Made by a program: the position numbers and the translations under genes. The notes beneath the pieces are model-generated. The model was not told the DNA's origin and did no database searches. It saw nothing but the letters and a program-made list of their open reading frames with translations. A stretch of DNA of 64,000 nt from Spiribacter sp. 2438 (lineage in GTDB: Bacteria > Pseudomonadota > Gammaproteobacteria > Nitrococcales > Nitrococcaceae). The stretch covers positions 124,001 through 188,000 of the forward strand of contig NZ_CP046046.1 in NCBI RefSeq assembly GCF_009676705.1, written 5' to 3'. Shown piece by piece: positions 1 to 64,000 of this stretch (position 1 is its first letter; the number at the start of each line of letters is the position of its first letter).

Positions 1-955
1 CCTGCTGGCGCATCAGCTCCACAGCCAGGTGGACACCCATGCGGTCTACGGGGGCGTGGTGCCGGAGCTGGCCTCCCGGGATCACGTCCAGCGGGTGGTG
101 CCCCTGGTGGAGCAGACCCTCACCGAGGCCGGGTTAAGCCGCCACGACCTGGACGGCATCGCCTACACCCGCGGGCCGGGGCTGGCCGGTGCGCTGCTGG
201 TGGGCGCGGCGGTGGCCCGGGGGCTGGGCTGGGCCCTGGACCGGCCGGTGCTGGGGGTGCATCACATGGAGGCTCACCTGCTGGCCCCCATGCTCGAGGC
301 GGATCCCCCGGCCTTTCCGTTTCTGGCCCTGCTGGTCTCCGGCGGTCACACCCTGCTGGTCCGGGTGGCCGACATGGGTCGTTATGAGGTGCTGGGCGAG
401 TCGCTGGACGATGCCGCCGGCGAGGCTTTTGACAAGACCGCCAAGCGCCTGGGGCTGCCGTATCCCGGCGGGCCCCAGCTGGAGCGACTGGCGGCGGATG
501 GTGACCCGGAGCGGTTTCGCTTTCCCCGCCCCATGACCGATCGGCCGGGGCTGGACTTCAGCTTCAGCGGCCTGAAAACCGCGGTGGTGAATACCGTGGA
601 CGAGGTGGACGACGACTGCGCGGACACCCGGGCGGCGGTGGCCCGGGCGTTTCAGGACGCGGTGGTGGACACCCTCGCCATCAAGATCCGCCGTGCCCTG
701 CGCCAGACCGGCGTAGGGCACGTGGTGGTGGCGGGGGGCGTGGGTGCCAACCAGGTGCTCCGGCACCGACTGCGGGAGGTGGCCGCGTCGGAGGGCGCGC
801 GGATGGCTTATCCCCGTCTCGCGTTCTGCACCGACAATGGCGCCATGATTGCCTATGCCGGTTTCTGTCGGCTGGCGGCCGGCGAGCGGGAGACCGCCGA
901 CGAGGATGTCCGGCCCCGATGGCCGCTGGACGAGCTACGGCCGCCGGGGGCCTAG
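1..955 (+). CDS. tsaD: tRNA N6-adenosine threonylcarbamoyltransferase TsaD (5' end missing)
   Basis: Transfers the threonylcarbamoyl group from threonylcarbamoyl-AMP to A37 of ANN-decoding tRNAs, working with TsaB/TsaE in the cytoplasm. The reading frame is open from base 2, and the residues before the first possible start (LLAHQLHSQ, ahead of GTG at 29) already match the family, so the true start lies outside the window. The ASKHA-fold metal site HHMEAH, the glycine loop LVSGGHT, the [10 protein letters not shown] segment and the C-terminal AGGVGAN and [12 protein letters not shown] segments are all present. The stop codon overlaps the stop of convergent plsY by two bases. Identification is secure. 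Confidence 0.97.
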
Positions 956-1539
956 GAGCGACCCAGTCGACCCTCGGTGCCGTTGATCAGCCGCTGGATG
1001 TTGCCCCGGTGGCGCCAGACGATCAGCGCGGTCATGACCGCGGTGGCAGCGGCCAGGGTCGGCGAGTCCACCAGCACCAGGCAGTAGACCGGGGCCAGCA
1101 GAAAGCTCGCCAGCGCCCCCACCGAGGAGATCCGCACCAGGCCGGCGGCCACCGCCCAGGTCAGGAGCGCGGCGACGCCCACCGGCCAGGACCAGGCCAG
1201 CAGCACCCCGAAGCCGGTGGCCACGCCCTTGCCGCCGCGAAAGCCGAAAAACACCGGATAGAGATGGCCGATGAACGCGGCCAGCCCCACGGCGGCCAGC
1301 CACGGCACACTCAGGCCGGCCGCGTGGGCGATCAGCACGGGAATGACGCCCTTGAGGGCATCCACCAACAGCGTGATCGCCGCGGCCCGCCGGCCGCCCA
1401 GACGCAGCACATTGGTGGCGCCCGGGTTGCCGCTGCCCGCCTCCCGGGGGTCGCCCAGCCCCAGGGCCCGGGCCACCAGTATGCCGGCGGACACCGACCC
1501 CGCCAGATAGCCCAGTATCAGCAGCAACCCCTCTATCAT
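952..1539 (-). CDS. plsY: Acyl-phosphate:glycerol-3-phosphate acyltransferase PlsY
   Basis: Inner-membrane enzyme that moves the acyl chain from acyl-phosphate to sn-glycerol-3-phosphate, giving lysophosphatidic acid, the first phospholipid intermediate. The 195-residue product is hydrophobic with about five membrane segments and carries the three family motifs: [11 protein letters not shown], then [18 protein letters not shown], and the C-terminal [10 protein letters not shown] segment. The start at MIEGLLLI was chosen because it puts the first membrane helix at the N-terminus as in known PlsY; longer upstream starts add a basic tail that overlaps the divergent folB. The tsaD-plsY-folB neighbourhood is common in gammaproteobacteria. 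Confidence 0.95.
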
Positions 1540-1618
1540 GGGCGCATTCCACCCGCTGCCCGGGGTGGGGTCAAGCGGACTTGTGCTGCCTGCTGCGACG
1601 TGGAATGCTCGCCGAGCC

Positions 1619-1981
1619 ATGGACACCGTCTTTTTGCAGGGCCTTGAATTGCGCGCGGTGATTGGCGTGCACGACTGGGAGCGGGCCTTTGCCCAGCGCC
1701 TGCGGGTCGACCTGCGGCTGAGTGTGGACACCGCGCCGGCGGCCCGCTCGGATGCGCTGGAGGACGCGGTGGATTACGCCCGGCTGGCGGAGGCCCTGAC
1801 CCGCACCGCCGCCGAGTCCAGTTATCAACTCATCGAAACCCTGGCGGATCGGCTGGCCATGCAGGCGCTGGACAATCCGGCGGTGCAGCGCGTCCAGCTG
1901 ACCCTGCACAAGCCCGGTGCCGTGCCGGCGGCCCAGGGAGTCGGTGTGACCATTGAACGCAGTCAGCAAGAGGCTCTATGA
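1619..1981 (+). CDS. folB: Dihydroneopterin aldolase FolB
   Basis: Converts 7,8-dihydroneopterin to 6-hydroxymethyl-7,8-dihydropterin and glycolaldehyde in folate synthesis. At 120 residues it has the normal family length. It shows LELRAVIGVHDWER near the N-terminus, VDYARL in the middle, ETLADRLA, and the active-site lysine segment LTLHKPGAV. The ATG at 1619 gives the standard N-terminus (MDTVFLQGLELR); an upstream in-frame start would overlap plsY. Its stop overlaps the start of folK by four bases (ATGA), so the two steps of the folate path are translationally coupled. Confidence 0.94.
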   Translation: MDTVFLQGLELRAVIGVHDWERAFAQRLRVDLRLSVDTAPAARSDALEDAVDYARLAEALTRTAAESSYQLIETLADRLAMQALDNPAVQRVQLTLHKPGAVPAAQGVGVTIERSQQEAL

Positions 1982-2490
1982 CCCGCGCCTATTTGAGTAT
2001 CGGCAGCAACATCGATCCCGAGTATCACGTCCGCGCCGCCGTTCACGCCCTGCGCCAGCGGTATGGATCACTGGATCTTTCGCCGGTGTACCAGAATCCG
2101 CCGGTGGGTTTTGAAGGTGATGACTTTTACAACCTGGTGGCTGGACTGGAGACCGACGAGACCGCCGAGCAACTGGCGGCGGCGTGCCGGGAAATCGAAA
2201 CCGCCCAGGGCCGAACCCGCGGCGCGGAGCGTTTCAGTGCCCGGACCCTGGACATCGATCTGCTGACCCTGGGCAACGAGGTGCGGGACAACGTCCCCAT
2301 CCTGCCCCGGGACGAAATCCTCCGGTACGCGTTCGTTCTCAAGCCCCTGGCCGATCTGGCGCCCGACGAGCGGCATCCCGTGGACGGCCGGCGCTACGGG
2401 GACCTGTGGGCGGAGCTCGCGGAAAGCGGCGACGTCAGCCGGGCGTTTCAGCCGGTGTCGGTGGATCTGGTCACCCCGCTGGAGCCCTGA
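1978..2490 (+). CDS. folK: 2-amino-4-hydroxy-6-hydroxymethyldihydropteridine pyrophosphokinase FolK (HPPK)
   Basis: Transfers pyrophosphate from ATP to the FolB product, preparing it for coupling to p-aminobenzoate. The 170-residue protein has the HPPK signatures: LSIGSN at the N-terminus, YQNPPVGFEGDDFYNLV, and RTLDIDLLTLGNEV, whose aspartates bind magnesium. It overlaps folB by four bases. A GTG-started methyltransferase gene begins two bases after its stop, so the three probably share one transcript. Confidence 0.95.
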   Translation: MTRAYLSIGSNIDPEYHVRAAVHALRQRYGSLDLSPVYQNPPVGFEGDDFYNLVAGLETDETAEQLAAACREIETAQGRTRGAERFSARTLDIDLLTLGNEVRDNVPILPRDEILRYAFVLKPLADLAPDERHPVDGRRYGDLWAELAESGDVSRAFQPVSVDLVTPLEP

Positions 2491-2492
2491 GG

Positions 2493-3698
2493 GTGGCTCG
2501 TCAGACGCCGCCGCCCCCGCCGGAGCCGGATGCCGCGGGTGCGGCCAACAGCCAGGCCCTTCGCGAGCGCATTGACGCGGCCATTGCCATGGCCGGGGGC
2601 TGCCTGGATTTTGCCGACTACATGGCGCTGGCCCTCTACGCCCCGGGGCTGGGTTACTACAGCGCCGGCCAGGAGCGCTTCGGCCCCGGCGGTGACTTCA
2701 CCACCGCGCCGCTGATGAGCGACCTGTTCTCCCGCACCCTGGCCCGGGAGGTGGCCCGAATTCTCGAAGGCTGCCATGGCGACACCGTGCTGGAATACGG
2801 CGCGGGCACCGGCCAGATGGCGGCGGATGGGCTCGCCGAACTGGCCCGGCTGGATGCCCTGCCACGGCAATACCTCATTCTGGAAGTCAGCGCCGATCTG
2901 CGGGCCCGGCAGGCAGCCACCCTGGAGGCCCGGGTGCCGGCGCTGAAGGATCGGGTGGCTTGGCTGGACCGCTTGCCGGATAAGCCGCTGAGGGGCGTGG
3001 TGCTGGCCAACGAGGTGCTGGACGCCCTGCCGGTTCGCCGGTTCCGTCGTCAGCCCCGGGGCGTCCATCAGCTGGGAGTGGGCGTGGATGACCGGGGGGA
3101 TCTGTGCTGGCGGGAGCGGCCGGCGGACGCCGAGCTAAGCGCCGCCGTGGCGGCCATCGAGTCTGATCGGGGCGAGCGCCTGCCCGACGGCTACACCTCG
3201 GAGTGGTGTGCCGGGCTGACCCCGTGGGTCCAGGCGCTGGCGGACAGCCTTGAGTCCGGGGCCGCGCTGCTGATCGACTATGGCTATCCCCGCGGCGAGT
3301 TTTACCACCCCCAGCGGGGCACCGGGACGCTGCTCTGTCACTATCGCCACCGGGCCCATGACGATCCGTTTTTCTGGCCGGGTCTGCAGGACATCACCGC
3401 CTCGGTGGACTTCACCCTGGCGGCCCGGGCGGGCCAGCAAGCGGGTCTGGACGTGCTGGGATTCGCCACCCAGGGCAATTTTCTGGCCGGCGCCGGGCTG
3501 CCGGCCCTGCTGGAGGCCGCGGCGGCCGGCGATCCCCACCGAGCCGCGGAGCTCGCCCAGGAGGCCAAACCCCTGTTGTTTCCGGACGAAATGGGCGAGC
3601 GGTTCAAGGTGCTGGGACTGGGCCGGCATCTGCCCCTGACCCTGCCCGGGTTTTCTTTCGCCGATCATCGGGAGCGGTTGTCGGCACAAAGAATTTAA
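2493..3698 (+). CDS. SAM-dependent methyltransferase of the MidA/NDUFAF7 family (COG1565)
   Basis: A 401-residue protein of the MidA/NDUFAF7 family. The mitochondrial member methylates an arginine of complex I subunit NDUFS2 during assembly; the role of bacterial members is not settled. Visible marks are YYSAGQERFGPGGDFTTAP near residue 50, the SAM-binding loop VLEYGAGTGQMAA, the segment VLANEVLDALPVRRF, and LLIDYGYPRGEFYHP. The GTG at 2493 was chosen because it follows folK by two bases; longer in-frame starts lie wholly within folK. The proline-rich stretch after the start (QTPPPPPEPDAAG) is probably a flexible tail. Function in this organism is inferred. Confidence 0.85.
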   Translation: MARQTPPPPPEPDAAGAANSQALRERIDAAIAMAGGCLDFADYMALALYAPGLGYYSAGQERFGPGGDFTTAPLMSDLFSRTLAREVARILEGCHGDTVLEYGAGTGQMAADGLAELARLDALPRQYLILEVSADLRARQAATLEARVPALKDRVAWLDRLPDKPLRGVVLANEVLDALPVRRFRRQPRGVHQLGVGVDDRGDLCWRERPADAELSAAVAAIESDRGERLPDGYTSEWCAGLTPWVQALADSLESGAALLIDYGYPRGEFYHPQRGTGTLLCHYRHRAHDDPFFWPGLQDITASVDFTLAARAGQQAGLDVLGFATQGNFLAGAGLPALLEAAAAGDPHRAAELAQEAKPLLFPDEMGERFKVLGLGRHLPLTLPGFSFADHRERLSAQRI

Positions 3699-3714
3699 TT
3701 TAGTACTAATTAGC
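3696..3714. promoter_or_regulatory. AT-rich palindromic site ahead of the cyclase gene
   Basis: An AT-rich block in a GC-rich background holds the perfect 10-base palindrome TTAGTACTAA. It overlaps a possible -10 region lying 17 bases after a weak -35 (TTGTCG at 3678). The 11 bases TAATTTAGTAC at 3696-3706 recur exactly at 58061-58071, ahead of a winged-helix regulator gene. This looks like an operator for the downstream cyclase, but no binding protein is proven. Confidence 0.45.
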
Positions 3715-3747
3715 GGGAGCAAGGATGGGCAACGGTTGGGGGCAAGG

Positions 3748-4422
3748 ATGCCGCACTGGGGGCAGGGCACCTGGTTTTACCGCTACATATCACCACCGCT
3801 GCGCGAGGTTCTGGACGCCGGGCCGGAAGTTGACAAACTGCTGCGACGGCCCCGTCTGATCTCCGCCTGCGTGATGTTCACCGACATTCGGGGCTTCACT
3901 GCGCTGTCCCGAAGCATTGATCCGAATCGTCTGGTGGACACCCTGAATCTCCACATGGCGCAGCAGGCGCGCGCCCTGGAGCAGTTCGGGGGTTATATCG
4001 AAAACTTCAAGGGCGATGGCCTGATGGCGGTCTTCGAGGGCGAGGCGATGGAAGCGCGGGCCTGTCAATGCGCCCTGGATATTCTGGACGGGGCCCGACA
4101 ACCGCCGGGTAATGGCTCACCGGTGCCATTGGGCATCGGCCTGCACGCCGGCGAGGTGGTGCGGGCCAGCATCGGTGGCGAAAGCTGGCGGGTGTACGGA
4201 AGCTTCGGTTCCATGGTCAATACCGCCGCCCGGCTCTGTGATTACGCCCGTGGCCCGGCGATTCTGGCCAGCGGACCAGTAAGGGCCGCGGCAACACCGG
4301 ATGCCCGATTGGCCTTTCGGCCGTTTGCCGGGCCACGGCCCCGCGACGTCGACGCCTCACTGGAGATCTTCGAGCTCGACCGCGCACAGTGGGCGGATGC
4401 CCGGACGGGGTCCGTCGGTTAG
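3748..4422 (+). CDS. Small class III nucleotide cyclase-like protein with altered base-specifying residues
   Basis: A 224-residue stand-alone cyclase catalytic domain with only about 40 residues before it and no visible sensor or membrane segment. The metal-binding aspartates are present (D46 in FTDIRGFT and D90 in FKGDG), as are the transition-state residues N158 and R162 in VNTAARL. The two positions that normally select adenine are changed: the usual Lys four residues before the second Asp is N86, and the usual Asp/Thr before the VN motif is G151. Product is therefore uncertain: cAMP, another cyclic nucleotide or none. The ATG at 3748 follows GGGGGCAAGG, a good ribosome site; ATG 3725 is out of frame. 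Its stop overlaps that of cca by four bases. Confidence 0.8.
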
Positions 4423-5660
4423 CGATGCGACGCCCGAAGTGCCTCCAGCGCCTCCCGGCGGGCGTTTTCCATGGCCTCGCCGATGGCCGGGCCCCGCAGC
4501 CCCTGATCCACGAATGCCCGGGCGTCGACGGCCAGACAGCGCTCCAGCGCCTCATGCAGATAGGCCGCCTGGGGATAGGGGCGGTCCTCCAGGCCCAGGC
4601 GGCCCCGGTAGTCCGCCTCGCAGGCACGGATAAAGGCGGTTAATCGCTCCGGTCGTCGCAGGGCGTCAATGCCCTGCAGCAGCCGCAGCAGGGTTTCCGG
4701 GCGGAGCTCCCGCACCCGGTGACACTGAAGGTGATAACGGGTCACGCCCCGGGCCAGATCCCGGCACTCGGTGGGCACCCGCAGTCGCTCGCAAAGGGCG
4801 TCGACCAGCGGCACGCCCCGCTCCTCGTGACCCCGATGGCCGGGCAGCATCCACGCCGGGGTGAGCCCCTTGCCCACGTCATGCACCAGCACCGAAAAGC
4901 GCACCGGCAGATCGCCGTCCAGCCGGACCGACTGGCTCAAGGCCAGCAGGGTGTGCTCGCCGCTGTCGATCTCCGGATGGTGGCGGGCCGGCTGGGGGAC
5001 GCCGAACAGCTGGTCCACTTCGGGCAGCAGAACCGCCAGGGCGCCGCAATCCCGCAGCACCCGAATGAAAGCGCCCGGAGCGTCGGCTATCAGTGCCCGG
5101 CTGGTCTCCTTCCAGACCCGTTCCGGCACCAGGGCATCTACTTCGCCCGCCTCGACCATGGTCCGGCAGAGGGCTCGGGTCTCCTCGGCCACCTCAAAGC
5201 CCAGGGGCGCGAGGCGTGCTGCGAAGCGGGCCAGGCGCAGGATACGCACCGGGTCTTCGCCAAAGGCATCGGAGACATGGCGCAGGCGCCGGGCCCTGAG
5301 GTCTGCCTGACCGCCGTAGGGGTCTACCAGGCGGCCGTCGGTGTCCCGGGCCATGGCGTTGATGGTCAGGTCGCGGCGGGCGAGATCCGCTTCGAGGGTG
5401 ATGTCGGGGCTAGCATGAAACTCGAACCCCCGGTAGCCGGGCGCCACTTTGCGCTCGGTGCGGGCCAGGGCGTATTCCTCGCCCGTTTCGGGGTGCAGAA
5501 ACACCGGGAAATCCCGGCCCACCGGGCGAAAGCCCTGCCGCACCATGTCATCCGGGGTGGCGCCCACCACCACCCAGTCGCGCTCGTCCACCGGCAGTCC
5601 GAGCAGGGCATCCCGCACGGCTCCGCCGACTTCATAGGTCGTTGGCGCCGGTGGTGTCAT
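4419..5660 (-). CDS. cca: Multifunctional CCA protein (tRNA CCA-adding enzyme with HD domain)
   Basis: Adds or repairs the 3' CCA end of tRNAs. The 413-residue length and C-terminal HD domain (VLVHDVGKG) match the long E. coli type, whose HD domain also has phosphatase and phosphodiesterase activity. The nucleotidyltransferase head shows [23 protein letters not shown], the [10 protein letters not shown] segment and [15 protein letters not shown]. The ATG at 5660 gives the normal short leader before YEVGG; an upstream start at 5699 would overlap the preceding epimerase gene. Convergent with the cyclase gene. Confidence 0.96.
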
Positions 5661-5668
5661 GGCGATGT

Positions 5669-6631
5669 TCAGTTGTCCCGGCCGGCCTCGCGCCGCCACT
5701 CATCGTATCGCCAGCGACTGTTGCCGCTGCCCAGATAGCCGGGTGCCACCGCTTCCAGCGCGGTGGGATGAATGCCCAGGTCCGGCAGCCCGTTGTGCTG
5801 ACAGACGTTGTCCACCCGGGTGGAGAGGTAGTTGTCATAGGTGTAGGGCTTGCCCGGGAAGTGCTGCAGGATCCGCCCCTGCAGCCGTGACAGCCCGTCC
5901 GGCAGTCCGACAATGAGGCGACGCTTGTCCAGCAGCGTGGCGACGTAGCGGACCAGCTCCTCCAGCGTGTAGACGGTGGGGCCACCCAGCTCGTAGCGCT
6001 GCCCAAAGCTGCTCCGATCCTCAAAAGTGGTCTGGATGGCGGCGGCCACATCGTCCACATACACCGGCTGAAAGCGGGCGTCGGGGGTCGGCAGCGGCAT
6101 GAACGGCGCGATTCGTAGCACACTGGCAAAGGTGTTCAGAAAGCTGTCCGCCGGACCGAACACCACCGAGGGCTGGAATACCGTCACCGCCAGGTCGTCG
6201 CCGTTGGCGGCGAGGGCCAGCTGTTCACCCTCGCCCTTGGTGCGCTGATAGCGGCTGGGGCCCTCCGGATCGGCGCCCAGGGCGCTGACATGCAGCAGGC
6301 GGCGGACGCCGTTGTCGCGGCAGGCCACCAGCAGTTTTTCCACCAGCTGAACGTGAACGTCCTCGAATCGCCGACCGGGCTTGTTGTCTTCGTTGAGAAT
6401 TGCCACCAGGTTGATGACCGCATCGACATCCGCCAGATGATGCTGAAGCTGCTGCGGGTCGTGCACATCGGCCTCGATCAGCTGCAGGTTGGGGATGGGC
6501 AGCAGGTGGCGATTGCGCTCGCGGCGGCTGGTCAGCACCTTGATGGACACCGGCGTATTGGCCAGTCGGTTGGCGATCTGGCGCCCGATGAACCCCGTGC
6601 CGCCCATGATGCAGACGCTTTTGATCCGCAT
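5669..6631 (-). CDS. NAD(P)-dependent epimerase/reductase-like protein, NDUFA9-related
   Basis: An atypical short-chain dehydrogenase of 320 residues. The Rossmann signature [14 protein letters not shown] stands at the N-terminus, followed by [21 protein letters not shown] and [11 protein letters not shown], which holds the Tyr-x3-Lys pair. The pattern and length resemble bacterial homologues of NDUFA9, a complex I accessory subunit; the substrate is unknown. ATG 6631 was preferred because GGAGCGGGAGGAC lies just before it; an alternative ATG at 6646 would lie upstream of that ribosome site. cca follows on the same strand after eight bases, so they are likely co-transcribed. Confidence 0.82.
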
Positions 6632-6739
6632 GTCCTCCCGCTCCAATTCATGCTGCTGCGATGGCTGGCATTGTAGAGCAAAGCGCCGGGGGACCGTTAT
6701 CTGTCATAATCCGCGGCTTCGCATTGGCCGGGGAAAGCC

Positions 6740-7528
6740 TTGCTGAGTCTGTTCATCTATCTGGCCGCCGGCGTTGCCGTGGGCCTTTTCTCCGGGCTGC
6801 TGGGCATCGGTGGCGGGCTGATCGTGGTGCCGGTGCTGCTGGCGGTCCTGGTGGCCCAGGGCTACGCCCTGGACGTGGCCATGCCACTGGCCGTGGCGAG
6901 CTCGCTGGCGACGATTATCGCCACCGGCCTGTCGTCGGCTCAGGCCCACTGGCGACTGGGCAATATCGTCGGTTCGGTGCTGCCGTGGCTTTTGCTGGGG
7001 CTGATGAGTGGCGCCGTGGTGGGAGCACAGCTGGCGGTGGCCATGCCCGGGCGCACCCTGCAGATCATCTTTGGCACATTCCTGCTGTTGCTCTCGGCCC
7101 GAATGATTTTCAGCGGGCGGGTGCCCGAGGGTCGTCAGATGCCGCCCCCGCCGGTGGTCGCCGGGGTGGGTGGCCTCATTGGCACCCTGTCGGGTCTGCT
7201 AGGGATTGGTGGCGGCACCATGACCGTGCCGTTCATGGCCTGGACCGGCGCGGAAATGCGCCGGGCCGTGGGCACCTCGGCGGTGGGCAATGTCGCCATC
7301 GCGCTGGCGGGCTCGGTGGGTTTCATCGTCGTCGGCACCGGCCAGGACCAGCTGCCGGCCTGGAGCACCGGCTATGTCTACTGGCCCGCGGTGGCGGGCA
7401 TTGCCGTGGCCAGTGTGATCACCGCGCCGCTGGGCGCCCGACTGGCATCGCGCCTGCCCGCCCACTGGCTACGGCGGGGGTTTGCCGCATTCCTGCTGCT
7501 GGTGGGCGTGCGCATGCTGCTGGGTTGA
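6740..7528 (+). CDS. TSUP-family membrane permease (TauE/SafE-like)
   Basis: A 262-residue membrane protein with about eight hydrophobic segments and the internal two-fold repeat of the TSUP family: GLFSGLLGIGGGLIVVP in the first half and TLSGLLGIGGGTMTVP in the second. Family members move sulfite, sulfoacetate or other small organosulfur anions. No neighbour fixes the substrate, although sulfur proteins occur elsewhere in the window. The start is a TTG; no ATG or GTG sits well before the first helix. The 108 bases upstream form a divergent promoter region with the epimerase gene. Confidence 0.85.
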   Translation: MLSLFIYLAAGVAVGLFSGLLGIGGGLIVVPVLLAVLVAQGYALDVAMPLAVASSLATIIATGLSSAQAHWRLGNIVGSVLPWLLLGLMSGAVVGAQLAVAMPGRTLQIIFGTFLLLLSARMIFSGRVPEGRQMPPPPVVAGVGGLIGTLSGLLGIGGGTMTVPFMAWTGAEMRRAVGTSAVGNVAIALAGSVGFIVVGTGQDQLPAWSTGYVYWPAVAGIAVASVITAPLGARLASRLPAHWLRRGFAAFLLLVGVRMLLG

Positions 7529-7535
7529 TCGCCCC

Positions 7536-8879
7536 TCACCGCAGGTTGAGCTTTTTCTCCAGATAGTGAATGTTGGCTCCGCCGGCCCGGAAGCCCGGAT
7601 CGGCCATCAGGTTGAGGTGCAGCAGACGATTGCTCTGAATGCCCTCGATCACCAGCTCGCTGAGCGCGGTCCGCATGCGGGCGATGGCGCTGGGGCGGTC
7701 CTCGCCCCAGGCAATGATCTTGCCAATCATCGAGTCATAGTGCGGCGGCACCACGTAGCCGGTGTAGACGTGAGAGTCCACCCGGATTCCCGGCCCGCCC
7801 GGCGGATGGTAGAGGTTGATCTGGCCGGGTGACGGAATGAACCGCTCCGGGTCCTCGGCGTTAATTCGGCATTCAATGGCGTGACCGCGGAATTCGATGT
7901 CGTCCTGGCTGAATGAGAGCGCCTCCCCGCCGGCGACACGGATCTGCTCGGCCACCAGATCACGACCGGTCACCATTTCCGTCACCGGGTGCTCCACCTG
8001 GATGCGGGTGTTCATTTCGATGAAGTAGAACTCGCCATCCTGGTAGAGAAATTCGAAGGTGCCGGCACCGCGATAGCCCAGACGCTGACAGGCGGCAATG
8101 CAGCGAGCGCCGATGTCGGCCCGTTCCGCCGCGGTGATGCCTGGCGCCGGGCTCTCTTCGATGACCTTCTGGTGACGGCGCTGCATGGAGCAGTCCCGCT
8201 CGCCCAGATGGACCGCATGGCCCTGTTCGTCGGCCAGCACCTGGATTTCGATGTGGCGCGGGTCGTCCAGATATTTCTCCATGTAGACCACGCGGCTGCC
8301 AAAGGCGTTGGTGGCCTCGGTGCGGGTCACCGAAATGGCATGGAGCAGATCGTCGGCGTCGTGGACCACCCGCATGCCGCGCCCGCCGCCGCCCGCCGCG
8401 GCCTTGACGATCACCGGGTAGCCGATCTGCTCGCCGAGCCGCAGGTTATGGGCGTCATCGTCGCTCAGGGGCCCATCGGAGCCGGGGACGCAGGGCACGC
8501 CGGCTTTTTTCATGGCCTCGATGGCGGACACTTTGTCGCCCATCAGACGGATGGTTTCCGCCCGGGGGCCGATGAACCGGAACCCGGACTCCTCCACCCG
8601 TTCGGCGAAGTCGGCGTTTTCCGACAGGAATCCGAAGCCGGGATGGATGGCGTCGGCGTCGGTGACCTCGGCGGCGCTGATAATCGCCGGAATGTTCAGG
8701 TAGCTTTCCGCTGACGGCGGGCCGCCGATGCAGACCGACTCATCGGCCAGCCGGACATGCTTGAGATCCCGATCGGCGGTTGAGTGCACGGCCACCGTGG
8801 CGATGTCCAGGGCCCGGCAGGCGCGAAGAATGCGCAGGGCGATTTCGCCGCGGTTGGCGATGAGAACCTTCTGGATCAT
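7536..8879 (-). CDS. accC: Acetyl-CoA carboxylase, biotin carboxylase subunit AccC
   Basis: ATP-dependent carboxylation of the biotin on AccB, the first half-reaction of malonyl-CoA formation for fatty acid synthesis. At 447 residues it has the E. coli length. The ATP-grasp glycine loop [14 protein letters not shown], the lysine and glutamate segment [19 protein letters not shown], and the metal and catalytic segment [15 protein letters not shown] are all intact. It follows accB by 10 bases in the operon aroQ-accB-accC. Confidence 0.98.
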
Positions 8880-8889
8880 GACGCGGGCC

Positions 8890-9339
8890 CTACTCGATGA
8901 TGAACAGCGGCTGGTCGAACTCCACCGGCTGTCCGTTTTCCAGCAGCACGCGGCGGACGGTGCCGCTGCGGTCCGCCTCGATCTGGTTGAGCATCTTCAT
9001 GGCTTCGATGATGCATAGCGTGTCGCCGGCATTGACCGTCTGCCCCTCTTCCACGAATGGCTCGGACTCGGGGGACGGCGCGCGATAGAACGTCCCCACC
9101 ATGGGGGAGCGGACCGGATGGCCTCCCAGGTCTGCCGGGGCTTCGGTGCTGGCCTGGTCAGCCGCTGGCGCGGCGGTGGTCGGCGTTGCCACCGGCGGCG
9201 CGGGGGCGGCCACCGGCGCGGCGGCGGGTGTGCCGGCCCGGCTGATGCGAACGCTCTCCTCGCCCTCGTGAATTTCGATTTCATTGACGCCGGATTCGTC
9301 CAGCAGCTCGATGAGTCGCTTGATCTTGCGAATATCCAT
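8890..9339 (-). CDS. accB: Acetyl-CoA carboxylase biotin carboxyl carrier protein AccB
   Basis: Carries the biotin that shuttles carboxyl groups from AccC to the carboxyltransferase. The 149-residue protein has an N-terminal helix ([16 protein letters not shown]), an Ala/Pro/Thr-rich flexible linker at about residues 36-72, and a C-terminal biotinyl domain with the modified lysine in EAMKMLNQI. It starts three bases after the aroQ stop. Confidence 0.98.
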
Positions 9340-9342
9340 TAA

Positions 9343-9783
9343 TCAGTCCTGTAGGGGCAGTGTCCGCAGGGCCTGAAGCGCCAGCTCGTAGCCCAGAGGG
9401 CCGAGGCCGGCGATGACGCCGCGGGCAATGTCGGAAAAATAGGAATGCCGGCGAAACGTCTCGCGGGCATGGATGTTGGACAGGTGCACTTCAATGAACG
9501 GCAGGCCGGTGCCGGTAAGCGCATCCCGCAGGGCAACACTGGTGTGGGTGAAGGCGGCGGGGTTGATGATCAGGCCATCCACGCTCTCGCGGGCCGCGCG
9601 CTGCACCCGGTCCACCAGCTCGTGCTCGGCGTTGCTCTGGAAAGTCTCGAGGCTGATGCCGTCCCGGGAGGCCAGTGACAGCAGGCGCTCGTTAATGGTG
9701 TCGAGGTTGGTGTGGCCGTAGACGTCCGGCTCTCGCTGGCCCAGCAGATTGAGGTTGGGTCCATGGATGACCAGTACGCGCAT
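9343..9783 (-). CDS. aroQ: Type II 3-dehydroquinate dehydratase AroQ
   Basis: Dehydrates 3-dehydroquinate to 3-dehydroshikimate in the shikimate path. The 146-residue protein has the normal type II length and shows [18 protein letters not shown], the catalytic region around [17 protein letters not shown], and [23 protein letters not shown] 9783 gives the standard [12 protein letters not shown] start. Gene order aroQ-accB-accC is widely conserved in proteobacteria. Confidence 0.97.
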
Positions 9784-9883
9784 CGTCACAAGCAGATCCC
9801 CGATCCCGTTCGATGCGCGATTCTCCCCCATTCGGGAGTTTTTTGTCCACGCTCGGCACCAATGCCGGCGATTTCGCCGCAGA

Positions 9884-10420
9884 TTAGTTGGCGGAAGAGG
9901 TCAGATCCAGTAGCACCGGACGCAGGTCTTCCTCATGCAGCTGGCCGCTGAATCGCTGCAGAATCCGGCCATCACGGCTGATGATCACCGTGTAGGGCAG
10001 CGTGCCCCGTTCATTGCCATACGCCGCCGTGACATCCAGCGCAGTCTCCATGCCGTACAGTGTGGTGTAGCCCATGCGGACTTCGCCCAGGAACGTCCGA
10101 ATGGGCTCGGGGTCATCGATGGCCACCCCCAGGAACCGGACGTCCCGGTCGGCGAACTCTTCGTGAAGGCGGGTGAATAGCGGAATTTCTTCACGGCAGG
10201 GCGCGCACCAGGTCGCCCAGAAGTTCAGCACCACAATGTGGTCGTCCCACTCGCTGATGCTGCGACGCTCGCCGTCAAGATCGGGCAGGGTGAACGCCGG
10301 CCGCGGCGGCGCGTCCGGTTCACCGCCCTGCTGAAACCAGTAAACCGCGAGGATTCCGCTGGCGGCGCCAATCACCGCCGCCAGCAGGATGGTCACCGCC
10401 GTGCGCACGCCACTGCTCAT
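9884..10420 (-). CDS. Membrane-anchored TlpA/ResA-type thioredoxin
   Basis: A 178-residue protein with one N-terminal membrane helix (residues about 7-28, then WFQQGG) and a periplasmic AhpC/TSA-type thioredoxin domain. The redox motif is WCAPC in [15 protein letters not shown], and the cis-proline segment is GTLPYTVII. Proteins of this kind reduce periplasmic disulfides, for instance in cytochrome c maturation. Its gene lies three bases after dsbD, the transmembrane electron supplier, which fits DsbD feeding electrons to this protein. The exact client is unknown. Confidence 0.9.
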
Positions 10421-10423
10421 GAT

Positions 10424-12325
10424 CTATCCTCCGCCCAGCCCGAATCGGGCGCGCTGGACGAATTCCTCGGCGTCCACGAATCCCACCACGCGTACATCCC
10501 GATTCTCCTGACCGTGGACGTCATAAAAAATGATGGCCGGCGGCAGATAGACCTCGAGACGGCGAAGGAGTGCGCGGTGATCATCGTTCATGGCGGTAAC
10601 ATCCGCCCGCAGCAGCATCGCATCGGCCACCGCCTCATGGACCCGCGGGTCGGTGAGGGTGCGCTGCTCCAGCTGAATGCAGTACACACACCAGTCGGCG
10701 TACACATCCACCATCACCGGTCGGCCCGCCGCCCGGGCATCGGCCATGGCGCGATCCAGATCGGCGGGGCTGTCAATGTCCAGAAACGCCAGCTTGCGGG
10801 ACTCCTCCTGGGCCGAGCCCGTCAGGTTGGCTCCGGCGAGCGGGCGCAGCACATCATTGCCGCCGGTGGCCGCCCCCAGCAGGCTGAAGCCGCCCCATAA
10901 CAACAGCACCAGGCCGAGGGTTTTCCCCAGGCGCTGCAGCGGGTTGACGCCGCTTTCCAGCCGGTCAAGGGCGCCAAGCCACACGCCGGCCCCAATCAGC
11001 AGAACCCCCCAGAGCCCGAGGGTGACGGGGCCCAGCAGGAAGCGCTCCAGCATCCACAGGGCCACCGCCAGAAAGCCGATGCCGAACAGCCCCCGCACCA
11101 CCTGCATCCAGGGGCCGCTGCGTGGCAGCCAGCGGCCGGCGGCGGTGCCAATCAGCAGCAGGGGCAGGCCCATGCCATTGGCCAGGGTGAACAGCGCCAG
11201 CCCGCCCAGCCAGGCATCGCCGGTGGTGCCAATGAACACCAGGGCGGCAATCAGGGCCGGTCCGGAGCAGGCGCCGACGATCAGGGCCGAGAGCATCCCC
11301 ATGAGGGCCACCCCCACCAGGGTGCCGCCTTTCTGCCGGTTGGAAAGCTGGGTCAGGCGGGTCTGCAGGCCCGCGGGCATGCGCAGCTCGTAGACCCCGA
11401 ACATGCCCAGGGCCAGAATCACCAGCAGGGCGGCAAAGCTGCCCAGGACCCAGGGCGATTGCAGGTCGGCCTGGACCGCGGCACCGGTGAGTCCGGCCGC
11501 CACGCCGGCAAGCGCATAGGTGATGGCGGTGGCCTGAACGTAGACCAGGGACAGGCCGAAGGCCCGCCGGCTGCCGCTGCGGTGGGGGTCACCGGCAATC
11601 AGCCCCGAAAGGATGGGAATCATCGGGTAGAGGCAGGCAGTGAAGGCCAGCAGCAGCCCGGCCAGGAAGAACCCGCCGAGGATGGCGGGAAGGGTTGCCT
11701 CGGTGAGCAGCCGCTCCAGGCGGCCGGCCTCGCCCACCGGCCCCGCCGGTGTCCGGACCGAGTCATCCGCTCGAGCCGTCGGGAAATCCTGGCCGTCCAC
11801 CGCGTCTTCCACCAGGGTGGGAGCCGTGGGGTTGATGGCGTAGTCGGTTGCGCCGCCGGCGGCGGTGGTCTCGACACGATAGGGCGGATAGCAGACGCCG
11901 GATTCCGAGCAGCCCTGCAGGTAAATGGTGACCGGTGTCGAGCCCTCCACGGCCGCCGGCAGTGCCGCGGTCAGGGTCTCAGGCTCAACCCAGACCAGCT
12001 GCCGGCCGAAGAATTCGTCTTCCCTGACCACTCCCCGAGGCAGGTCGAGGCGATCGGCATCCAGGCGCTCGCCGTCCACCAGCACGGCGACGCTCTGCCG
12101 GTAGAGGTAATAGCCGTCATGGACGTCGACATGAACCTCCAGCTGGTCGGCGGCCGGCTGCGACACCGACACCGGGAAGGCCTGCTCCACCGGCAGGACC
12201 TGGTCGCCGCTGCCGCCACCGAAAAGCCCCCCCAGGCTCTGGCCCGCGGCCGGCAGCGCCAGCGTCATCAGCAAGGCGGCCAGCAGCGCCGCCAGCCTTG
12301 CCCGACCGTGAAATAAGCGGTTCAT
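10424..12325 (-). CDS. dsbD: Thiol:disulfide interchange protein DsbD
   Basis: Carries electrons from cytoplasmic thioredoxin across the inner membrane to periplasmic thiol proteins. All three parts of the 633-residue protein are visible: a signal peptide and N-terminal immunoglobulin-like domain with the cysteine pair in GCSESGVC, an eight-helix core with cysteines in FTACLYPMIPIL and VGACSGPAL, and a C-terminal thioredoxin domain with WCVYC. A Gly/Ser-rich stretch follows the signal peptide. The start overlaps the end of cutA by four bases and the gene precedes a TlpA-like thioredoxin; cutA-dsbD is a known pairing. Confidence 0.96.
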   Translation of the reverse strand: MNRLFHGRARLAALLAALLMTLALPAAGQSLGGLFGGGSGDQVLPVEQAFPVSVSQPAADQLEVHVDVHDGYYLYRQSVAVLVDGERLDADRLDLPRGVVREDEFFGRQLVWVEPETLTAALPAAVEGSTPVTIYLQGCSESGVCYPPYRVETTAAGGATDYAINPTAPTLVEDAVDGQDFPTARADDSVRTPAGPVGEAGRLERLLTEATLPAILGGFFLAGLLLAFTACLYPMIPILSGLIAGDPHRSGSRRAFGLSLVYVQATAITYALAGVAAGLTGAAVQADLQSPWVLGSFAALLVILALGMFGVYELRMPAGLQTRLTQLSNRQKGGTLVGVALMGMLSALIVGACSGPALIAALVFIGTTGDAWLGGLALFTLANGMGLPLLLIGTAAGRWLPRSGPWMQVVRGLFGIGFLAVALWMLERFLLGPVTLGLWGVLLIGAGVWLGALDRLESGVNPLQRLGKTLGLVLLLWGGFSLLGAATGGNDVLRPLAGANLTGSAQEESRKLAFLDIDSPADLDRAMADARAAGRPVMVDVYADWCVYCIQLEQRTLTDPRVHEAVADAMLLRADVTAMNDDHRALLRRLEVYLPPAIIFYDVHGQENRDVRVVGFVDAEEFVQRARFGLGGG

Positions 12326-12648
12326 CGGGGTTTCCGGGTCTCGCTGTCAATCCAGCCGAGATAACCGGGCAGTCCCTTGTCGATGGGCATGGCCACGATT
12401 TCCGGCAGGTCATCCGGGTGCAGGTCGAGGACACAGGCCTCCAGGCCGGCGTAGGCGTCGTCGGTGGTCTTGGCCACCAGCAGCCACTCGCCGGCCTGTT
12501 CGATGCGCCCTTCCCAGCGGTAGACGCTGGTCAAGCCCGGAATGATGTTGACGCAGGCGGCATGGTGGCGCTCCACCAGCGCCCGGGCCAGTTCATCGGC
12601 CACGCTCTGTTCGGCACAGGTAATGAAAGTCACCAGTCGCTGCGGCAT
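12322..12648 (-). CDS. cutA: Divalent-cation tolerance protein CutA
   Basis: A 108-residue member of the CutA1 family, small trimeric proteins related in fold to PII and linked to copper tolerance, with no settled biochemical role. Family features are TFITCAEQ, ACVNIIPGLTSVYRWEG and EWLLVAKTT. It is the first gene of cutA-dsbD-thioredoxin, running away from the groESL promoter. Confidence 0.93.
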   Translation of the reverse strand: MPQRLVTFITCAEQSVADELARALVERHHAACVNIIPGLTSVYRWEGRIEQAGEWLLVAKTTDDAYAGLEACVLDLHPDDLPEIVAMPIDKGLPGYLGWIDSETRKPR

Positions 12649-12710
12649 GTCGCCTCCTGTTGATCAGCCCCGAATTCTATCATCGCCGGCTTCAATTCCC
12701 GCACCGGGTA

Positions 12711-12739
12711 TTGACGGCGATGTTTTCGTCACTATCATT
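12711..12739 (+). promoter_or_regulatory. Sigma-70-type promoter of groESL
   Basis: TTGACG (12711-12716) and TATCAT (12734-12739) are separated by exactly 17 bases, a strong housekeeping-type promoter. The -10 element runs directly into the CIRCE operator, so a bound HrcA would block transcription start. I did not see a clear heat-shock sigma factor (sigma-32) promoter nearby. Confidence 0.8.
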
Positions 12740-12764
12740 AGCACTCACCGGGTGCGAGTGCTAA
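12738..12764. promoter_or_regulatory. CIRCE operator (HrcA binding site)
   Basis: The sequence TTAGCACTC, nine spacer bases, GAGTGCTAA is a perfect match to the CIRCE consensus bound by the heat-shock repressor HrcA. It begins inside the -10 box and covers the expected start site of groESL, about 50 bases before groES. This predicts HrcA control of the chaperonin operon; hrcA itself is not in the window. Confidence 0.95.
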
Positions 12765-12812
12765 CAGCCGGCACCGGTTCTTACAACCGTCAATATCAAG
12801 GGAGACAGGAGA

Positions 12813-13103
12813 ATGAATCTTCGCCCGCTACACGATCGAGTCGTCGTCAAGCGCATGGAAGAAGAGCGCACCACACCGGGTGGCATCGTCATCCCGGACA
12901 CCGCCACCGAGAAGCCCATCCGCGGCGAGGTAGTGGCCGTGGGCAACGGCAAGCGCCTGGACAACGGCGAAGTCCGTGCCCTGGACGTCAAGGTGGGAGA
13001 CAAAGTGCTGTTCGGCAAGTTCTCCGGCACCGAGGTCAAGGTCGGTGAGGAAGACGTGCTCGTCATGCGCGAGGACGACGTCATGGCAGTGATCGAGGGT
13101 TAA
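12813..13103 (+). CDS. groS: Co-chaperonin GroES
   Basis: Seven-fold lid of the GroEL folding chamber. The 96-residue protein begins [18 protein letters not shown] and holds the mobile loop around [18 protein letters not shown] and the acidic [20 protein letters not shown] region. A strong ribosome site (AAGGGAGACAGGAG) lies before the ATG. groEL follows after 57 bases in the same operon. Confidence 0.98.
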
Positions 13104-14807
<1,704 letters not shown>

Positions 14808-14855
14808 TCAGTCCCCCGGCAACCCACCGGCCCCATCCGGGCCGGTAGGCCAGCC

Positions 14856-14884
14856 AAGCCCCGCTTCGGCGGGGCTTTTTTGTG
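14856..14884 (+). terminator. Rho-independent terminator after groEL
   Basis: A hairpin with a nine-base stem (AAGCCCCGC / GCGGGGCTT) and a TTCG tetraloop runs directly into a T-tract. It ends the groESL transcript before glnE. Confidence 0.93.
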
Positions 14885-14938
14885 GGCAGTGGCAGCGGGC
14901 TGATTGTGACCATCCGACGCCGTCGCTAAGCTGCCGCC

Positions 14939-17833
14939 ATGAACATTGATAACGCCCCCGCGCCGCTTCGCACGGCGCTTGCCGATCTCCCTGAAGTGCT
15001 CCGGACGCCGGTGGAAGTGGCCCTGGAGCGCCTCGCGGATGACGCCCCTCTGCCCCGCGACGAGGCAGTGCTCGCCGAGTTGCCGCGGGTGTGGGCCATG
15101 AGCGAGTTCACCTCGCGAATCTGTCTGCGGGATCCGGCGGTGCTGGCAGCGCTGGCGGACAATGGTGACCTGGGTCGTGCCTACCCCGCCGGTGAATACC
15201 GCCGGCGCCTGCAGGCGGCGCTGGCGGAGGTCGAGGCCGAGGCGGACCTGCATCGCATCCTGCGTCGCTTCCGCGCCCGGGAGATGTTGCGGATCGCCTG
15301 GCGGGATCTCAGCGGCCGGGCGGATCTGGACGAGGTGCTGGAGGCCCTTTCGGAGCTTGCGGACGGGCTCATCGACGAAGCCCTGGAATGGCTCTATCAG
15401 CGGCTTTGCGGGAAGATGGGCGTCCCCCGGGATAGCGCCGGGGAGGCCCAGCGGATGATGGTGCTGGGCATGGGCAAGCTGGGCGGTCGCGAGCTCAACT
15501 TTTCCTCGGACATTGATTTGATCTTTGCCTATCCGGAGCCGGGGCTGACCGATCGGGACAAGCCCAACGAGCAGTTCTTCCTGGCGCTGGGTCGTTCCCT
15601 CATCGCCGCGCTGGACCAGCAGACGGCCGACGGTCAGTGCTTTCGGGTGGACATGCGGCTGCGCCCCTACGGCGAGAGTGGCCCGCTGGCCATGAGCGTG
15701 CCGGCCATGGAGCTCTATTTCCTGGAACAGGGCCGGGAGTGGGAGCGTTATGCCCTGATCAAGGCCCGGGTGGTGGCCGGCGACCAGGCCGCCGGCCATG
15801 CGCTGCTGGAATCCCTCTCGCCGTTTGTCTACCGCCGGTATCTCGATTACGGCGCCCTGGAATCCCTGCGGGACATGAAGGCGATGATTGCCCGGGAGGT
15901 GAGACGCCGGCGGCTGGCGGACAACGTCAAACTGGGTCGGGGTGGCATCCGCGAAGTGGAATTCATTGCCCAGGCGTTTCAGCTGATTCGTGGGGGTCAG
16001 GAGCCGGCGCTGCGCCAGCGGGGCCTGCAGCCGGTGCTGGCCTATCTGGCCCAGCAGGCGCTGATCCCGGCCCATGCCCAGGCGGATTTGACCGCGGGCT
16101 ATCGCTATCTGCGGGTGATCGAGAACCGTATTCAGGCCATGCATGACCGTCAGGCCCATGACCTGCCGTCGGACCCGGTGGATCGGGAGCGGCTGGTCCT
16201 GGCCATGGGCGAGCCCAGCTGGACCGCGCTGACCGAAACCCTGGGGGGCTGGCGCCGCCGGGTGCAGGGTCACTTCGATCAGGTGTTCGTGGCGCCCCAG
16301 CAGGAAGACGAGGCGGAGGCCACCGACGAACCGGACTTCGCCGATACCTGGCACGGCGTGCTCGAGGATGACCTGGCCATTACGGTGCTGCAGGAGGCGG
16401 GCTTTGCCGACCCGGCGGCCGCACTCACCCAACTGCAGCGTTTTCGGGACGGGGCCCGGGTGCGGGCCCTCTCTGATCAGGGCCGAACCCGGCTGGATCG
16501 GCTGATGCCCATGCTGATCGCGGCGGTGGTGGGCACCAGCCAGCCGGATGTGGTGCTGGACCGGCTGATTACCCTGCTGGACGGGATTGTCCGGCGCACC
16601 GCCTATCTGGCGCTTCTTAACGAGCACCCCCTGGCGGTGTCCCAGCTGGTGCGGCTGGTGGGCGGCAGTCCGTGGATCGCCCGCTATCTGTCGCTGCATC
16701 CCATGCTGCTGGATGAGCTGCTGGATCCGCGCACCCTGTATGCGCCGCTCAGTCGTACGGCGCTGAGCGCCGAGCTGGATGCCCGCATGGCGACGGCGGA
16801 TCGGGATGATCTGGAGCAGCAGATGGAGATCCTGCGCCATTTCAAGCAGGCCCAGGTGCTGCATGTGGCCGCGGCGGACCTGGCCGGCGCCATCCCGGTG
16901 ATGCTGGTCAGCGATTATCTGACCGACATCGCCGAGGTGGTGCTGGACCGGGTGCTGACCCTGGCCTGGCGACAGGTCAGTCAGCGCTACGGCGAGCCCC
17001 TGCGCGCCGACGGCCAGGTGGCGGATTTCGGTGTGGTGGCCTATGGCAAGCTGGGGTCACTGGAGCTCGGTTATGGCTCGGACCTGGATGTGGTGTTTCT
17101 GCATGATGCGGTGCCGGCGGGCACGGCCACCACCGGGGACAAGCCGGTGGAGCCGGCGGTGTTTTTTGCCCGTCTGGCCCAGCGCATCATTCACATTCTG
17201 AGCACGCCCACGCCGGGGGGCATTCTCTACGAGGTGGACACCCGGTTGCGGCCCAGTGGCCAGTCCGGCCTCCTCACCAGCAGCCTGGACGCCTTTGCCG
17301 ACTATCAGCGGGAGCGCGCCTGGACCTGGGAGCACCAGGCCCTGGTGCGGGCCCGCATGGTGGCGGGCGGGCCGACGCTGCGCGCCGGGTTCCGCGCCGT
17401 GCGCCGTGAAATCCTGACCCGGTCCCGGCCGCGCGAGACACTGCGCGAGGAAGTCGGCCACATGCGCGAGCGGATGCGAAAGGAGCTCGGCTCAACCCGG
17501 GCTGATGCGTTTGATCTCAAGCAGGACCGCGGCGGCATCGCCGACATCGAATTCATGGTGCAGTACGGCGTGCTGGCGGGAGCCTCGGACTATGCCGGCC
17601 TGCTGCGCTACACCGATAATATCCGCCTGCTGGATGAGCTCGAGCGGGCTGGTGAGTTCAGCGGCGGGCAGACCCAGATCCTGGCGGATGCCTATCGGCA
17701 CTACCGCGGCCTGGTGCACCGGCTCACCCTTCAGGAGCAGCCCACGCGGGTGGCCCCCGATGAGGTGGCCTCGGTGCAGGGCGCCGTGTCGGCGGTGTGG
17801 GCGCGGGTGATGGGGGGCGAGGGGGCGACGTAG
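14939..17833 (+). CDS. glnE: Bifunctional glutamine synthetase adenylyltransferase/adenylyl-removing enzyme GlnE
   Basis: Controls glutamine synthetase by adding or removing AMP on a tyrosine in response to PII and glutamine. The 964-residue length fits the family. Both nucleotidyltransferase domains are intact: an N-terminal de-adenylylating half with GKLGGRELNFSSDIDLIF and a C-terminal adenylylating half with YGKLGSLELGYGSDLDVVF. The helical segment GGIREVEFIAQ recurs as GGIADIEFMVQ. It ends 11 bases before the convergent kinase-like gene that opens the glycan island. Confidence 0.96.
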   Translation: MNIDNAPAPLRTALADLPEVLRTPVEVALERLADDAPLPRDEAVLAELPRVWAMSEFTSRICLRDPAVLAALADNGDLGRAYPAGEYRRRLQAALAEVEAEADLHRILRRFRAREMLRIAWRDLSGRADLDEVLEALSELADGLIDEALEWLYQRLCGKMGVPRDSAGEAQRMMVLGMGKLGGRELNFSSDIDLIFAYPEPGLTDRDKPNEQFFLALGRSLIAALDQQTADGQCFRVDMRLRPYGESGPLAMSVPAMELYFLEQGREWERYALIKARVVAGDQAAGHALLESLSPFVYRRYLDYGALESLRDMKAMIAREVRRRRLADNVKLGRGGIREVEFIAQAFQLIRGGQEPALRQRGLQPVLAYLAQQALIPAHAQADLTAGYRYLRVIENRIQAMHDRQAHDLPSDPVDRERLVLAMGEPSWTALTETLGGWRRRVQGHFDQVFVAPQQEDEAEATDEPDFADTWHGVLEDDLAITVLQEAGFADPAAALTQLQRFRDGARVRALSDQGRTRLDRLMPMLIAAVVGTSQPDVVLDRLITLLDGIVRRTAYLALLNEHPLAVSQLVRLVGGSPWIARYLSLHPMLLDELLDPRTLYAPLSRTALSAELDARMATADRDDLEQQMEILRHFKQAQVLHVAAADLAGAIPVMLVSDYLTDIAEVVLDRVLTLAWRQVSQRYGEPLRADGQVADFGVVAYGKLGSLELGYGSDLDVVFLHDAVPAGTATTGDKPVEPAVFFARLAQRIIHILSTPTPGGILYEVDTRLRPSGQSGLLTSSLDAFADYQRERAWTWEHQALVRARMVAGGPTLRAGFRAVRREILTRSRPRETLREEVGHMRERMRKELGSTRADAFDLKQDRGGIADIEFMVQYGVLAGASDYAGLLRYTDNIRLLDELERAGEFSGGQTQILADAYRHYRGLVHRLTLQEQPTRVAPDEVASVQGAVSAVWARVMGGEGAT

Positions 17834-17844
17834 GGCGTGACGCC

Positions 17845-19197
17845 TCAGTCCACCAGCTGCCGGCGGATCTCACGGGTGGGTTTTTGCAACTGTGCGGCGA
17901 GTTCCCGGAAAAGCGGCAGGTCGCGGGCGAGCCGTGGTGGTTTACCCCATCGCGCGGCCAGATGGAGGCCGCGGATATCCAGCAGGATCACCCGTTGACG
18001 GCCCCATCCGAGTCCCTCCAGTGCCAGGGACGGGTGCGGCATGCGTGCCGCTGCCAGGGAGCTTAATAGGGCACGGCATTGGGCCAGGGCTTCCTCTGGC
18101 GAGACCAGGCCCTCTTCCAGCGCTTGCTGCAGGCCCTGCTGAGCCCGGGCGCGGAAGACCACGTAACCGCCTCGGCGGGCGGGGCCGGTGGCGACCTGAA
18201 AAAATCCCAGCGGCCCTTCTACTGGCAGCCGCAGCCGTCGGGCGACGGCGGCCCGGAACCAGACCGCCTTCGGGGTGTTCCCGGTGTGCAGTCGCTCCAG
18301 GGTGGACCCGGCATGGTATTGCAGCCGGCCGGAGCCCGCACAAAAGGTGCCGGGCTCGGTGGGCCAGCCCAGGGATGGGTTTTGGTGGTCACAAGCGGGT
18401 GACGGCGCTGAGAGGCCGCGGAGCCGCTCACGCTGGTCGGGATCCACCCGGCGACCGTGGGCAACCAACAGGGTGCGGGTGCCCCGTTGGCGGACATAGT
18501 ATTTCCAGCCCCTGAGCGTGCGGCGACTGACCCGCTCGCCCACATGCCGCCGATGAGTCTGAACCGCAGAGACGAAACGCCGGGTATCGCCGGCATCCTG
18601 ACCCCGAATCTGCCAGTACTTCTGCCAGCCGGCCCGGATCTCCTCTTCAGTGAAACGGGTCTTGGAGCCGTATAGGCGGCGGAGGCTGTTGCGTGTTCGG
18701 CGGTGGGACAATGGCGCTGAATGCTGGCGGATCCGGTCACTGTCGATGGTGTACAGGATCCCGTCCCGGGGGATGAAGTTCGCCCAGTTCAGGTCGTTCT
18801 GAACCACGCCCGCCTGGTGATGGGTGGCGAGGGTCCGCAGCAGCAGCTCATGGTCGGCTTGCGATAAGGGATTCCGACAGGGCGGCCAGGAGCGGTCGGC
18901 TTCGATCCAGTCCACCACGGTGAGCCAGGTCCGGCTGGCTGCTTCGAACCCCGAGTACCGCATCGCCGGGCTGGGTATGCCCGAGCGTTGAAGCGTCCGC
19001 GCCCCCTTTGAGCCTCGCCACCATTCCCAGGCCGTGCGCAGTGGTGAGAGGTAAAACTTTGCCACCACGGATTGGCCGTTCAGTGACCCCCGGTAAAGGG
19101 CCCGTTTGCCCGGGTACTGGTGAATCAGTTGACCGGTATACAGGGTTCCGCAGCCCTTCAGATCGAACCGGCGGTGAGCGAGGGCCTTCGTGTCCAT
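17845..19197 (-). CDS. Tandem LPS kinase-like protein: kinase domain plus probable pseudokinase
   Basis: A 450-residue protein, about twice the length of a WaaP/KdkA/InaA-type LPS kinase. Residues about 1-220 look like an active kinase: K47 in VVAKFY, catalytic D135 with N140 in VVQNDLNWANF, and metal-binding D152 in YTIDSDRI. Residues about 310-445 seem to repeat the fold in degenerate form: HPSLALEGLGW replaces the HxDL catalytic loop, then LLDIRGL keeps one aspartate. I infer a kinase fused to a pseudokinase that phosphorylates a sugar of the surface glycan. It is the last gene of the operon of sulfotransferase and glycosyltransferase genes running down from 22098, six bases after the gene before it. 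Confidence 0.7.
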   Translation of the reverse strand: MDTKALAHRRFDLKGCGTLYTGQLIHQYPGKRALYRGSLNGQSVVAKFYLSPLRTAWEWWRGSKGARTLQRSGIPSPAMRYSGFEAASRTWLTVVDWIEADRSWPPCRNPLSQADHELLLRTLATHHQAGVVQNDLNWANFIPRDGILYTIDSDRIRQHSAPLSHRRTRNSLRRLYGSKTRFTEEEIRAGWQKYWQIRGQDAGDTRRFVSAVQTHRRHVGERVSRRTLRGWKYYVRQRGTRTLLVAHGRRVDPDQRERLRGLSAPSPACDHQNPSLGWPTEPGTFCAGSGRLQYHAGSTLERLHTGNTPKAVWFRAAVARRLRLPVEGPLGFFQVATGPARRGGYVVFRARAQQGLQQALEEGLVSPEEALAQCRALLSSLAAARMPHPSLALEGLGWGRQRVILLDIRGLHLAARWGKPPRLARDLPLFRELAAQLQKPTREIRRQLVD

Positions 19198-19203
19198 CCC
19201 GGT

Positions 19204-19881
19204 TCAGCGCCCGGCGTCGGCGTCATCAAACGCGTAGCCGAGCATGTCGAGATCTCTCCGATAGTGGTGGGCCACCAGCTCGGCCAGCTCATCGGTGTAG
19301 TAGCCACGGTAGTCCTGACGGTCCTGCGCACGCCGCAGGTGGGGCAGGTCGGGTTCGGGCACCCCAATGCGCTGGCAAATGCTGGCGAAGTCCGCCTGCA
19401 GATTTTCGTAGCGACCGATGAAATCAACGATGACGTTGCCCTGCAGGTCAACCAGATACTCGTGCTGTAGCTCCGCCGAGATGTCGAGCATGAAGTCGTA
19501 TTCACGCTCCGGGTCGAACTTCAGTTTCAGGAAGTCATGAAAGCCCGTGATGCCGGCAAGGACCTCGGGCTTCTCCCGCTGGATATGATGGTAGGAGCTC
19601 ACCTGCAGGTCCCAAGGGTTTCTCACGATGGCGAACTTGAACAAGCCCTGATAGACATCGGTGGGTAGCATCTCCAGCGCCGCCACGGCCTTGGCATGCC
19701 GGGGGAACTTCAAGCCCAGTTTGTGGCGGGGCCGGGTCATCTGGCTGGCCAGGCTGGCCAGCCCGAGGGGGACGTTGTACCAGCCGCCCCAACGGTAACG
19801 GCGCAGGGCCGCCCGCACACTCGTCCCTCCGGTTTTCGCGATATGCACGAACAGAAAATTCCGGCTGTAGGAGATCAGCAT
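19204..19881 (-). CDS. Sulfotransferase, Sulfotransfer_2-like (island copy 1)
   Basis: Likely transfers sulfate from PAPS to a hydroxyl of a glycan. The 225-residue protein has the PAPS 5'-phosphosulfate loop HIAKTGGTS at residues 13-21, the 3'-phosphate motif AIVRNPWDLQVSSY at about 84-97, and the DFIGRYENLQADF segment typical of this subfamily. ATG 19881 matches the start pattern of copies 4 and 8 (M-I/L-I/L-S) and follows GGGGGCGGG; a start 30 bases upstream is possible. It lies between a glycosyltransferase gene and the tandem kinase gene on one strand. Confidence 0.82.
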   Translation of the reverse strand: MLISYSRNFLFVHIAKTGGTSVRAALRRYRWGGWYNVPLGLASLASQMTRPRHKLGLKFPRHAKAVAALEMLPTDVYQGLFKFAIVRNPWDLQVSSYHHIQREKPEVLAGITGFHDFLKLKFDPEREYDFMLDISAELQHEYLVDLQGNVIVDFIGRYENLQADFASICQRIGVPEPDLPHLRRAQDRQDYRGYYTDELAELVAHHYRRDLDMLGYAFDDADAGR

Positions 19882-19920
19882 CCCGCCCCCAGGGATCGTG
19901 CCCGGCACCAAAGAGGATCA

Positions 19921-21033
19921 CTATACCCGATAGCCCAGAACCTCCAGGTAGTGTCGCGCGCTCACGGGAACCCGGTAGGCTGCCACGGCGTCACGCAGCA
20001 TCGAGCCGCTGGGCGGCGCCTCAAGGACGCGCGCCATCGCTGCCGCCAGGGCATCGGGGTTGCCCACCGGCACCAGCGGAGCAATCCGGCCATGGTCCGT
20101 GATCTCTGCCGGCCCGCTGGGGCAGTCGGTGGCCACCGCCGGTGTGCCAAGCGCCATCGCCTCCACCAGGGCGTTCGGCGAGCCCTCGTAACGCGAGGAG
20201 AGCACGTATAGCGAGGCTCTCGCCATCCAGGCGTGAGGATTGGCCTGAAAGCCTGGAAGCTGCACCTGGTCGTCAATACCCAGCTTGCGACAGAGTGTTT
20301 GCAATGCCTGACGCTCCGGCCCCTCGCCGAGAATGATGAGCCGCAACGTACGCTGCTGGCTCAATTTCGCGAAGGCCCGAATCAGTGTCGGGAAGCCCTT
20401 TTGTGCCGTCAGCCGCCCCACGCCCAAGATCACCGGGATGGTTGAGTCCGGTTGCAGCCACGGGTGGTCCACCGGGGTGGCGGCGCGGGTGTTCAGGTCG
20501 TCCGGGATGGACGGATTGCGAATGACCGTGAAGCGATCCCGGGGGATGTGGCCGATGGTGGACAGGTCATCGGCCACCGCCTCGCTTACCGTGACGATGC
20601 GGTCGGCCCAGGGATAGAGCCGCCGGACTGGCAGGTAACGGGACCAGCGCCGCAGTGCACTCTTGCCCGCCAGGGAACCGCTCAGATGCATGCCCATGCG
20701 CAGCACCAGGCGGGTGTCCACGCCGGCGAGGCGGCGCGCGATCAGGGCAATCCGGCTGGCGCGGTCCTTGGCGACCAGCATGGCCGTTGGCCGGACCCGG
20801 CGCAGGTAACGGACCAGCGCCGGCAGGGCAAGCAGCGACGTGCTGACATCCAGGCGCACCACCCGCACCTCGGGTGGAATCCGTTCCAGATGTCCGCCTC
20901 GGGCTTTCAGGAGGATCAGATCCACCTCCATCCCCTCAGCGACGAAGCCGTGCAGCAGGTTGGTGATCATGTTCTCGACGCCACCGTCCCCGGTGAAGGA
21001 GACCAGGACGGCGAGGCGGTGCGGCGCGGTCAT
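19921..21033 (-). CDS. GT4-type glycosyltransferase (island copy A)
   Basis: A 370-residue retaining glycosyltransferase with the two-domain GT-B pattern. The N-terminal acceptor half shows FTGDGGVENMITNLLHGF; the donor half shows GVGRLTAQKGFPTLIRAF, LIILGEGPERQAL and the E-x7-E motif in YEGSPNALVEA, followed by the ATDCPSGPAEI block that it shares with copies B, C and D. The ATG overlaps the TGA of the short sulfotransferase remnant upstream, so the two are translationally coupled. Sugar specificity cannot be read from sequence. Confidence 0.88.
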   Translation of the reverse strand: MTAPHRLAVLVSFTGDGGVENMITNLLHGFVAEGMEVDLILLKARGGHLERIPPEVRVVRLDVSTSLLALPALVRYLRRVRPTAMLVAKDRASRIALIARRLAGVDTRLVLRMGMHLSGSLAGKSALRRWSRYLPVRRLYPWADRIVTVSEAVADDLSTIGHIPRDRFTVIRNPSIPDDLNTRAATPVDHPWLQPDSTIPVILGVGRLTAQKGFPTLIRAFAKLSQQRTLRLIILGEGPERQALQTLCRKLGIDDQVQLPGFQANPHAWMARASLYVLSSRYEGSPNALVEAMALGTPAVATDCPSGPAEITDHGRIAPLVPVGNPDALAAAMARVLEAPPSGSMLRDAVAAYRVPVSARHYLEVLGYRV

Positions 21034-21173
21034 AACCCCCAGCGGCGGGCCTTGGCCTCGTTGGCAATCCGGCGAATACCGCCCAGGGCGCGGATGTTGC
21101 TGTGGGAGCCCAGGAGAATATCCAGGAGCGTCGAGCCGCTTCGGCCCATTCCCACCAGATAGATGACTTTCAC
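21030..21173 (-). pseudogene. 47-residue sulfotransferase N-terminal remnant
   Basis: A GTG-started frame of 47 codons, too short for most gene finders. It begins MKVIYLVGMGRSGSTLLD, the PAPS 5'-phosphosulfate-binding strand, loop and helix of a sulfotransferase, continues ILLGSHSNIRALGGI, and ends at TGA after ARRWGL. The rest of the enzyme, including the 3'-phosphate motif, is missing; the next codons belong to the glycosyltransferase in another frame. A good ribosome site (AGAGGAAGG) and an ATGA overlap with the glycosyltransferase suggest it is still translated, perhaps only as a leader. Deletion remnant is the likeliest reading. Confidence 0.72.
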
Positions 21174-21198
21174 TGCCTTCCTCTTCGTTTCGCGAGGC

Positions 21199-22098
21199 TC
21201 AGGGATCATAACCGAGAGCGTTCAGGTCTTCCGCCTGCTGATGGGCGAACTCACGGAGCGCCTCGCTCTGGCGAAATGCGTATGCGCGCTCGGGGCGGAT
21301 TTTCCGTGCCGTTTGGGTGATGACCGAGGGACCCACGGTAATCCCGCAGAACTGTAGTACGCCGCCGAGATGTTGTTCTGGACTGTGGAGGAGATCCTCA
21401 TAGCGAATCTCGAGGGCCCGGCCATGGCTAAGCGACCGGACGTGGGACTGCGCGCGCTCCGTGTAGGTACGCCAGAGCTTGAGTCCAAAGTGGAGATCAT
21501 CAACGCCCGCATTGTGCGCAACTCCCCGGCGTTTCGGAGCCCAGGGGTTGCGGAGGTGCCAGTGCCGGTTGTTGCGGTAACGATCAATGGCAGCCTGGCA
21601 CGCGACCTGGTGTCGGGCGCGCAGGCTTTCCGCGACGTCGACGCCGTGGCGGGTAATGTGTAATACCCGGGCATCGGGGAAAATATCCAGCCATATCGGC
21701 AACGTGAACGTGTTGCGGGGGTCTTTCCAGCCCCAGGGTCGGGTCTGACCGTGCATGGATCGGTGCTTCAGCCCTCTTCGCAGTCCCAGGTAACGCCAGC
21801 TGGCGGGACCCCGGGTGATGCCGCCGAGATAATCCGTGAGTACCGGGCGAATGCGCGGGTGAGACAGCAGGGTGTCAACGCCGGCGGGGCGCTCCCAGGT
21901 GGCATTCGCCTGATGAAAGACCCACGCATTGAGGGCGTTCGTGAATGGGCACTCTTCGTTGCGAGTAGAGCGTCGGCCCATGAAAAAGCCGAAACTCTGG
22001 AGGATGCGCGTGAGCAGGCTGGTGCCGGTGCGGTGCATGCCGATAACAATGACCGGCGGTAATGGGTCCGTCTTCAATTCATCGCCTTCCCGGTTCAT
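21199..22098 (-). CDS. Sulfotransferase (island copy 2)
   Basis: A 299-residue sulfotransferase whose 5'-phosphosulfate loop is IVIGMHRTGTSLLTR at residues 17-31. The 3'-phosphate region is RVLHITRHGVDVAESL, and a later LEIRYEDLLHSPEQHL block is typical of the fold. It differs from the Sulfotransfer_2-like copies of the island and looks closer to generic Sulfotransfer_1/3 proteins. It is the first gene of the leftward operon 22098-17845; a ParB-like gene starts 59 bases away on the other strand. Confidence 0.83.
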   Translation of the reverse strand: MNREGDELKTDPLPPVIVIGMHRTGTSLLTRILQSFGFFMGRRSTRNEECPFTNALNAWVFHQANATWERPAGVDTLLSHPRIRPVLTDYLGGITRGPASWRYLGLRRGLKHRSMHGQTRPWGWKDPRNTFTLPIWLDIFPDARVLHITRHGVDVAESLRARHQVACQAAIDRYRNNRHWHLRNPWAPKRRGVAHNAGVDDLHFGLKLWRTYTERAQSHVRSLSHGRALEIRYEDLLHSPEQHLGGVLQFCGITVGPSVITQTARKIRPERAYAFRQSEALREFAHQQAEDLNALGYDP

Positions 22099-22156
22099 TC
22101 TTCAGCCACCCGAGCGCGGGCCAATGGCTATGCCGGCTCATGTCATACTTTCCCCC

Positions 22157-22750
22157 ATGGCTGACTATCATCAGATCGTCATTTCACCTGCGTGGGTGCC
22201 GGTGTTCTTTCGGCGTCGAACTGTGGCGGAAAAAGCGCTTTTTGTCATGAATGGCCTGGGCGTTGGTGTCGGGCTGCGTCATGGTAGCTGGGATCGGCGG
22301 ATTGCGCCGGCGGATCAGCATCCGACTTTTATTCTTCTGCGCTCGTTGCATGCCTGCGATTTTGATCCCGGCGCTGGTCTGCAGCCGCTGGCAGAGTACT
22401 ACCAGGCGCGGGGTCTCAGCCAGGCGGGGGCCATGGCCCGGGCAGAGAGGCGAGTTCACCGCTACGTGTCCAAGTACAGGGCCCTGCGCGACGCAATGCA
22501 GCGAGACGGGTATCGGAGTGAGGCGGCCAGCGATCAGATTGGTGTGGCGATCGGGCGAGACGGGGGGTTCATCAAGGTCTCGCAGGGCCATCATCGGTTT
22601 GTGCTGGCCCGGGTGCTGGGACTGGACAGCGTCACGGCGGATGTCCGCTGGATTCACTCCGACTGGCACCGACACGCCACGGGCCTGAGAAAACCGACGG
22701 CGGAGTCGCTGATGATCGCGACGCAGAAAGCGTTGGATCAGCGCTTATAG
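22157..22750 (+). CDS. Unknown protein with a ParB/sulfiredoxin-like C-terminal segment
   Basis: I do not recognise this 197-residue protein with certainty. The segment VAIGRDGGFIKVSQGHHRFVLARVLGLDSVTADV resembles the ParB/Srx fold, with the GHHR turn that in this fold binds nucleotide; given as positions, it covers about residues 135-170. The middle is rich in Arg and Ala and probably helical. No DNA-binding domain of ParB type is seen. It is the only non-enzyme-like gene among the sulfotransferases, so a role in glycan sulfation or phosphorylation is possible but unproven. Upstream in-frame starts are possible; ATG 22157 avoids overlap with the divergent gene. Its end overlaps sulfotransferase copy 3 by 13 bases. 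Confidence 0.6.
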   Translation: MADYHQIVISPAWVPVFFRRRTVAEKALFVMNGLGVGVGLRHGSWDRRIAPADQHPTFILLRSLHACDFDPGAGLQPLAEYYQARGLSQAGAMARAERRVHRYVSKYRALRDAMQRDGYRSEAASDQIGVAIGRDGGFIKVSQGHHRFVLARVLGLDSVTADVRWIHSDWHRHATGLRKPTAESLMIATQKALDQRL

Positions 22751-23547
22751 TCCGCGTAGGTGTCGTCGAGCCGGTCGGCGATCAATCGATCCATGTATTC
22801 GATTTCAGCTGGATCGAAGGCCTCCGCGTACCCACCAATTTTTCCGGAGCGAGTCTTGTAGGTGCTCTCATCGGCGGGATCTCTGGGGGCGAGACGGCCG
22901 CTGCCCAGCGCATTGGTGGTCTCGAGTCGGCGCATGTTCTCGAAACTGCAGGCCTCCACTGCCGAGCTGATGGTTTCGTCGCTGACGTCGCGGATTCCGA
23001 CGAAGTCCACCAGACGGCGAAGTTCCCGCGCAGGATCGACGTGCAGATCCTCGTAGGTCATGAGCAGAAAGTCAGCCGGCACCTGCCGGTTCTCCGCCCA
23101 GATGTTGTAGAACGCGATGTTGGTGGCGATGCTCCCCACGGGTTCATAGACGTAATCCTGCAGGGTGCCGTTAAAGTTAATGTTTCTTTTGGTCTTCTGG
23201 TAGTACGCCGACAACGTCACGTCGCGTGGGTCTCTCACCAGAAACACCACTTGACGCCCACGGTAGAAGGACTTGTCGGTGTTCAGCGCCTCCACGGGCT
23301 GGAACTCGGGGCCGCCGTCGTGATGCTGCAGGATCAGCGGCAGGCCAGGCACCCTGCTGCGGTAGCGTCGGAGTTTGAGCGGGTTATTGATCTGAACTCC
23401 ATGGTGCCGTTCAATGACCTGGGCGAGCATGAGCACCAGCCAGGTCCGTCCACATTTGGGGAATGAGACAATATGGACGTCTGCCCGGCGCATCAGCCAT
23501 TGACGGCGCAGACGCTTCCAGTATTTCTGCATGAGCCCGGGCTGCAT
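22738..23547 (-). CDS. Sulfotransferase, Sulfotransfer_1 type (island copy 3)
   Basis: A 269-residue protein with the classic PF00685 pattern: 5'-phosphosulfate loop IVSFPKCGRTWL near residue 26-37, and 3'-phosphate motif VVFLVRDPRDVTLSAYYQ. FLLMTYEDLHVDPARELRRL and the C-terminal KTRSGKIGGYAEAF follow, the latter resembling the RxGxxGdW-type PAPS-contacting loop (here KIGGY). The ATG is preceded by GAGG; a GTG three bases upstream is an equal alternative. It is divergent from copy 4 across a 100-base promoter region. Confidence 0.88.
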   Translation of the reverse strand: MQPGLMQKYWKRLRRQWLMRRADVHIVSFPKCGRTWLVLMLAQVIERHHGVQINNPLKLRRYRSRVPGLPLILQHHDGGPEFQPVEALNTDKSFYRGRQVVFLVRDPRDVTLSAYYQKTKRNINFNGTLQDYVYEPVGSIATNIAFYNIWAENRQVPADFLLMTYEDLHVDPARELRRLVDFVGIRDVSDETISSAVEACSFENMRRLETTNALGSGRLAPRDPADESTYKTRSGKIGGYAEAFDPAEIEYMDRLIADRLDDTYADYKR

Positions 23548-23647
23548 CACTGCGACCTCGATGGATGAACAACTTCACATTATTGGGTGGGACGCGCGGG
23601 ATAGCAACGTGTAGCGTTTCCATGAGGAGTCCGCAGGGAGCGGTTTG

Positions 23648-24382
23648 ATGATTCTCAGCCACAGCCATCGATTTGTCTTCATTAAAACCCGCAAAACGGC
23701 AGGTTCAAGTCTGGAGATCGGTCTGTCGAGGGCCTGTGATCCGGATGACGTGATCACCCCCTTGAGTGCAAAGCGCGGTGAAGAGGCACTGCGCCGCCAG
23801 GAGGGCGGGGTTGGGCCCGTCAATCATCATAAGCCAATCCTGGCGCATCGGGGCCTCAAGGAATGGCGGCGACTGGCTTTGAGAGGTCAGCGAGCCGAAT
23901 TTGGCCCTCATACTACGGCTTTGGAAATTCGCCGGTATTTCGGCGACGATCTATGGACCCGTTACTATCGCTTTACCGTGGAGCGCAACCCGTGGGATCG
24001 GGCTGTCTCTCGTTATTGGTGGCAGAAACTCCGCTGGGAGGAGCGCGGGCGCAGTAACTTCCCCAAGTTGAGTGAGTATCTGGTCTGGATGGCGCGTAAT
24101 AAACCCCACTGGATTAGCAACTGGGGACATTACGCTGTTGGCAATACAATCGTGGTTGATCGGGTTTTGCGGTATGAGAACCTGAGTGCTGACTTGGCGA
24201 GCCTTGCCGCCGAGTTGGGGGTCAAAAGCGATATCAGTCTGCCGGCGCGGCGGGCCAAATCCGGTTACCGGCAGGACAAGCGGCACTACAGTGAAATCCT
24301 GACGCGTGCTGACCGTGCCCTGATTGACCGCCTTTGCCATCGGGAGATCGCTGAACTTGGCTACGAATTTGAAGGGGGCTGA
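23648..24382 (+). CDS. Sulfotransferase, Sulfotransfer_2-like (island copy 4)
   Basis: A 244-residue protein with a 5'-phosphosulfate loop FIKTRKTAGSSLE at residues 11-23 and 3'-phosphate motif FTVERNPWDRAVSRYWW at about 109-125. A glutamate stands where the family usually has Val or Phe before RNP. The segment VVDRVLRYENLSADL matches copies 1 and 8. It opens the five-gene rightward operon 23648-28052; the next gene starts two bases after its stop. Confidence 0.85.
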   Translation: MILSHSHRFVFIKTRKTAGSSLEIGLSRACDPDDVITPLSAKRGEEALRRQEGGVGPVNHHKPILAHRGLKEWRRLALRGQRAEFGPHTTALEIRRYFGDDLWTRYYRFTVERNPWDRAVSRYWWQKLRWEERGRSNFPKLSEYLVWMARNKPHWISNWGHYAVGNTIVVDRVLRYENLSADLASLAAELGVKSDISLPARRAKSGYRQDKRHYSEILTRADRALIDRLCHREIAELGYEFEGG

Positions 24383-24383
24383 A

Positions 24384-25550
24384 GTGCAATTGGAGGGTCC
24401 GCCCGACATTGCCATTTTTGGCGCGTTTCGCGTGTGGGGAGGGACCAACCGGCGCTTGCTCAACCAGATCCACTCATGGGTGCACTGGGGGCTGAACGTA
24501 GAACTGGTGACCTATCGTGACGGCGTGAAATTCTACCCTGACGAGGTCCCTAAATCGGTGGGATTCGTTCAGTTGGGCACGCAGGGCAAATTGGCGAGCA
24601 GTTTCGCCCTGTGGTCCTATATGCGCCGCCGTCGACCCAGGGTGGTGCTCTCGGTGAACCACATCAGCAATCTGGTTCTGGCGGGCACCTGGCGGCTGCC
24701 GGGTGTAACCAGCCACCGCTATCTCAGCGTGCCCAACACTTTTGGCGAATCCGAGAAACTGTCTCAGGAACCGCGTCGCCGGGCCAGAAAATTTCGGCAG
24801 ATTTGTCATTTTTATCCGCGCTCAGATGGCGTGATCGCCGTTTCCGATGGTGTGCGGGAGGACCTGTTAAACACCGTGGGCCTCAAAGGCGTAGAAGTGA
24901 CCCGGATATACAGTGGTTCGGTCTCTCCACAGGCGCTGAAGCGTGCGGAGGAGCCTCTGGAGCATCCGTGGTTTGGCGATCATCGCGACCGCCCGGTGAT
25001 TGTCACCGTCGGCCGGTTAGTACCCCAGAAGGACTACGCAAACCTGCTGCGTGCTTTTGCGCTCGTACTCGAGGAGCGGCCGGCACGATTGGTCATCGTT
25101 GGTGGCGGGCGTGAGTCCGAGGCACTGGAGGCGCTGGCTCGAGAACTGAAGATTCTCGAGCACGTTTGTTTTGCCGGGTTTCAGGCGAACCCGTATCCGT
25201 GGATGGCAAAGGCTGATGTCTTTGCGTTGTCGTCCCGCTGGGAGGGGTTGGTGAATGTTTTGCTCGAGGCCCTAGGCCTCGGTACACCGGTTGTCTCCAC
25301 CGACTGCCCCAGCGGTCCGCGTGAGATCCTCGCCGACGGCCGCTACGGCATCCTGGTGCCGATGCAGGATCCGGTGGCCCTGGCCGACGGCCTGCTCACC
25401 ACCCTGCGCGGCGATGGCCCGATCTATCGCACCGAGGAGGCAGTAGCACCATTCATGGCTGAGACGGCAGCCCGCAATTATCTGGACTACTTCGGGCTGG
25501 GAATTGCGAGCCACGGAGACCAATCGTCAGTCTCTGGCGGGGGGTCTTAG
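24384..25550 (+). CDS. GT4-type glycosyltransferase (island copy B)
   Basis: A 388-residue GT-B glycosyltransferase related to copies A, C and D. The donor half shows VTVGRLVPQKDYANLLRAF, LVIVGGGRESEAL, the E-x7-E motif in WEGLVNVLLEA, and STDCPSGPREIL. The N-terminal half begins DIAIFGAFRVWGGTNRRLL. GTG 24384 was chosen because GAAGGGGGCTGAA precedes it and it follows the sulfotransferase stop by one base; an in-frame start at 24324 would overlap that gene. It ends overlapping the next GTG by one base. Confidence 0.88.
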   Translation: MQLEGPPDIAIFGAFRVWGGTNRRLLNQIHSWVHWGLNVELVTYRDGVKFYPDEVPKSVGFVQLGTQGKLASSFALWSYMRRRRPRVVLSVNHISNLVLAGTWRLPGVTSHRYLSVPNTFGESEKLSQEPRRRARKFRQICHFYPRSDGVIAVSDGVREDLLNTVGLKGVEVTRIYSGSVSPQALKRAEEPLEHPWFGDHRDRPVIVTVGRLVPQKDYANLLRAFALVLEERPARLVIVGGGRESEALEALARELKILEHVCFAGFQANPYPWMAKADVFALSSRWEGLVNVLLEALGLGTPVVSTDCPSGPREILADGRYGILVPMQDPVALADGLLTTLRGDGPIYRTEEAVAPFMAETAARNYLDYFGLGIASHGDQSSVSGGGS

Positions 25551-26533
25551 TGCTGAAGGCGTGGTGGAGACTTCGGCGGGCCCTGAGCGAGGCGACTCCG
25601 CTGCTGCAAGCAGGTGATTATTGGCTTGAGGAAGGGGCGGCCCGCCGATTGGTGACAGATTCCGATAACTGGCGGCTGCACCCGCGCCGGTTCCGTATCA
25701 CTGGACCGCCTTCCAGTGGGCCCGGGTATGACACTGTCATTCGGCGCAGTGGCTGTCTGATTTTATTGGGCGAGGGGCGCGACCATGTCCTTCGTCTCTA
25801 CCGTGACCAGGGCGAAGTTGATCGGCTGATGACCAACAGTCGGTGGCTGCGGCCAGCATTCCCATGCCCCGCAGCAGAAACAGTGCCCGTTGAGTTGCCG
25901 GGCTGGTTCGGTGTGCGTGAGGACTTCGTGAGTGGCAGGATTCTCCGGGACGCGGCGTCGAACCGGTGGGTTCCGATATACCGAAAATTTCTGGGTTGCT
26001 GTGCTGTGAATGCGACGCGCTGCGAGGGCCGCCTGGAGACAAAAGGCTGGTTCAATGAGCTGGACAGTTGGAGTTCGCCGCCCCAGGTCCATCAATTGCT
26101 GTCCTTTTGGCACGATGAACTGGTGGAAATACTGGACGGGGCGCCGTTGCTGCGCAGTCACGGTGATGCTCATAACGGCAATCTCATAGTCACTGAAGAG
26201 GGCGATCTGGTGGTGATTGATGTTGAGCGGGTTGAGGCTCAACCCTTCTTTTTCGATGCCCTTTCCATCCTTCGCGGATCGGAAGAGGTTAATCAACACC
26301 TCCGCCGCCGGTACCTTTCAGGGCTTTTTGATAATGAGTTGATGGCCGTGTGGCAAGCTGCCGGAGAGCGCTTCTGGCCGGAGCTGCGCATACCCTATCT
26401 GCTGGCCGTAGCGGTTTGTCATGCTTTCCGGCCCCAGTTCGCCGATGGCCCGGCACACAGGCGGCAGGAGAAGCTGGTGAAAGCGGTTCAAAAAGTGCAG
26501 GCCGATTGCGAGTCAGGTCGTCCGTCATGTTGA
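25550..26533 (+). CDS. APH-like phosphotransferase (small-molecule or glycan kinase)
   Basis: A 327-residue protein with the aminoglycoside-phosphotransferase/choline-kinase type core. The catalytic loop is LRSHGDAHNGNLIV and the metal-binding segment is LVVIDVERVEAQPFFFDAL, where IDxE replaces the usual DFG. An N-terminal ATP-binding lobe is suggested by LRLYRDQGEVDRLM. In this setting the substrate may be a sugar or glycan hydroxyl; antibiotic resistance is not implied. It starts with GTG on the last base of copy B and overlaps the P-loop gene by seven bases, so co-translation is likely. Confidence 0.75.
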   Translation: MLKAWWRLRRALSEATPLLQAGDYWLEEGAARRLVTDSDNWRLHPRRFRITGPPSSGPGYDTVIRRSGCLILLGEGRDHVLRLYRDQGEVDRLMTNSRWLRPAFPCPAAETVPVELPGWFGVREDFVSGRILRDAASNRWVPIYRKFLGCCAVNATRCEGRLETKGWFNELDSWSSPPQVHQLLSFWHDELVEILDGAPLLRSHGDAHNGNLIVTEEGDLVVIDVERVEAQPFFFDALSILRGSEEVNQHLRRRYLSGLFDNELMAVWQAAGERFWPELRIPYLLAVAVCHAFRPQFADGPAHRRQEKLVKAVQKVQADCESGRPSC

Positions 26534-27258
26534 GGATCGAACTGGTCGGGCCGCCTGGCGTTGGTAAAACAACTCTGCTGAGGGTGCTGGCCGATACGTT
26601 GCCCGACGCCATGACAGCACGGAGATTGCCCTTGCTCTCCCACTTCGAGGCCAAGGGGCACCGACGCTTCACGGAGTGGCTCTATGGGCGCCATGCCGGT
26701 GAGCGATGGATGCGGCACCGCTTTGAGAAGGCCATGGTACGGTGGGAACTTAAACGATTGCGGTATGCGCCAGATCCCTGGCCCGATCTTCTGGCAAGCA
26801 CAATCTCGGCATTTGCCGAATCCACTGAACCCCCGGCGTTGGTCCTGGAGCGCATCCAGAGCTTTATCCGTCAGGTGGCGGCGATCCGATGCGCTGAAAG
26901 GCTGCCGGGGCATGGTGTGGTGCTATTCGACGAAGGCATAGTACAGCGCGCGATTAGCCTCGCTGAAGGCAACTCGGATCGTGTTGTTGAAGACTACGTG
27001 AACCGAATGCCATTGCCATCACTGACGGTTGTGCTCACCGCCCCACCAGAGCTTATTCAGGAGCGGCTGAACGCCCGTGACGGCGAGGGGAATCGGTTCC
27101 ATAGTATGGTCGAGCGCTCCCTCGCTGTGAATGATCGAATTTCCCACGCAATCGGTCATCGCGCAGGCAATGTCATTGAGGTATCCATGGATCAGCCAGC
27201 AGAGCGGGGTGTGGAAGTAATTAGCTGTTACTGGTTTTCCAGAGGGCGGCAGGCATGA
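26527..27258 (+). CDS. P-loop kinase-like protein of the glycan island
   Basis: A 243-residue protein that begins with a perfect Walker A motif, VGPPGVGKTTLL at residues 7-18. Further on, HGVVLFDEGIVQRA looks like the Walker B/lid-side acidic segment and LTVVLTAPPELIQERLNAR resembles the ADP-lid region of thymidylate- or adenylate-kinase folds. It may phosphorylate a nucleotide or small molecule, or activate sulfate-like substrates; no APS-kinase signature is evident. The ATG 26527 puts the P-loop at the usual place. It overlaps the gene before it by seven bases and the next by four. Confidence 0.68.
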   Translation: MLRIELVGPPGVGKTTLLRVLADTLPDAMTARRLPLLSHFEAKGHRRFTEWLYGRHAGERWMRHRFEKAMVRWELKRLRYAPDPWPDLLASTISAFAESTEPPALVLERIQSFIRQVAAIRCAERLPGHGVVLFDEGIVQRAISLAEGNSDRVVEDYVNRMPLPSLTVVLTAPPELIQERLNARDGEGNRFHSMVERSLAVNDRISHAIGHRAGNVIEVSMDQPAERGVEVISCYWFSRGRQA

Positions 27259-28052
27259 GAGGTTCCCAAAAATCACTATCTCGCGTATTTCAGTCCTTCC
27301 GCTATTCGTGCAAACCATTCTACCGCCGCTGTGCACTGCGGAGAGCGAACCGCCCGATTTATTCTTCCGCTAACATACCGACTATAGATTCGCGAATAAT
27401 GGTTAGTCATAAACACCAATATTTGTTCGTTCGGGTGCCTAAGTGTGCAAATACCACCATACTGAATACACTTTGGATATTGGAGGACGATACGTTGCCT
27501 GAAGAGGCGGAGAAGATGAGCCCTGAGTCGCGTCAATCCTTGATGCGTAAGCAGGACATGAAGAAAATATTCACCACTCCGTCCCGGCTTAAGAAGCAAG
27601 AAGTTGATATTGTTTTTGGGAATTATACGAAAGCTATTTTTGTCCGAAACCCTTTTAACCGGCTTGCGTCCGCCTACCTGTACTCTATTAAAGACAAAGA
27701 AAAATCCTATCGGTATGGGCTCACGCCAAATACGAGCTTTGCGGGTTTCTGTGACTATTTAAACGATGGTGGGCTCTATGCCGATATTCACTGGATTCCA
27801 CAAAGCGATATTTGTCCCTTGGAGCCGCAACAGATGGATTTTATCGGCTATTTTGAAACGTTGTCGATTGATATAAGAAGATTGACTAGTCAATTGTATA
27901 ATCGCTCGGTGAAGATGGCGATACGTCAGCATCATAAAACCAGCGCAGATTGTTATGTGGAAGAGCTTTATACAAATCGAGAGAGAAGGTTAGTCGCTGA
28001 AACGCTATACCCCAATGATTTTTGTTTTGGTTACTCCCCGGAAGTGTTCTAA
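27255..28052 (+). CDS. Sulfotransferase, carbohydrate-sulfotransferase-like (island copy 5)
   Basis: A 265-residue protein with 5'-phosphosulfate loop FVRVPKCANTTIL at about 58-70, 3'-phosphate motif AIFVRNPFNRLASAY, and a later IHWIPQSDICPLEPQQMDFIGYFETL region (about residues 175-200) that recalls the HNK-1/chondroitin-4-sulfotransferase group. The first 48 residues are basic and absent from copies 1, 4 and 8; an internal ATG at 27399 would give their typical start. The gene overlaps the P-loop gene by four bases. It is strikingly AT-rich: bases 27601-27660 hold only 19 G or C, which suggests recent transfer. Confidence 0.82.
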   Translation: MRGSQKSLSRVFQSFRYSCKPFYRRCALRRANRPIYSSANIPTIDSRIMVSHKHQYLFVRVPKCANTTILNTLWILEDDTLPEEAEKMSPESRQSLMRKQDMKKIFTTPSRLKKQEVDIVFGNYTKAIFVRNPFNRLASAYLYSIKDKEKSYRYGLTPNTSFAGFCDYLNDGGLYADIHWIPQSDICPLEPQQMDFIGYFETLSIDIRRLTSQLYNRSVKMAIRQHHKTSADCYVEELYTNRERRLVAETLYPNDFCFGYSPEVF

Positions 28053-28139
28053 GTTGGAGCATCCAGATCGATGATTGATGACGAGTTATGACTAGAGCGG
28101 GTAGGCCAGCAGCCGCCCCCGGCGCAAATCTGGTTATTG

Positions 28140-28985
28140 TCAGATGCCGATGTCTGAGTCTGGGTCGCGGGAATATCCGAAGCTCTCAAAGTCGCTAGCA
28201 TAAAGGTTGGCGACGCGGTTCAGAAGGTCTTCGTCGTAATAGGCTTCAACGAGCTTGCTACTGCTAGTGATCTTGCGTTGGTCAGTTTTTTCGGCTTTGT
28301 GTGGCTTTGAGAAATCCATTGAGGCTGGAATTGAGAGCCCAGCTCCTTTGTACACTTGAGGAAGCTCGCTGGCCAGCCTTTCTACGTGAACTATAAAGTC
28401 GAAATACTCAGGCGGTATCGCCAATAAGTCTATCTGAGGCCACCAGTGGCGGTTTTTATACAGTCCAGCGTTTTCGAGAAAGTTAACGAATTCCCGAAAG
28501 CCTTGAGCGGAGTCGTCAGCGTAGCCGGGGGTTCCTCGGTAGGAATTGTTTTCTTCCATCGCCCTAATGGCGACCTTTTGCCTGAATGCAGAAAGAACCC
28601 GCGTGTAGGGGTTACGGACTACAGTGTATTTGATACTTTGGCGGAGTTTCGCGAGTTCCCGTACTCCTAATTCCCTGAAATCTTTCCCTAGGGCGCGCGC
28701 TTCGTTTTTGGCCTTTCGATATCTCGGAAAGGTTAAAGTAGAGATTCCAATGTTATGTCTTATGACCTCGAGGTTATACATGAGGATAGAGGAGTTTGCG
28801 GCCTTTTTTATCCTGTTATATACCAGATTGTGTTCTGGGTAAATCAAAAGATGTTTGCTGGTATCACGATTAATTGGTAGAGATGTTGAGAAAGCTGCCA
28901 TTCGCACCCGGAGGGATTCCTTTTGTCGGTGTATTTTCTTCGCTATCTTCAATCGCCTCACCTCGCCAAATTTTAAAAGTTTCAC
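28140..28985 (-). CDS. Sulfotransferase, carbohydrate-sulfotransferase-like (island copy 6)
   Basis: A 281-residue protein with 5'-phosphosulfate loop YNRIKKAANSSILM, 3'-phosphate motif YTVVRNPYTRVLSAFRQK, then NRHWWPQIDLL and YFDFIVHVERL, the same layout as copies 5 and 7. The C-terminus (FESFGYSRDPDS) closely matches copy 7 (FLAFGYRRDPDF). The start is GTG 28985 with a weak ribosome site; ATG 28901 is an alternative that removes a basic leader. AT-rich. It follows copy 7 on the same strand after 58 bases. Confidence 0.82.
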   Translation of the reverse strand: MKLLKFGEVRRLKIAKKIHRQKESLRVRMAAFSTSLPINRDTSKHLLIYPEHNLVYNRIKKAANSSILMYNLEVIRHNIGISTLTFPRYRKAKNEARALGKDFRELGVRELAKLRQSIKYTVVRNPYTRVLSAFRQKVAIRAMEENNSYRGTPGYADDSAQGFREFVNFLENAGLYKNRHWWPQIDLLAIPPEYFDFIVHVERLASELPQVYKGAGLSIPASMDFSKPHKAEKTDQRKITSSSKLVEAYYDEDLLNRVANLYASDFESFGYSRDPDSDIGI

Positions 28986-29043
28986 CCTGCAGACGGTTTG
29001 GAAACTTCAGGGGCCGAATTCCTACTTGATCAAGTGGCCATCC

Positions 29044-29796
29044 TCATTGGGAAAAGTCAGGGTCGCGGCGATAGCCGAACGCCAGGAAATCCTCCCGATA
29101 GAGGTTATAGACGGTTTCAATGGCTGTTGTATCGTAATAATGAGCGAAGTCTTCTTCCGATCGAGTTCGGTGTATGTCCCAACTTTGAACCCCCTCGCTC
29201 AATGGGCGGTTGAAGATCTTTTGCACCAGGTGCTCGAGATCAGTATCGATTCTTTCCAGGCGGCCGATAAAGTCCAGCTTGCCTCGGTTCTGCGGCAGTA
29301 GGGCGACCTGTGGGCACCAGTGAGGGCCATTGAACAGTGTGGGACCCTTCAGTTGGTCCAGAAATTCATGGAACTTAAGCTGTCCATTGCCGGTGCACCC
29401 GTACTTCAGGTTTTTAGCGGCCTTCTTGCCTCTGGCGACCTTGTCGAGGTAAGCAGAGAGAACCCGTCGGTAGGGGTTGCGAACGAAGGTGAACAAATAG
29501 TGGGTCCGCAATGCACGCCGAGCCGAAATGTAGCCGATTTCACGGGGGTGCGGGTAAGGAACGGACCGGTCCAACCGAGCTAGAAACGTCTGACGTACAC
29601 CTTCATCCAAACTTCTGTCATAGTACACCAAGGTGCGGCAGACCGTAGAGTGCCCCGCTTTCGGGACTCGGAAAAAGACAAACCGGTTGTTCTCTGATAC
29701 GAGAATCCGGCTGTTCACGCGCCATCGCCTGACGCGACCATCGAGGGAGCGGAGCAAAGGGTTACTCAGTTCATCCATCCACCTCGATAGGTGCAT
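29044..29796 (-). CDS. Sulfotransferase, carbohydrate-sulfotransferase-like (island copy 7)
   Basis: A 250-residue protein with 5'-phosphosulfate loop FFRVPKAGHSTVCR, 3'-phosphate motif FTFVRNPYRRVLSAYLDK, and HWCPQVALLPQNRGKLDFIG (positions about 150-170) as in copies 5 and 6. ATG 29796 was chosen because CTGGAG lies eight bases before it. The frame stays open to 29904, so starts at 29829, 29832 or 29904 are possible; the longest would overlap the start of divergent copy 8. Confidence 0.8.
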   Translation of the reverse strand: MHLSRWMDELSNPLLRSLDGRVRRWRVNSRILVSENNRFVFFRVPKAGHSTVCRTLVYYDRSLDEGVRQTFLARLDRSVPYPHPREIGYISARRALRTHYLFTFVRNPYRRVLSAYLDKVARGKKAAKNLKYGCTGNGQLKFHEFLDQLKGPTLFNGPHWCPQVALLPQNRGKLDFIGRLERIDTDLEHLVQKIFNRPLSEGVQSWDIHRTRSEEDFAHYYDTTAIETVYNLYREDFLAFGYRRDPDFSQ

Positions 29797-29896
29797 AAAA
29801 ACGCTCCAGCAATCTAAGCGAACACGCATCATATAACTAAGACGAATCTCAGAAAAGACACCGAGCAGAACGCGGTTATCAGGAAGGCCGGGGCAT

Positions 29897-30658
29897 ATGA
29901 TCATCAGTCATCAGAACCAGTTCATATTTATCCATTGCCGTAAAGTGGCGGGTAGTTCCATGAAGGTCTGTCTGGCCCCCTACCTCAGCCCAGAGGATTT
30001 GATGCTGGGGAGCTTGCAGGAGGTCTGGAGCGGCGAGTGGTTCACGGAGCCGAGAATACTGCGGGAGGCTCTCAGCCGCGACGGTGTTCGTGAGCTTGCT
30101 AGCGGCGCTCTCCGAGGTCGTAGCTGGCGGGACTCCCTGAACAAGGCCGTGAAACGCCGTCACAAGCGCAGGTATGGTCTGTCTTCATCGGGGCATCCGC
30201 CCGCGAAAGAGGTGAAGTCAGCCTTTCCAACGGAGTGGGAAAGGTATTTCAAGTTCTGTTTCGTACGCAACCCATTCGAACGGGCAGTTTCTGATTATTT
30301 ATATCTGTGCCGTAATTCTTCGGATTCGATTTCATTCTCCAGCTTTCTGCTTAGGCTCGAGAAAATCGGTGAAGATCACCATGGCCGTTCAAAATATGAC
30401 AACTGGCCGATGTACACCATTGATAATCAAGTTGCTGTGGATTTTATTGGCCGGTACGAAAATATTGCCGATGACTTTGAAAATGTCGGGCAGCGCATTG
30501 GATTGCCAGGGTTAGCATTAACGGCGTCCGAGAAGCGCCGCGATTATCCAGTTCCCTGGCATAGATACTATGAACGCGGTGACCGGGAGCGAGTGGAGCG
30601 AATCTACCATCACGAGATAGAGGCGTTTGGCTACCAATTTCAGCCTGACTGTGCGTGA
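29897..30658 (+). CDS. Sulfotransferase, Sulfotransfer_2-like (island copy 8)
   Basis: A 253-residue protein starting MIISHQNQFIFIHCRKVAGS, with the 5'-phosphosulfate loop at about residues 12-22, 3'-phosphate motif FCFVRNPFERAVSDYLYL, and VDFIGRYENIADDFENV like copies 1 and 4. The ribosome site AGGAAGG precedes the ATG. It is a single gene facing the glycosyltransferase/ligase pair that follows on the other strand. Confidence 0.85.
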   Translation: MIISHQNQFIFIHCRKVAGSSMKVCLAPYLSPEDLMLGSLQEVWSGEWFTEPRILREALSRDGVRELASGALRGRSWRDSLNKAVKRRHKRRYGLSSSGHPPAKEVKSAFPTEWERYFKFCFVRNPFERAVSDYLYLCRNSSDSISFSSFLLRLEKIGEDHHGRSKYDNWPMYTIDNQVAVDFIGRYENIADDFENVGQRIGLPGLALTASEKRRDYPVPWHRYYERGDRERVERIYHHEIEAFGYQFQPDCA

Positions 30659-30679
30659 GGGCAGCAATGGTGGGTCGGG

Positions 30680-31774
30680 CTACTGAACAGCCAAGCCCAT
30701 CACCTTGAGGTAGCGTCTCGCAACCTCGTCACTTCGGAAGCGAAGCAATCCCTCGCGCAGCAGTTCGGGACTGGGGGGGGCCTCCAGGGTTTGAGCCATG
30801 GCACGCGCCATAGCGCCGCAATTGCCAACGGGTACCAGTGGGCCGATCCGGCCACGCATCAAGATTTCGTCCGGGCCTGAGGGGCAATTGGTGGAAACAG
30901 CTGGCGTGCCGGTAGCAAGTGCTTCTATCAATACGTTGCCGAGTCCTTCATACCGGGAAGACAGAGCAAATAGCGAAGCTCGAGCCAGATAGGGAATGGG
31001 GTCCGGGATATATCCAGGCAGCGAGACGTCTTCCCCTACGCCAAGCGCCTCTGCCTCTTGCAGCAGCGACTGATGCAACGGGCCGTCACCAAGAATCATC
31101 AAACGGGCAGCGCGTTCTTGGCGAAGCTGTGCGAACGCTGAGATTAGGGTTGCGAAGTCCTTTTGCGTGGTGAGCCGCCCAGCTCCCATAATGACTGGGG
31201 GGCCATCACCCTGCAGCCATGGGTGGGAAACCGGTTGGCTCGCCCGCTCCGGTATGCAGGGCGTAACGGTGGGGTTGTAAATGACTTCAATCTTGTCGGC
31301 GGGGACGCTCATATAGGAAACAAGGTCGTCGCGTACTCCCTCGGACAAGGCGATTAGACGATTGGCATAAGGATAGAGAGCTCGAGCAGACAATCGTTTG
31401 AAGCGGCGTCTGAGAGTCTGGCTGGGAGTATTGGTCATTTTGACATAGACCGGAATATCGAGTCGCCCGAACGTGCTGGCCAGGATAGCGGCTTTTGCGG
31501 AATGGTCTTTCGCCGTCAGCAATGCGGCGGGAGGGTCGGTTTTTAGATGCCGAATGAGCTTTGTGATGCTACTTAGCTTGCCGCCGCTATTGAGATCCGT
31601 GACCCTGACATCGGCGGGGAATTCGTCGGGATAGGGGATGACCCCTCCCCGCGGAAGCAAGAGCTCTGGCTGCACGCCGAGCGCTAAAAACTCCCTGCAA
31701 AGGATCAATAGCTTACGCTCTATGCCCCCCCAGCGCTTGCATGGCGCCAGTATCGCCACCCGTGTGTTACTCAC
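30680..31774 (-). CDS. GT4-type glycosyltransferase (island copy C)
   Basis: A 364-residue GT-B glycosyltransferase, related to copies A, B and D. Donor-half motifs are GAGRLTTQKDFATLISAF, LMILGDGPLHQSL, the E-x7-E motif in YEGLGNVLIEA and STNCPSGPDEIL. The N-terminus reads VAILAPCKRWGGIERKLL. It starts with GTG. It lies 27 bases after the O-antigen ligase gene on the same strand, suggesting it builds the glycan that the ligase handles. Confidence 0.88.
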   Translation of the reverse strand: MSNTRVAILAPCKRWGGIERKLLILCREFLALGVQPELLLPRGGVIPYPDEFPADVRVTDLNSGGKLSSITKLIRHLKTDPPAALLTAKDHSAKAAILASTFGRLDIPVYVKMTNTPSQTLRRRFKRLSARALYPYANRLIALSEGVRDDLVSYMSVPADKIEVIYNPTVTPCIPERASQPVSHPWLQGDGPPVIMGAGRLTTQKDFATLISAFAQLRQERAARLMILGDGPLHQSLLQEAEALGVGEDVSLPGYIPDPIPYLARASLFALSSRYEGLGNVLIEALATGTPAVSTNCPSGPDEILMRGRIGPLVPVGNCGAMARAMAQTLEAPPSPELLREGLLRFRSDEVARRYLKVMGLAVQ

Positions 31775-31801
31775 TGCGCCACCCCCTGACTGATCATTCG
31801 G

Positions 31802-33184
31802 TTACTCGCTGGCTTGAACCAGTCGCTGGAAATGGCTGGCGCAAATTGGCCCCAAGAATACTGCGATTACGTGGGAGGATTGAAACCGTGTGATCTGATG
31901 TGTTCCCAGCATCCAGACGAGCATCAGGACTGCGAACCCTATGCCTGTCAGTGCGAGCATGGATGAAAGCGCTTTGTTTCGCCCATTTCCTGCGATCATC
32001 CTGAAAGCTTCGAACATCAGACAAGCCACAAACGCCATGATGAGTAGCCAGCCTGTCAAGCCTAGGCGCGCCAAAATCTCAACATGAGCGTCGTGGAAGT
32101 GTCCCGAACGTCCCTCCAGCAGCGGCGGTATCGGGCGTTTATCCATCAGGTAATAGGGCTCTGCGGGCCCCCACCCAGCGAGAGGCCGGTCGACCCAGAG
32201 CTGGATCGCGAAGACTTTGTAGGCGACGCGAGCACCGACATTCCGGTCTTCAAGCTCCCACGCATCGGCAAGGCTTTGCATTTGCAGGGTTTGTTGCATG
32301 CCTTCCCCGGCTGAGGTCAATCGGCGTTCCAGCTCTCCCCAGCCTGCGACGATCACCCCGGCGACGAGCATCACTAAGGCCAGCATCCCAATAAGTGCCT
32401 GCGGCTTGAATAACCGGTCCCGGTAAATCCAGGCAGCCGCCAGCACAACAACGAACGTGGCAGGAAGGACGGCAAACCAGGCTGTTCGGGTCTTCGTGGC
32501 AAACAAAGCTATCAGCAGAACGGTGATGATCATCACCCATAGAAAGAACCGCAGGTATTTCGCACCGGAGCGGGTCGCTGACCCATTATTTGAGAGCCCG
32601 CTGACGAGTGCCGGGGCAAACCCCAGGGCGAGAATCAGGGCGGCCCCAATCAAAAACCCTGATCTCGAGTGTCCCATCCCAAATATGTAACGACTGGACC
32701 CTTGTAGCGCCGCAGTCAGTTCATTCCAGGACCATGCTGGCAGGACTTCGAAGGCCAGGACGCCGAGTACCAGCGCAACGATGGCGCCGGTGGCATGGCG
32801 GGCCCAATTACCGGTTGCCAGTAACACCAGACCGAAAATAATGGTGGGCAGTACGATGGTTCTTGCCCAGCTGCTGGTGCCGTCCAGATGCGCAATGGTC
32901 AGCTCGGGCTGTTCGAGAAATGCAGCGATGACGCCCCGCCCGAGCACGTAGAGCACATAAGCAACGCCGATCCATAATAAAACCGAGCCGGACATCAGGT
33001 GACGATGCCGGAAGCCGATTATTACCGCCACGATCAGCATTGCCAGTTGGGAAAGCTGACCGAGAGCGATGCTCTGCGGTGGGATGAATGCAAACAAGTA
33101 AAGGCAGCCGAGGGCCCAGTAGCGGAGCGAGCCACGTGGCACCTCTCGCACTGACCCGGCCAGGCCGGCGGTTGATCTGCTCAT
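31802..33184 (-). CDS. O-antigen ligase/polymerase family membrane protein
   Basis: A 460-residue inner-membrane protein with about eleven to twelve hydrophobic segments and a large periplasmic loop in the second half. The loop holds the Wzy_C-type signature PLAGWGPAEPYY followed by GHFHDAHVEILARLGLTG, which contains the conserved histidine region. Such proteins either join O-chain to lipid A-core (WaaL) or polymerise repeat units (Wzy); the sequence alone does not decide. It opens the two-gene leftward unit with copy C and is divergent from the MsbA-like gene. Confidence 0.85.
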   Translation of the reverse strand: MSRSTAGLAGSVREVPRGSLRYWALGCLYLFAFIPPQSIALGQLSQLAMLIVAVIIGFRHRHLMSGSVLLWIGVAYVLYVLGRGVIAAFLEQPELTIAHLDGTSSWARTIVLPTIIFGLVLLATGNWARHATGAIVALVLGVLAFEVLPAWSWNELTAALQGSSRYIFGMGHSRSGFLIGAALILALGFAPALVSGLSNNGSATRSGAKYLRFFLWVMIITVLLIALFATKTRTAWFAVLPATFVVVLAAAWIYRDRLFKPQALIGMLALVMLVAGVIVAGWGELERRLTSAGEGMQQTLQMQSLADAWELEDRNVGARVAYKVFAIQLWVDRPLAGWGPAEPYYLMDKRPIPPLLEGRSGHFHDAHVEILARLGLTGWLLIMAFVACLMFEAFRMIAGNGRNKALSSMLALTGIGFAVLMLVWMLGTHQITRFQSSHVIAVFLGPICASHFQRLVQASE

Positions 33185-33318
33185 TGGGATTGTCCGTTCA
33201 TGACGCTTTTACCGGAGTATGAGGCCATTAGCAGGATAGCCGCTTGGTAGAGCGTGGTCACGCAGGTTGGGCGGAGCTCAGTATTCAGAAACAGAAATCG
33301 CTTTTGCCGTAAGGTTGA

Positions 33319-35133
33319 GTGTTACCCTTCCGGCCCATGGAAACAGCCAATCAAACCAGGGTCGACGTCGAGTCTGCCGGCGGTCGGGCAATCACGGCAG
33401 CTGGTTCGCTGCTGATATACCGACGCATTCTTGCGTATGTCGTGCCCTACTGGCGGCTCGCCGTTCTCGCCGTCATTGCGATGATTCTTGCTGCCGCCGG
33501 TCAGGCGGCCTTCGCGTGGATCGTGCAGCCCCTCGTCGATGGGACTTTCATTGAGCAGGATCCTCAGGCGCAGTTCTGGGTGCCGGCAGCGCTGGTCGGC
33601 ATCTTCCTGTTCCACGGATTGACGATGTTCGCCTCGGATTACACCGTGGCATGGGTGGGGCGGAACGTCGTCGCTGACATGCGTCAGGACGTCTTTGAGA
33701 AGTATCTGGTCCTACCGGCCAGTTATTTCGACAAGGGCTCGCTCGGGTTTTTGAAGGCGAAGCTCACTTATAATGTTAATCAAGTTGCGGCAGCGGCATC
33801 CAAGGCGGTTGTCACGCTGGTTCGAGACGCTTTTACCATCCTCTTTCTGATTGGATACATGATTTTCCTCGCCGGCTGGTTGGCATTGGTGTTTTTTACA
33901 CTGGCGCCACTGATCGGCGGCATTATCCTCTGGGCTAACAAGCGCTTTCGCAAGATCGCGAGGCGCATGCAGAACGCTGTCGGCGGACTGGGTCAGGTAG
34001 CCGAGGATACCCTTCGTGGGCACACTGAGGTCAAAGTGTTCGGTGCGGCCCGCTATGAGGCGGAACGGTTCCGTCGTGTCAATGAACGACACAAGAAGCA
34101 GATGCTTCGCTACACAATGGTCAAGGCGATGAGCCAGCCGCTGGTGCAATTTATTGCTGTCCTTGCCCTGGCAACCGTTCTGTTCCTCGCGACCACGGAG
34201 GTGGTGATGGAGGCGGTCAGCCCGGGAGGAATCCTATCCTTTATTACCGCGACCGCCCTGATGATGGCGCCGCTGAAACGCATCGTGAAGGTGAACTCCG
34301 AGATCCAGAAGGCCATTGCGGCCGGCGAGAGCCTATTCGAGACGCTGGATCTGGAGCCCGAGCGCGATGAGGGCGCCATACCCCTGCAGCGAGCCGATGC
34401 CCATGTGGTCTTCGATCATGTTTTTTTTCATTACGAGTCAAGTCCGTCGGACGTCCTGAAGGACATCAGTTTTGAGGTGCGTCCTGGTGAGACGGTTGCC
34501 TTGGTCGGACGCTCGGGAGGCGGTAAATCCACCATCGCCGCCCTGTTGCCACGTTTCTATGAACCCACCGACGGCCGTATTCTGCTGGATGATCGACCTA
34601 TCCAGGATTATCCCTTGAAAGATCTGAGAGCCCAGATTGCGGTAGTCACCCAGCACGTTGTGCTGTTCAATGACACCATCGCCAATAACATTGCCTATGG
34701 CATGGCAAGCAAACCTCCTTTGGATCAGCTTGAGGAGGCCGCGGAGTCTGCCAACGCGCTGGACTTCATCAGGGCATTGCCGGAGGGCTTTGGCACCTAC
34801 GTCGGAGAAAACGGTGTCATGCTCTCCGGGGGGCAGCGGCAGCGCATTGCTATCGCCCGCGCCCTGATTAAGGACGCCCCGATCCTCATCCTCGACGAAG
34901 CCACCTCGGCGCTGGATTCCGAATCCGAGCAAGTGATCCATGAGGCGTTGGAGCGACTCATGCGTTCCCGCACGACTTTGGTGATCGCTCACCGCCTCTC
35001 GACCATTGAAGATGCCGACCGGATACTGGTGCTGGATGGCGGGCGGATCGTCGAGTCCGGAGACCACGAGCACCTGCTGGCTCAGAATGGGCGTTATGCC
35101 GCCCTGCATGGCCGCCAGTTCCAGGAAGCCTGA
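33319..35133 (+). CDS. msbA: MsbA-like lipid A/glycolipid ABC exporter
   Basis: Half-size ABC exporter of 604 residues: an N-terminal six-helix membrane domain and a C-terminal ATPase. Walker A is VGRSGGGKSTIAALLPRFY, the signature motif is LSGGQRQRIAIARAL, Walker B is ILILDEATSALDSES, and the switch histidine is in IAHRLST. The pattern fits lipid A flippase MsbA, in keeping with the LPS neighbours, though a dedicated glycolipid exporter is possible. GTG 33319 has TAAGG before it; ATG 33337 is an alternative six codons later. A glycosyltransferase gene starts one base after the stop. Confidence 0.88.
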   Translation: MLPFRPMETANQTRVDVESAGGRAITAAGSLLIYRRILAYVVPYWRLAVLAVIAMILAAAGQAAFAWIVQPLVDGTFIEQDPQAQFWVPAALVGIFLFHGLTMFASDYTVAWVGRNVVADMRQDVFEKYLVLPASYFDKGSLGFLKAKLTYNVNQVAAAASKAVVTLVRDAFTILFLIGYMIFLAGWLALVFFTLAPLIGGIILWANKRFRKIARRMQNAVGGLGQVAEDTLRGHTEVKVFGAARYEAERFRRVNERHKKQMLRYTMVKAMSQPLVQFIAVLALATVLFLATTEVVMEAVSPGGILSFITATALMMAPLKRIVKVNSEIQKAIAAGESLFETLDLEPERDEGAIPLQRADAHVVFDHVFFHYESSPSDVLKDISFEVRPGETVALVGRSGGGKSTIAALLPRFYEPTDGRILLDDRPIQDYPLKDLRAQIAVVTQHVVLFNDTIANNIAYGMASKPPLDQLEEAAESANALDFIRALPEGFGTYVGENGVMLSGGQRQRIAIARALIKDAPILILDEATSALDSESEQVIHEALERLMRSRTTLVIAHRLSTIEDADRILVLDGGRIVESGDHEHLLAQNGRYAALHGRQFQEA

Positions 35134-35134
35134 G

Positions 35135-36265
35135 GTGCAAACCCACCGCCGCCCCGTGACCCTGCTCTTCGCTACCTCGGGGCACAGTGGCGTGGATCGG
35201 GTGGTCGCCAACCTGCTGCCCGAGTTACTTGATTTCGGATTGTCCCTGGAGCTGCTGACCATTGGTGGCCACGGCCCGGTGGTTGAGACCCCGCCGGCGG
35301 ATGGCCTCACCGTTCATCGATTGCCGGTGAGCACCAAAAAGCTGGTTCTTTTCCCCCTGATCAAATACCTGCGTCAGCGTCGTCCGCAGGCCCTTCTTAC
35401 CGCCAATCATCCGCTGAACCGCGCCGCACTGCTGGCGCGGCGGGTTTCCGGCTGTCCGGTGCGACTGTCGATTCGCATGGGGATGTCCCTGTCGGCCCAG
35501 CAGGCGGCGCTGGGGTCGCGCCGGGCAATCAGGCTGTATCGGTCGATGCGCCGCTGGTACCCGGGGGCAGACGCCGTGATTGCGCCTTCTCAGGGTGTGG
35601 GGGAGGACCTGGTCCGCATTGCGGGTGTCGACCCGCAGCGACTGCATGTGATTCGCAATCCGATCATCAATCAAGCTTTCCATGTCGCTTCCAATACGCC
35701 CCTGGAACATCCCTGGTTCTCGCCGGGTGGTGTGCCGGTGATCGTCGCTGCAGGCTCGCTGGAGCCAAGGAAGGATTTTTCGACTTTGCTGCGGGCTTTT
35801 TCGGCACTCAGGCAGGATTTGGAGTGCAAACTCGTCTTACTGGGCGAGGGGAAGGAACGGGAAGAACTGCAGGCGCTGGCCACGGAGCTCGGCATTTCCT
35901 CGGATGTGGATTTTGTCGGTCATGTCGAAAACCCCTACCCGTACATGAAGCAGGCTGCCGTGTTCGCATTGAGCTCCCGGCGGGAGGGCGCCTCGGCAGT
36001 CATTGTTGAGGCATTGGCCTGCGGCACGCCGGTGGTATCCACGGACTGTCCCAGCGGTCCGGGCGAAATCCTCGCGCCTCTGGGTGATCGGGCTCTGGTG
36101 GCCGTGGGCGACCATGAAGCACTGGCCAATGCCCTGGGGAGCATGTTGGAAAAGCCGCCCGGCGCCGAGCGTTTGATCGCGCTTACCCGGGAGCATGAGG
36201 CTTCTCTGGCGGCGCGCCGCTACCTCAATGCGATGCTTGGTGACGAGGGCCCCGCTCAGCGGTAG
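35135..36265 (+). CDS. GT4-type glycosyltransferase (copy D)
   Basis: A 376-residue GT-B glycosyltransferase related to the three island copies. It begins VTLLFATSGHSGVDRVVANL; the donor half shows AAGSLEPRKDFSTLLRAF, LVLLGEGKEREEL, the E-x7-E motif in REGASAVIVEA and STDCPSGPGEIL. GTG 35135 follows the exporter stop by one base with CCAGGAAG as ribosome site. Its last ten bases overlap the convergent LpxL-type gene. Confidence 0.87.
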   Translation: MQTHRRPVTLLFATSGHSGVDRVVANLLPELLDFGLSLELLTIGGHGPVVETPPADGLTVHRLPVSTKKLVLFPLIKYLRQRRPQALLTANHPLNRAALLARRVSGCPVRLSIRMGMSLSAQQAALGSRRAIRLYRSMRRWYPGADAVIAPSQGVGEDLVRIAGVDPQRLHVIRNPIINQAFHVASNTPLEHPWFSPGGVPVIVAAGSLEPRKDFSTLLRAFSALRQDLECKLVLLGEGKEREELQALATELGISSDVDFVGHVENPYPYMKQAAVFALSSRREGASAVIVEALACGTPVVSTDCPSGPGEILAPLGDRALVAVGDHEALANALGSMLEKPPGAERLIALTREHEASLAARRYLNAMLGDEGPAQR

Positions 36266-37191
36266 AGGCTGGCTTTGCGATCTTCCCGCCGCTTGAACCG
36301 CCGATGCATCCAGAGATACTGCTCCGGGTAGCGTCTCACCGCATCTTCAACGATCTCGTTCATGCGCTTCGCGTCCTCGAACTCGTCCCCTGAAGAAAAG
36401 CCGTCCAGGGCGGGTTGGAATTCGATGAGGTAGCCGCCATCGGGTTCGCGGAAGAAGAACATGGGGACGACAGCGGCCCGGCCCATTCGGGCCATGCGGC
36501 TGAGGGCCGTGATCGTGGCGGCCGGCACGCCGAAAAACGGCGCGAAAACGCTGTGCTTGCGGCCGTAGTCCTGATCCCCGGCGTACCAGATGGGGACCCC
36601 GTCCCGGATGCTGCGCAACAGGGCCCGGGTTTCGTCCTTGGAGGTGGCGCCGGTGAGGTTGCGTTGCCGAGCCATGAGCATTGCCCGGTTCAGAACCGGC
36701 TTTTTGCGCATGGGCTTGTACATCGCGTTAATGGCGATACGTTCCGGGAGCAGTCGCCCTATCAGCTCCAGGCACATGAAGTGCCCGGACATCAGGATCA
36801 ACCGCTTATTCTGCTCAAAGGCAGCGCGCAGATGCCGCTCTCCGCGCACCGTGACCGGGATACGGGTGACCTGTGCCCCGCCAAACCAGCCCAGCGCGGT
36901 CTCCACCACCGCACAGCCCGACGCCCGAAAGTTGTCCCGCGCCAGCTGCTCCCGCTCCGTTGCGGACTTCTCCGGGAAGCACAGCTCCAGGTTGCGCTGG
37001 ACGATCCCGCGCCGTTCCCGGGCGAAGTAATAGGCGGCTCCGCCCAATGCGCTGCCCAGCCGCAGGCCTGCGCGATAGGGCAGGCAAGCCAGTAGCCAGA
37101 GCGCGGCAACCGTCAGGCTTTGGCCCCAGTTGTACGGGTGTGCCGGATGGGCCGGGTAGTGTTGGCGTTTCTTGCGCTTGCGTTTCGCCAC
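36256..37191 (-). CDS. LpxL/HtrB-family lipid A late acyltransferase (copy 1)
   Basis: Adds a secondary acyl chain to Kdo-lipid A at the inner membrane. The 311-residue protein has one N-terminal hydrophobic segment (SLTVAALWLLACLPY), the catalytic HX4E motif in SGHFMCLELIGRLL, GDQDYGRKHSVFAPFFG and the C-terminal YPEQYLWMHRRFKRR signature. The N-terminus is very basic (MAKRKRKKRQ). A second family member lies at 43120-44037. Confidence 0.92.
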   Translation of the reverse strand: MAKRKRKKRQHYPAHPAHPYNWGQSLTVAALWLLACLPYRAGLRLGSALGGAAYYFARERRGIVQRNLELCFPEKSATEREQLARDNFRASGCAVVETALGWFGGAQVTRIPVTVRGERHLRAAFEQNKRLILMSGHFMCLELIGRLLPERIAINAMYKPMRKKPVLNRAMLMARQRNLTGATSKDETRALLRSIRDGVPIWYAGDQDYGRKHSVFAPFFGVPAATITALSRMARMGRAAVVPMFFFREPDGGYLIEFQPALDGFSSGDEFEDAKRMNEIVEDAVRRYPEQYLWMHRRFKRREDRKASLYR

Positions 37192-37286
37192 TCGGGCTCC
37201 GATTCAATGCGAAGAGGTGCGAGGATCGCCCAGCAAGGCGCCCGCTTCTGTAAACTGCTGACATGTTCCACTGCCGGAACCTGGGG

Positions 37287-38714
37287 ATGCAACTCACATT
37301 ACCGGATTTCTCTCAGGCCCGCGTGCTGGTTGCCGGGGACCTGATGCTGGACCGCTACTGGTACGGCCAGACCGGCCGCATTTCGCCCGAGGCGCCGGTG
37401 CCCGTGGTGCATGTGAGCGGTACCGAGGAGCGTCCCGGCGGGGCGGCCAACGTGGCGCTGAACGTGGCCGCGCTGCAGGGCCGGGCGGAAGTGGTGGGGC
37501 TTACCGGGGATGATGCCGCGGCGGATACCCTGCAGCATTCGCTGCTCAACCATGGCGTCGCCTGCCGGCTGCATCGGGTCGTTGGCCACCCGACGATTTG
37601 CAAGCTGCGGGTGCTCAGCCGCCGCCAGCAGCTGCTGCGCATGGACTTTGAGGAACCGTTTGCCGGCGCGGACCGCGCGGCGCTGCTTGACCCGTTTGGT
37701 GATGCCCTCGCTGATGCTTCGGTGGTGATCCTCTCGGACTATGCCAAGGGAGCCCTCTCCGAAACCCCGGCGATGATTGCTGCGGCCCGGGCGGCCGGCT
37801 GCACGGTGCTGGTGGACCCCAAGGGTACGGACTTCTCCCGATACGCCGGCGCCGATGTGGTGACGCCGAACCGGGCGGAGTTTGAGGCGGTGGCGGGCCC
37901 CTGTGCCGATCCCGAAATCCTCGAGGCCCGGGCGCGCGATGTGTTGCGCCACCATGACCTGGGGGCGCTGCTGATCACCCGCGGCGAGCACGGCATGAGC
38001 CTGATCCCCGCCGATGGCGATGCCGTCCACCTGCCCGCCCACGCCCGGGAGGTTTATGACGTCACCGGCGCCGGGGACACGGTGATCGCTGTGCTTGGTG
38101 CAGCCCTGGCAGCGGGGGCGGAGCTGGCCGTGGCAACGGCTCTGGCCAATGTCGCCGCCGGGCGAGTGGTGGCCAAGGTGGGCACGGCCACCGTCACCCG
38201 GGCGGAACTGCGCCATGCCCTGCACGGACTGCGGGAAGCGGATCAGGGGCCGGTCACCGATGAGCGCCTGCAGGCGTTGATCGAGGACGCCCGGGCCCGC
38301 GGCGAGCGCATCGTGTTCACCAATGGCTGCTTCGATCTGCTCCACGCCGGGCACGTCGCCTACCTGCAGCAGGCGCGGGAGATGGGCGACCGGCTGATCG
38401 TTGCGGTCAACGATGATGACTCCGTCGCCCGTCTGAAGGGCCCGCAACGTCCGGTGACGCCGCTACAGCAGCGCATGGAGGTGCTCACCGCCCTGGCAGC
38501 CGTGGATTATGTGGTGCCCTTCTGCGAGGACACCCCCGAGCGGTTGATCCGACAGGTGGTGCCGGACGTGCTGGTCAAGGGCGGTGATTATGACGCTGAC
38601 CGCATTGTCGGCGCCGAGGTGGTGCAGGCCCACGGGGGGCAGGTGGTGGTGCTGGATTTTGTTGACGGGGTCTCTACCACCGGCATTGTCGACCGGATTC
38701 GTGGGAGGTCATGA
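37287..38714 (+). CDS. hldE: Bifunctional heptose-7-phosphate kinase / heptose-1-phosphate adenylyltransferase HldE
   Basis: Makes ADP-D-glycero-D-manno-heptose for the LPS inner core. The 475-residue fusion has an N-terminal ribokinase-type domain (ERPGGAANVALNVAALQG, then VYDVTGAGDTVIAVLG with the catalytic Asp) and a C-terminal nucleotidyltransferase domain with FTNGCFDLLHAGHVAYLQQ. ATG 37287 gives the usual MQLTLPDFSQARVLVAGD start; an in-frame ATG eight codons upstream is less typical. Confidence 0.96.
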   Translation: MQLTLPDFSQARVLVAGDLMLDRYWYGQTGRISPEAPVPVVHVSGTEERPGGAANVALNVAALQGRAEVVGLTGDDAAADTLQHSLLNHGVACRLHRVVGHPTICKLRVLSRRQQLLRMDFEEPFAGADRAALLDPFGDALADASVVILSDYAKGALSETPAMIAAARAAGCTVLVDPKGTDFSRYAGADVVTPNRAEFEAVAGPCADPEILEARARDVLRHHDLGALLITRGEHGMSLIPADGDAVHLPAHAREVYDVTGAGDTVIAVLGAALAAGAELAVATALANVAAGRVVAKVGTATVTRAELRHALHGLREADQGPVTDERLQALIEDARARGERIVFTNGCFDLLHAGHVAYLQQAREMGDRLIVAVNDDDSVARLKGPQRPVTPLQQRMEVLTALAAVDYVVPFCEDTPERLIRQVVPDVLVKGGDYDADRIVGAEVVQAHGGQVVVLDFVDGVSTTGIVDRIRGRS

Positions 38715-39419
38715 GTTGGTGTATCCCGCCATGAGGGCGTCCCAGCTCTTTTGAGCCGCGGCATTCAGGGCCGGATCTTTCCCTAGCGATCGGCGCAGCC
38801 GATCCAGGTTGTGCTGTTGCCAATGGGTTGCCGGGGCTCTCAGCCGGCCGCGGTCCCAGTCGATAATCCACGGGTTATTGCTGCGATCGAGCAGAATGTT
38901 GCGCACGTTGAGATCCGCGTGGCAAGCGCCCGCGTCATGGCACCGGCGGATGACGGCGCCAACCCGCTGCCAGGCCTCGTCGGACACCGTCCGGTTGCGC
39001 AGGCGGTCATCAAGCGGTTCGGTGTCCGCAATGGCGGCGGTGATGAGGTCTGCGCGATACACCGCCCCCCGTCGCCGTACCCGGGCGGCCACCGGCGCGG
39101 GCACCGGCAGCCCCTGTCCATGCAGTCGCGACAGCAGACGATACTCCCGGAACGCCCGGGTTTGCTCGCACCCCGTCCAGCAATAGACATCCCGGGAAAA
39201 ACGCGCGACGATGCCCCCGCGCCAGTAGTGGCGCAGCACCAGGGGTTGGCGAGGCCAGTTGATGAACCAGGCACTGCGGCGGCCCGCGCTGGTGCCGACG
39301 ATCAGGCCTTTGGTGGCGAGGGCTTCGGGGTCGAAGAGCCACAGGGGCAGGGGATCCACGACCCCGGGATCGTGAATGGAATGATCCAAGCCATGGTGTT
39401 GCACAACCTGGTGGTTCAT
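38709..39419 (-). CDS. kdkA: 3-deoxy-D-manno-octulosonic acid kinase KdkA
   Basis: Phosphorylates Kdo of the LPS inner core with ATP. The 236-residue protein has the KdkA signature VLRHYWRGGIVARFSRD, the segment TRAFREYRLLSRLHGQGLPV, the catalytic loop CHADLNVRNILLD and metal-binding IIDWDRGRL. The family is best known from Haemophilus, where WaaA adds one Kdo. ATG 39419 gives the usual N-terminus; longer frames run through the heptosyltransferase on the other strand. Its start overlaps that of the divergent heptosyltransferase. Confidence 0.92.
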   Translation of the reverse strand: MNHQVVQHHGLDHSIHDPGVVDPLPLWLFDPEALATKGLIVGTSAGRRSAWFINWPRQPLVLRHYWRGGIVARFSRDVYCWTGCEQTRAFREYRLLSRLHGQGLPVPAPVAARVRRRGAVYRADLITAAIADTEPLDDRLRNRTVSDEAWQRVGAVIRRCHDAGACHADLNVRNILLDRSNNPWIIDWDRGRLRAPATHWQQHNLDRLRRSLGKDPALNAAAQKSWDALMAGYTNS

Positions 39420-40529
39420 AACCGGCCGGTACCCTTTGCTGAACCCCCTGAGCGGCTGTGCCTTTTCCGTCTTTCTGCGATTGGCGACTGCTGCCACCTG
39501 GTGGCGGTGGTCCGCACTTTGCAGGCGGCCTGGCCCGACACCCGGCTGACCTGGATCATCGGTCGCACCGAAGCGGCACTGCTCGGAGATCTCGAGGGGG
39601 TGGAGTGTATCACCTTCGATAAGCGCGCCGGCCGCGGGGCGCTGCGCCGGCAGCTGTCGGGCCGCGCGTTTGATGGTCTGTTGCTGATGCAGGTGGCGCT
39701 GCGGGCCGGGTGGGCGTCCACCGCCGTTCGGGCACCCTTGCGGCTCGGCTTCGACCGGGGCCGCAGCAAGGACTTTCATGGCCTGTTCGTGAACCGCCGG
39801 GTGGCGCCCCACCCCCGGGCTCACGTGATGGACGGTTTTTTCGGTTTCATCGAGGCGCTGGGTGTCCGGGAGCGTCAGCTGCGTTGGGATATTCCGGTGC
39901 CTGCCGAGGCCCGCGAGTACGCCGAGTCACTAGTCCCTGACGATCAACCCACCCTGTTGATCAGTCCCTGCAGCAGCCAGCGGTTCAACAACTTCCGCAA
40001 CTGGCCCGCGGAGCGCTATGCCATCGTGGCCCGGGAGGCCGTGCGTCGCCATGGCATGCGAGTCATTCTGACCGGCGGGCCCAGCGACGAAGAACGCGCC
40101 TACGCCGAAGCCATCAAGGCCGGCGCGGGTGTGCCCGTCATGGACTGCATCGGTCGGACCTCGCTTAAGGAACTCTTCGCCATCCTCCAGCGGGCCACTG
40201 TGCTGATTTCGCCGGATTCCGGGCCCGTGCATATGGCTGTGGCCGCCGGCACGCCGGTCATCGGGCTTTACGCCACCTCCAATCCCCATCGCAGTGGTCC
40301 CTATCTGGGGCGTGAATGGGTGGTGAATCGCTATCCCGAGGCGGTTCGCGCCGCCTTTGGCTGCGGGGTTGAGGCACTTCCCTGGGGGCGCCGGGTGCGG
40401 CAGCCGGACGCCATGGAGCGAATTGAAACCGACGCGGTGCTGGAGCGCCTGGACGCACTGCTGAAGACGCCGGTGGCGGATCGGCTGGCGGTACCGCCAG
40501 CCTCGACGGCGGAGCCGCGGCTGCCGTGA
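39393..40529 (+). CDS. ADP-heptose:LPS heptosyltransferase (GT9 family)
   Basis: Adds heptose to the Kdo-lipid A core. The 378-residue GT9 enzyme shows LFRLSAIGDCCHLVAVVRTL near the N-terminus, TLLISPCSSQRFNNFRNWP, and the donor-site block VLISPDSGPVHMAVAAGTPV followed by GLYATSNPHRSGPY. It is probably heptosyltransferase I (WaaC) or a close relative. The start is unclear: ATG 39381, ATG 39393 and GTG 39411 are in frame and all lie within or against the start of divergent kdkA. Its stop overlaps the GTG of waaA. Confidence 0.88.
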   Translation: MVLHNLVVHNRPVPFAEPPERLCLFRLSAIGDCCHLVAVVRTLQAAWPDTRLTWIIGRTEAALLGDLEGVECITFDKRAGRGALRRQLSGRAFDGLLLMQVALRAGWASTAVRAPLRLGFDRGRSKDFHGLFVNRRVAPHPRAHVMDGFFGFIEALGVRERQLRWDIPVPAEAREYAESLVPDDQPTLLISPCSSQRFNNFRNWPAERYAIVAREAVRRHGMRVILTGGPSDEERAYAEAIKAGAGVPVMDCIGRTSLKELFAILQRATVLISPDSGPVHMAVAAGTPVIGLYATSNPHRSGPYLGREWVVNRYPEAVRAAFGCGVEALPWGRRVRQPDAMERIETDAVLERLDALLKTPVADRLAVPPASTAEPRLP

Positions 40530-41797
40530 TCAAACCCCTCTACAGCGCGGCCACGTATCTGGCGACGCCCGCCCTGCTGGGCTACCTGGCCTGGCGCAGC
40601 CGGCGGGAACCGGCCTATCGTCAGTACATCGGCGAGCGCTTCGGCCTGCGCGGGCCCAGTGCGCCCCGGGACGCGCTGTGGATTCACGCGGCCTCGGTGG
40701 GAGAGGTTCAGGCGATGAGTGCTCTGGTGCGGGCCTGCCAGCAGCGATACCCGGAGCGGCCCATCGTGATCAGCACCATGACGCCCAGCGGCGCGGATCA
40801 CGTCCGGCGGCTGTTTGGTACCGGGGTCAGTGCCGCTTTGCTGCCCTTCGATCAGCCGCATGCCATGCGCCATTTTGTGCGTCAGCTCTCTCCGCGGTTG
40901 GCGGTCATCATGGAAATGGAGTGGTGGCCGAATCTGTTCGGCTGTCTCCGGGCGGACGCCGTGCCCGTGGTGATGGCCAACGCGCGGCTGTCCGAGCGCA
41001 GTGCCCGACGCTATCGGCGTCTGCCCGGCCTGATGCGGGAGATGCTGGGCACGCCCCGGGTGATTTCGGCGCAGACCCGCGCCGATGCCGATCGGTTGAT
41101 TCGTCTGGGAGCCCCCGGGGACCGGGTGGTGGTGGATGGCAACCTCAAGTTCGATGCCTCTGGCTCAATGGATCGGGAATCCGCCCGGGGCCTGCGCCAT
41201 GACATCGGATCGGCGCGACCGGTGTGGATTGCCGCCAGCACCCGGGGCAACGAGGAGCCGGCGGTACTGGATGCCTTTCGCATGATCCAGAAGGACCATC
41301 CGGACCTGTTGCTGCTTCTGGCCCCCCGGCACGCGGACCGCTTCGATGAAGTCGAGCATCTGTGCCAGGCGCGGGGGTTGCGTCTGGCCCGTCGCAGTCG
41401 GGATTCAGCCGGTATGGCCGATGCGGAAGTGCTACTGGCGGACACCCTGGGGGAGCTGCCCTGGCTCTATGGGGCGGCTGATGTGGCCTTCGTCGGCGGC
41501 AGTCTGGTGCCCCTGGGCGGTCAGAACATGCTGGAGCCGGCGGCCTGGGGGCTGCCGGTGGTGTTGGGGCCGCATACCTTCAACTTCACTGAGGTGGTGA
41601 AGCAGCTTACGGCGGCAGGAGCGGCTGAGTCGGTCAGTAACGCGGCGGAGCTGGCCCGGACGGTGAGTCGGCTGTTGAGCGACCCGCAAGAGCGGGCCAA
41701 TGGCGGTGGGCGGGCTCAATCGCTGGTGGCCCGCCACGCGGGTGCGGGCGAGCGTTTGCTAAGTCGTCTCGGCCCGCTGCTCCGGGGGGATCGGTAA
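40526..41797 (+). CDS. waaA: 3-deoxy-D-manno-octulosonic acid transferase WaaA (KdtA)
   Basis: Transfers Kdo from CMP-Kdo to the lipid A precursor; GT30 family, 423 residues with an N-terminal membrane anchor. Motifs are LWIHAASVGEVQAMSALV with the catalytic Glu, ISTMTPSGADHVRRLFG, AVIMEMEWWPNLFGCLR, WIAASTRGNEEPAVLDAF, and DVAFVGGSLVPLGGQNMLEPAA. It starts with GTG, overlapping the heptosyltransferase stop. The co-occurrence of KdkA fits a single-Kdo core, but that is inference. Confidence 0.95.
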   Translation: MIKPLYSAATYLATPALLGYLAWRSRREPAYRQYIGERFGLRGPSAPRDALWIHAASVGEVQAMSALVRACQQRYPERPIVISTMTPSGADHVRRLFGTGVSAALLPFDQPHAMRHFVRQLSPRLAVIMEMEWWPNLFGCLRADAVPVVMANARLSERSARRYRRLPGLMREMLGTPRVISAQTRADADRLIRLGAPGDRVVVDGNLKFDASGSMDRESARGLRHDIGSARPVWIAASTRGNEEPAVLDAFRMIQKDHPDLLLLLAPRHADRFDEVEHLCQARGLRLARRSRDSAGMADAEVLLADTLGELPWLYGAADVAFVGGSLVPLGGQNMLEPAAWGLPVVLGPHTFNFTEVVKQLTAAGAAESVSNAAELARTVSRLLSDPQERANGGGRAQSLVARHAGAGERLLSRLGPLLRGDR

Positions 41798-41903
41798 CCC
41801 CCTGAGCCCCGTCATGAAGCCCTTCCGTCAGTGTCCCCGACGGCCATTTCGTGGTTCAATAGTGGGATTATCGGGCTGGCGGATGAGTTGAGGGGAGCCG
41901 CGC

Positions 41904-42827
41904 ATGAGCATGGCCGATCAGGACGGTTACATCTGGATGGATGGCGAGATGGTGCCCTGGCGCGATGCTCAGGTGCACGTGCTCACCCACACCCTGCATT
42001 ACGGCATGGGGGTCTTCGAGGGTATCCGGGCCTACAACACCGAGCGGGGGCCGGCGATCTTTCGACTGCCGGAGCATGTCCGTCGGCTGTTCGATTCCGC
42101 CAAGATCCTCGGCATGACCCTGCCATGGAGCCAGGACGAGGTGATCGAGGCCTGCCGGGCCGCGGTCCGCGAGAACGGCCTCGCCAGTGGTTACATCCGT
42201 CCCATGGCGTTCTATGGCGCCGAAAGCATGGGTCTGCGGGCGGACAACCTCCAGACGCATCTGATCGTGGCCGCCTGGAGCTGGGGTTCCTACATGGGTG
42301 AGGAGAACATGGAGCGGGGCATTCGAGTGCGCACCTCGTCCTTCACCCGTCATCACGTGAACATCGCCATGTGCCGGGCCAAGGCCAACGGCCAGTACAT
42401 CAACTCCATGATGGCGCTGCAGGAGGCGGTGGCCTGCGGCTACGACGAGGCGCTGCTGCTGGATCCGGAAGGATTCGTGGCGGAGGGCTCCGGCGAGAAC
42501 TTCTTTCTGATTCGGGATGGCGTGATTCACACCCCCGAACTCCACAGCGCGCTGGCCGGCGTGACCCGGGACGCCATCATGACCCTGGCCCGGGAGGCCG
42601 GATATGAAGTGCGGGAGCGGCGCATTACCCGCGACGAGGTGTACGTTTGTGACGAGGCCTTTTTCACCGGCACCGCCGCCGAGGTGACCCCAATCCGTGA
42701 GCTGGACGGTCGGGTGATCGGTGAGGGCCGGCGCGGCCCCATTACCACTGATATCCAGAGTCAGTTCTTTGCCCTGGTGGAGGGCCGTACCAATGCGCAT
42801 CATGAGTGGCTCACCACGGTCAGCTAA
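41904..42827 (+). CDS. ilvE: Branched-chain amino acid aminotransferase IlvE
   Basis: PLP enzyme for the last step of Ile, Val and Leu synthesis. The 307-residue protein shows HVLTHTLHYGMGVFEGIRAY, the PLP lysine in AKANGQYINSMMALQEA, EGSGENFFLIRDG and YVCDEAFFTGTAAEVTPI. AGGGGAG precedes the ATG. The 106 bases upstream contain a CCGTC/GACGG hairpin (about 41827-41846) that may end the waaA transcript. Confidence 0.96.
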   Translation: MSMADQDGYIWMDGEMVPWRDAQVHVLTHTLHYGMGVFEGIRAYNTERGPAIFRLPEHVRRLFDSAKILGMTLPWSQDEVIEACRAAVRENGLASGYIRPMAFYGAESMGLRADNLQTHLIVAAWSWGSYMGEENMERGIRVRTSSFTRHHVNIAMCRAKANGQYINSMMALQEAVACGYDEALLLDPEGFVAEGSGENFFLIRDGVIHTPELHSALAGVTRDAIMTLAREAGYEVRERRITRDEVYVCDEAFFTGTAAEVTPIRELDGRVIGEGRRGPITTDIQSQFFALVEGRTNAHHEWLTTVS

Positions 42828-42860
42828 CCGCAGCGAACCCGCTCAGGCAAGGAGGTAAGC

Positions 42861-43115
42861 GTGCCGGATCCACAGACCCACGATCGCCCTGATCTGATTA
42901 AGCCAAACAGTGAGAATCGCTACGAGGTGACCGCCGAGGACCTGCCGTTGTCCTGCCCCATGCCGGGCATGTACCTGTGGAACAGTCACCCCAAGGTCTA
43001 TATCCCGGTGCACAAAACCGGTGAGGGCAAGTGCCCCTACTGTGGCGCTGAGTACTTCATCCGCGATTTCGATCCCGACGACCCGGCCATTGCCGAGCAC
43101 CATCGTCGGGACTGA
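42861..43115 (+). CDS. zf-CHCC zinc-finger protein, NDUFS6-like
   Basis: An 84-residue protein with the zf-CHCC pattern: one cysteine in LSCPMPGMYLW, a histidine in NSHPKVYIPV, and CPYC in GKCPYCGAEYFI. The domain is shared with the zinc-binding complex I subunit NDUFS6; the bacterial role is unknown. It starts with GTG after CAAGGAGG and lies between ilvE and an LpxL-type gene, whose ATG follows four bases after its stop. Confidence 0.88.
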   Translation: MPDPQTHDRPDLIKPNSENRYEVTAEDLPLSCPMPGMYLWNSHPKVYIPVHKTGEGKCPYCGAEYFIRDFDPDDPAIAEHHRRD

Positions 43116-43119
43116 ACCC

Positions 43120-44037
43120 ATGCCGCCGCTGCGGGGACGTGCCCGGCTGATCAACGGCCTGCTGGCCCTGCTGTCTCTCCTCCCCCTGCGGGTGCTCCAT
43201 GCGCTGGGCGGTGGCGCCGCCCGACTGGCAGAACTGCTGAAAATCCGGGAGCGGCACACGGCGCGGGTGAATGCCGATCTGTGTTTTCCGGAGTGGCCGG
43301 TTGAGGACCGCCGATGGCTGGCCCGGCAGGCCATGAAGGAGAACTTTCGCGGGCTGTTCGAGTTGGCGGCCTTCTGGCATTGGCCCCTCGAGCGGGTGCT
43401 GGGGTTGGTCCAGTCGGTGGAGGGCGAGGACGTCATTGACCAGGTCGCCGCCGAAGGCCGGGGCATTCTGGTGATCGCCCCGCATCACGGTGCCTGGGAA
43501 ATTCTGCAGATGTGGCTGGCCCGCCGGGTATCGCTGCACGCCCTTTACCGGCCCCCACGCATGAGCGAACTGGAACCGCTGCTCAATCGCGGCCGCTCCC
43601 GCAGCAGCGCCACCTTCTGGCCCGCCCGTCCCTCGGGCATTCGGGCCCTGTTCAAGGCGCTTCAGGCGGGGGAGGCCGTGGGCATCCTGCCGGATCAGTC
43701 ACCTCCGGGCGAAGGGGTTTACGCACCATTTTTTGGCCAGCCGGCCAAGACCATGACGCTGTTTGCGAAGATGGCGGCCCGCACCGGCGCGCCGGTGGTA
43801 ATTGGCTGGGCTGAGCGGCTGCCCCGGGGGCAGGGCTACCGACTCCACTGGCGGCGGGTCACCGAGGCGGTGGACCATTCCGATCCCACCGAGGCCGCCG
43901 CGGCCATGAACCGCGAGATCGAGCGGGTGGTCCGGGAGCGACCCGAGCAGTATCAGTGGACCTATCGGCGTTTTGCCCGGCAGGCAGAGGGTGAGCCCAA
44001 CCCCTACAAGATCAGCCGCGCTCCAGTAGAGCGTTAA
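43120..44037 (+). CDS. LpxL/LpxM-family lipid A late acyltransferase (copy 2)
   Basis: Second late acyltransferase of the window, 305 residues. An N-terminal hydrophobic segment (INGLLALLSLLPLRVL) leads into the catalytic HX4E motif in APHHGAWEILQMWL, then ILPDQSPPGEGVYAPFFG and the C-terminal RPEQYQWTYRRFARQ signature. The last 26 bases overlap the convergent tolC gene. Confidence 0.92.
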   Translation: MPPLRGRARLINGLLALLSLLPLRVLHALGGGAARLAELLKIRERHTARVNADLCFPEWPVEDRRWLARQAMKENFRGLFELAAFWHWPLERVLGLVQSVEGEDVIDQVAAEGRGILVIAPHHGAWEILQMWLARRVSLHALYRPPRMSELEPLLNRGRSRSSATFWPARPSGIRALFKALQAGEAVGILPDQSPPGEGVYAPFFGQPAKTMTLFAKMAARTGAPVVIGWAERLPRGQGYRLHWRRVTEAVDHSDPTEAAAAMNREIERVVRERPEQYQWTYRRFARQAEGEPNPYKISRAPVER

Positions 44038-45355
44038 CGGCCCGCAGATCGTCCTCGTCCAGGGCGCCAGCGGCTTCCTGCAGCCTCAGTGTATTGAGCA
44101 GAAATGCGTGGCGGGCCTGCTGGTAGTCGCGCTCGGCGTTGAACACCTCGCGCTGGGCATTGAGCACGTCCACGATGGTACGACTGCCGACGTCAAATCC
44201 CGCTTCGGTGGCCTCCAGCGCTGCCTGGGTGGAGACCCGGGCCTGATCGAGGGCCTGCACCCGCTGCAGCGCGGTCAGTGTGCCCCGATAGGCATCCGCG
44301 GCATTGCGGCCCACCGTGCGCCGGACTTCCTCCAGGGTTTCCCGGGCTTCGGTATAACGGAACTGGGCCTCGCGAACCCGGGAAGAAACGCCGCCACCCT
44401 GGTAGAGGGGAAAGCTTAGCTGGATGCGGGCACTGAATTCATCGGAGCTGGGATCACGGCCGCGGAATCCATAGCGGTTGACCCCATCATAGCCCGCCAC
44501 CAGGTCCACCTGGGGGAAGCGCTCGCCGCGTTCCACTTCAATGCCTTCCATGGCGGCTTCAGCGGCCAGTTGGGTCGCCACCAGCTGCCAATTGTCGGCT
44601 TCCGCCTGTTCGCGCCAGGCCTCCGGCTCGCCCGGTGACGGGCGCTCGAGTTCGACGCCCTCCCGCACCGGCAGCAGCAGCGCCGGTGCCTGGCCGGTCA
44701 GCTCACGCAGCTGCTCGCGTTCGGTTTCCAGATCATCCTGGGCCTGCAGCAACTCGGCCTGGCCGAGGTCGGCCTGGGCGCGGGCCTCTTCAACGTCGGT
44801 GCGGGCAATGACCCCCACCTCGAAACGCTGCTCGGCCTGCTCCAGTTGTCGCTGGATGGCTTCGAGGTTCGCTTCGGCCGCATCCAGGGCTTTACGGGCA
44901 TCGAGGACACTGAAATAGCGCTCCGCCACCCGCAGAATGAGGCCCTGCTGGGCCGACGCGAAGTCAGCCTGGGCCTGTTCCACCAGCACGGTGGCCTGAT
45001 CCACGCTTCGGGCCCGGGAGTACCGGTAAAGGGTCTGGCTGAGTTCGACCCCGTAGCTCAGCTGCCGGTACTGCTCGCTCCCTGTTGGCGGCTCGGAAAA
45101 GTCGCTGTCGGTGTCGATGCCGCTGAACGCCGAGCTGATGATGACGCTGGGTCGAAGCGCGGCCCGGGCCTGGGGCAGGGCTTCTTCCCGGGCCTGGCGA
45201 TCGGCAATGGCCTGCTGAAACTGCGGGTCGCGCTCGCGGGCCTGCTCGTAGATGTCCAGCAGGGAGTCCGCGAGAACCGGGCCCCCGGGGAGCAGGATCA
45301 GGCCGAGGGCCAGCGGCAGCCAGCGAATGGGCGACAGTCGGCGCACAGCGAGCAT
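44012..45355 (-). CDS. tolC: TolC-family outer-membrane channel protein
   Basis: Outer-membrane exit duct for type I secretion and multidrug efflux. The 447-residue precursor has a signal peptide (LPLALGLILLPGGPVLA) and the long coiled-coil repeats of the family, with LYRYSRARSVDQA, FEVGVIARTDVEEARAQADL and its structural repeat FDVGSRTIVDVLNAQREVFNAERDY. It follows the pcm-like gene by 21 bases; pcm-tolC-waaA grouping is common in gammaproteobacteria. Confidence 0.92.
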   Translation of the reverse strand: MLAVRRLSPIRWLPLALGLILLPGGPVLADSLLDIYEQARERDPQFQQAIADRQAREEALPQARAALRPSVIISSAFSGIDTDSDFSEPPTGSEQYRQLSYGVELSQTLYRYSRARSVDQATVLVEQAQADFASAQQGLILRVAERYFSVLDARKALDAAEANLEAIQRQLEQAEQRFEVGVIARTDVEEARAQADLGQAELLQAQDDLETEREQLRELTGQAPALLLPVREGVELERPSPGEPEAWREQAEADNWQLVATQLAAEAAMEGIEVERGERFPQVDLVAGYDGVNRYGFRGRDPSSDEFSARIQLSFPLYQGGGVSSRVREAQFRYTEARETLEEVRRTVGRNAADAYRGTLTALQRVQALDQARVSTQAALEATEAGFDVGSRTIVDVLNAQREVFNAERDYQQARHAFLLNTLRLQEAAGALDEDDLRAVNALLERG

Positions 45356-45376
45356 GAAGAGAATCCTGTAAGCGGC

Positions 45377-46039
45377 TTAGAGGTCGAATGGCTGAGTGAA
45401 GGGCGCTCCAACCAGCGCCGGCGCACTGGTATCAAACAGGCTCTCCGTCGCCCATTGGTCCTCGCCGACGCGAGTAATTAGAAGCGCTTCCATGATGGGG
45501 GGTTTGCCCACGATCATGAACAGCCGGCCCCCCTGGGTCAGTCTTTTCTGAAAGCCGTCATGGTGTTCTGGCAGGGACCCCGTCACGGCGATCACCTCGT
45601 ACTGCCGTCCGTCGTCCCAGCCACGGCAGGCGTCCTCGGTTTCCAGGTGGACATTGTGCACGCCGTTATGTTCCAGATTCTGTCGGGCCATGTCGGTGAA
45701 GTCCGGGCGGATGTCGACGCTGGTGACGTGACCGCACAACTGCGCCAGACAGGTGCTCAGATAACCGGAACCGGTGCCGATCTCAAGGGCCCGCTCGTGG
45801 GGTTGTGGGTCGAGTGCCTGGAGCAGGCGACCCTCAACTTTGGGTTCGAGCATGACCTCGCCATGGCCCAGCGGCACCTGCATGTCGGCGTAGGCGAGAT
45901 TGGTGTATGCCTCGGGGGTGAAATGCTCCCGCGGGATCCTCTCAAGCAGATCAAGAATGCGCTCGTTAAGGACCTCCCAGGTCCTGAGCTGCTGCTCGAC
46001 CATGTTCTCCCGGGCGGCGGCCAGATCAACCTCGGTCAT
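45377..46039 (-). CDS. Protein-L-isoaspartate O-methyltransferase-like protein
   Basis: A 220-residue Pcm-family protein: NMVEQQLRTWEVLNERIL at the N-terminus, PLGHGEVMLEPKVEGRLLQAL, and SAM-binding loop ALEIGTGSGYLSTCLAQL. The usual isoaspartyl enzyme has an SxP motif around its first catalytic segment; here the residues are GHGEVMLEP, so true repair activity is uncertain. This divergent Pcm form next to tolC is widespread in proteobacteria. ATG 46039 was chosen; the longer frame runs into the rpmB promoter. Confidence 0.85.
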   Translation of the reverse strand: MTEVDLAAARENMVEQQLRTWEVLNERILDLLERIPREHFTPEAYTNLAYADMQVPLGHGEVMLEPKVEGRLLQALDPQPHERALEIGTGSGYLSTCLAQLCGHVTSVDIRPDFTDMARQNLEHNGVHNVHLETEDACRGWDDGRQYEVIAVTGSLPEHHDGFQKRLTQGGRLFMIVGKPPIMEALLITRVGEDQWATESLFDTSAPALVGAPFTQPFDL

Positions 46040-46269
46040 GCGGGCTCTCGTGGTGTTTTTCGGATGGAATCCAAGAGTAAGGGCTTTGCCGGTCAGCCAC
46101 AAGGCAGTGTCAGCGCCCCTCCCCCCCCATATGAGGGATGGCGTCGTGGGCCCCGCATGCCGATACTGAAAGTACGCCAGACGTCGGGCCTTGGAATGGC
46201 AGCAGGGAGGCTGACGATTTCCAGGCCCGGCGGCTGGCGCCATTTCCCCTGGCCGATTCGGTCATCCGG

Positions 46270-46298
46270 TTGCCAATCGTCAGCCACGCTGGTATAAA
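46270..46298 (+). promoter_or_regulatory. Sigma-70 promoter of rpmB-rpmG
   Basis: TTGCCA (46270-46275) and TATAAA (46293-46298) are 17 bases apart, about 60 bases before rpmB. Strong match to the housekeeping promoter, as expected for ribosomal protein genes. Confidence 0.8.
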
Positions 46299-46357
46299 AC
46301 GCGATCTTCCTGAGGTGACTCGCCTCGCTGGACCAGACACAGCAATTGGAGACCCTG

Positions 46358-46594
46358 ATGGCCAAGGTCTGTCAGGTCACCGGCAAGCGGCCGATGACCG
46401 GAAACAACGTATCGCACGCCCACAACAAAACGCGGCGGCGTTTTCTGCCGAACATCCGCTATCATCGCTTCTGGCTGGATAGCGAGAGCCGGTGGGTGCG
46501 CCTGCGGGTTTCCAGCAAGGGCATGCGGATTATCGACAAGGTCGGCATCGACAAGGTCATCAGTGACCTGCGCAGCCGCGGCGAAAAGGTCTGA
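46358..46594 (+). CDS. rpmB: 50S ribosomal protein L28
   Basis: A 78-residue basic protein with the L28 start [20 protein letters not shown] and [11 protein letters not shown], matching the family length. ATG 46358 follows GGAG. rpmG comes eight bases after the stop. Confidence 0.98.
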
Positions 46595-46602
46595 GGTCAA
46601 TC

Positions 46603-46758
46603 ATGCGCGACAAGATCAAACTCGTATCCAGTGCCGGCACCGGGCATTTCTACACCACCGACAAAAACCGTCGGAATACGCCCCACAAACTGGAATTCCG
46701 CAAGTACGATCCCGTGGTCCGCAAGCACGTGATCTACAAGGAAGCGAAGATCAAGTAA
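46603..46758 (+). CDS. rpmG: 50S ribosomal protein L33
   Basis: A 51-residue ribosomal protein. The translation begins [20 protein letters not shown] and ends VIYKEAKIK, the standard L33 form without the zinc-binding cysteines, as in E. coli. The rpmB-rpmG order is universal in proteobacteria. Confidence 0.97.
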
Positions 46759-46761
46759 CGG

Positions 46762-46811
46762 GCTCGCGGAGCGAGCATCGTGAGAAGCCCGCCTCGCGCG
46801 GGCTTTTTTTT
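46762..46811 (+). terminator. Double hairpin terminator after rpmG
   Basis: A first hairpin GCTCGC-GGA-GCGAGC (46762-46776) is followed by AAGCCCGC / GCGGGCTT (46785-46805) running into a T-tract. The second is a good rho-independent terminator. Confidence 0.88.
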
Positions 46812-46834
46812 GAGCCATCGACGGACGCCGCCTG

Positions 46835-47653
46835 ATGCCTGAGTTGCCCGAGGTGGAAACCACCCGACGCGGATTGCGACCCCACAGTGAGGGTCGGCAG
46901 CTGGTGCGTCTGGTTGTCCGGGAACGGCGGCTGCGCTGGCCGGTGGCCGCCGATGCCGAGGCGCAGGTCGCCGGGCGGCTGATTCGTGAGGTGGGCCGGC
47001 GCGGCAAATACCTGCTTTTCAGGCTGGATGCCGACATCACCATGATGTTGCATCTTGGCATGTCGGGCCACGTGCGGGTTGTGCCCCAGAGCCATTCCCT
47101 TCGCCCCCACGATCATCTGGATTTCTGCCTGGATAGCGGCGAGGCGCTGCGCTTTAACGACCCACGGCGATTTGGCAGCCTTCATGTGACCGCTGACCCG
47201 CCGGAGGCGCATCCGCTACTGGCGCGGTTAGGGCCGGAGCCGCTGGCGGCCGCCTTCCATGGCGACTATCTCTATCAAGCGGCCCGCGGTCGGCGGGTGG
47301 CGGTGAAGAGCTTCATTATGAACAGCCAGGTGGTCGTGGGGGTTGGCAATATCTACGCCACCGAATCCCTGCACCGGGCCGGCATTCATCCAGCCAGGCC
47401 TGCCGGGCGTATCGCGCGTCATCGGTTTGAGCACCTGGCCGCAGCCATTCGCGCCGTGCTGACCGAAGCGATTCGGGCCGGCGGCACCACCCTGCGGGAT
47501 TTCAGCGGCACCGATGGCGTGCCCGGCTATTTTCAGCAGACCCTGGATGCCTATGGCCGCGGTGGCGAGCCCTGCCGGCAGTGTGGCCGGCGGCTCAGGG
47601 AGAGCCGGCTTGGCCAGCGGGCCACCGTGTACTGCCCCGCCTGTCAGCGCTGA
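46835..47653 (+). CDS. mutM: Formamidopyrimidine-DNA glycosylase MutM (Fpg)
   Basis: Removes 8-oxoguanine and other oxidised purines from DNA. The 272-residue protein begins PELPEVETTRRGL after Met, giving the catalytic proline nucleophile. It has the H2TH region with VVGVGNIYATESLHRAGI and the C-terminal zinc finger CRQCGRRL...CPACQR. All expected catalytic parts are intact. Confidence 0.97.
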   Translation: MPELPEVETTRRGLRPHSEGRQLVRLVVRERRLRWPVAADAEAQVAGRLIREVGRRGKYLLFRLDADITMMLHLGMSGHVRVVPQSHSLRPHDHLDFCLDSGEALRFNDPRRFGSLHVTADPPEAHPLLARLGPEPLAAAFHGDYLYQAARGRRVAVKSFIMNSQVVVGVGNIYATESLHRAGIHPARPAGRIARHRFEHLAAAIRAVLTEAIRAGGTTLRDFSGTDGVPGYFQQTLDAYGRGGEPCRQCGRRLRESRLGQRATVYCPACQR

Positions 47654-47659
47654 GCCTCG

Positions 47660-48718
47660 TCAGCCGAGCTCCGCCAGCACCCGATCGGCAAATTCCCGGG
47701 TGCCCGCGTGGCCACCGAGATCCCGGGTGAGGACCCGTCCTTCGGCGGTTACCGCTTCCAGCGCGCCCATCAGGTCGTCGGCCGCCTGCTTCTCACCCAG
47801 GTCTTCCAGCATCATCACCACGGTCCAGATCATGGCGATGGGGTTGGCGATGTCCTGGCCAGCGATGTCCGGTGCCGACCCGTGAACGGGCTCGAACATC
47901 GAGGGGAGATCAGGGTCGGGGCTGATGTTGGCCGATGGGGCCACGCCGATGCCGCCGGCGGTGGCTGGCCCCAGGTCGGAGAGGATATCGCCGAACAGGT
48001 TGGTGCCCACCACGACGTCGAACCAGTCCGGGTGGGTGACGAAATTAGCTGCCAGGATATCCACGTGATAGCCGTCCACGCGGATGTCGGGCCACTGGGC
48101 GGCCATGGCCTCCACCTGCTCATCCCAGAACGGCATGGTGTGCTTGATGCCATTGGACTTGGTGGCGTAGGCGAGCTGCCGCCGGGGCCGGTCGTTGGCC
48201 AGCCGAAAGGCATAATCCAGGATGCGCTCACTGCCCTTGCGGGTGATGACGGTGGCCTGCACGGCCATGGCTTCGGGCAGCCCGTCATACAGGCGGCCGC
48301 CGATTTCGGAGTATTCGCCTTCGTTGTTCTCCCGCACCACCAGGTAATTGATGTCTTCCGGGCCGCGGTCCCGAAGGGCGGAGGTCAGACCCCGCAGGAG
48401 CCGCACCGGCCGCAGGTTCACGTACTGCTGGAACTCCCGCCGGATGGGGAGCAGCAAACCCCAAAGCGAGACGTGATCTGGCACGCCGGGATACCCCACC
48501 GCACCCAGCAGAATGGCGTCATGGGGCCTCAGCGCCTCGATACCATCCGCCGGCATCATCGCGCCGTGCTCGGCGTAGTATTCGCAGGAATAGGGAAATT
48601 CGTTGAACTCGAAATCAAGGCCGGGCCGGCGGCCCAGTGCCTTGAGGCACTGGACCCCCACCGGGGTGACTTCCCGTCCGATACCGTCGCCGGGGATCAG
48701 GGCGATGCGATGTGTCAT
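47660..48718 (-). CDS. Tartrate/D-malate dehydrogenase-type beta-decarboxylating dehydrogenase
   Basis: A 352-residue NAD-dependent enzyme of the isocitrate/isopropylmalate dehydrogenase superfamily. Marks are IALIPGDGIGREV, LLGAVGYPGVPDHVSLWGLLLPIRREF, YLVVRENNEGEYSEIGGR and GTNLFGDILSDLGPATAGG. The substrate loop (DHVSLWG and RENNEGEYSE) is that of tartrate dehydrogenase/D-malate dehydrogenase (TtuC/DmlA), not LeuB. It oxidises and decarboxylates D-malate or tartrate; which is preferred cannot be told here. Convergent with mutM, six bases apart. Confidence 0.88.
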   Translation of the reverse strand: MTHRIALIPGDGIGREVTPVGVQCLKALGRRPGLDFEFNEFPYSCEYYAEHGAMMPADGIEALRPHDAILLGAVGYPGVPDHVSLWGLLLPIRREFQQYVNLRPVRLLRGLTSALRDRGPEDINYLVVRENNEGEYSEIGGRLYDGLPEAMAVQATVITRKGSERILDYAFRLANDRPRRQLAYATKSNGIKHTMPFWDEQVEAMAAQWPDIRVDGYHVDILAANFVTHPDWFDVVVGTNLFGDILSDLGPATAGGIGVAPSANISPDPDLPSMFEPVHGSAPDIAGQDIANPIAMIWTVVMMLEDLGEKQAADDLMGALEAVTAEGRVLTRDLGGHAGTREFADRVLAELG

Positions 48719-48801
48719 GGCAAACCTTTCAGATGACCCGCAAAAAACTGTCGCAATGCTAGCGGATAAGGGGGCCGGGGCACAGGCTTGAAGCCCAGGT
48801 T

Positions 48802-50487
48802 TCAGGCGCCCAGCAATCGCCCGGCGCGCAGGCGGAGCAGTCGGTCACCGCCGGGGATGGCCGCCGGCTCATGACCCAGCAACAGAGCGGTCCGTCCCTT
48901 CAGCCAGCGCTGCAGGGACCGGCTAACGTGTGACGCGGTGGTCTCGTCCAGGCCGCTGAACGGCTCATCCAGGATCACCAGCGGAGCGTCCCGCAGCATC
49001 ACTCGGCCCAGTGCCAGACGCCGCGCCTGACCGCCAGAGAGTTCCAGTCCGGACTCGCCAATGGGGGTGTCCAGGCCGGCCGGGCAGCTTGCCACGAAGT
49101 GATCCAGGGCAAGATCCTGCAGCAGCGCCCACAGGCGTCCATCGCTGACCGTGGAGTCCGCCAGCCGCAGATTGCCGGCGATGGTGCCGCTGAAGAGGTC
49201 CGTGTGCTGGGTGAGATAACCCAGCCGAGCCAGGTGACTTTCGGCGTCGATGGTCTCCAGGGGCTGGTCATTGACCTGCACCTGGCCACGGTCGGGCGGC
49301 AACCACCCCGCCACGAGCCCAGCCAGACTGGATTTCCCGCATCCGGAGACGCCGATGATGCCGATGTGCTCCCCCGCTGCGATGGAGAGGTGGAGGTTGT
49401 CCAGCACCCGGGCGCCGGCGCCGCGTCGCAGGGTCACGCCATTCAGGGTCACGGCGGGCGCCTGGCTCGGCGGCTGGCGGGCCGGCTGATCGCCAGTGGC
49501 CGACGCCGCGGGAGCCGCTGACTGCTCGGCATCGAGACGCTCGGCGGAGGCCCGTGCCCGGGCGAGGTGCAGTCCCGCCCCGGGCAGCACACCCAGCGGT
49601 TCCAGCAGGGCAAGGACGGCCAGCGGCATCATGACCGCGATGGCGCCACTGACATGACCGCCATGGAAGAGCATCAGTGCGGCGATCAGGACGCCCACCA
49701 CCACCAGATGCAGGGCGCCATTCATCACGGCCTCGCCGGTGGCGATTTCCGTGGCGAGACGGCTTTCGTGCTCCCGCTCGTCGCTATCAAAGCGCTCCAG
49801 TCGCTGCCGGTGATGATCCACGCTGCCAAAAGCCTTCAGTTCGGCCATGCCGCGCAGATGGTCCACCAGGTTGGCCCGCACATCGGCATTGGCGCTGGCC
49901 AGCTGCCGGGTCAGCGCCCGGCCCTGGTGCCAGGCCCGGGTGATGATGACGCCGCCGATGGCCACCAGTGCCGCCACGGCAAAGAGCGCCACCAGGGGTG
50001 ACCCCAGGGTCAGCAGGCCGCCGGCGATGGCCACCGCCAGGAAGGCCACCGCCGGTGGCGCCAGCCCGCGAAGATAAAGTCCATCCAGCCGATCGATGTC
50101 GGTGGTCAGGCGGTTGAGCAGTTCACCGCTTCGCAGTCTGCCCAGCGCCGTCGGGGTCAGGGCGGCGAGGCGGGCGAAGGTCCGGCCACGCAAATCCCGC
50201 AGCAGCCGCAGGACCACGTCGTGGTTGAACACCCGCTCGAAATACCGGGCCACCGTGCGGGTGACCGCGAAGGCACGAATGCCGCCGCCGGGAACGTAGA
50301 TATCCAGGGTTGCCGCGACGCCGGCGGCCAGCAGCATGCCGGTGATGGCCGTGGCGGTGATGAACCAGCCGGACAGGGCAAGCAGCCCGATGCCGGCCGC
50401 GGCGGTGAGCAGCATCAGTGCGGCGCCAAGCAGCAGCCGGCCGCGATAGGCCCGCAGCATCGCCAGGTAGGGCCGGAGCTCATTCAT
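48802..50487 (-). CDS. cydC: Glutathione/cysteine ABC exporter subunit CydC
   Basis: Half of the CydDC exporter that moves thiols to the periplasm and is needed for cytochrome bd assembly. The 561-residue protein has six membrane helices and an ATPase domain with Walker A IGVSGCGKSSLAGLVAG, signature LSGGQARRLALGRVML and Walker B PLVILDEPFSGLDE. It overlaps cydD by eight bases and ends the operon cydABDC. An Ala/Pro/Gln-rich linker joins the two domains. Confidence 0.93.
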   Translation of the reverse strand: MNELRPYLAMLRAYRGRLLLGAALMLLTAAAGIGLLALSGWFITATAITGMLLAAGVAATLDIYVPGGGIRAFAVTRTVARYFERVFNHDVVLRLLRDLRGRTFARLAALTPTALGRLRSGELLNRLTTDIDRLDGLYLRGLAPPAVAFLAVAIAGGLLTLGSPLVALFAVAALVAIGGVIITRAWHQGRALTRQLASANADVRANLVDHLRGMAELKAFGSVDHHRQRLERFDSDEREHESRLATEIATGEAVMNGALHLVVVGVLIAALMLFHGGHVSGAIAVMMPLAVLALLEPLGVLPGAGLHLARARASAERLDAEQSAAPAASATGDQPARQPPSQAPAVTLNGVTLRRGAGARVLDNLHLSIAAGEHIGIIGVSGCGKSSLAGLVAGWLPPDRGQVQVNDQPLETIDAESHLARLGYLTQHTDLFSGTIAGNLRLADSTVSDGRLWALLQDLALDHFVASCPAGLDTPIGESGLELSGGQARRLALGRVMLRDAPLVILDEPFSGLDETTASHVSRSLQRWLKGRTALLLGHEPAAIPGGDRLLRLRAGRLLGA

Positions 50488-52147
50488 CGCTCACCGCCTC
50501 CAGGACCCCGTCAGCAATTTGGTAGCGGCGCTGGCAATAAACCCTCAGCGCCTTGTCATGGCTCGCGATCACAATGATCCGGCCTTCGGCGGCCAGCGCC
50601 TCCAGGCCCTGAATGACGTAGCGTTCGGTGTCCGCATCCAGTGCCGTTGTGGGCTCATCCAGGATGATCAACCGGGCCGGCGAGACAAACGCCCGGGCCA
50701 GCGCGACCCGCTGGGCCTGGCCACCGGAGAGGCCCACGCCGCGCTCGCCCACCATGGTTTCCAGTCCGTCCGCCAGCCGATGGGAGAACTCGGTCACCCC
50801 GGCGCGCTCGGCGGCCGCCTCGAGATCGGCGCTGCCGACGGCGGGATCACCAAGGCGAATGTTGTTGCGCAGGCTGGCGCTGGCGATGAACGGGGGCGCA
50901 CCCAGCCAGCCCAGGCGGTCATCGGGTAAATCCCGAGTCACATGACCCTCGGCGGGGCGCAGCAATCCGGCCAGGGCCATGAGCAGTGTGGTCTTGCCGC
51001 CGCCGGAGGCGCCCTCGATGAGCACGCGCTCGCCGGCGCGGGCCTCGAAGTGGGGCACGGTCAGTACCGTTCCCCGGCCCGGCCGCTGGAGTAACAGGTC
51101 ATGGGCGACCAGCCGATGGACATCGCTGACCGGAGGCGTCGCGGATTCCGGCGCGGATCCCGGCGTCGATTCGGGTTCCAGGGCTTCGAACCGGGCCAGC
51201 AGGTCGGCGGCCCCCATGGCCGTGGCCCGATCGTGGTAATGCTGGGCCAGAGTGCGCAGCGGCTGGAAGAACTCCGGCGCCAGCAGCAGCACGAACAGTC
51301 CGCTGAAAAGCGTTAACTGGGGGGCGGGCCCCCAGTCGATGTAGCCCAGCAGGCCGAAGCCGATGTAGATGGCCAGGACTGCAATGGCCACCGACGCAAA
51401 GAACTCCAGCACCGCCGAGGACAGGAATGCCACCCGCAGCACCCGCATGCTGCGGCTGCGGTATTCGTCGGATCCGTCCAGAATGCCCTGGGTCGCCTCA
51501 TCGGTTCGGCCGAACAATCGCAGAGTGGTCAGGCCGCGCACCCGGTCCAGAAACTGCCCGGAGAGCCGGCCCACCGCCTCGAACTGATCCCGGTTGAGTC
51601 GCTCGGCGCCCATGCCCACCAGCGCCATGAACAGGGGAATCAGCGGTGCCGCAAGCACCAGGAAGGTGCCGGCGATCCAGTCCTGGGTGAATGCAGTGAT
51701 GACAATGGCCAGCGGAATCAGCACCGCCACCGCCATCTGAGGCCGGTAACGGGCGTAGTAGCCATCCAGTGCGCTCACTTGGTCCGTGAGCTGGCTGGCG
51801 GTTTCGCCGGTGTCCTGAGCGGCCAGACCCACCGGGCCAAGCGCCTCGGCATGACGGATGAGCCGTGTGCGAACCCGCTGCCGGACCCGACTGGATGCCT
51901 CGATGGCCGTTCGCGCCCTCAGGGCTTGTGCGAGGGGGCGGCCGATCACCACCACCACCAATAAGGCGACCGGGAGCAGCAGCGAGGTGGGGGTGACGTC
52001 TTCCATCACCACGGAATGCACAAGCCAGGCAACCAGCCCGGCCTGTGTAATGATCAGAAGACCTTCAATGACTCCATACAGAGCGGCAAGGCGCAGCCTG
52101 CCGGCAACGGCCCGGCTTTCCCGGGCGAGCCATGCCGCAGGTGTCAT
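50480..52147 (-). CDS. cydD: Glutathione/cysteine ABC exporter subunit CydD
   Basis: Partner of CydC, 555 residues, with six membrane helices. The ATPase domain shows Walker A IEGASGGGKTTLLMALAG, signature LSGGQAQRVALARAF, Walker B LIILDEPTTALDADT and the switch histidine in VIASHDKAL. It begins four bases after the cydB stop. Confidence 0.94.
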   Translation of the reverse strand: MTPAAWLARESRAVAGRLRLAALYGVIEGLLIITQAGLVAWLVHSVVMEDVTPTSLLLPVALLVVVVIGRPLAQALRARTAIEASSRVRQRVRTRLIRHAEALGPVGLAAQDTGETASQLTDQVSALDGYYARYRPQMAVAVLIPLAIVITAFTQDWIAGTFLVLAAPLIPLFMALVGMGAERLNRDQFEAVGRLSGQFLDRVRGLTTLRLFGRTDEATQGILDGSDEYRSRSMRVLRVAFLSSAVLEFFASVAIAVLAIYIGFGLLGYIDWGPAPQLTLFSGLFVLLLAPEFFQPLRTLAQHYHDRATAMGAADLLARFEALEPESTPGSAPESATPPVSDVHRLVAHDLLLQRPGRGTVLTVPHFEARAGERVLIEGASGGGKTTLLMALAGLLRPAEGHVTRDLPDDRLGWLGAPPFIASASLRNNIRLGDPAVGSADLEAAAERAGVTEFSHRLADGLETMVGERGVGLSGGQAQRVALARAFVSPARLIILDEPTTALDADTERYVIQGLEALAAEGRIIVIASHDKALRVYCQRRYQIADGVLEAVSDE

Positions 52148-52151
52148 CTCG

Positions 52152-53150
52152 TTAGTGATATCCCTCGCCGACTTTCACCTTGCCGCGGAAGACCCAGTAG
52201 GTCCAGGCGGTGTAAGCAAGCACGAAGGGGATCACGAAGAGCACCCCGATGAGCAGGAACATCTGGGACTCGCGGGCGGATGCCGCGTCGTAGAGGGTGT
52301 ACTCCGGCGGCACCACATAGGGCCACTTACTGGCCAGCAGGCCCAGGTAAGTGAACAGGAAAAGCCCAAGCGTCGCCACAAACGGAATGCCCTCGTCACG
52401 GCGCCTCACCGCGCGGTAGATCAGGGCCGCGCAGCCCAGCGCGCCCGCCGGCAGCAGCCAGATGAAGGCGATGTTGCCAAACCACCGATCCCGCACGAAG
52501 GAGTCAACCATCGGCGTCCAGAAGCTGATCACCAGGAACACGCCGAGCACGCCGGCCAGCAGCATTGGCGTAATCCGATAGGCCCATTCCTGGGTCTCGC
52601 CCTCGGTCTTCATGATGGTCCAGGTGCTGCCCAGCAACGCATAACCAAGCACCAGGCCAAGGCCGGTGAACAGCGTGAACGGTGTCAGCCAGTCAAAGGC
52701 GCCGCCGGTGAAGACGAAGTTCTCGGTCTCGAAGCCCTGAATATAGGCGCCCACTACAATGCCCTGAGCCAGCGCGGCGACGGTGGAGCCAATGGCGAAC
52801 GAAGCACTCCAGTACCCCTTGTTCTCGGGGCCGGCCTTGAACCGGAATTCGAAGGCCACGCCCCGAAAGATGAGCCCCGCCAGGAGCACGAACACCCCCA
52901 GGTAGAGCGCCGGCAACAGCACCGAGTAGACCAGCGGGAATGCGCCGAGCAGCCCGGCGCCCCCCAGTACCAGCCAGGTCTCGTTGCCGTCCCACACCGG
53001 CGCCACGGAATTCATCATGACGTCCCGGGAGTCTTCATTGGGCGCAAAGGGGTAGAGAATCCCTATCCCCAGGTCGAAGCCGTCCATGAGCACGTACATC
53101 ATCACGCCGAAGGCGATAATGACCGCCCAGATCATGACAAAGTCAATCAT
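52152..53150 (-). CDS. cydB: Cytochrome bd-type (cyanide-insensitive-like) quinol oxidase subunit II
   Basis: Membrane subunit II of the bd-type quinol oxidase, 332 residues with about eight helices. It begins with a hydrophobic segment holding YVLMDGFDLGIGILYPF, followed by APVWDGNETWLVLGGAGLLGAFP and FRGVAFEFRF, all conserved. At 332 residues it is shorter than E. coli CydB (379) and matches the CioB type. It overlaps cydA by four bases. No CydX-like small subunit is visible between cydB and cydD. Confidence 0.93.
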   Translation of the reverse strand: MIDFVMIWAVIIAFGVMMYVLMDGFDLGIGILYPFAPNEDSRDVMMNSVAPVWDGNETWLVLGGAGLLGAFPLVYSVLLPALYLGVFVLLAGLIFRGVAFEFRFKAGPENKGYWSASFAIGSTVAALAQGIVVGAYIQGFETENFVFTGGAFDWLTPFTLFTGLGLVLGYALLGSTWTIMKTEGETQEWAYRITPMLLAGVLGVFLVISFWTPMVDSFVRDRWFGNIAFIWLLPAGALGCAALIYRAVRRRDEGIPFVATLGLFLFTYLGLLASKWPYVVPPEYTLYDAASARESQMFLLIGVLFVIPFVLAYTAWTYWVFRGKVKVGEGYH

Positions 53151-54568
53151 GTCCAGTCTCCCTTGACCGGCGCTGCCGGGCTGGTTTCACCAATCGGTCC
53201 ACCGCCGGACAGCGGCCGCTTGGGATGAGCGGTTTCATCCTGCTCACCCGGCTCTTCGTCGGTAATGCCCTTCTGCATCAGCCGCCAGATGTAATACCCC
53301 CCGGCGGTATACACCACGGCGTAGACGGCGACGTAGCCGATCAGGCTCGCCAGGGCCATCCAGCCGGTGAGTGCCGGTGTAACACCTTCGGAGAAGCTGA
53401 CCATGCCCTGAATCAGCCACGGGGCCCGACCCACCTCGGTGGTGAACCAGCCGGCCAGCACCGCGACAAAGGGCGACGCGATCATGTAGGGCATGAACCG
53501 ATGGAACCGGCCCGGCTCATACAGCCGGCCCTTGACCCGTAGATACAGGCCCCAGAGTCCGACGGCAATCATCAACAGACCGATGCCGACCATCAGGCGG
53601 AAGGACCAGAACACGGTGCCGACCGGTGGCTGCTCTTCCACCGGCACCTCGGCAATACCGGGCACCACGCCATCCGCTGAATGGGTCAGGATCCAGCTGG
53701 CCAGGTTGGGAATACCCACCTCGAAGCGGTTTTCCTGCGCGGCCTGGTCAGGCAGAGCGAACAGCAGCAGCGGCACATTGCCCTGGCGTTCCCAGTTGCC
53801 TTCCATGGCCGCCACCTTGGTGGGCTGATACTCCAGCGTGTTGAGGCCGTGGAAGTCACCAATGACGGCCTGAGCCGGCGCCAGCACCAAGATCATCCAC
53901 ATGCACATGGACAGCGCCTTGCGGTTGACCTCGACCATGTGGCCCTTGAGCAGGTACCAGGCACTGACACCGGCCACCACGAAGGAGCCGGTCAGGAAGC
54001 TGGCCACCGCCATGTGAGCGAAGCGATACGGGAACGACGGGTTGAAGATCGCCTCCATCCAGCTGCGGACGTGCAGGACACCGTCCTGGAACTCAACCCC
54101 CGCCGGCGTGTGCATCCAGCTGTTGGCCACCAGGATCCAGAACGAGGAGATGAACGTACCCAGCGCCACCATGATGGCCGCAAACAGATGGGTTCCCCGC
54201 GGCACCTTGTCTCGACCGAACAGCAGCACGCCGAGGAAGACCGCCTCGAGGAAGAAGGCGGTCACCACCTCGTAGCTCAGAATGGGCCCGAGGAAGTTGG
54301 CCGACATCTGCGAGAAGTTGCTCCAGTTCGTGCCGAACTGGAACGACATCACGATGCCGGATACCACACCCATGCCGAAGGTCACGGCGAAGACCTTGAT
54401 CCAGAAGCGGGACAGTTTGGCCCACGCCGGATTGCCGGTCTTGAAGTGCAGTCCTTCGAGGACCGCGATATAGGACGCAAGCCCGATGGTGAACACCGGG
54501 AAGATCGCGTGGAATGACACCACGAATGCGAACTGTATCCGCGAAAGGAGAATCGGATCGAGTTCCAT
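53147..54568 (-). CDS. cydA: Cytochrome bd-type (cyanide-insensitive-like) quinol oxidase subunit I
   Basis: Heme-bearing subunit I, reducing O2 to water with quinol electrons. The 473-residue protein keeps the heme-ligand histidines H20 (SFHAIFPVF) and H185 (RFAHMAVASF) and acidic E100 and E108 of the proton path. The quinol loop is the short form (no C-terminal Q-loop insert), as in cyanide-insensitive CioA. The C-terminus is a hydrophilic tail rich in Glu, Pro and Gly. It leads cydABDC; a Crp/Fnr gene lies 109 bases upstream on the same strand. Confidence 0.94.
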   Translation of the reverse strand: MELDPILLSRIQFAFVVSFHAIFPVFTIGLASYIAVLEGLHFKTGNPAWAKLSRFWIKVFAVTFGMGVVSGIVMSFQFGTNWSNFSQMSANFLGPILSYEVVTAFFLEAVFLGVLLFGRDKVPRGTHLFAAIMVALGTFISSFWILVANSWMHTPAGVEFQDGVLHVRSWMEAIFNPSFPYRFAHMAVASFLTGSFVVAGVSAWYLLKGHMVEVNRKALSMCMWMILVLAPAQAVIGDFHGLNTLEYQPTKVAAMEGNWERQGNVPLLLFALPDQAAQENRFEVGIPNLASWILTHSADGVVPGIAEVPVEEQPPVGTVFWSFRLMVGIGLLMIAVGLWGLYLRVKGRLYEPGRFHRFMPYMIASPFVAVLAGWFTTEVGRAPWLIQGMVSFSEGVTPALTGWMALASLIGYVAVYAVVYTAGGYYIWRLMQKGITDEEPGEQDETAHPKRPLSGGGPIGETSPAAPVKGDWT

Positions 54569-54600
54569 GCTGACAGCCTCTCACATCGCTGACGTTTGCG

Positions 54601-54639
54601 GGGTGGCAGGGCCACCCGTTGCGCCTCCTTCGGGGAGGC
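54601..54639 (-). promoter_or_regulatory. Two hairpins between the Crp/Fnr gene and cydA
   Basis: GGGTGGC-AGG-GCCACCC (54601-54617) and GCCTCC-TTCG-GGGAGGC (54623-54639) lie in the 109-base gap. Neither has a T-tract on the gene strand, so they are not clear terminators. They may stabilise the cyd mRNA leader or separate the two messages. I found no FNR-type box in this gap. Confidence 0.45.
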
Positions 54640-54677
54640 TGTTCCGGCGTGCGGGTTGCGGGTCCCGCAGCGACCCG

Positions 54678-55370
54678 TCAGGCGCTTCGGCAAGGGCCGC
54701 CGGCATCGGCCAGGCCTCGCAAAGCGCCCTTGTCGATAATGCGAATGAGACCGCGCTCCAGTTGAACAAAGCCGCGGCGCTCAAATTCTTTCAGGAGGCG
54801 GCTGATGACCTCGCGGGCGGTGCCGAGCTCAACCGCCAGATCCTGATGGGTGACCGCCAGGCAATTATCGCACTGGCGCTGCAAGAGCCGCTCCGCCAGT
54901 CGGTGGTCCATTCGCTGGAAGGCCACTTCTTCAATGGTCAGCATCAGCGACTGAAGGCGCTGACCGTAACTTTCGAGCACGCCCTGACGGAACGCGGGCT
55001 CTTCGTTCATCAGTTTTTCGGTCAGACCGGTTGGCAGAACCAAAACCTGCGTCTCCTCCTCGGCGATGGCCTCGGACTGATGGCTCCCTGCGGTGAGCAG
55101 GCAAGCCAGCGACAGCGGGCACATCTCGCCATCTTGGATCCGATAGAGAACGATTTCGTTCCCCGAGGCGCCCATCATCTGAACGCGAACACCGCCTTTG
55201 ATCACCAGAGGCAGTCCGTTGCACCGGTCACCGGGCCCGAACACGCGAGTCCCCGATGGCAGCGATATGGCCTGAGCTCCCTGGCAAACCGCCGCTCGTC
55301 CCGCCTCACTCAGCCCGATCATGGCCGGATGATGGGGAATGGCATCTTGATCCAGATCAAGTTTGCCCAT
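54678..55370 (-). CDS. Crp/Fnr-family transcriptional regulator
   Basis: A 230-residue regulator with an N-terminal cyclic-nucleotide-binding-type barrel (GTRVFGPGDRCNGLPLVIKGGVRVQM region, residues about 38-64) and C-terminal HTH_Crp (LAVTHQDLAVELGTAREVISRLLKEF). The FNR-type N-terminal Fe-S cysteine cluster is missing; cysteines stand instead at CQG, RCN, and CPLSLACLL. It may sense redox state or another ligand and probably controls the adjacent cyd genes. ATG 55370 has GGAGAG before it; a TTG two codons upstream is less likely. An FNR-type palindrome lies inside its first codons. Confidence 0.85.
   Translation of the reverse strand: MGKLDLDQDAIPHHPAMIGLSEAGRAAVCQGAQAISLPSGTRVFGPGDRCNGLPLVIKGGVRVQMMGASGNEIVLYRIQDGEMCPLSLACLLTAGSHQSEAIAEEETQVLVLPTGLTEKLMNEEPAFRQGVLESYGQRLQSLMLTIEEVAFQRMDHRLAERLLQRQCDNCLAVTHQDLAVELGTAREVISRLLKEFERRGFVQLERGLIRIIDKGALRGLADAGGPCRSA
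55346..55361. promoter_or_regulatory. FNR/CRP-type palindrome inside the start of the Crp/Fnr gene
   Basis: CTTGATCCAGATCAAG contains TTGAT-N4-ATCAA, a perfect match to the FNR/ANR/DNR consensus, with a seven-base arm on each side. It lies 10-25 bases into the coding frame of the regulator. It might serve autoregulation, or an upstream-reading promoter toward the DsrE-like gene at 55539, or be coincidence from Leu-Asp-Leu-Asp codons. Confidence 0.5.
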
Positions 55371-55538
55371 AACCAACGGCTCTCCGTGACATCGTCACTG
55401 ACGGGGCGGCAGGGGAGGGTGCCTGCTAATTACCGTCTTCCGGGTAGGAATTGTCGCACATGAGTGAACAAATCTGGAAGGTTTTCAGTCTGTCAGTCCC
55501 GGATAAGACACCAGTTTTTGCCCCACAGGAGTTCAACC

Positions 55539-55985
55539 ATGAAGCGTTCCACTCGCCTCGCCGCCGCCTTGACCTCGTTGTTGCTGATGGTTGGTTTTGC
55601 CAGTCCGGCAATGAGCCAGAACGACCCGGACATGCTGACGATCCTGACCAGTGGCCACGATGAAACCCAGGCCATGGCGCTCATCCTGACCATGCAGGCC
55701 ATGGACAATCAGGTGGATGCCCAGATTTTGCTGTGCGATGAGGCCGGGGATCTGGCCGTGGGCGAGCTGGCCGGGGATTCACCGGTTTTCGAGGGGCCCG
55801 ACGCCAGCCCGGCGCAGATGGTCCAGCGCCTGATTGGCAATGGCGTCACCGTGGAGGTCTGTGCCATTTACCTTCCCAATCGGGAGTACACCGACGCTGA
55901 CCTGATTGATGGGGTCGGCATTGCACAGCCGCCGGCCATTGGCGCGCTGGTGGCGGACCCGGGTGTGCGCCTGTTCACCTTCTGA
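55539..55985 (+). CDS. Periplasmic DsrE/DsrF-like protein
   Basis: A 148-residue protein with a clear signal peptide (MKRSTRLAAALTSLLLMVGF, cleavage after AMS) and a DsrE-type domain: LTILTSGHDETQAMALILTM, QILLCDEAGDLAV and the cysteine segment NGVTVEVCAIYLPNREY. DsrE-family proteins handle sulfane sulfur; the role of secreted versions is unknown. ACAGGAG precedes ATG 55539. A longer in-frame start at 55464 would add a leader without any signal-peptide logic. Confidence 0.82.
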   Translation: MKRSTRLAAALTSLLLMVGFASPAMSQNDPDMLTILTSGHDETQAMALILTMQAMDNQVDAQILLCDEAGDLAVGELAGDSPVFEGPDASPAQMVQRLIGNGVTVEVCAIYLPNREYTDADLIDGVGIAQPPAIGALVADPGVRLFTF

Positions 55986-56004
55986 GACCAGCGGAGCGAC
56001 AACC

Positions 56005-57111
56005 TCAGTAGTCGCAGTCCATGGCCTTGGCCCGCTCCCGGGTGGCCTGGGGGTCGCGGCGATTTCGTTTGACCTCCGGGCTTGCCTCGGGCCATCCCTG
56101 CAGATGATCCATGGCCAGCTGGGTCAGCATATCCAGATGATCGCCGCGGTCGTTCAGCGCCCGGATGTAGCGCAGTTCGCCGCCGCCGTGCTCCTCGAAG
56201 ATCTCGGCGTTCTCGCCCTCGATCTCTTCGAGTGTTTCCAGACAGTCGGCAGAGAACCCGGGGCAGATCACGTCCAGCTTTTTCATGCCGGATTTGGCCA
56301 GCGCCTCCACGGTTTCATCGGTGTAGGGCTGGAGCCACACCTCGCGGCCAAACAGTGACTGAAAGGTGACCTGCCACTCGTCGTCGGCTATCTCCAGGCG
56401 CTCGGCCACCAGTCGCGCCGTTTTCTGGCACTGACAGTGGTAGAAGTCGCCGTTCAGCAGGTAACGCCGCGGCATGCCATGGAAAGAAAACAGCATCTTT
56501 TCGGCCTTGCCGTGCTCCGCCCAGTGCTCGCGAATGGTGTTCGCCAGCGCCTCGATATAGTCGGGGTCGTCATGGTACTGCCCGATCAGTCGCAGCTCGG
56601 GTATTACGCGCCACTTCTTGAGCTCGTCAAAGACCGCATCGTAGGTGGAGCCCACCGTGGTTGCCGAATAATGCGGATAAAGCGGCAGCACGAGAATTCG
56701 CTCTGCACCTTCCTCCCGCAGCTTGCGCAGGCCGTCGCGAATCGAGGGGTTGCCATACCGCATGGCGAGCTCGACGCTGACCGGACCGTGCAGTCGGTCC
56801 TGCAGACGCTGCCTGATGCCCTCGGTCTGCTTCTTGCCGATGGTAAGCAGCGGTGAGCCCCCTTCTTCCCAGACTTCGCGGTAAGCCGCCGCCGACTTTT
56901 TGGGTCGGGTTCGCAGGATGACCCCGTGGAGCAGGAGCCACCACAGCGGCCGGTTGATCTCGACCACCCGGGGGTCACCCAGAAACTCCGCCAAATACCG
57001 GCGCAGCGCCGGCGTCGTGGGAGCATCCGGTGTGCCCAGATTCGTGACCAGGACGCCCAGTCGGGGTACGTCGTCGTGACGGGCGTTGGGTTTGGAACTG
57101 AACATCGGCAT
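56005..57111 (-). CDS. hemH: Ferrochelatase HemH
   Basis: Inserts Fe(II) into protoporphyrin IX to make protoheme. The 368-residue protein shows LVTNLGTPDAPTTPALRRYL, the RPKKSAAAYREVW segment, VLPLYPHYSATTVGST, the catalytic histidine in LFSFHGMPRRY and VICPGFSADCLETLEEI with the active-site Glu. ATG 57111 has AGGA nine bases before it; ATG 57105 is also possible. It provides heme for oxidases such as the cyd complex nearby. Confidence 0.96.
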   Translation of the reverse strand: MPMFSSKPNARHDDVPRLGVLVTNLGTPDAPTTPALRRYLAEFLGDPRVVEINRPLWWLLLHGVILRTRPKKSAAAYREVWEEGGSPLLTIGKKQTEGIRQRLQDRLHGPVSVELAMRYGNPSIRDGLRKLREEGAERILVLPLYPHYSATTVGSTYDAVFDELKKWRVIPELRLIGQYHDDPDYIEALANTIREHWAEHGKAEKMLFSFHGMPRRYLLNGDFYHCQCQKTARLVAERLEIADDEWQVTFQSLFGREVWLQPYTDETVEALAKSGMKKLDVICPGFSADCLETLEEIEGENAEIFEEHGGGELRYIRALNDRGDHLDMLTQLAMDHLQGWPEASPEVKRNRRDPQATRERAKAMDCDY

Positions 57112-57244
57112 GGGGCGCAATCCTGCTTTAGGTCGAACGGAGAGGTCGAGTCGACTTGGGCCGCACTCAACCAGCACGCCCTATGGTAAGGCGAGCCGGC
57201 AATTTAATGAAATGCACGGCACCCGGCAGATCGATAGATGAGGA

Positions 57245-57910
57245 CTATCGCGCGGGGAGACTCCGGGTCAGCTGATCCACCAGCACCGCCGACTGCTCCT
57301 GCCGCTGGCGGGACAGGGCGTCGCCGGCGATTCCTCCGCCAATGGCGCCGCCCACACCGCCGGCGACGGCGCCCGTGCTGTCGCCACCGACCTCCGATCC
57401 GATGATGGCGCCGCCAACGGCCCCCAGGAGCTGGCCGGATCGGCGGGTCATGTCGGCACCGGTGCGCGCGCTGCCCGAGGCGGACCAGACGATGGTGCCG
57501 TCCTCCACGTCAATCATCTGCGCCGTCATGCTCATGTTATCGCCGAACTCGGGGACGTTAACCAGCACCACGGTATCGACGTTGAGAATGCGGCCGGCCC
57601 GGGCTGCGCCCTCGGCGGTGGTGATCTGCGAGCGCGAGAAATCCTGTTCTTCGATCACGGTGTTGATTCGGCTGCGCTCGACGGGGCTGTAACCCAGGCC
57701 GAGAAGCGCCTGGTTGAACATGGCCGCCACCTGATCACGGTTTGCCTGGCCACCAATGCCGTCGACCGAGACCACCGCCGTACGCTCGATGCCGGCAAAG
57801 TCATAGCTGCGATTGTATTCCCCGGTGCCAGATACCGAGGCACAGCCCATCGCCAGCACGATGGCCATCAGCAGACCGGTCAGCAGTTTGAGATTGACGG
57901 TTGGTCGCAT
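57245..57910 (-). CDS. CsgG-like lipoprotein
   Basis: A 221-residue lipoprotein with signal peptide and lipobox LAMGC. The mature part resembles the CsgG/curli-assembly fold: NQALLGLGYSPVERSRINTV, then ILNVDTVVLVNVPEF and MIDVEDGTIVWSASGSA. A glycine-zipper stretch follows (GGAIIGSEVGG, GGVGGAIGGGIAG), which may insert into membranes. Curli neighbours are absent, so the function is unknown; stress-related or secretion lipoproteins of this type are common. Confidence 0.8.
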   Translation of the reverse strand: MRPTVNLKLLTGLLMAIVLAMGCASVSGTGEYNRSYDFAGIERTAVVSVDGIGGQANRDQVAAMFNQALLGLGYSPVERSRINTVIEEQDFSRSQITTAEGAARAGRILNVDTVVLVNVPEFGDNMSMTAQMIDVEDGTIVWSASGSARTGADMTRRSGQLLGAVGGAIIGSEVGGDSTGAVAGGVGGAIGGGIAGDALSRQRQEQSAVLVDQLTRSLPAR

Positions 57911-58057
57911 GATTCTTTTCCTCTAGGTACTGCCCCGATAATGAGGCCGATGTGCCCGATGGCGCAAGGTCGCAGGATCACTGATCAACCGGTTTTCGAG
58001 ACCTGACCAGTGGCCCGGCTATCTGTCGAGTCGTTCACGCCAGCCCGACCCTTAAGA

Positions 58058-58071
58058 TACTAATTTAGTAC
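58058..58071. promoter_or_regulatory. AT-rich palindrome ahead of the winged-helix regulator
   Basis: TACTAATTTAGTA is a perfect odd palindrome with six-base arms, 75 bases before the regulator gene, in an otherwise GC-rich 235-base intergenic stretch. Its TAATTTAGTAC is identical to that before the cyclase gene (3696-3706). A GATACTAAT within it could be a -10 box. Likely operator, possibly autoregulatory. Confidence 0.5.
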
Positions 58072-58145
58072 CCGAATTTCGTTGCAGTGGACCCGTGGCC
58101 TGACTAGCTTCCAAGCGGTCTTGCAATCAATTTCGGAGCCCGTGA

Positions 58146-58505
58146 ATGGATCGGCAGGATGCCGTTTCGGCAGCAGAGCTGACCCGCCAGGTCAGGCAGG
58201 CGCTGGAGCCGGCACTCCCCTGTGGTCCGTCATTGATTCCGCTGGATATTCTCACCGCCATCAGTCTGGCCCGGGACGCCGGTGAGCCACTGAGTGTCAA
58301 ACAATTGCTGGTGACACTGCCCTATTCGGTCACCGGCATTCGCTACAACCTCTCCCGACTGGTCGCCCAGGGATGGGTCCTGAAAGTCCCCGTGGAGAAT
58401 GACCGGCGGCGGATCAAGCTATTGCCGGACAAGCGGGCCGATCAGGCTCTGGCCCGCGTTCGAAGCAACTTGATCGGCGCTGCAGGAGAAGCCATCAAGC
58501 ACTGA
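58146..58505 (+). CDS. MarR-like winged-helix transcriptional regulator
   Basis: A 119-residue helix-rich protein with a winged helix-turn-helix: [19 protein letters not shown] leads into [21 protein letters not shown] (helices 2-3, residues about 59-79) and the wing [19 protein letters not shown], typical of MarR-type proteins. GGAG lies eight bases before the ATG. The AT-rich palindrome upstream may be its own operator. Ligand unknown. It overlaps the convergent GTPase gene by 11 bases. Confidence 0.78.
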
Positions 58506-59619
58506 CCGGTACTTGTTGCTGAGCGTGCATGAGTCGGCGCTGTAGCGCCGGCCAGTCAATGCCCGTGCCGATGAAAACCAGTGCCTGATGGCGATCACCC
58601 CAGGGCTCTTCCCACAGGGATGCCAGGTAATCCCGGACTTCCGGGTCGTCCTGGGGGAGGTCTTGCGCCGGCAGACTGGCCCACCAGGAGGCGACGGGTT
58701 TGATGGAGGACACGGCTCCGGCCAGGGAGAACTCGAAGATCCACTCCGGCTCGTCCTCCACCCAGAAGTGTCCCTTGGCACGAATCACCCCTGGCAAGGG
58801 GCCTTCCAGAATCTGTTTGAGCGCACTGGCCCGAAAGGGCGCTCGGGCCCGAAACACGTGGGACTCGACGCCGTACTCGTCGGCTTCGGACACCGGGGCG
58901 TCAAACTCTGCCAGTTCCCGGGCCCAAAGCGGGTGTGCATGAGCCTTCTCGAAGTCGAAATTTTGCGTATCCAGCAAATGACCGATATCGGCCTGTCCGT
59001 GAACCGTTTCAATCACTCGGGCACCGGCGTTAAGGCTGTGGATGATTTTGCGGGCCGCATCCACCGCCTCGGCACTGGCGATATCCATTTTGTTGAGCAG
59101 GATGACGTCCGCAAATTCGATCTGCTCGGTGAGCAGCTGAACCAGGGGCCGCTCATCCTCAAGCACTTCGTGACTGGAAAATTGATTCAGCAGATCCGTG
59201 GCATCCACCACGGTGATCATGCAGTCCAGCCGCGCCACCTCGCTCAGGCTGCGGCCCTGCTCGTCCTCGAATGCAAACGTGGCCGCCACCGGCAGCGGCT
59301 CGGAGATGCCCGTGGACTCCACCAGCAGGTAGTCGAAGCGTCCGGCTTCAGCTAGAGCGCGAACTTCCCTGAGGAGGTCATCCCGAAGCGTGCAGCAAAT
59401 GCAGCCGTTGCTCATCTCCACCAGCTGTTCATCGGTCTTCGAGAGTGAGCCGGATCGCTCGATCAACGAGGCGTCGATGTTGAGCTCGGCCATATCGTTG
59501 ACGATGACCGCCACCCGGCGGCCATCGCGGTTATGGAGGATGTGGTTCAGGACGCTGGTTTTGCCGGCGCCGAGAAACCCGGAGAGAACCGCCACCGGCA
59601 AGGGGGTGCGTGAAGGCAT
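58495..59619 (-). CDS. COG0523 (CobW-like) GTPase, ZigA/YciC-type zinc chaperone candidate
   Basis: A 374-residue G3E GTPase. Walker A is [31 protein letters not shown] and the metal-binding [12 protein letters not shown] follow, a layout seen in ZigA/YciC-type proteins that work under zinc limitation. Base recognition is [11 protein letters not shown]-terminal CobW domain ends the protein. ATG 59619 has GGAG seven bases before it. A Zur-like palindrome lies in the upstream gap, supporting a zinc-starvation role over cobalamin or nitrile hydratase maturation. Confidence 0.88.
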
Positions 59620-59638
59620 GACGAACTCCGCTGTCAAA

Positions 59639-59661
59639 GACGTAATTATATAACATACGTC
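59639..59661. promoter_or_regulatory. Zur-box-like palindrome before the COG0523 GTPase
   Basis: GACGTA and TACGTC flank an AT-rich core; within it TATAACAT is exact for one half of the gammaproteobacterial Zur consensus ATGTTATA-N-TATAACAT, and the other half (ACGTAATT) matches at five of eight places. It lies 20-42 bases before the GTPase start. Zur control of COG0523 genes is established in several bacteria. Confidence 0.65.
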
Positions 59662-59683
59662 CGTGTGCCTCGGGTGTCAGCGG

Positions 59684-61255
59684 TTAACGGACGAAACCCT
59701 GGCGGCGGGCCATGGCGTAGGCGGCCTTCGGCCCGGTCCAGAGCGACGGCAAGAGAATCAGGGAGACCGGGATCGCCGTTACAACGATGAACTGCTGCAG
59801 CACCGAGATCTGTCCTGCGCCCATATACAGAAGAATCGCCGCCATCACCGCCAGTGCGATCCCCCAGAAAGCTCTGACGCCGGTGTTGGGCTGGTCGTGA
59901 CCGGTGGCCACCATGGAGATGGTGTAGCTCATGGAGTCACCAGTGGTAGCGACGAAGATGGTGGTGAGCACCAGAATGGCCACCGCCATCAGCGTCCCCA
60001 GTGGCAGTGCCTGAGCAATCGTGAGGGTCGCGACATCGAACCGGAAGTTGGCCAGTGCATCGGCAAGATCGATATCGCCGCCAAGCTGATAGTAAATGCC
60101 CGAGCCACCGAGCAGCGTGAACCAGATGGTGGTCGCGACGGGGGCGGCCACACACACGGCCAGGATCATCTGGCGAATGGTCCGACCCCGGGAAATCCGG
60201 GCCACGAACATGGCCATCAAGGGGCCATAGCCGATGAACCAGGCGAAGAAAAACACCGTCCACCACTGCATCCACCAGTCGGGTGCTGTCTGTGTGGTCA
60301 TGGTGGCCATGGGGAGGAAGTTGGCGATATAGGCGCCGAGGCCCTGGGTGTAGGCGTTGATCAGAAACAGGGTGGGGCCAAAGACCAGAATGACCGCTCC
60401 AATGGCGGCGGCCAGATACACATTGAATCGACTGAGCAGCTGGATGCCGCGATGAATTCCGGTGATGGCGGAGGTGACGTAAATGCCGCCGAGAATGGCC
60501 AGAATGCCAAGCTGGGCGCCGAACCCGTCCGGCAGGCCAAAAAGAATGTTGCCACCATAAGCCACCTGGGTGGCCAGGAAGCCGATGGGCCCGACGGTAC
60601 CGGCCACCACGGCGATCACGCAGACCGCGTCGATGGCGCCGCCCACGGCCCCGTGCATGACCCGCTGACCAAACACCGGATACAGCAGTGTGCGAGGCTG
60701 CAGTGGCAAGCCATTCACGTAATGCGCGTGCATCAGCACCAGACTGGTCAGGCCACCAAGCACCGCCCAGGCCAGGAATCCCCAGTGCATGAATGACTGT
60801 GCCAGCGCACCCTGAATAGCCGATGGCGTCCCGACCTCCGCCTCAAACGCTGGCGGCGTGTGGGCAATGAAGTGATAGACCGGTTCGCCGGCCGCAAAGA
60901 ATACGCCGCCACCGGCGAGCAGCGTGCACATGATCATTGCGATCCAGCGGAAGGTGCTGACTTCCGGTTCATCCAGGTCGCCCATGACCGCACTGCCCGC
61001 TGGTGAAACGGCGACCGCGATGGCGATCACAAAGGTCAGCAGCAAAAGCAGCTGGAAGTAGGAACCGAGATATTGGGCCGTCCAGGCGAAGGCTTCTGCG
61101 ACCCATCCCGACACCAGGTCGATATCCGCCAGTGACAAGCCAACGAACAGCAGGATGAAGCCCGCGCTGAGACCCAGTACCCAAGGGTCTCCCAGTGCCG
61201 CGAGGTAAGCGCCGGGTCTCGCTGTCGGGGTTTGGCCGACGGTTTTTGTGTTCAA
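59684..61255 (-). CDS. BCCT-family osmolyte transporter (betaine/choline/carnitine)
   Basis: A twelve-helix secondary transporter of 523 residues for betaine-like compatible solutes. The family core is clear: WWMQWWTVFFFAWFIGYGPL (positions about 325-344) and ARISRGRTIRQMIL. A short N-terminus and short C-terminal tail suggest limited osmosensing domains. TTG 61255 was chosen because GGAGAG lies eight bases before it; upstream in-frame starts lack a ribosome site. In a halophile it would import glycine betaine. Confidence 0.9.
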   Translation of the reverse strand: MNTKTVGQTPTARPGAYLAALGDPWVLGLSAGFILLFVGLSLADIDLVSGWVAEAFAWTAQYLGSYFQLLLLLTFVIAIAVAVSPAGSAVMGDLDEPEVSTFRWIAMIMCTLLAGGGVFFAAGEPVYHFIAHTPPAFEAEVGTPSAIQGALAQSFMHWGFLAWAVLGGLTSLVLMHAHYVNGLPLQPRTLLYPVFGQRVMHGAVGGAIDAVCVIAVVAGTVGPIGFLATQVAYGGNILFGLPDGFGAQLGILAILGGIYVTSAITGIHRGIQLLSRFNVYLAAAIGAVILVFGPTLFLINAYTQGLGAYIANFLPMATMTTQTAPDWWMQWWTVFFFAWFIGYGPLMAMFVARISRGRTIRQMILAVCVAAPVATTIWFTLLGGSGIYYQLGGDIDLADALANFRFDVATLTIAQALPLGTLMAVAILVLTTIFVATTGDSMSYTISMVATGHDQPNTGVRAFWGIALAVMAAILLYMGAGQISVLQQFIVVTAIPVSLILLPSLWTGPKAAYAMARRQGFVR

Positions 61256-61345
61256 TGGTCCGCTCTCCGCGCAAAAGCGGCGCACCATAACAAACAACGG
61301 CGTATTCGGGACAACGTTTTTTGCCCCGGTTCAGTCAGCGACCGC

Positions 61346-61753
61346 TTAGCGCCGGGCCAGGCTGTAGATCAGCATACCCCCGGCCATACCAGCCACAAAC
61401 CAGGCGGGATCCGCGGCCCCATGGGTCAGTGCGGCGATGCCGGGGCCGGGGCAGTAGCCAACCACGCCCCAGCCGATACCGAATAACGCCGAACCCACCA
61501 CCAGCGGCAGATCGATGTCCTTTTTGGTCGGCAGCTGGAATCGTTCCCCGAACCAGGGGCGTTTGCCGCCCGCCAGCAGCCGGAATCCAACAGTTGATGT
61601 GACCAGCGCCCCGGCCAGGACAAACATCAGGGTCGGATCCCAGGTGCCCATGATGTCCAGAAAACCCAGCACCCGGTCGGGATCAGTCATTCGGGAGAGG
61701 TCCAGACCGAATCCGAACAACACGCCAGCGGCTATCGCGATAAGCCAGTGCAT
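61346..61753 (-). CDS. YeeE/YedE-type membrane protein, second half (DUF6691-like)
   Basis: A 135-residue membrane protein with about four helices, beginning MHWLIAIAAGVLFGFGLDLS. Motifs are LGFLDIMGTWDPTLMFVL and VGYCPGPGIAALTHG; the cysteine in the last is the conserved residue linked to thiosulfate or sulfur transport. It overlaps its partner gene by one base (TGATG) and together they equal a split full-length YeeE. Confidence 0.87.
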   Translation of the reverse strand: MHWLIAIAAGVLFGFGLDLSRMTDPDRVLGFLDIMGTWDPTLMFVLAGALVTSTVGFRLLAGGKRPWFGERFQLPTKKDIDLPLVVGSALFGIGWGVVGYCPGPGIAALTHGAADPAWFVAGMAGGMLIYSLARR

Positions 61754-62184
61754 CAGAAAATCCCCCCGCCGCCATGCCGGATGAACCAGACCGTGCCCAT
61801 GGCCGTTCCCAGAAAGATCAGCGTGGCCACCAGAGACCGGGCAGACTGGCGGGCGAGGCCACAGACGCCGTGGCCGCTGGTGCATCCGCCGCCAAGACGG
61901 GTTCCGATGCCGACCAGGGCGCCACCGGCCAGCAGTGCCAGGATTGGGAAATCCGTTCGAGGCACCACCGGTGTCGATGTCCAGGACTGATGCAGAAGGG
62001 CACCGCCGAGGAGTCCCGCCACGAACAGATAGCGCCAGACACCGGCGCCGCCGGGTTTGGCGATGATCTCGCCAACGATGCCGCTGATCCCGGCAATGCG
62101 GCCGCTGCCTGCCAGTAGCAGCGTGGCCGCCAGGCCGATCAGGCTGCCGCCCAGCAGTGCGCTCAACCAGTCAAATTCCGCCAA
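61753..62184 (-). CDS. YeeE/YedE-type membrane protein, first half
   Basis: A 143-residue membrane protein with about four helices. It shows SLIGLAATLLLAGSGRIAGISGI and the cysteine block GTRLGGGCTSGHGVCG, hallmark of YeeE/YedE sulfur transporters. The start is TTG 62184 with GGAGG nine bases before it. Neighbours often include BigR and rhodanese/ETHE1 genes in other bacteria; none are found here. Confidence 0.87.
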   Translation of the reverse strand: MAEFDWLSALLGGSLIGLAATLLLAGSGRIAGISGIVGEIIAKPGGAGVWRYLFVAGLLGGALLHQSWTSTPVVPRTDFPILALLAGGALVGIGTRLGGGCTSGHGVCGLARQSARSLVATLIFLGTAMGTVWFIRHGGGGIF

Positions 62185-62289
62185 TGCCTTAGTCCTCCAT
62201 TAAGAAGCCGTTGAATTCCGTACCCCGCAAACTTTCGCCCGTATTGAGGCCGCTCACAAGGGCCAATTCGAGGGGATTGCGCTGGGTGC

Positions 62290-62345
62290 GTTATTCAACT
62301 AAATTATTTACTCAGATGAATATATTCGCTAAAGTTATTTATATA
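62290..62345. promoter_or_regulatory. AT-rich divergent control region with palindrome GAATATATTC
   Basis: The gap between the YeeE pair and the beta-propeller gene turns sharply AT-rich. It holds the perfect 10-base palindrome GAATATATTC (about 62318-62327) and ACTAAATTA at 62298-62306, nine bases shared with the reverse of the TAATTTAGTAC motif. It is probably the promoter-operator region of the propeller gene; the regulator is unknown. Confidence 0.45.
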
Positions 62346-62361
62346 TTCCAGGGAGACAACA

Positions 62362-63534
62362 ATGATCGGTTGGAAGCAAAGAAACCATGGCATTCGGCGC
62401 GGTCTTCTGGCGCTGACACCGCTGTTGGCGCTGGCATGGCTGATCACCGGCTGCGCTGCGGAAGACGTCGCGGCGCGAGACGCCGGCCACGAAATCTGGG
62501 CGGTGGATCAGGGCACCAACGTCGTCTACATCTACGATGATCAGCACCAGTTGGCAGACCAGATTGATCTGCATGCACTCGGGGTGCGCACGGCTCATAT
62601 GATTTCCTTCAGCAGTGACTATCGCTATGCGGTGATCGCCAGCACCGGTTCCGGGGATGTCACGGTTATTCGCACCGAGGATCGGGAGGTGGTTGAAACC
62701 ATTCCCACCGGTCCCCGGACGCACATGGCCTCTTTTACTCCGGACGACAGCGCCATTGTTGTGGACGTGATTGGCTCAGCCGATGAGCCATGGAACGGTG
62801 CCGTTGTGGAAATCGAGGCGGATCTGGACACCGAGACATTCTCTGTCGGCCGGTCGCTGGTGATTGCTGAGGATCCGCTGTTCGCGGCCAATGCGGACCG
62901 GTTCACTGACTCCGGACCGATCTGCCACGAGTACGGTCCCGACGGCACCCATGCGTTCATCACCCTGGGGCCGGGGCTGGCCAATGGCGGGCTGGTGGTG
63001 CTTAACACCGACACCTGGTCGCTGGACCATGTGGCCGGCGTGCAAGAGCTGCCGGTCAACTGCGGTACGGTCACCAATGAGGACCGCAGTCGCATGATCC
63101 TCACCGCAGGGTCAGGCGAGGTTGGCGAGTATTACGTCATCGACACCCGCACCTTCGAGGTGGTTGCCCAGGGTGACACCCGGGGTCAGGATGCCCATGG
63201 CGTCTGGTTGACTCAGGATGGCAGCGAATTCTGGATCGTGAATCGGGTTTCCGACGACGGCGTTATTCTGGATGCGGACACCTTTGAGGTCGTGGATTCA
63301 TTTCATGAAGTCGGGGGCACACCGGATCTGATGGTGGCATCTCCAAACGGTGAGCACTTCTATGTCTCGCTGCGGGGGCCGAACCCCAAGTCGGCGGCGC
63401 ATGTCGCCTTTGGTGAAACACCGGGATTTAGTGTTCTCAACGTCGCAGACCGGTCGCTGGTGGACGTGATCCAGCCCGACGGCGATAACCCGGACAGCGA
63501 CTTCCACGGCATCGGAGTGCGCGTTCTGAACTAG
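62362..63534 (+). CDS. Beta-propeller lipoprotein (YncE-like)
   Basis: A 390-residue exported lipoprotein with lipobox LITGC and repeated beta-blade signatures: GHEIWAVDQGTNVVYIYDD, DYRYAVIASTGSGDVTVI, SEFWIVNRVSDDGVILDAD and GEHFYVSLRGPNPKSAAH. The fold is a seven-bladed YncE/NHL-like propeller, common among c-type cytochrome- or quinone-linked periplasmic proteins; no heme-binding CxxCH motif is present. Function unknown. ATG 62362 follows CCAGGGAGACAACA. Confidence 0.82.
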   Translation: MIGWKQRNHGIRRGLLALTPLLALAWLITGCAAEDVAARDAGHEIWAVDQGTNVVYIYDDQHQLADQIDLHALGVRTAHMISFSSDYRYAVIASTGSGDVTVIRTEDREVVETIPTGPRTHMASFTPDDSAIVVDVIGSADEPWNGAVVEIEADLDTETFSVGRSLVIAEDPLFAANADRFTDSGPICHEYGPDGTHAFITLGPGLANGGLVVLNTDTWSLDHVAGVQELPVNCGTVTNEDRSRMILTAGSGEVGEYYVIDTRTFEVVAQGDTRGQDAHGVWLTQDGSEFWIVNRVSDDGVILDADTFEVVDSFHEVGGTPDLMVASPNGEHFYVSLRGPNPKSAAHVAFGETPGFSVLNVADRSLVDVIQPDGDNPDSDFHGIGVRVLN

Positions 63535-64000
63535 CCTCTGGCGGAATGTCTGCGGCGACGAGCCTGCTCCACCGGGCCACGCCGCAGACAGTCCATTTCG
63601 TGATCATTGATCAGGCCCATTGACTGCATGAACGCATAAATCGTGGTGGGACCGACAAATCGCCAGCCGCGGGATTTCAGCGCCCTGGCGAGGGCCACGG
63701 ATTCCGGTGAGGTGGTGACGGCCTGCGGTGGCCGGGAGTGGTCGGGCGCCGGCTCGTAGCGCCAGATGAATTCGGCCAGGGACCCCGCTTCGCCCACCAG
63801 TTCCCGGGCCCGGGCGGCGTTGTTGATCACCGCCTCGATCTTGCCACGATGGCGGATAATGCCGGGCTCCTGAAGCAACCGCTCGACGTCTGACGCCGTC
63901 ATGGCGGCGACCCGACGGTAGTCGAACCCACGGAACATGTCGCGGAAGTTGTCCCGCTTGTTCAGCACCGTCCGCCAGCTCAGCCCGCACTGAAACACTT
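63531..64000 (-). CDS. tag: DNA-3-methyladenine glycosylase I Tag (5' end missing)
   Basis: Removes 3-methyladenine from alkylated DNA. The visible 155 residues hold QCGLSWRTVLNKRDNFRDMF, the RVAAMTASDVERLLQEPGIIRHRGKI core, SRGWRFVGPTTIYAFMQSMG and the C-terminal NDHEMDCL zinc-site region. The frame stays open to the window edge and the N-terminal zinc cysteine lies outside. Its stop overlaps that of the convergent propeller gene by three bases. Confidence 0.93.
   Translation of the reverse strand, partial: VFQCGLSWRTVLNKRDNFRDMFRGFDYRRVAAMTASDVERLLQEPGIIRHRGKIEAVINNAARARELVGEAGSLAEFIWRYEPAPDHSRPPQAVTTSPESVALARALKSRGWRFVGPTTIYAFMQSMGLINDHEMDCLRRGPVEQARRRRHSARG

Follow-up and report, generated by a model that had tools for sequence, protein, structure and literature searches.

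Eight sulfotransferase genes beside lipid A-core genes in a foreign block of Spiribacter sp. 2438

In rhizobia, bacterial lipopolysaccharide (LPS) is known to be sulfated by single enzymes, and the LPS sulfotransferase of Sinorhizobium and Mesorhizobium is LpsS. PMC6192434 describes LPS sulfation in these rhizobia by a single, PAPS-dependent sulfotransferase (ST), with the PAPS genes located elsewhere; by this description the locus analysed here is of a similar kind, whereas it carries eight STs within an LPS core block that has its own MsbA. Also by description, it resembles the clusters of Vibrio sp. KMM 8419 and Cobetia marina KMM 1449, marine bacteria in which a glycan cluster goes with a sulfated product, although these products are capsules (PMC11641403, PMC11766843) and the product here would be an LPS core. 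In the same genus, the variable LPS locus GI3 of Spiribacter is an O-chain island according to PMC3832224; in contrast to the present block, the word "sulfotransferase" is absent from that paper, and the congener locus has a different gene content and is bounded by lpxM and tolC. A published description of our locus was not found in the literature on sulfotransferases in Spiribacter or Thioalkalivibrio, on sulfotransferases together with waaA and MsbA, on sulfated LPS, or on sulfotransferases and polysaccharides of soda lakes. Axinelloside A, a sponge-derived, highly sulfated lipopolysaccharide with 12 sugars and 19 sulfates (PMC4052302), is a precedent, on the chemical side, for a lipid-linked glycan bearing multiple sulfates.

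We analysed a window of 64,000 nucleotides (positions 124,001 to 188,000 of NZ_CP046046.1), in which the whole interval between glnE and ilvE is foreign (17.84–41.80 kb of the window, ~24 kb of a 1.90 Mb genome; Table 1). From gene order in congeners, the right end of the block is placed at ~41.8 kb, beyond the 33.2 kb reported in the original prediction. We consider it likely that the block encodes, in complete and transferable form, the synthesis of an LPS core or oligosaccharide that carries multiple sulfates. Of what had been observed earlier, the eight STs, the glycan genes and the adjoining lipid A-core genes could be recovered, while a ninth, remnant ST could not; the interpretation as an LPS-type locus with multiple STs and PAPS loops is retained, with its wording on the remnant, on rarity and on a polysaccharide changed. 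A Kdo transferase, heptose enzymes, a late acyltransferase and MsbA, the marks of an LPS core locus, are united in this one block: MsbA, HldE and WaaA score above their NCBIfam cut-offs, and KdkA belongs to PF06293, as expected from the genes predicted next to the STs.

Table 1 Features of the foreign block and its right-hand scar, with coordinates in the window
Feature	Coordinates	Strand	Description
kinA	17845..19197	-	two-part kinase-like; ST1 neighbour in many relatives
ST1	19204..19881	-	Sulfotransfer_2, PF03567 42.4 bits; widespread member
GTa	19921..21033	-	GT4 glycosyltransferase, PF13692/PF00534; frequent ST1 partner
ST2	21199..22098	-	Sulfotransfer_3, PF13469 82.8 bits
hypP	22124..22750	+	conserved protein; homologues 31-47% in other loci
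ST3	22738..23547	-	Sulfotransfer_1 (SULT type), PF00685 100.1 bits
ST4	23648..24382	+	divergent Sulfotransfer_2, PF03567 21.4 bits; PAPS loops, own orthologue group
GTb	24390..25550	+	GT4 glycosyltransferase, PF13692 121.8 bits
kinB	25550..26533	+	APH-type kinase, PF01636 34.3 bits
NK	26527..27258	+	P-loop kinase, thymidylate/adenylate kinase fold, AAA_18 33.5 bits
ST5	27255..28052	+	Sulfotransfer_2, HWIPQ group, PF03567 91.4 bits
ST6	28140..28985	-	Sulfotransfer_2, HWWPQ group, PF03567 83.3 bits
ST7	29044..29796	-	Sulfotransfer_2, HWCPQ group, PF03567 88.6 bits
ST8	29897..30658	+	Sulfotransfer_2, PF03567 61.5 bits
GTc	30680..31774	-	GT4 glycosyltransferase, PF13692 107.1 bits
Olig	31802..33184	-	O-antigen ligase/polymerase type, Wzy_C PF04932 58.9 bits
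MsbA	33319..35133	+	lipid A exporter, foreign type; TIGR02203 719.8 vs cut-off 602
GTd	35006..36265	+	GT4 glycosyltransferase, PF00534 118.5 bits; true start ~35.14-35.16 kb, past msbA
LpxL-type late acyltransferase	36256..37191	-	PF03279 240.8 bits; TIGR02207 280.6, cut-off 297.8 narrowly missed
HldE	37263..38714	+	NF008454 718.5 vs 521
KdkA-type Kdo/WaaP kinase	38709..39419	-	PF06293 173 bits; start set by eye
GT9 heptosyltransferase-like	39393..40529	+	PF01075 147.3 bits; heptosyltransferase I 102.9 vs cut-off 185.3 (below)
WaaA, Kdo transferase	40526..41797	+	NF004388 463.9 vs 438; final gene of foreign block
right-hand scar	41797..44037	+	ilvE + late acyltransferase (lpxM), then tolC directly

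Trees of three block genes are discordant with that of the flanking glnE, which groups with its congeners (support 95/96), whereas hldE (99/99, beside genome G035) and lpxL (98/97) group with another family, and msbA groups with other families and the congener G003 (100/99). The replacement is also visible in gene order against all six congeners that have the full stretch. Their native LPS locus sits between lpxM and tolC, a site from which it is missing here, and comEC and lpxK are adjacent here, whereas msbA lies between them in both congeners read (n = 2); gene calls in these congener loci, as in the distant ST1 loci discussed below, are approximate, having been made with a simple ORF picker. 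The block MsbA is the only close MsbA found in the genome. Regarding hallmarks of horizontal transfer, the window holds no tRNA, and no integrase was found among the block genes by profile match. We propose that an ancestor gained the block from another, Aquisalimonas-like family of the same order, that it was inserted between glnE and ilvE, and that the native LPS locus and the native msbA were lost.

By profile search, all eight ST coordinates correspond to open, full-length ST genes, with seven above the Pfam cut-off of their family; for PF03567, where the cut-off is 22 bits, this applies to ST1, ST5, ST6, ST7 and ST8, while ST4 falls marginally below. The start of ST7 chosen by the earlier reader, 29796, suits the homologues better than the longest-ORF start at 29904. 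Genome-wide, PF03567 finds seven matches, five of these inside the island; among 13 congeners, three have one match each and ten have none. The 5'-phosphosulfate loop and the Arg...Ser motif for the 3'-phosphate are readable in all eight STs, so that copies lacking PAPS-binding residues, which would have spoken against the original prediction, were not encountered. The Lys, Arg-Asn-Pro and Ser columns are invariant across the six PF03567 members (ST1, ST4–ST8), ST2 has Arg in place of the Lys of the other STs, and both loops are invariant in a 20-row alignment of ST1. PAPS had been expected to come from elsewhere in the genome, and a fused ATP sulfurylase/APS kinase, which judging from its sequence can make PAPS, indeed lies at 1,652 kb (score 944 against a cut-off of 669). 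We do not assign this role to NK, since the folds closest to it are those of thymidylate and adenylate kinases (model pLDDT 80.2; best Foldseek E 6.4e-6, to thymidylate kinase). The proposed ninth ST remnant was not found: when all six frames of the window were searched with the three family HMMs, accepting E values of up to 5, the matches comprised the eight ST genes, their cross-hits and a few chance-level scores below 6 bits. As a candidate for this remnant, hypP was ruled out, being without an ST match and having homologues of its own; none of the Pfam and NCBIfam families searched matched it.

Comparison with other genomes showed the STs to be conserved one-for-one in distant genera. In a tblastn gene matrix of 12 other genomes, picked for having hits and laid out gene by gene, seven of the eight ST types recur in seven: three Thioalkalivibrio strains, two Ectothiorhodospiraceae MAGs, one genome of the same order and Desulfurivibrio sp. 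AMeS2, which belongs to another phylum (Thermodesulfobacteriota). All seven carriers also possess kinB, NK and Olig; all four GT4 genes are present in five of them and three in the remaining two. Reciprocal best hits were obtained for 7/8 STs in G049, 7/8 in G023 and 6/8 in the portion of G037 that was compared. A very improbable explanation for this many STs is local duplication followed by drift in a variable antigen locus, where many of the copies would have no distinct function. LPS loci are typically variable islands, as GI3 exemplifies (PMC3832224), the GC content drops to 47–53% over 27–30 kb, and gene order is shuffled from genome to genome. However, the paralogues are at most 21–35% identical to each other, where blastp aligns them at all, compared to 38–90% for orthologues in other genera, the PAPS loops are retained, and in a tree of 40 STs the copies cluster mainly by position and not by genome. 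In this tree ST1, ST4, ST5 and ST6 each form a single group with 98–100% support, as does ST7 at 99/99 save for one extra copy of G049; ST8 is not a single group, since the G426 copy (38%) falls apart from the rest. We read the eight STs as old paralogues, each with its own counterpart elsewhere. The presence of many STs, each with PAPS loops, in an LPS-type locus leads us to predict position-specific sulfation, as proposed originally, and the case is stronger than it was originally because one-for-one STs come together with the block's own MsbA, WaaA, HldE, LpxL and KdkA.

The claim that such an arrangement is rare for an LPS locus holds for the full ST set, which is uncommon, but not for ST1 alone, which occurs in 19 of 54 genomes of the order and has 299 relatives in the genome collection. 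It is rather improbable that some members, ST1 foremost, sulfate a small molecule or a non-LPS lipid instead: orphan relatives of ST1 in Alteromonas, Thiocapsa and Thiorhodospira lie amid unrelated genes, outside glycan loci, in three of the four distant loci read by eye, whereas in the window, as in 41 of 80 named loci, ST1 has a GTa-type gene no more than 1.5 kb away. The orphan relatives also speak against our LPS reading, as does the detection of at least one of five LPS markers in only 18 of these 80 loci, although many of the loci are short and the window-derived queries are insensitive. ST8 alone was discarded as a gauge of cassette spread; it was found in 4 of 369 class genomes including its own, the other three at 34–41%, in a draw of few genomes per genus that missed known relatives in the order.

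Among the remaining genes of the block, we count four related GT4 glycosyltransferases instead of the three claimed, the fourth (GTd) lying just beyond the span reported earlier. The three kinase-like genes are backed by library matches for kinB and NK, while kinA matches no Pfam family at E ≤ 0.01 and is similar to the Kdo kinase KdkA at a sub-threshold level (22.1 bits vs 142); its homologues (35–66%) adjoin ST1. The ligase/polymerase assignment of Olig is borne out by its Wzy_C match, and homologues exist in 4 of 54 genomes of the order, its own counted. In the pathway we infer, the product would be an LPS, sulfated by one enzyme per position, with the steps in the following order. WaaA and the GT9 enzyme, with HldE and KdkA, would add Kdo and heptose-type sugars to lipid A, and the four retaining GT4 enzymes would next extend the chain. 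During chain growth, the eight STs, cytoplasmic and fed with PAPS by the fused sulfurylase/APS kinase from elsewhere in the genome, would each modify one hydroxyl on one sugar, while kinA, kinB and NK probably add or prepare phosphate groups. The block MsbA would flip the sulfated lipid-linked product, and an additional piece may be ligated or polymerised by the Wzy_C-type protein.

The original prediction spoke of a surface polysaccharide, which may overstate the product: a Bac_transf initiating transferase gave no match in the genome, in a search that was positive in 9 of 14 controls, and the LPS of the congener Spiribacter salinus is rough according to PMC5923411. For these two reasons, we rate the two products, a long polymer and a sulfated core or oligosaccharide, as equally likely. 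The absence of the initiating transferase also weighs against the unlikely, though most serious, alternative in which the target of the STs is a surface polysaccharide or exopolysaccharide distinct from LPS core, either capsule or O-chain, with genes that simply adjoin the LPS core genes. This alternative draws on the Wzy_C-type gene in the set, on known sulfated capsules of marine bacteria whose gene clusters include STs (PMC11641403, PMC11766843), and on G037, which has its ST set on one contig and its LPS core genes on another. A Wzx-like flippase exists as well, the single PF01943 match of the genome, at 757.7 kb and ~600 kb from the locus, inside which the same search found none. On the other hand, MsbA adjoins the ST set in six of the seven seven-ST genomes, including the separate locus of G037, and G035 carries ST1 and GTa amid lpxL, hldE, kdkA and waaA without the rest of the set.

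An LPS core or oligosaccharide sulfated at several positions by a multi-ST core block would go beyond the known LPS sulfation by single enzymes. A conserved set of 7–8 STs, one position each, spanning Gammaproteobacteria and a member of the Thermodesulfobacteriota, would give several halophiles and haloalkaliphiles a strongly acidic, pH-independent sulfate layer as their outer surface, and it would be a source of soluble bacterial glycan STs with distinct specificities. The near-complete natural swap of the lipid A-core machinery, in which the native msbA was lost, bears on the exchangeability of the essential lipid A export step. Only tentatively do we extend this to 7–8 dedicated STs whose joint product would be an LPS core that is hypersulfated, position-coded and heparin-like; in this view, the block would be an inter-phylum adaptive unit for saline and alkaline habitats, with its MsbA replacing the host flippase.

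Apart from the bacterial systems, the STs can be likened to the heparan sulfate 6-O-/N-sulfotransferases and to the cytosolic SULTs. Confident solved relatives by sequence were not found for ST1 and ST7, and the ST7 model (pLDDT 85.5) has no Foldseek match at E ≤ 0.001; its ranks 1–33 are all of the sulfotransferase family, yet the best E is 0.015. ST3, in comparison, matches SULTs at the sequence level, its closest solved relative having an E of 2.7e-14. We additionally observed that glycosyltransferase–ST pairs besides GTa–ST1 are mere neighbours in some genomes.

We read the interval between glnE and ilvE of Spiribacter sp. 2438 (G000, a single contig of 1,900,931 bases, of which the window covers 124,001-188,000) as a transplanted LPS locus with eight PAPS-type sulfotransferases, ST1 to ST8, and four related GT4 glycosyltransferases, GTa to GTd. 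By Pfam family, six of the eight are Sulfotransfer_2 members, including ST4, which scores just below the Pfam cut-off, ST2 is a Sulfotransfer_3 and ST3 a Sulfotransfer_1 member, and both PAPS loops are readable in all eight. The HWxPQ group of the original prediction (ST5, ST6, ST7) was recovered as a tree branch, and its ST1/ST4/ST8 group in two parts, ST1 and an ST4/ST8 branch of lower support (87/90), while the proposed ninth copy, a remnant, was searched for and not found in the window. The predicted model of ST7 is good (pLDDT 85.5), its top 33 PDB matches all being sulfotransferase-family entries, none reaching E 0.001. Gene names in the block are backed by Pfam and NCBIfam. Among the kinase-like genes, kinB is APH-like, kinA weakly KdkA-like, and the moderate-confidence structure model of NK has a thymidylate/adenylate kinase-like fold. 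The conserved protein hypP, for which no Pfam or NCBIfam family matched, has counterparts in LPS-type loci across several genera.

Features of the block and of related loci (window positions unless a genome kb or a stretch, L, is given; Olig, Wzy_C-type O-antigen ligase/polymerase)
Feature	Position	Content
Block, first part	from glnE (ends 17,833)	kinA, ST1, GTa, ST2, hypP, ST3, ST4, GTb, kinB, NK; both strands
Block, continued	to waaA (ends 41,797)	ST5, ST6, ST7, ST8, GTc, Olig, msbA, GTd, lpxL, hldE, kdkA, GT9 gene, waaA
After waaA		ilvE, late acyltransferase, tolC
hypP	22124-22750	conserved hypothetical
GC drop	27-30 kb	47-53% GC
G000 flippase cluster	754-758 kb of G000 (L187)	Sulfotransfer_2 gene, second sulfotransferase-like ORF, Wzx-like flippase
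G000 comEC-lpxK	889-893 kb of G000 (L207:6969-10368)	adjacent, slight overlap as called
G000 polysaccharide-type locus	1790-1810 kb of G000 (L188)	another Sulfotransfer_2 gene; by eye sugar dehydrogenase, asparagine-synthase-like, glycosyltransferases, transposases
G426 run	L203-L204	ST3 ST4 GTc GTb ST8-like GTd ST2 GTa ST1 hldE
E. lacustris CysN/CysD-like genes	L126:14074-16880	about 3.4 kb from ST1 relative

Six congeners (other Spiribacter genomes) have a full stretch, and it runs glnE, ilvE, (late acyltransferase), variable genes, (lpxL), (hldE), kdkA, waaA, tolC; brackets mark genes that went undetected in at least one of the six. In the window, the block is inserted between glnE and ilvE, and the late acyltransferase runs straight into tolC, the two ORFs overlapping end to end, so that the native LPS locus is missing from its usual place. 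In strongly supported trees glnE groups with congeners, and hldE, lpxL and msbA group with another family of the order, whose record titles include Aquisalimonas; the window hldE is 55-59% identical to congeners versus 71-75% to that family. A native-type MsbA, 51-54% identical to the window MsbA, is encoded in 11 of the 13 congeners, with a foreign-type MsbA (71%) in G003 and none above 35% in G004, which is 86% complete. Within G000, the next best ABC match to the block MsbA reaches 34%. In two congeners read, msbA sits between comEC and lpxK, either with two small genes next to comEC or with none, and from the corresponding comEC-lpxK site of G000 the native msbA is missing. In G003 (L051), the window's arrangement of msbA, lpxL, kdkA, the GT9 gene, waaA, ilvE and the late acyltransferase recurs beside a glnE fragment, with no Sulfotransfer_2 match in this incomplete genome. 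Since replacement site and foreign-type genes occur there without sulfotransferases, either G003 lost them or the G000 strain gained them later.

Within the window, blastp aligns just six of the sulfotransferases with each other (21-35% identity), whereas reciprocal best matches of the eight in other genera stand at 38-90%, covering seven of the eight types in G049, seven in G023 and six in part of G037, whose ST3, absent from that part, is present further along the same contig. Twelve other genomes, picked for having matches, were laid out gene by gene, and seven types were found in seven of them: G049 and G023 (matches to Ectothiorhodospiraceae MAG contigs), G037 (two loci), Thioalkalivibrio thiocyanoxidans ARh2 (G420), Thioalkalivibrio strains ALJ3 and ALJ7 (G422, G424) and Desulfurivibrio sp. 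AMeS2 (G423). All seven carry kinB, NK and Olig; all four GT4 genes occur in five, and G049 and G023 have three each; msbA is present in six, the exception being G423, of which 38 kb were examined. Fewer types were found in G426 (five, including a doubtful 38% ST8), G425 (four), G421 (three), G026 (two) and G040 (three), the last two each with an additional 34% ST7-like gene. By taxonomy, Desulfurivibrio belongs to Thermodesulfobacteriota, and Thioalkalivibrio and Spiribacter to Gammaproteobacteria. In G426, an Ectothiorhodospiraceae MAG that the sample grouping assigns to a different order, a compact same-strand run adjoins glnE, which is perhaps close to a minimal form of the locus. The names of the organisms give an impression of a tie between the locus and saline and alkaline habitats.

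When 40 Sulfotransfer_2 copies of eight genomes were placed in one tree, ST1, ST4, ST5 and ST6 each formed one branch (98-100% support), as did the ST7 copies (99/99) except for an extra G049 copy, and ST8 was not resolved as one group owing to a long-branched G426 copy. Window ST7 groups with Desulfurivibrio ST7 (95/99), ST8 more weakly (89/87), and ST1 and ST4 do not group with Desulfurivibrio copies. Deep joins are untrustworthy, since the tree program warns of long branches meeting.

G000 has seven PF03567 matches, five inside the block and one each at 754 and 1,801 kb; three of the 13 congeners have one each and ten have none. In the wider sample, 32 of 59 relatives have at least one, so that having sulfotransferases is nothing unusual within the order, while having them at this density is. 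From its gene content, the flippase cluster of G000 is perhaps a second sulfated glycan locus. The single APS kinase match of G000 lies within a protein of 574 residues, which scores above the cut-off of the NCBIfam model for bifunctional sulfate adenylyltransferase/adenylylsulfate kinase (944 bits, cut-off 669).

PAPS-dependent sulfotransferases are cytoplasmic, as are GT4 enzymes, WaaA and KdkA-type kinases, and each of them works ahead of the flipping step by MsbA. In the simplest scheme, sugars would be added stepwise and sulfate placed at fixed positions, after which MsbA would flip the lipid-linked product. Olig might ligate a further chain to it. No Bac_transf initiating transferase was matched in G000, and its sole Polysacc_synt match lies 600 kb from the block. 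A sulfated lipooligosaccharide would fit best as the product; rough LPS was demonstrated for Spiribacter salinus (PMC5923411). Rhizobia are known to make sulfated LPS (PMC6192434) and marine bacteria sulfated capsules (PMC11641403, PMC11766843), and a sponge-derived sulfated lipopolysaccharide carries 19 sulfates (PMC4052302). A literature search, with subscription journals mostly beyond reach, found no published account of this locus.

Of 54 genomes in the order, 19 encode ST1; the 13 congeners all lack it, and 299 stretches of the named collection encode relatives. Among the best 80 of these 299, ST1 is the sole type of the eight in 62, accompanied by one other in 8 and part of three or more in 10, counts that are minima because the stretches span at most about 20 kb. 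In the same best 80, GTa lies within 1.5 kb of ST1 in 41, glnE is present in 21, and hldE, kdkA, waaA, lpxL or lpxM, searched with the window's own queries, in only 18. Four distant loci were read by eye. In three of them, from Alteromonas lipotrueae, Thiocapsa roseopersicina and Thiorhodospira sibirica (L176, L156, L132), the ST1 relative has unrelated genes around it and is not part of a glycan locus. The enzyme recruited into the block as ST1 may thus be of an older and more general kind, and an LPS role is not projectable onto all relatives. The fourth, the Ectothiorhodospira lacustris relative, has GT4-like genes a few kb away in one direction, and CysN/CysD-like genes lie in the opposite direction.
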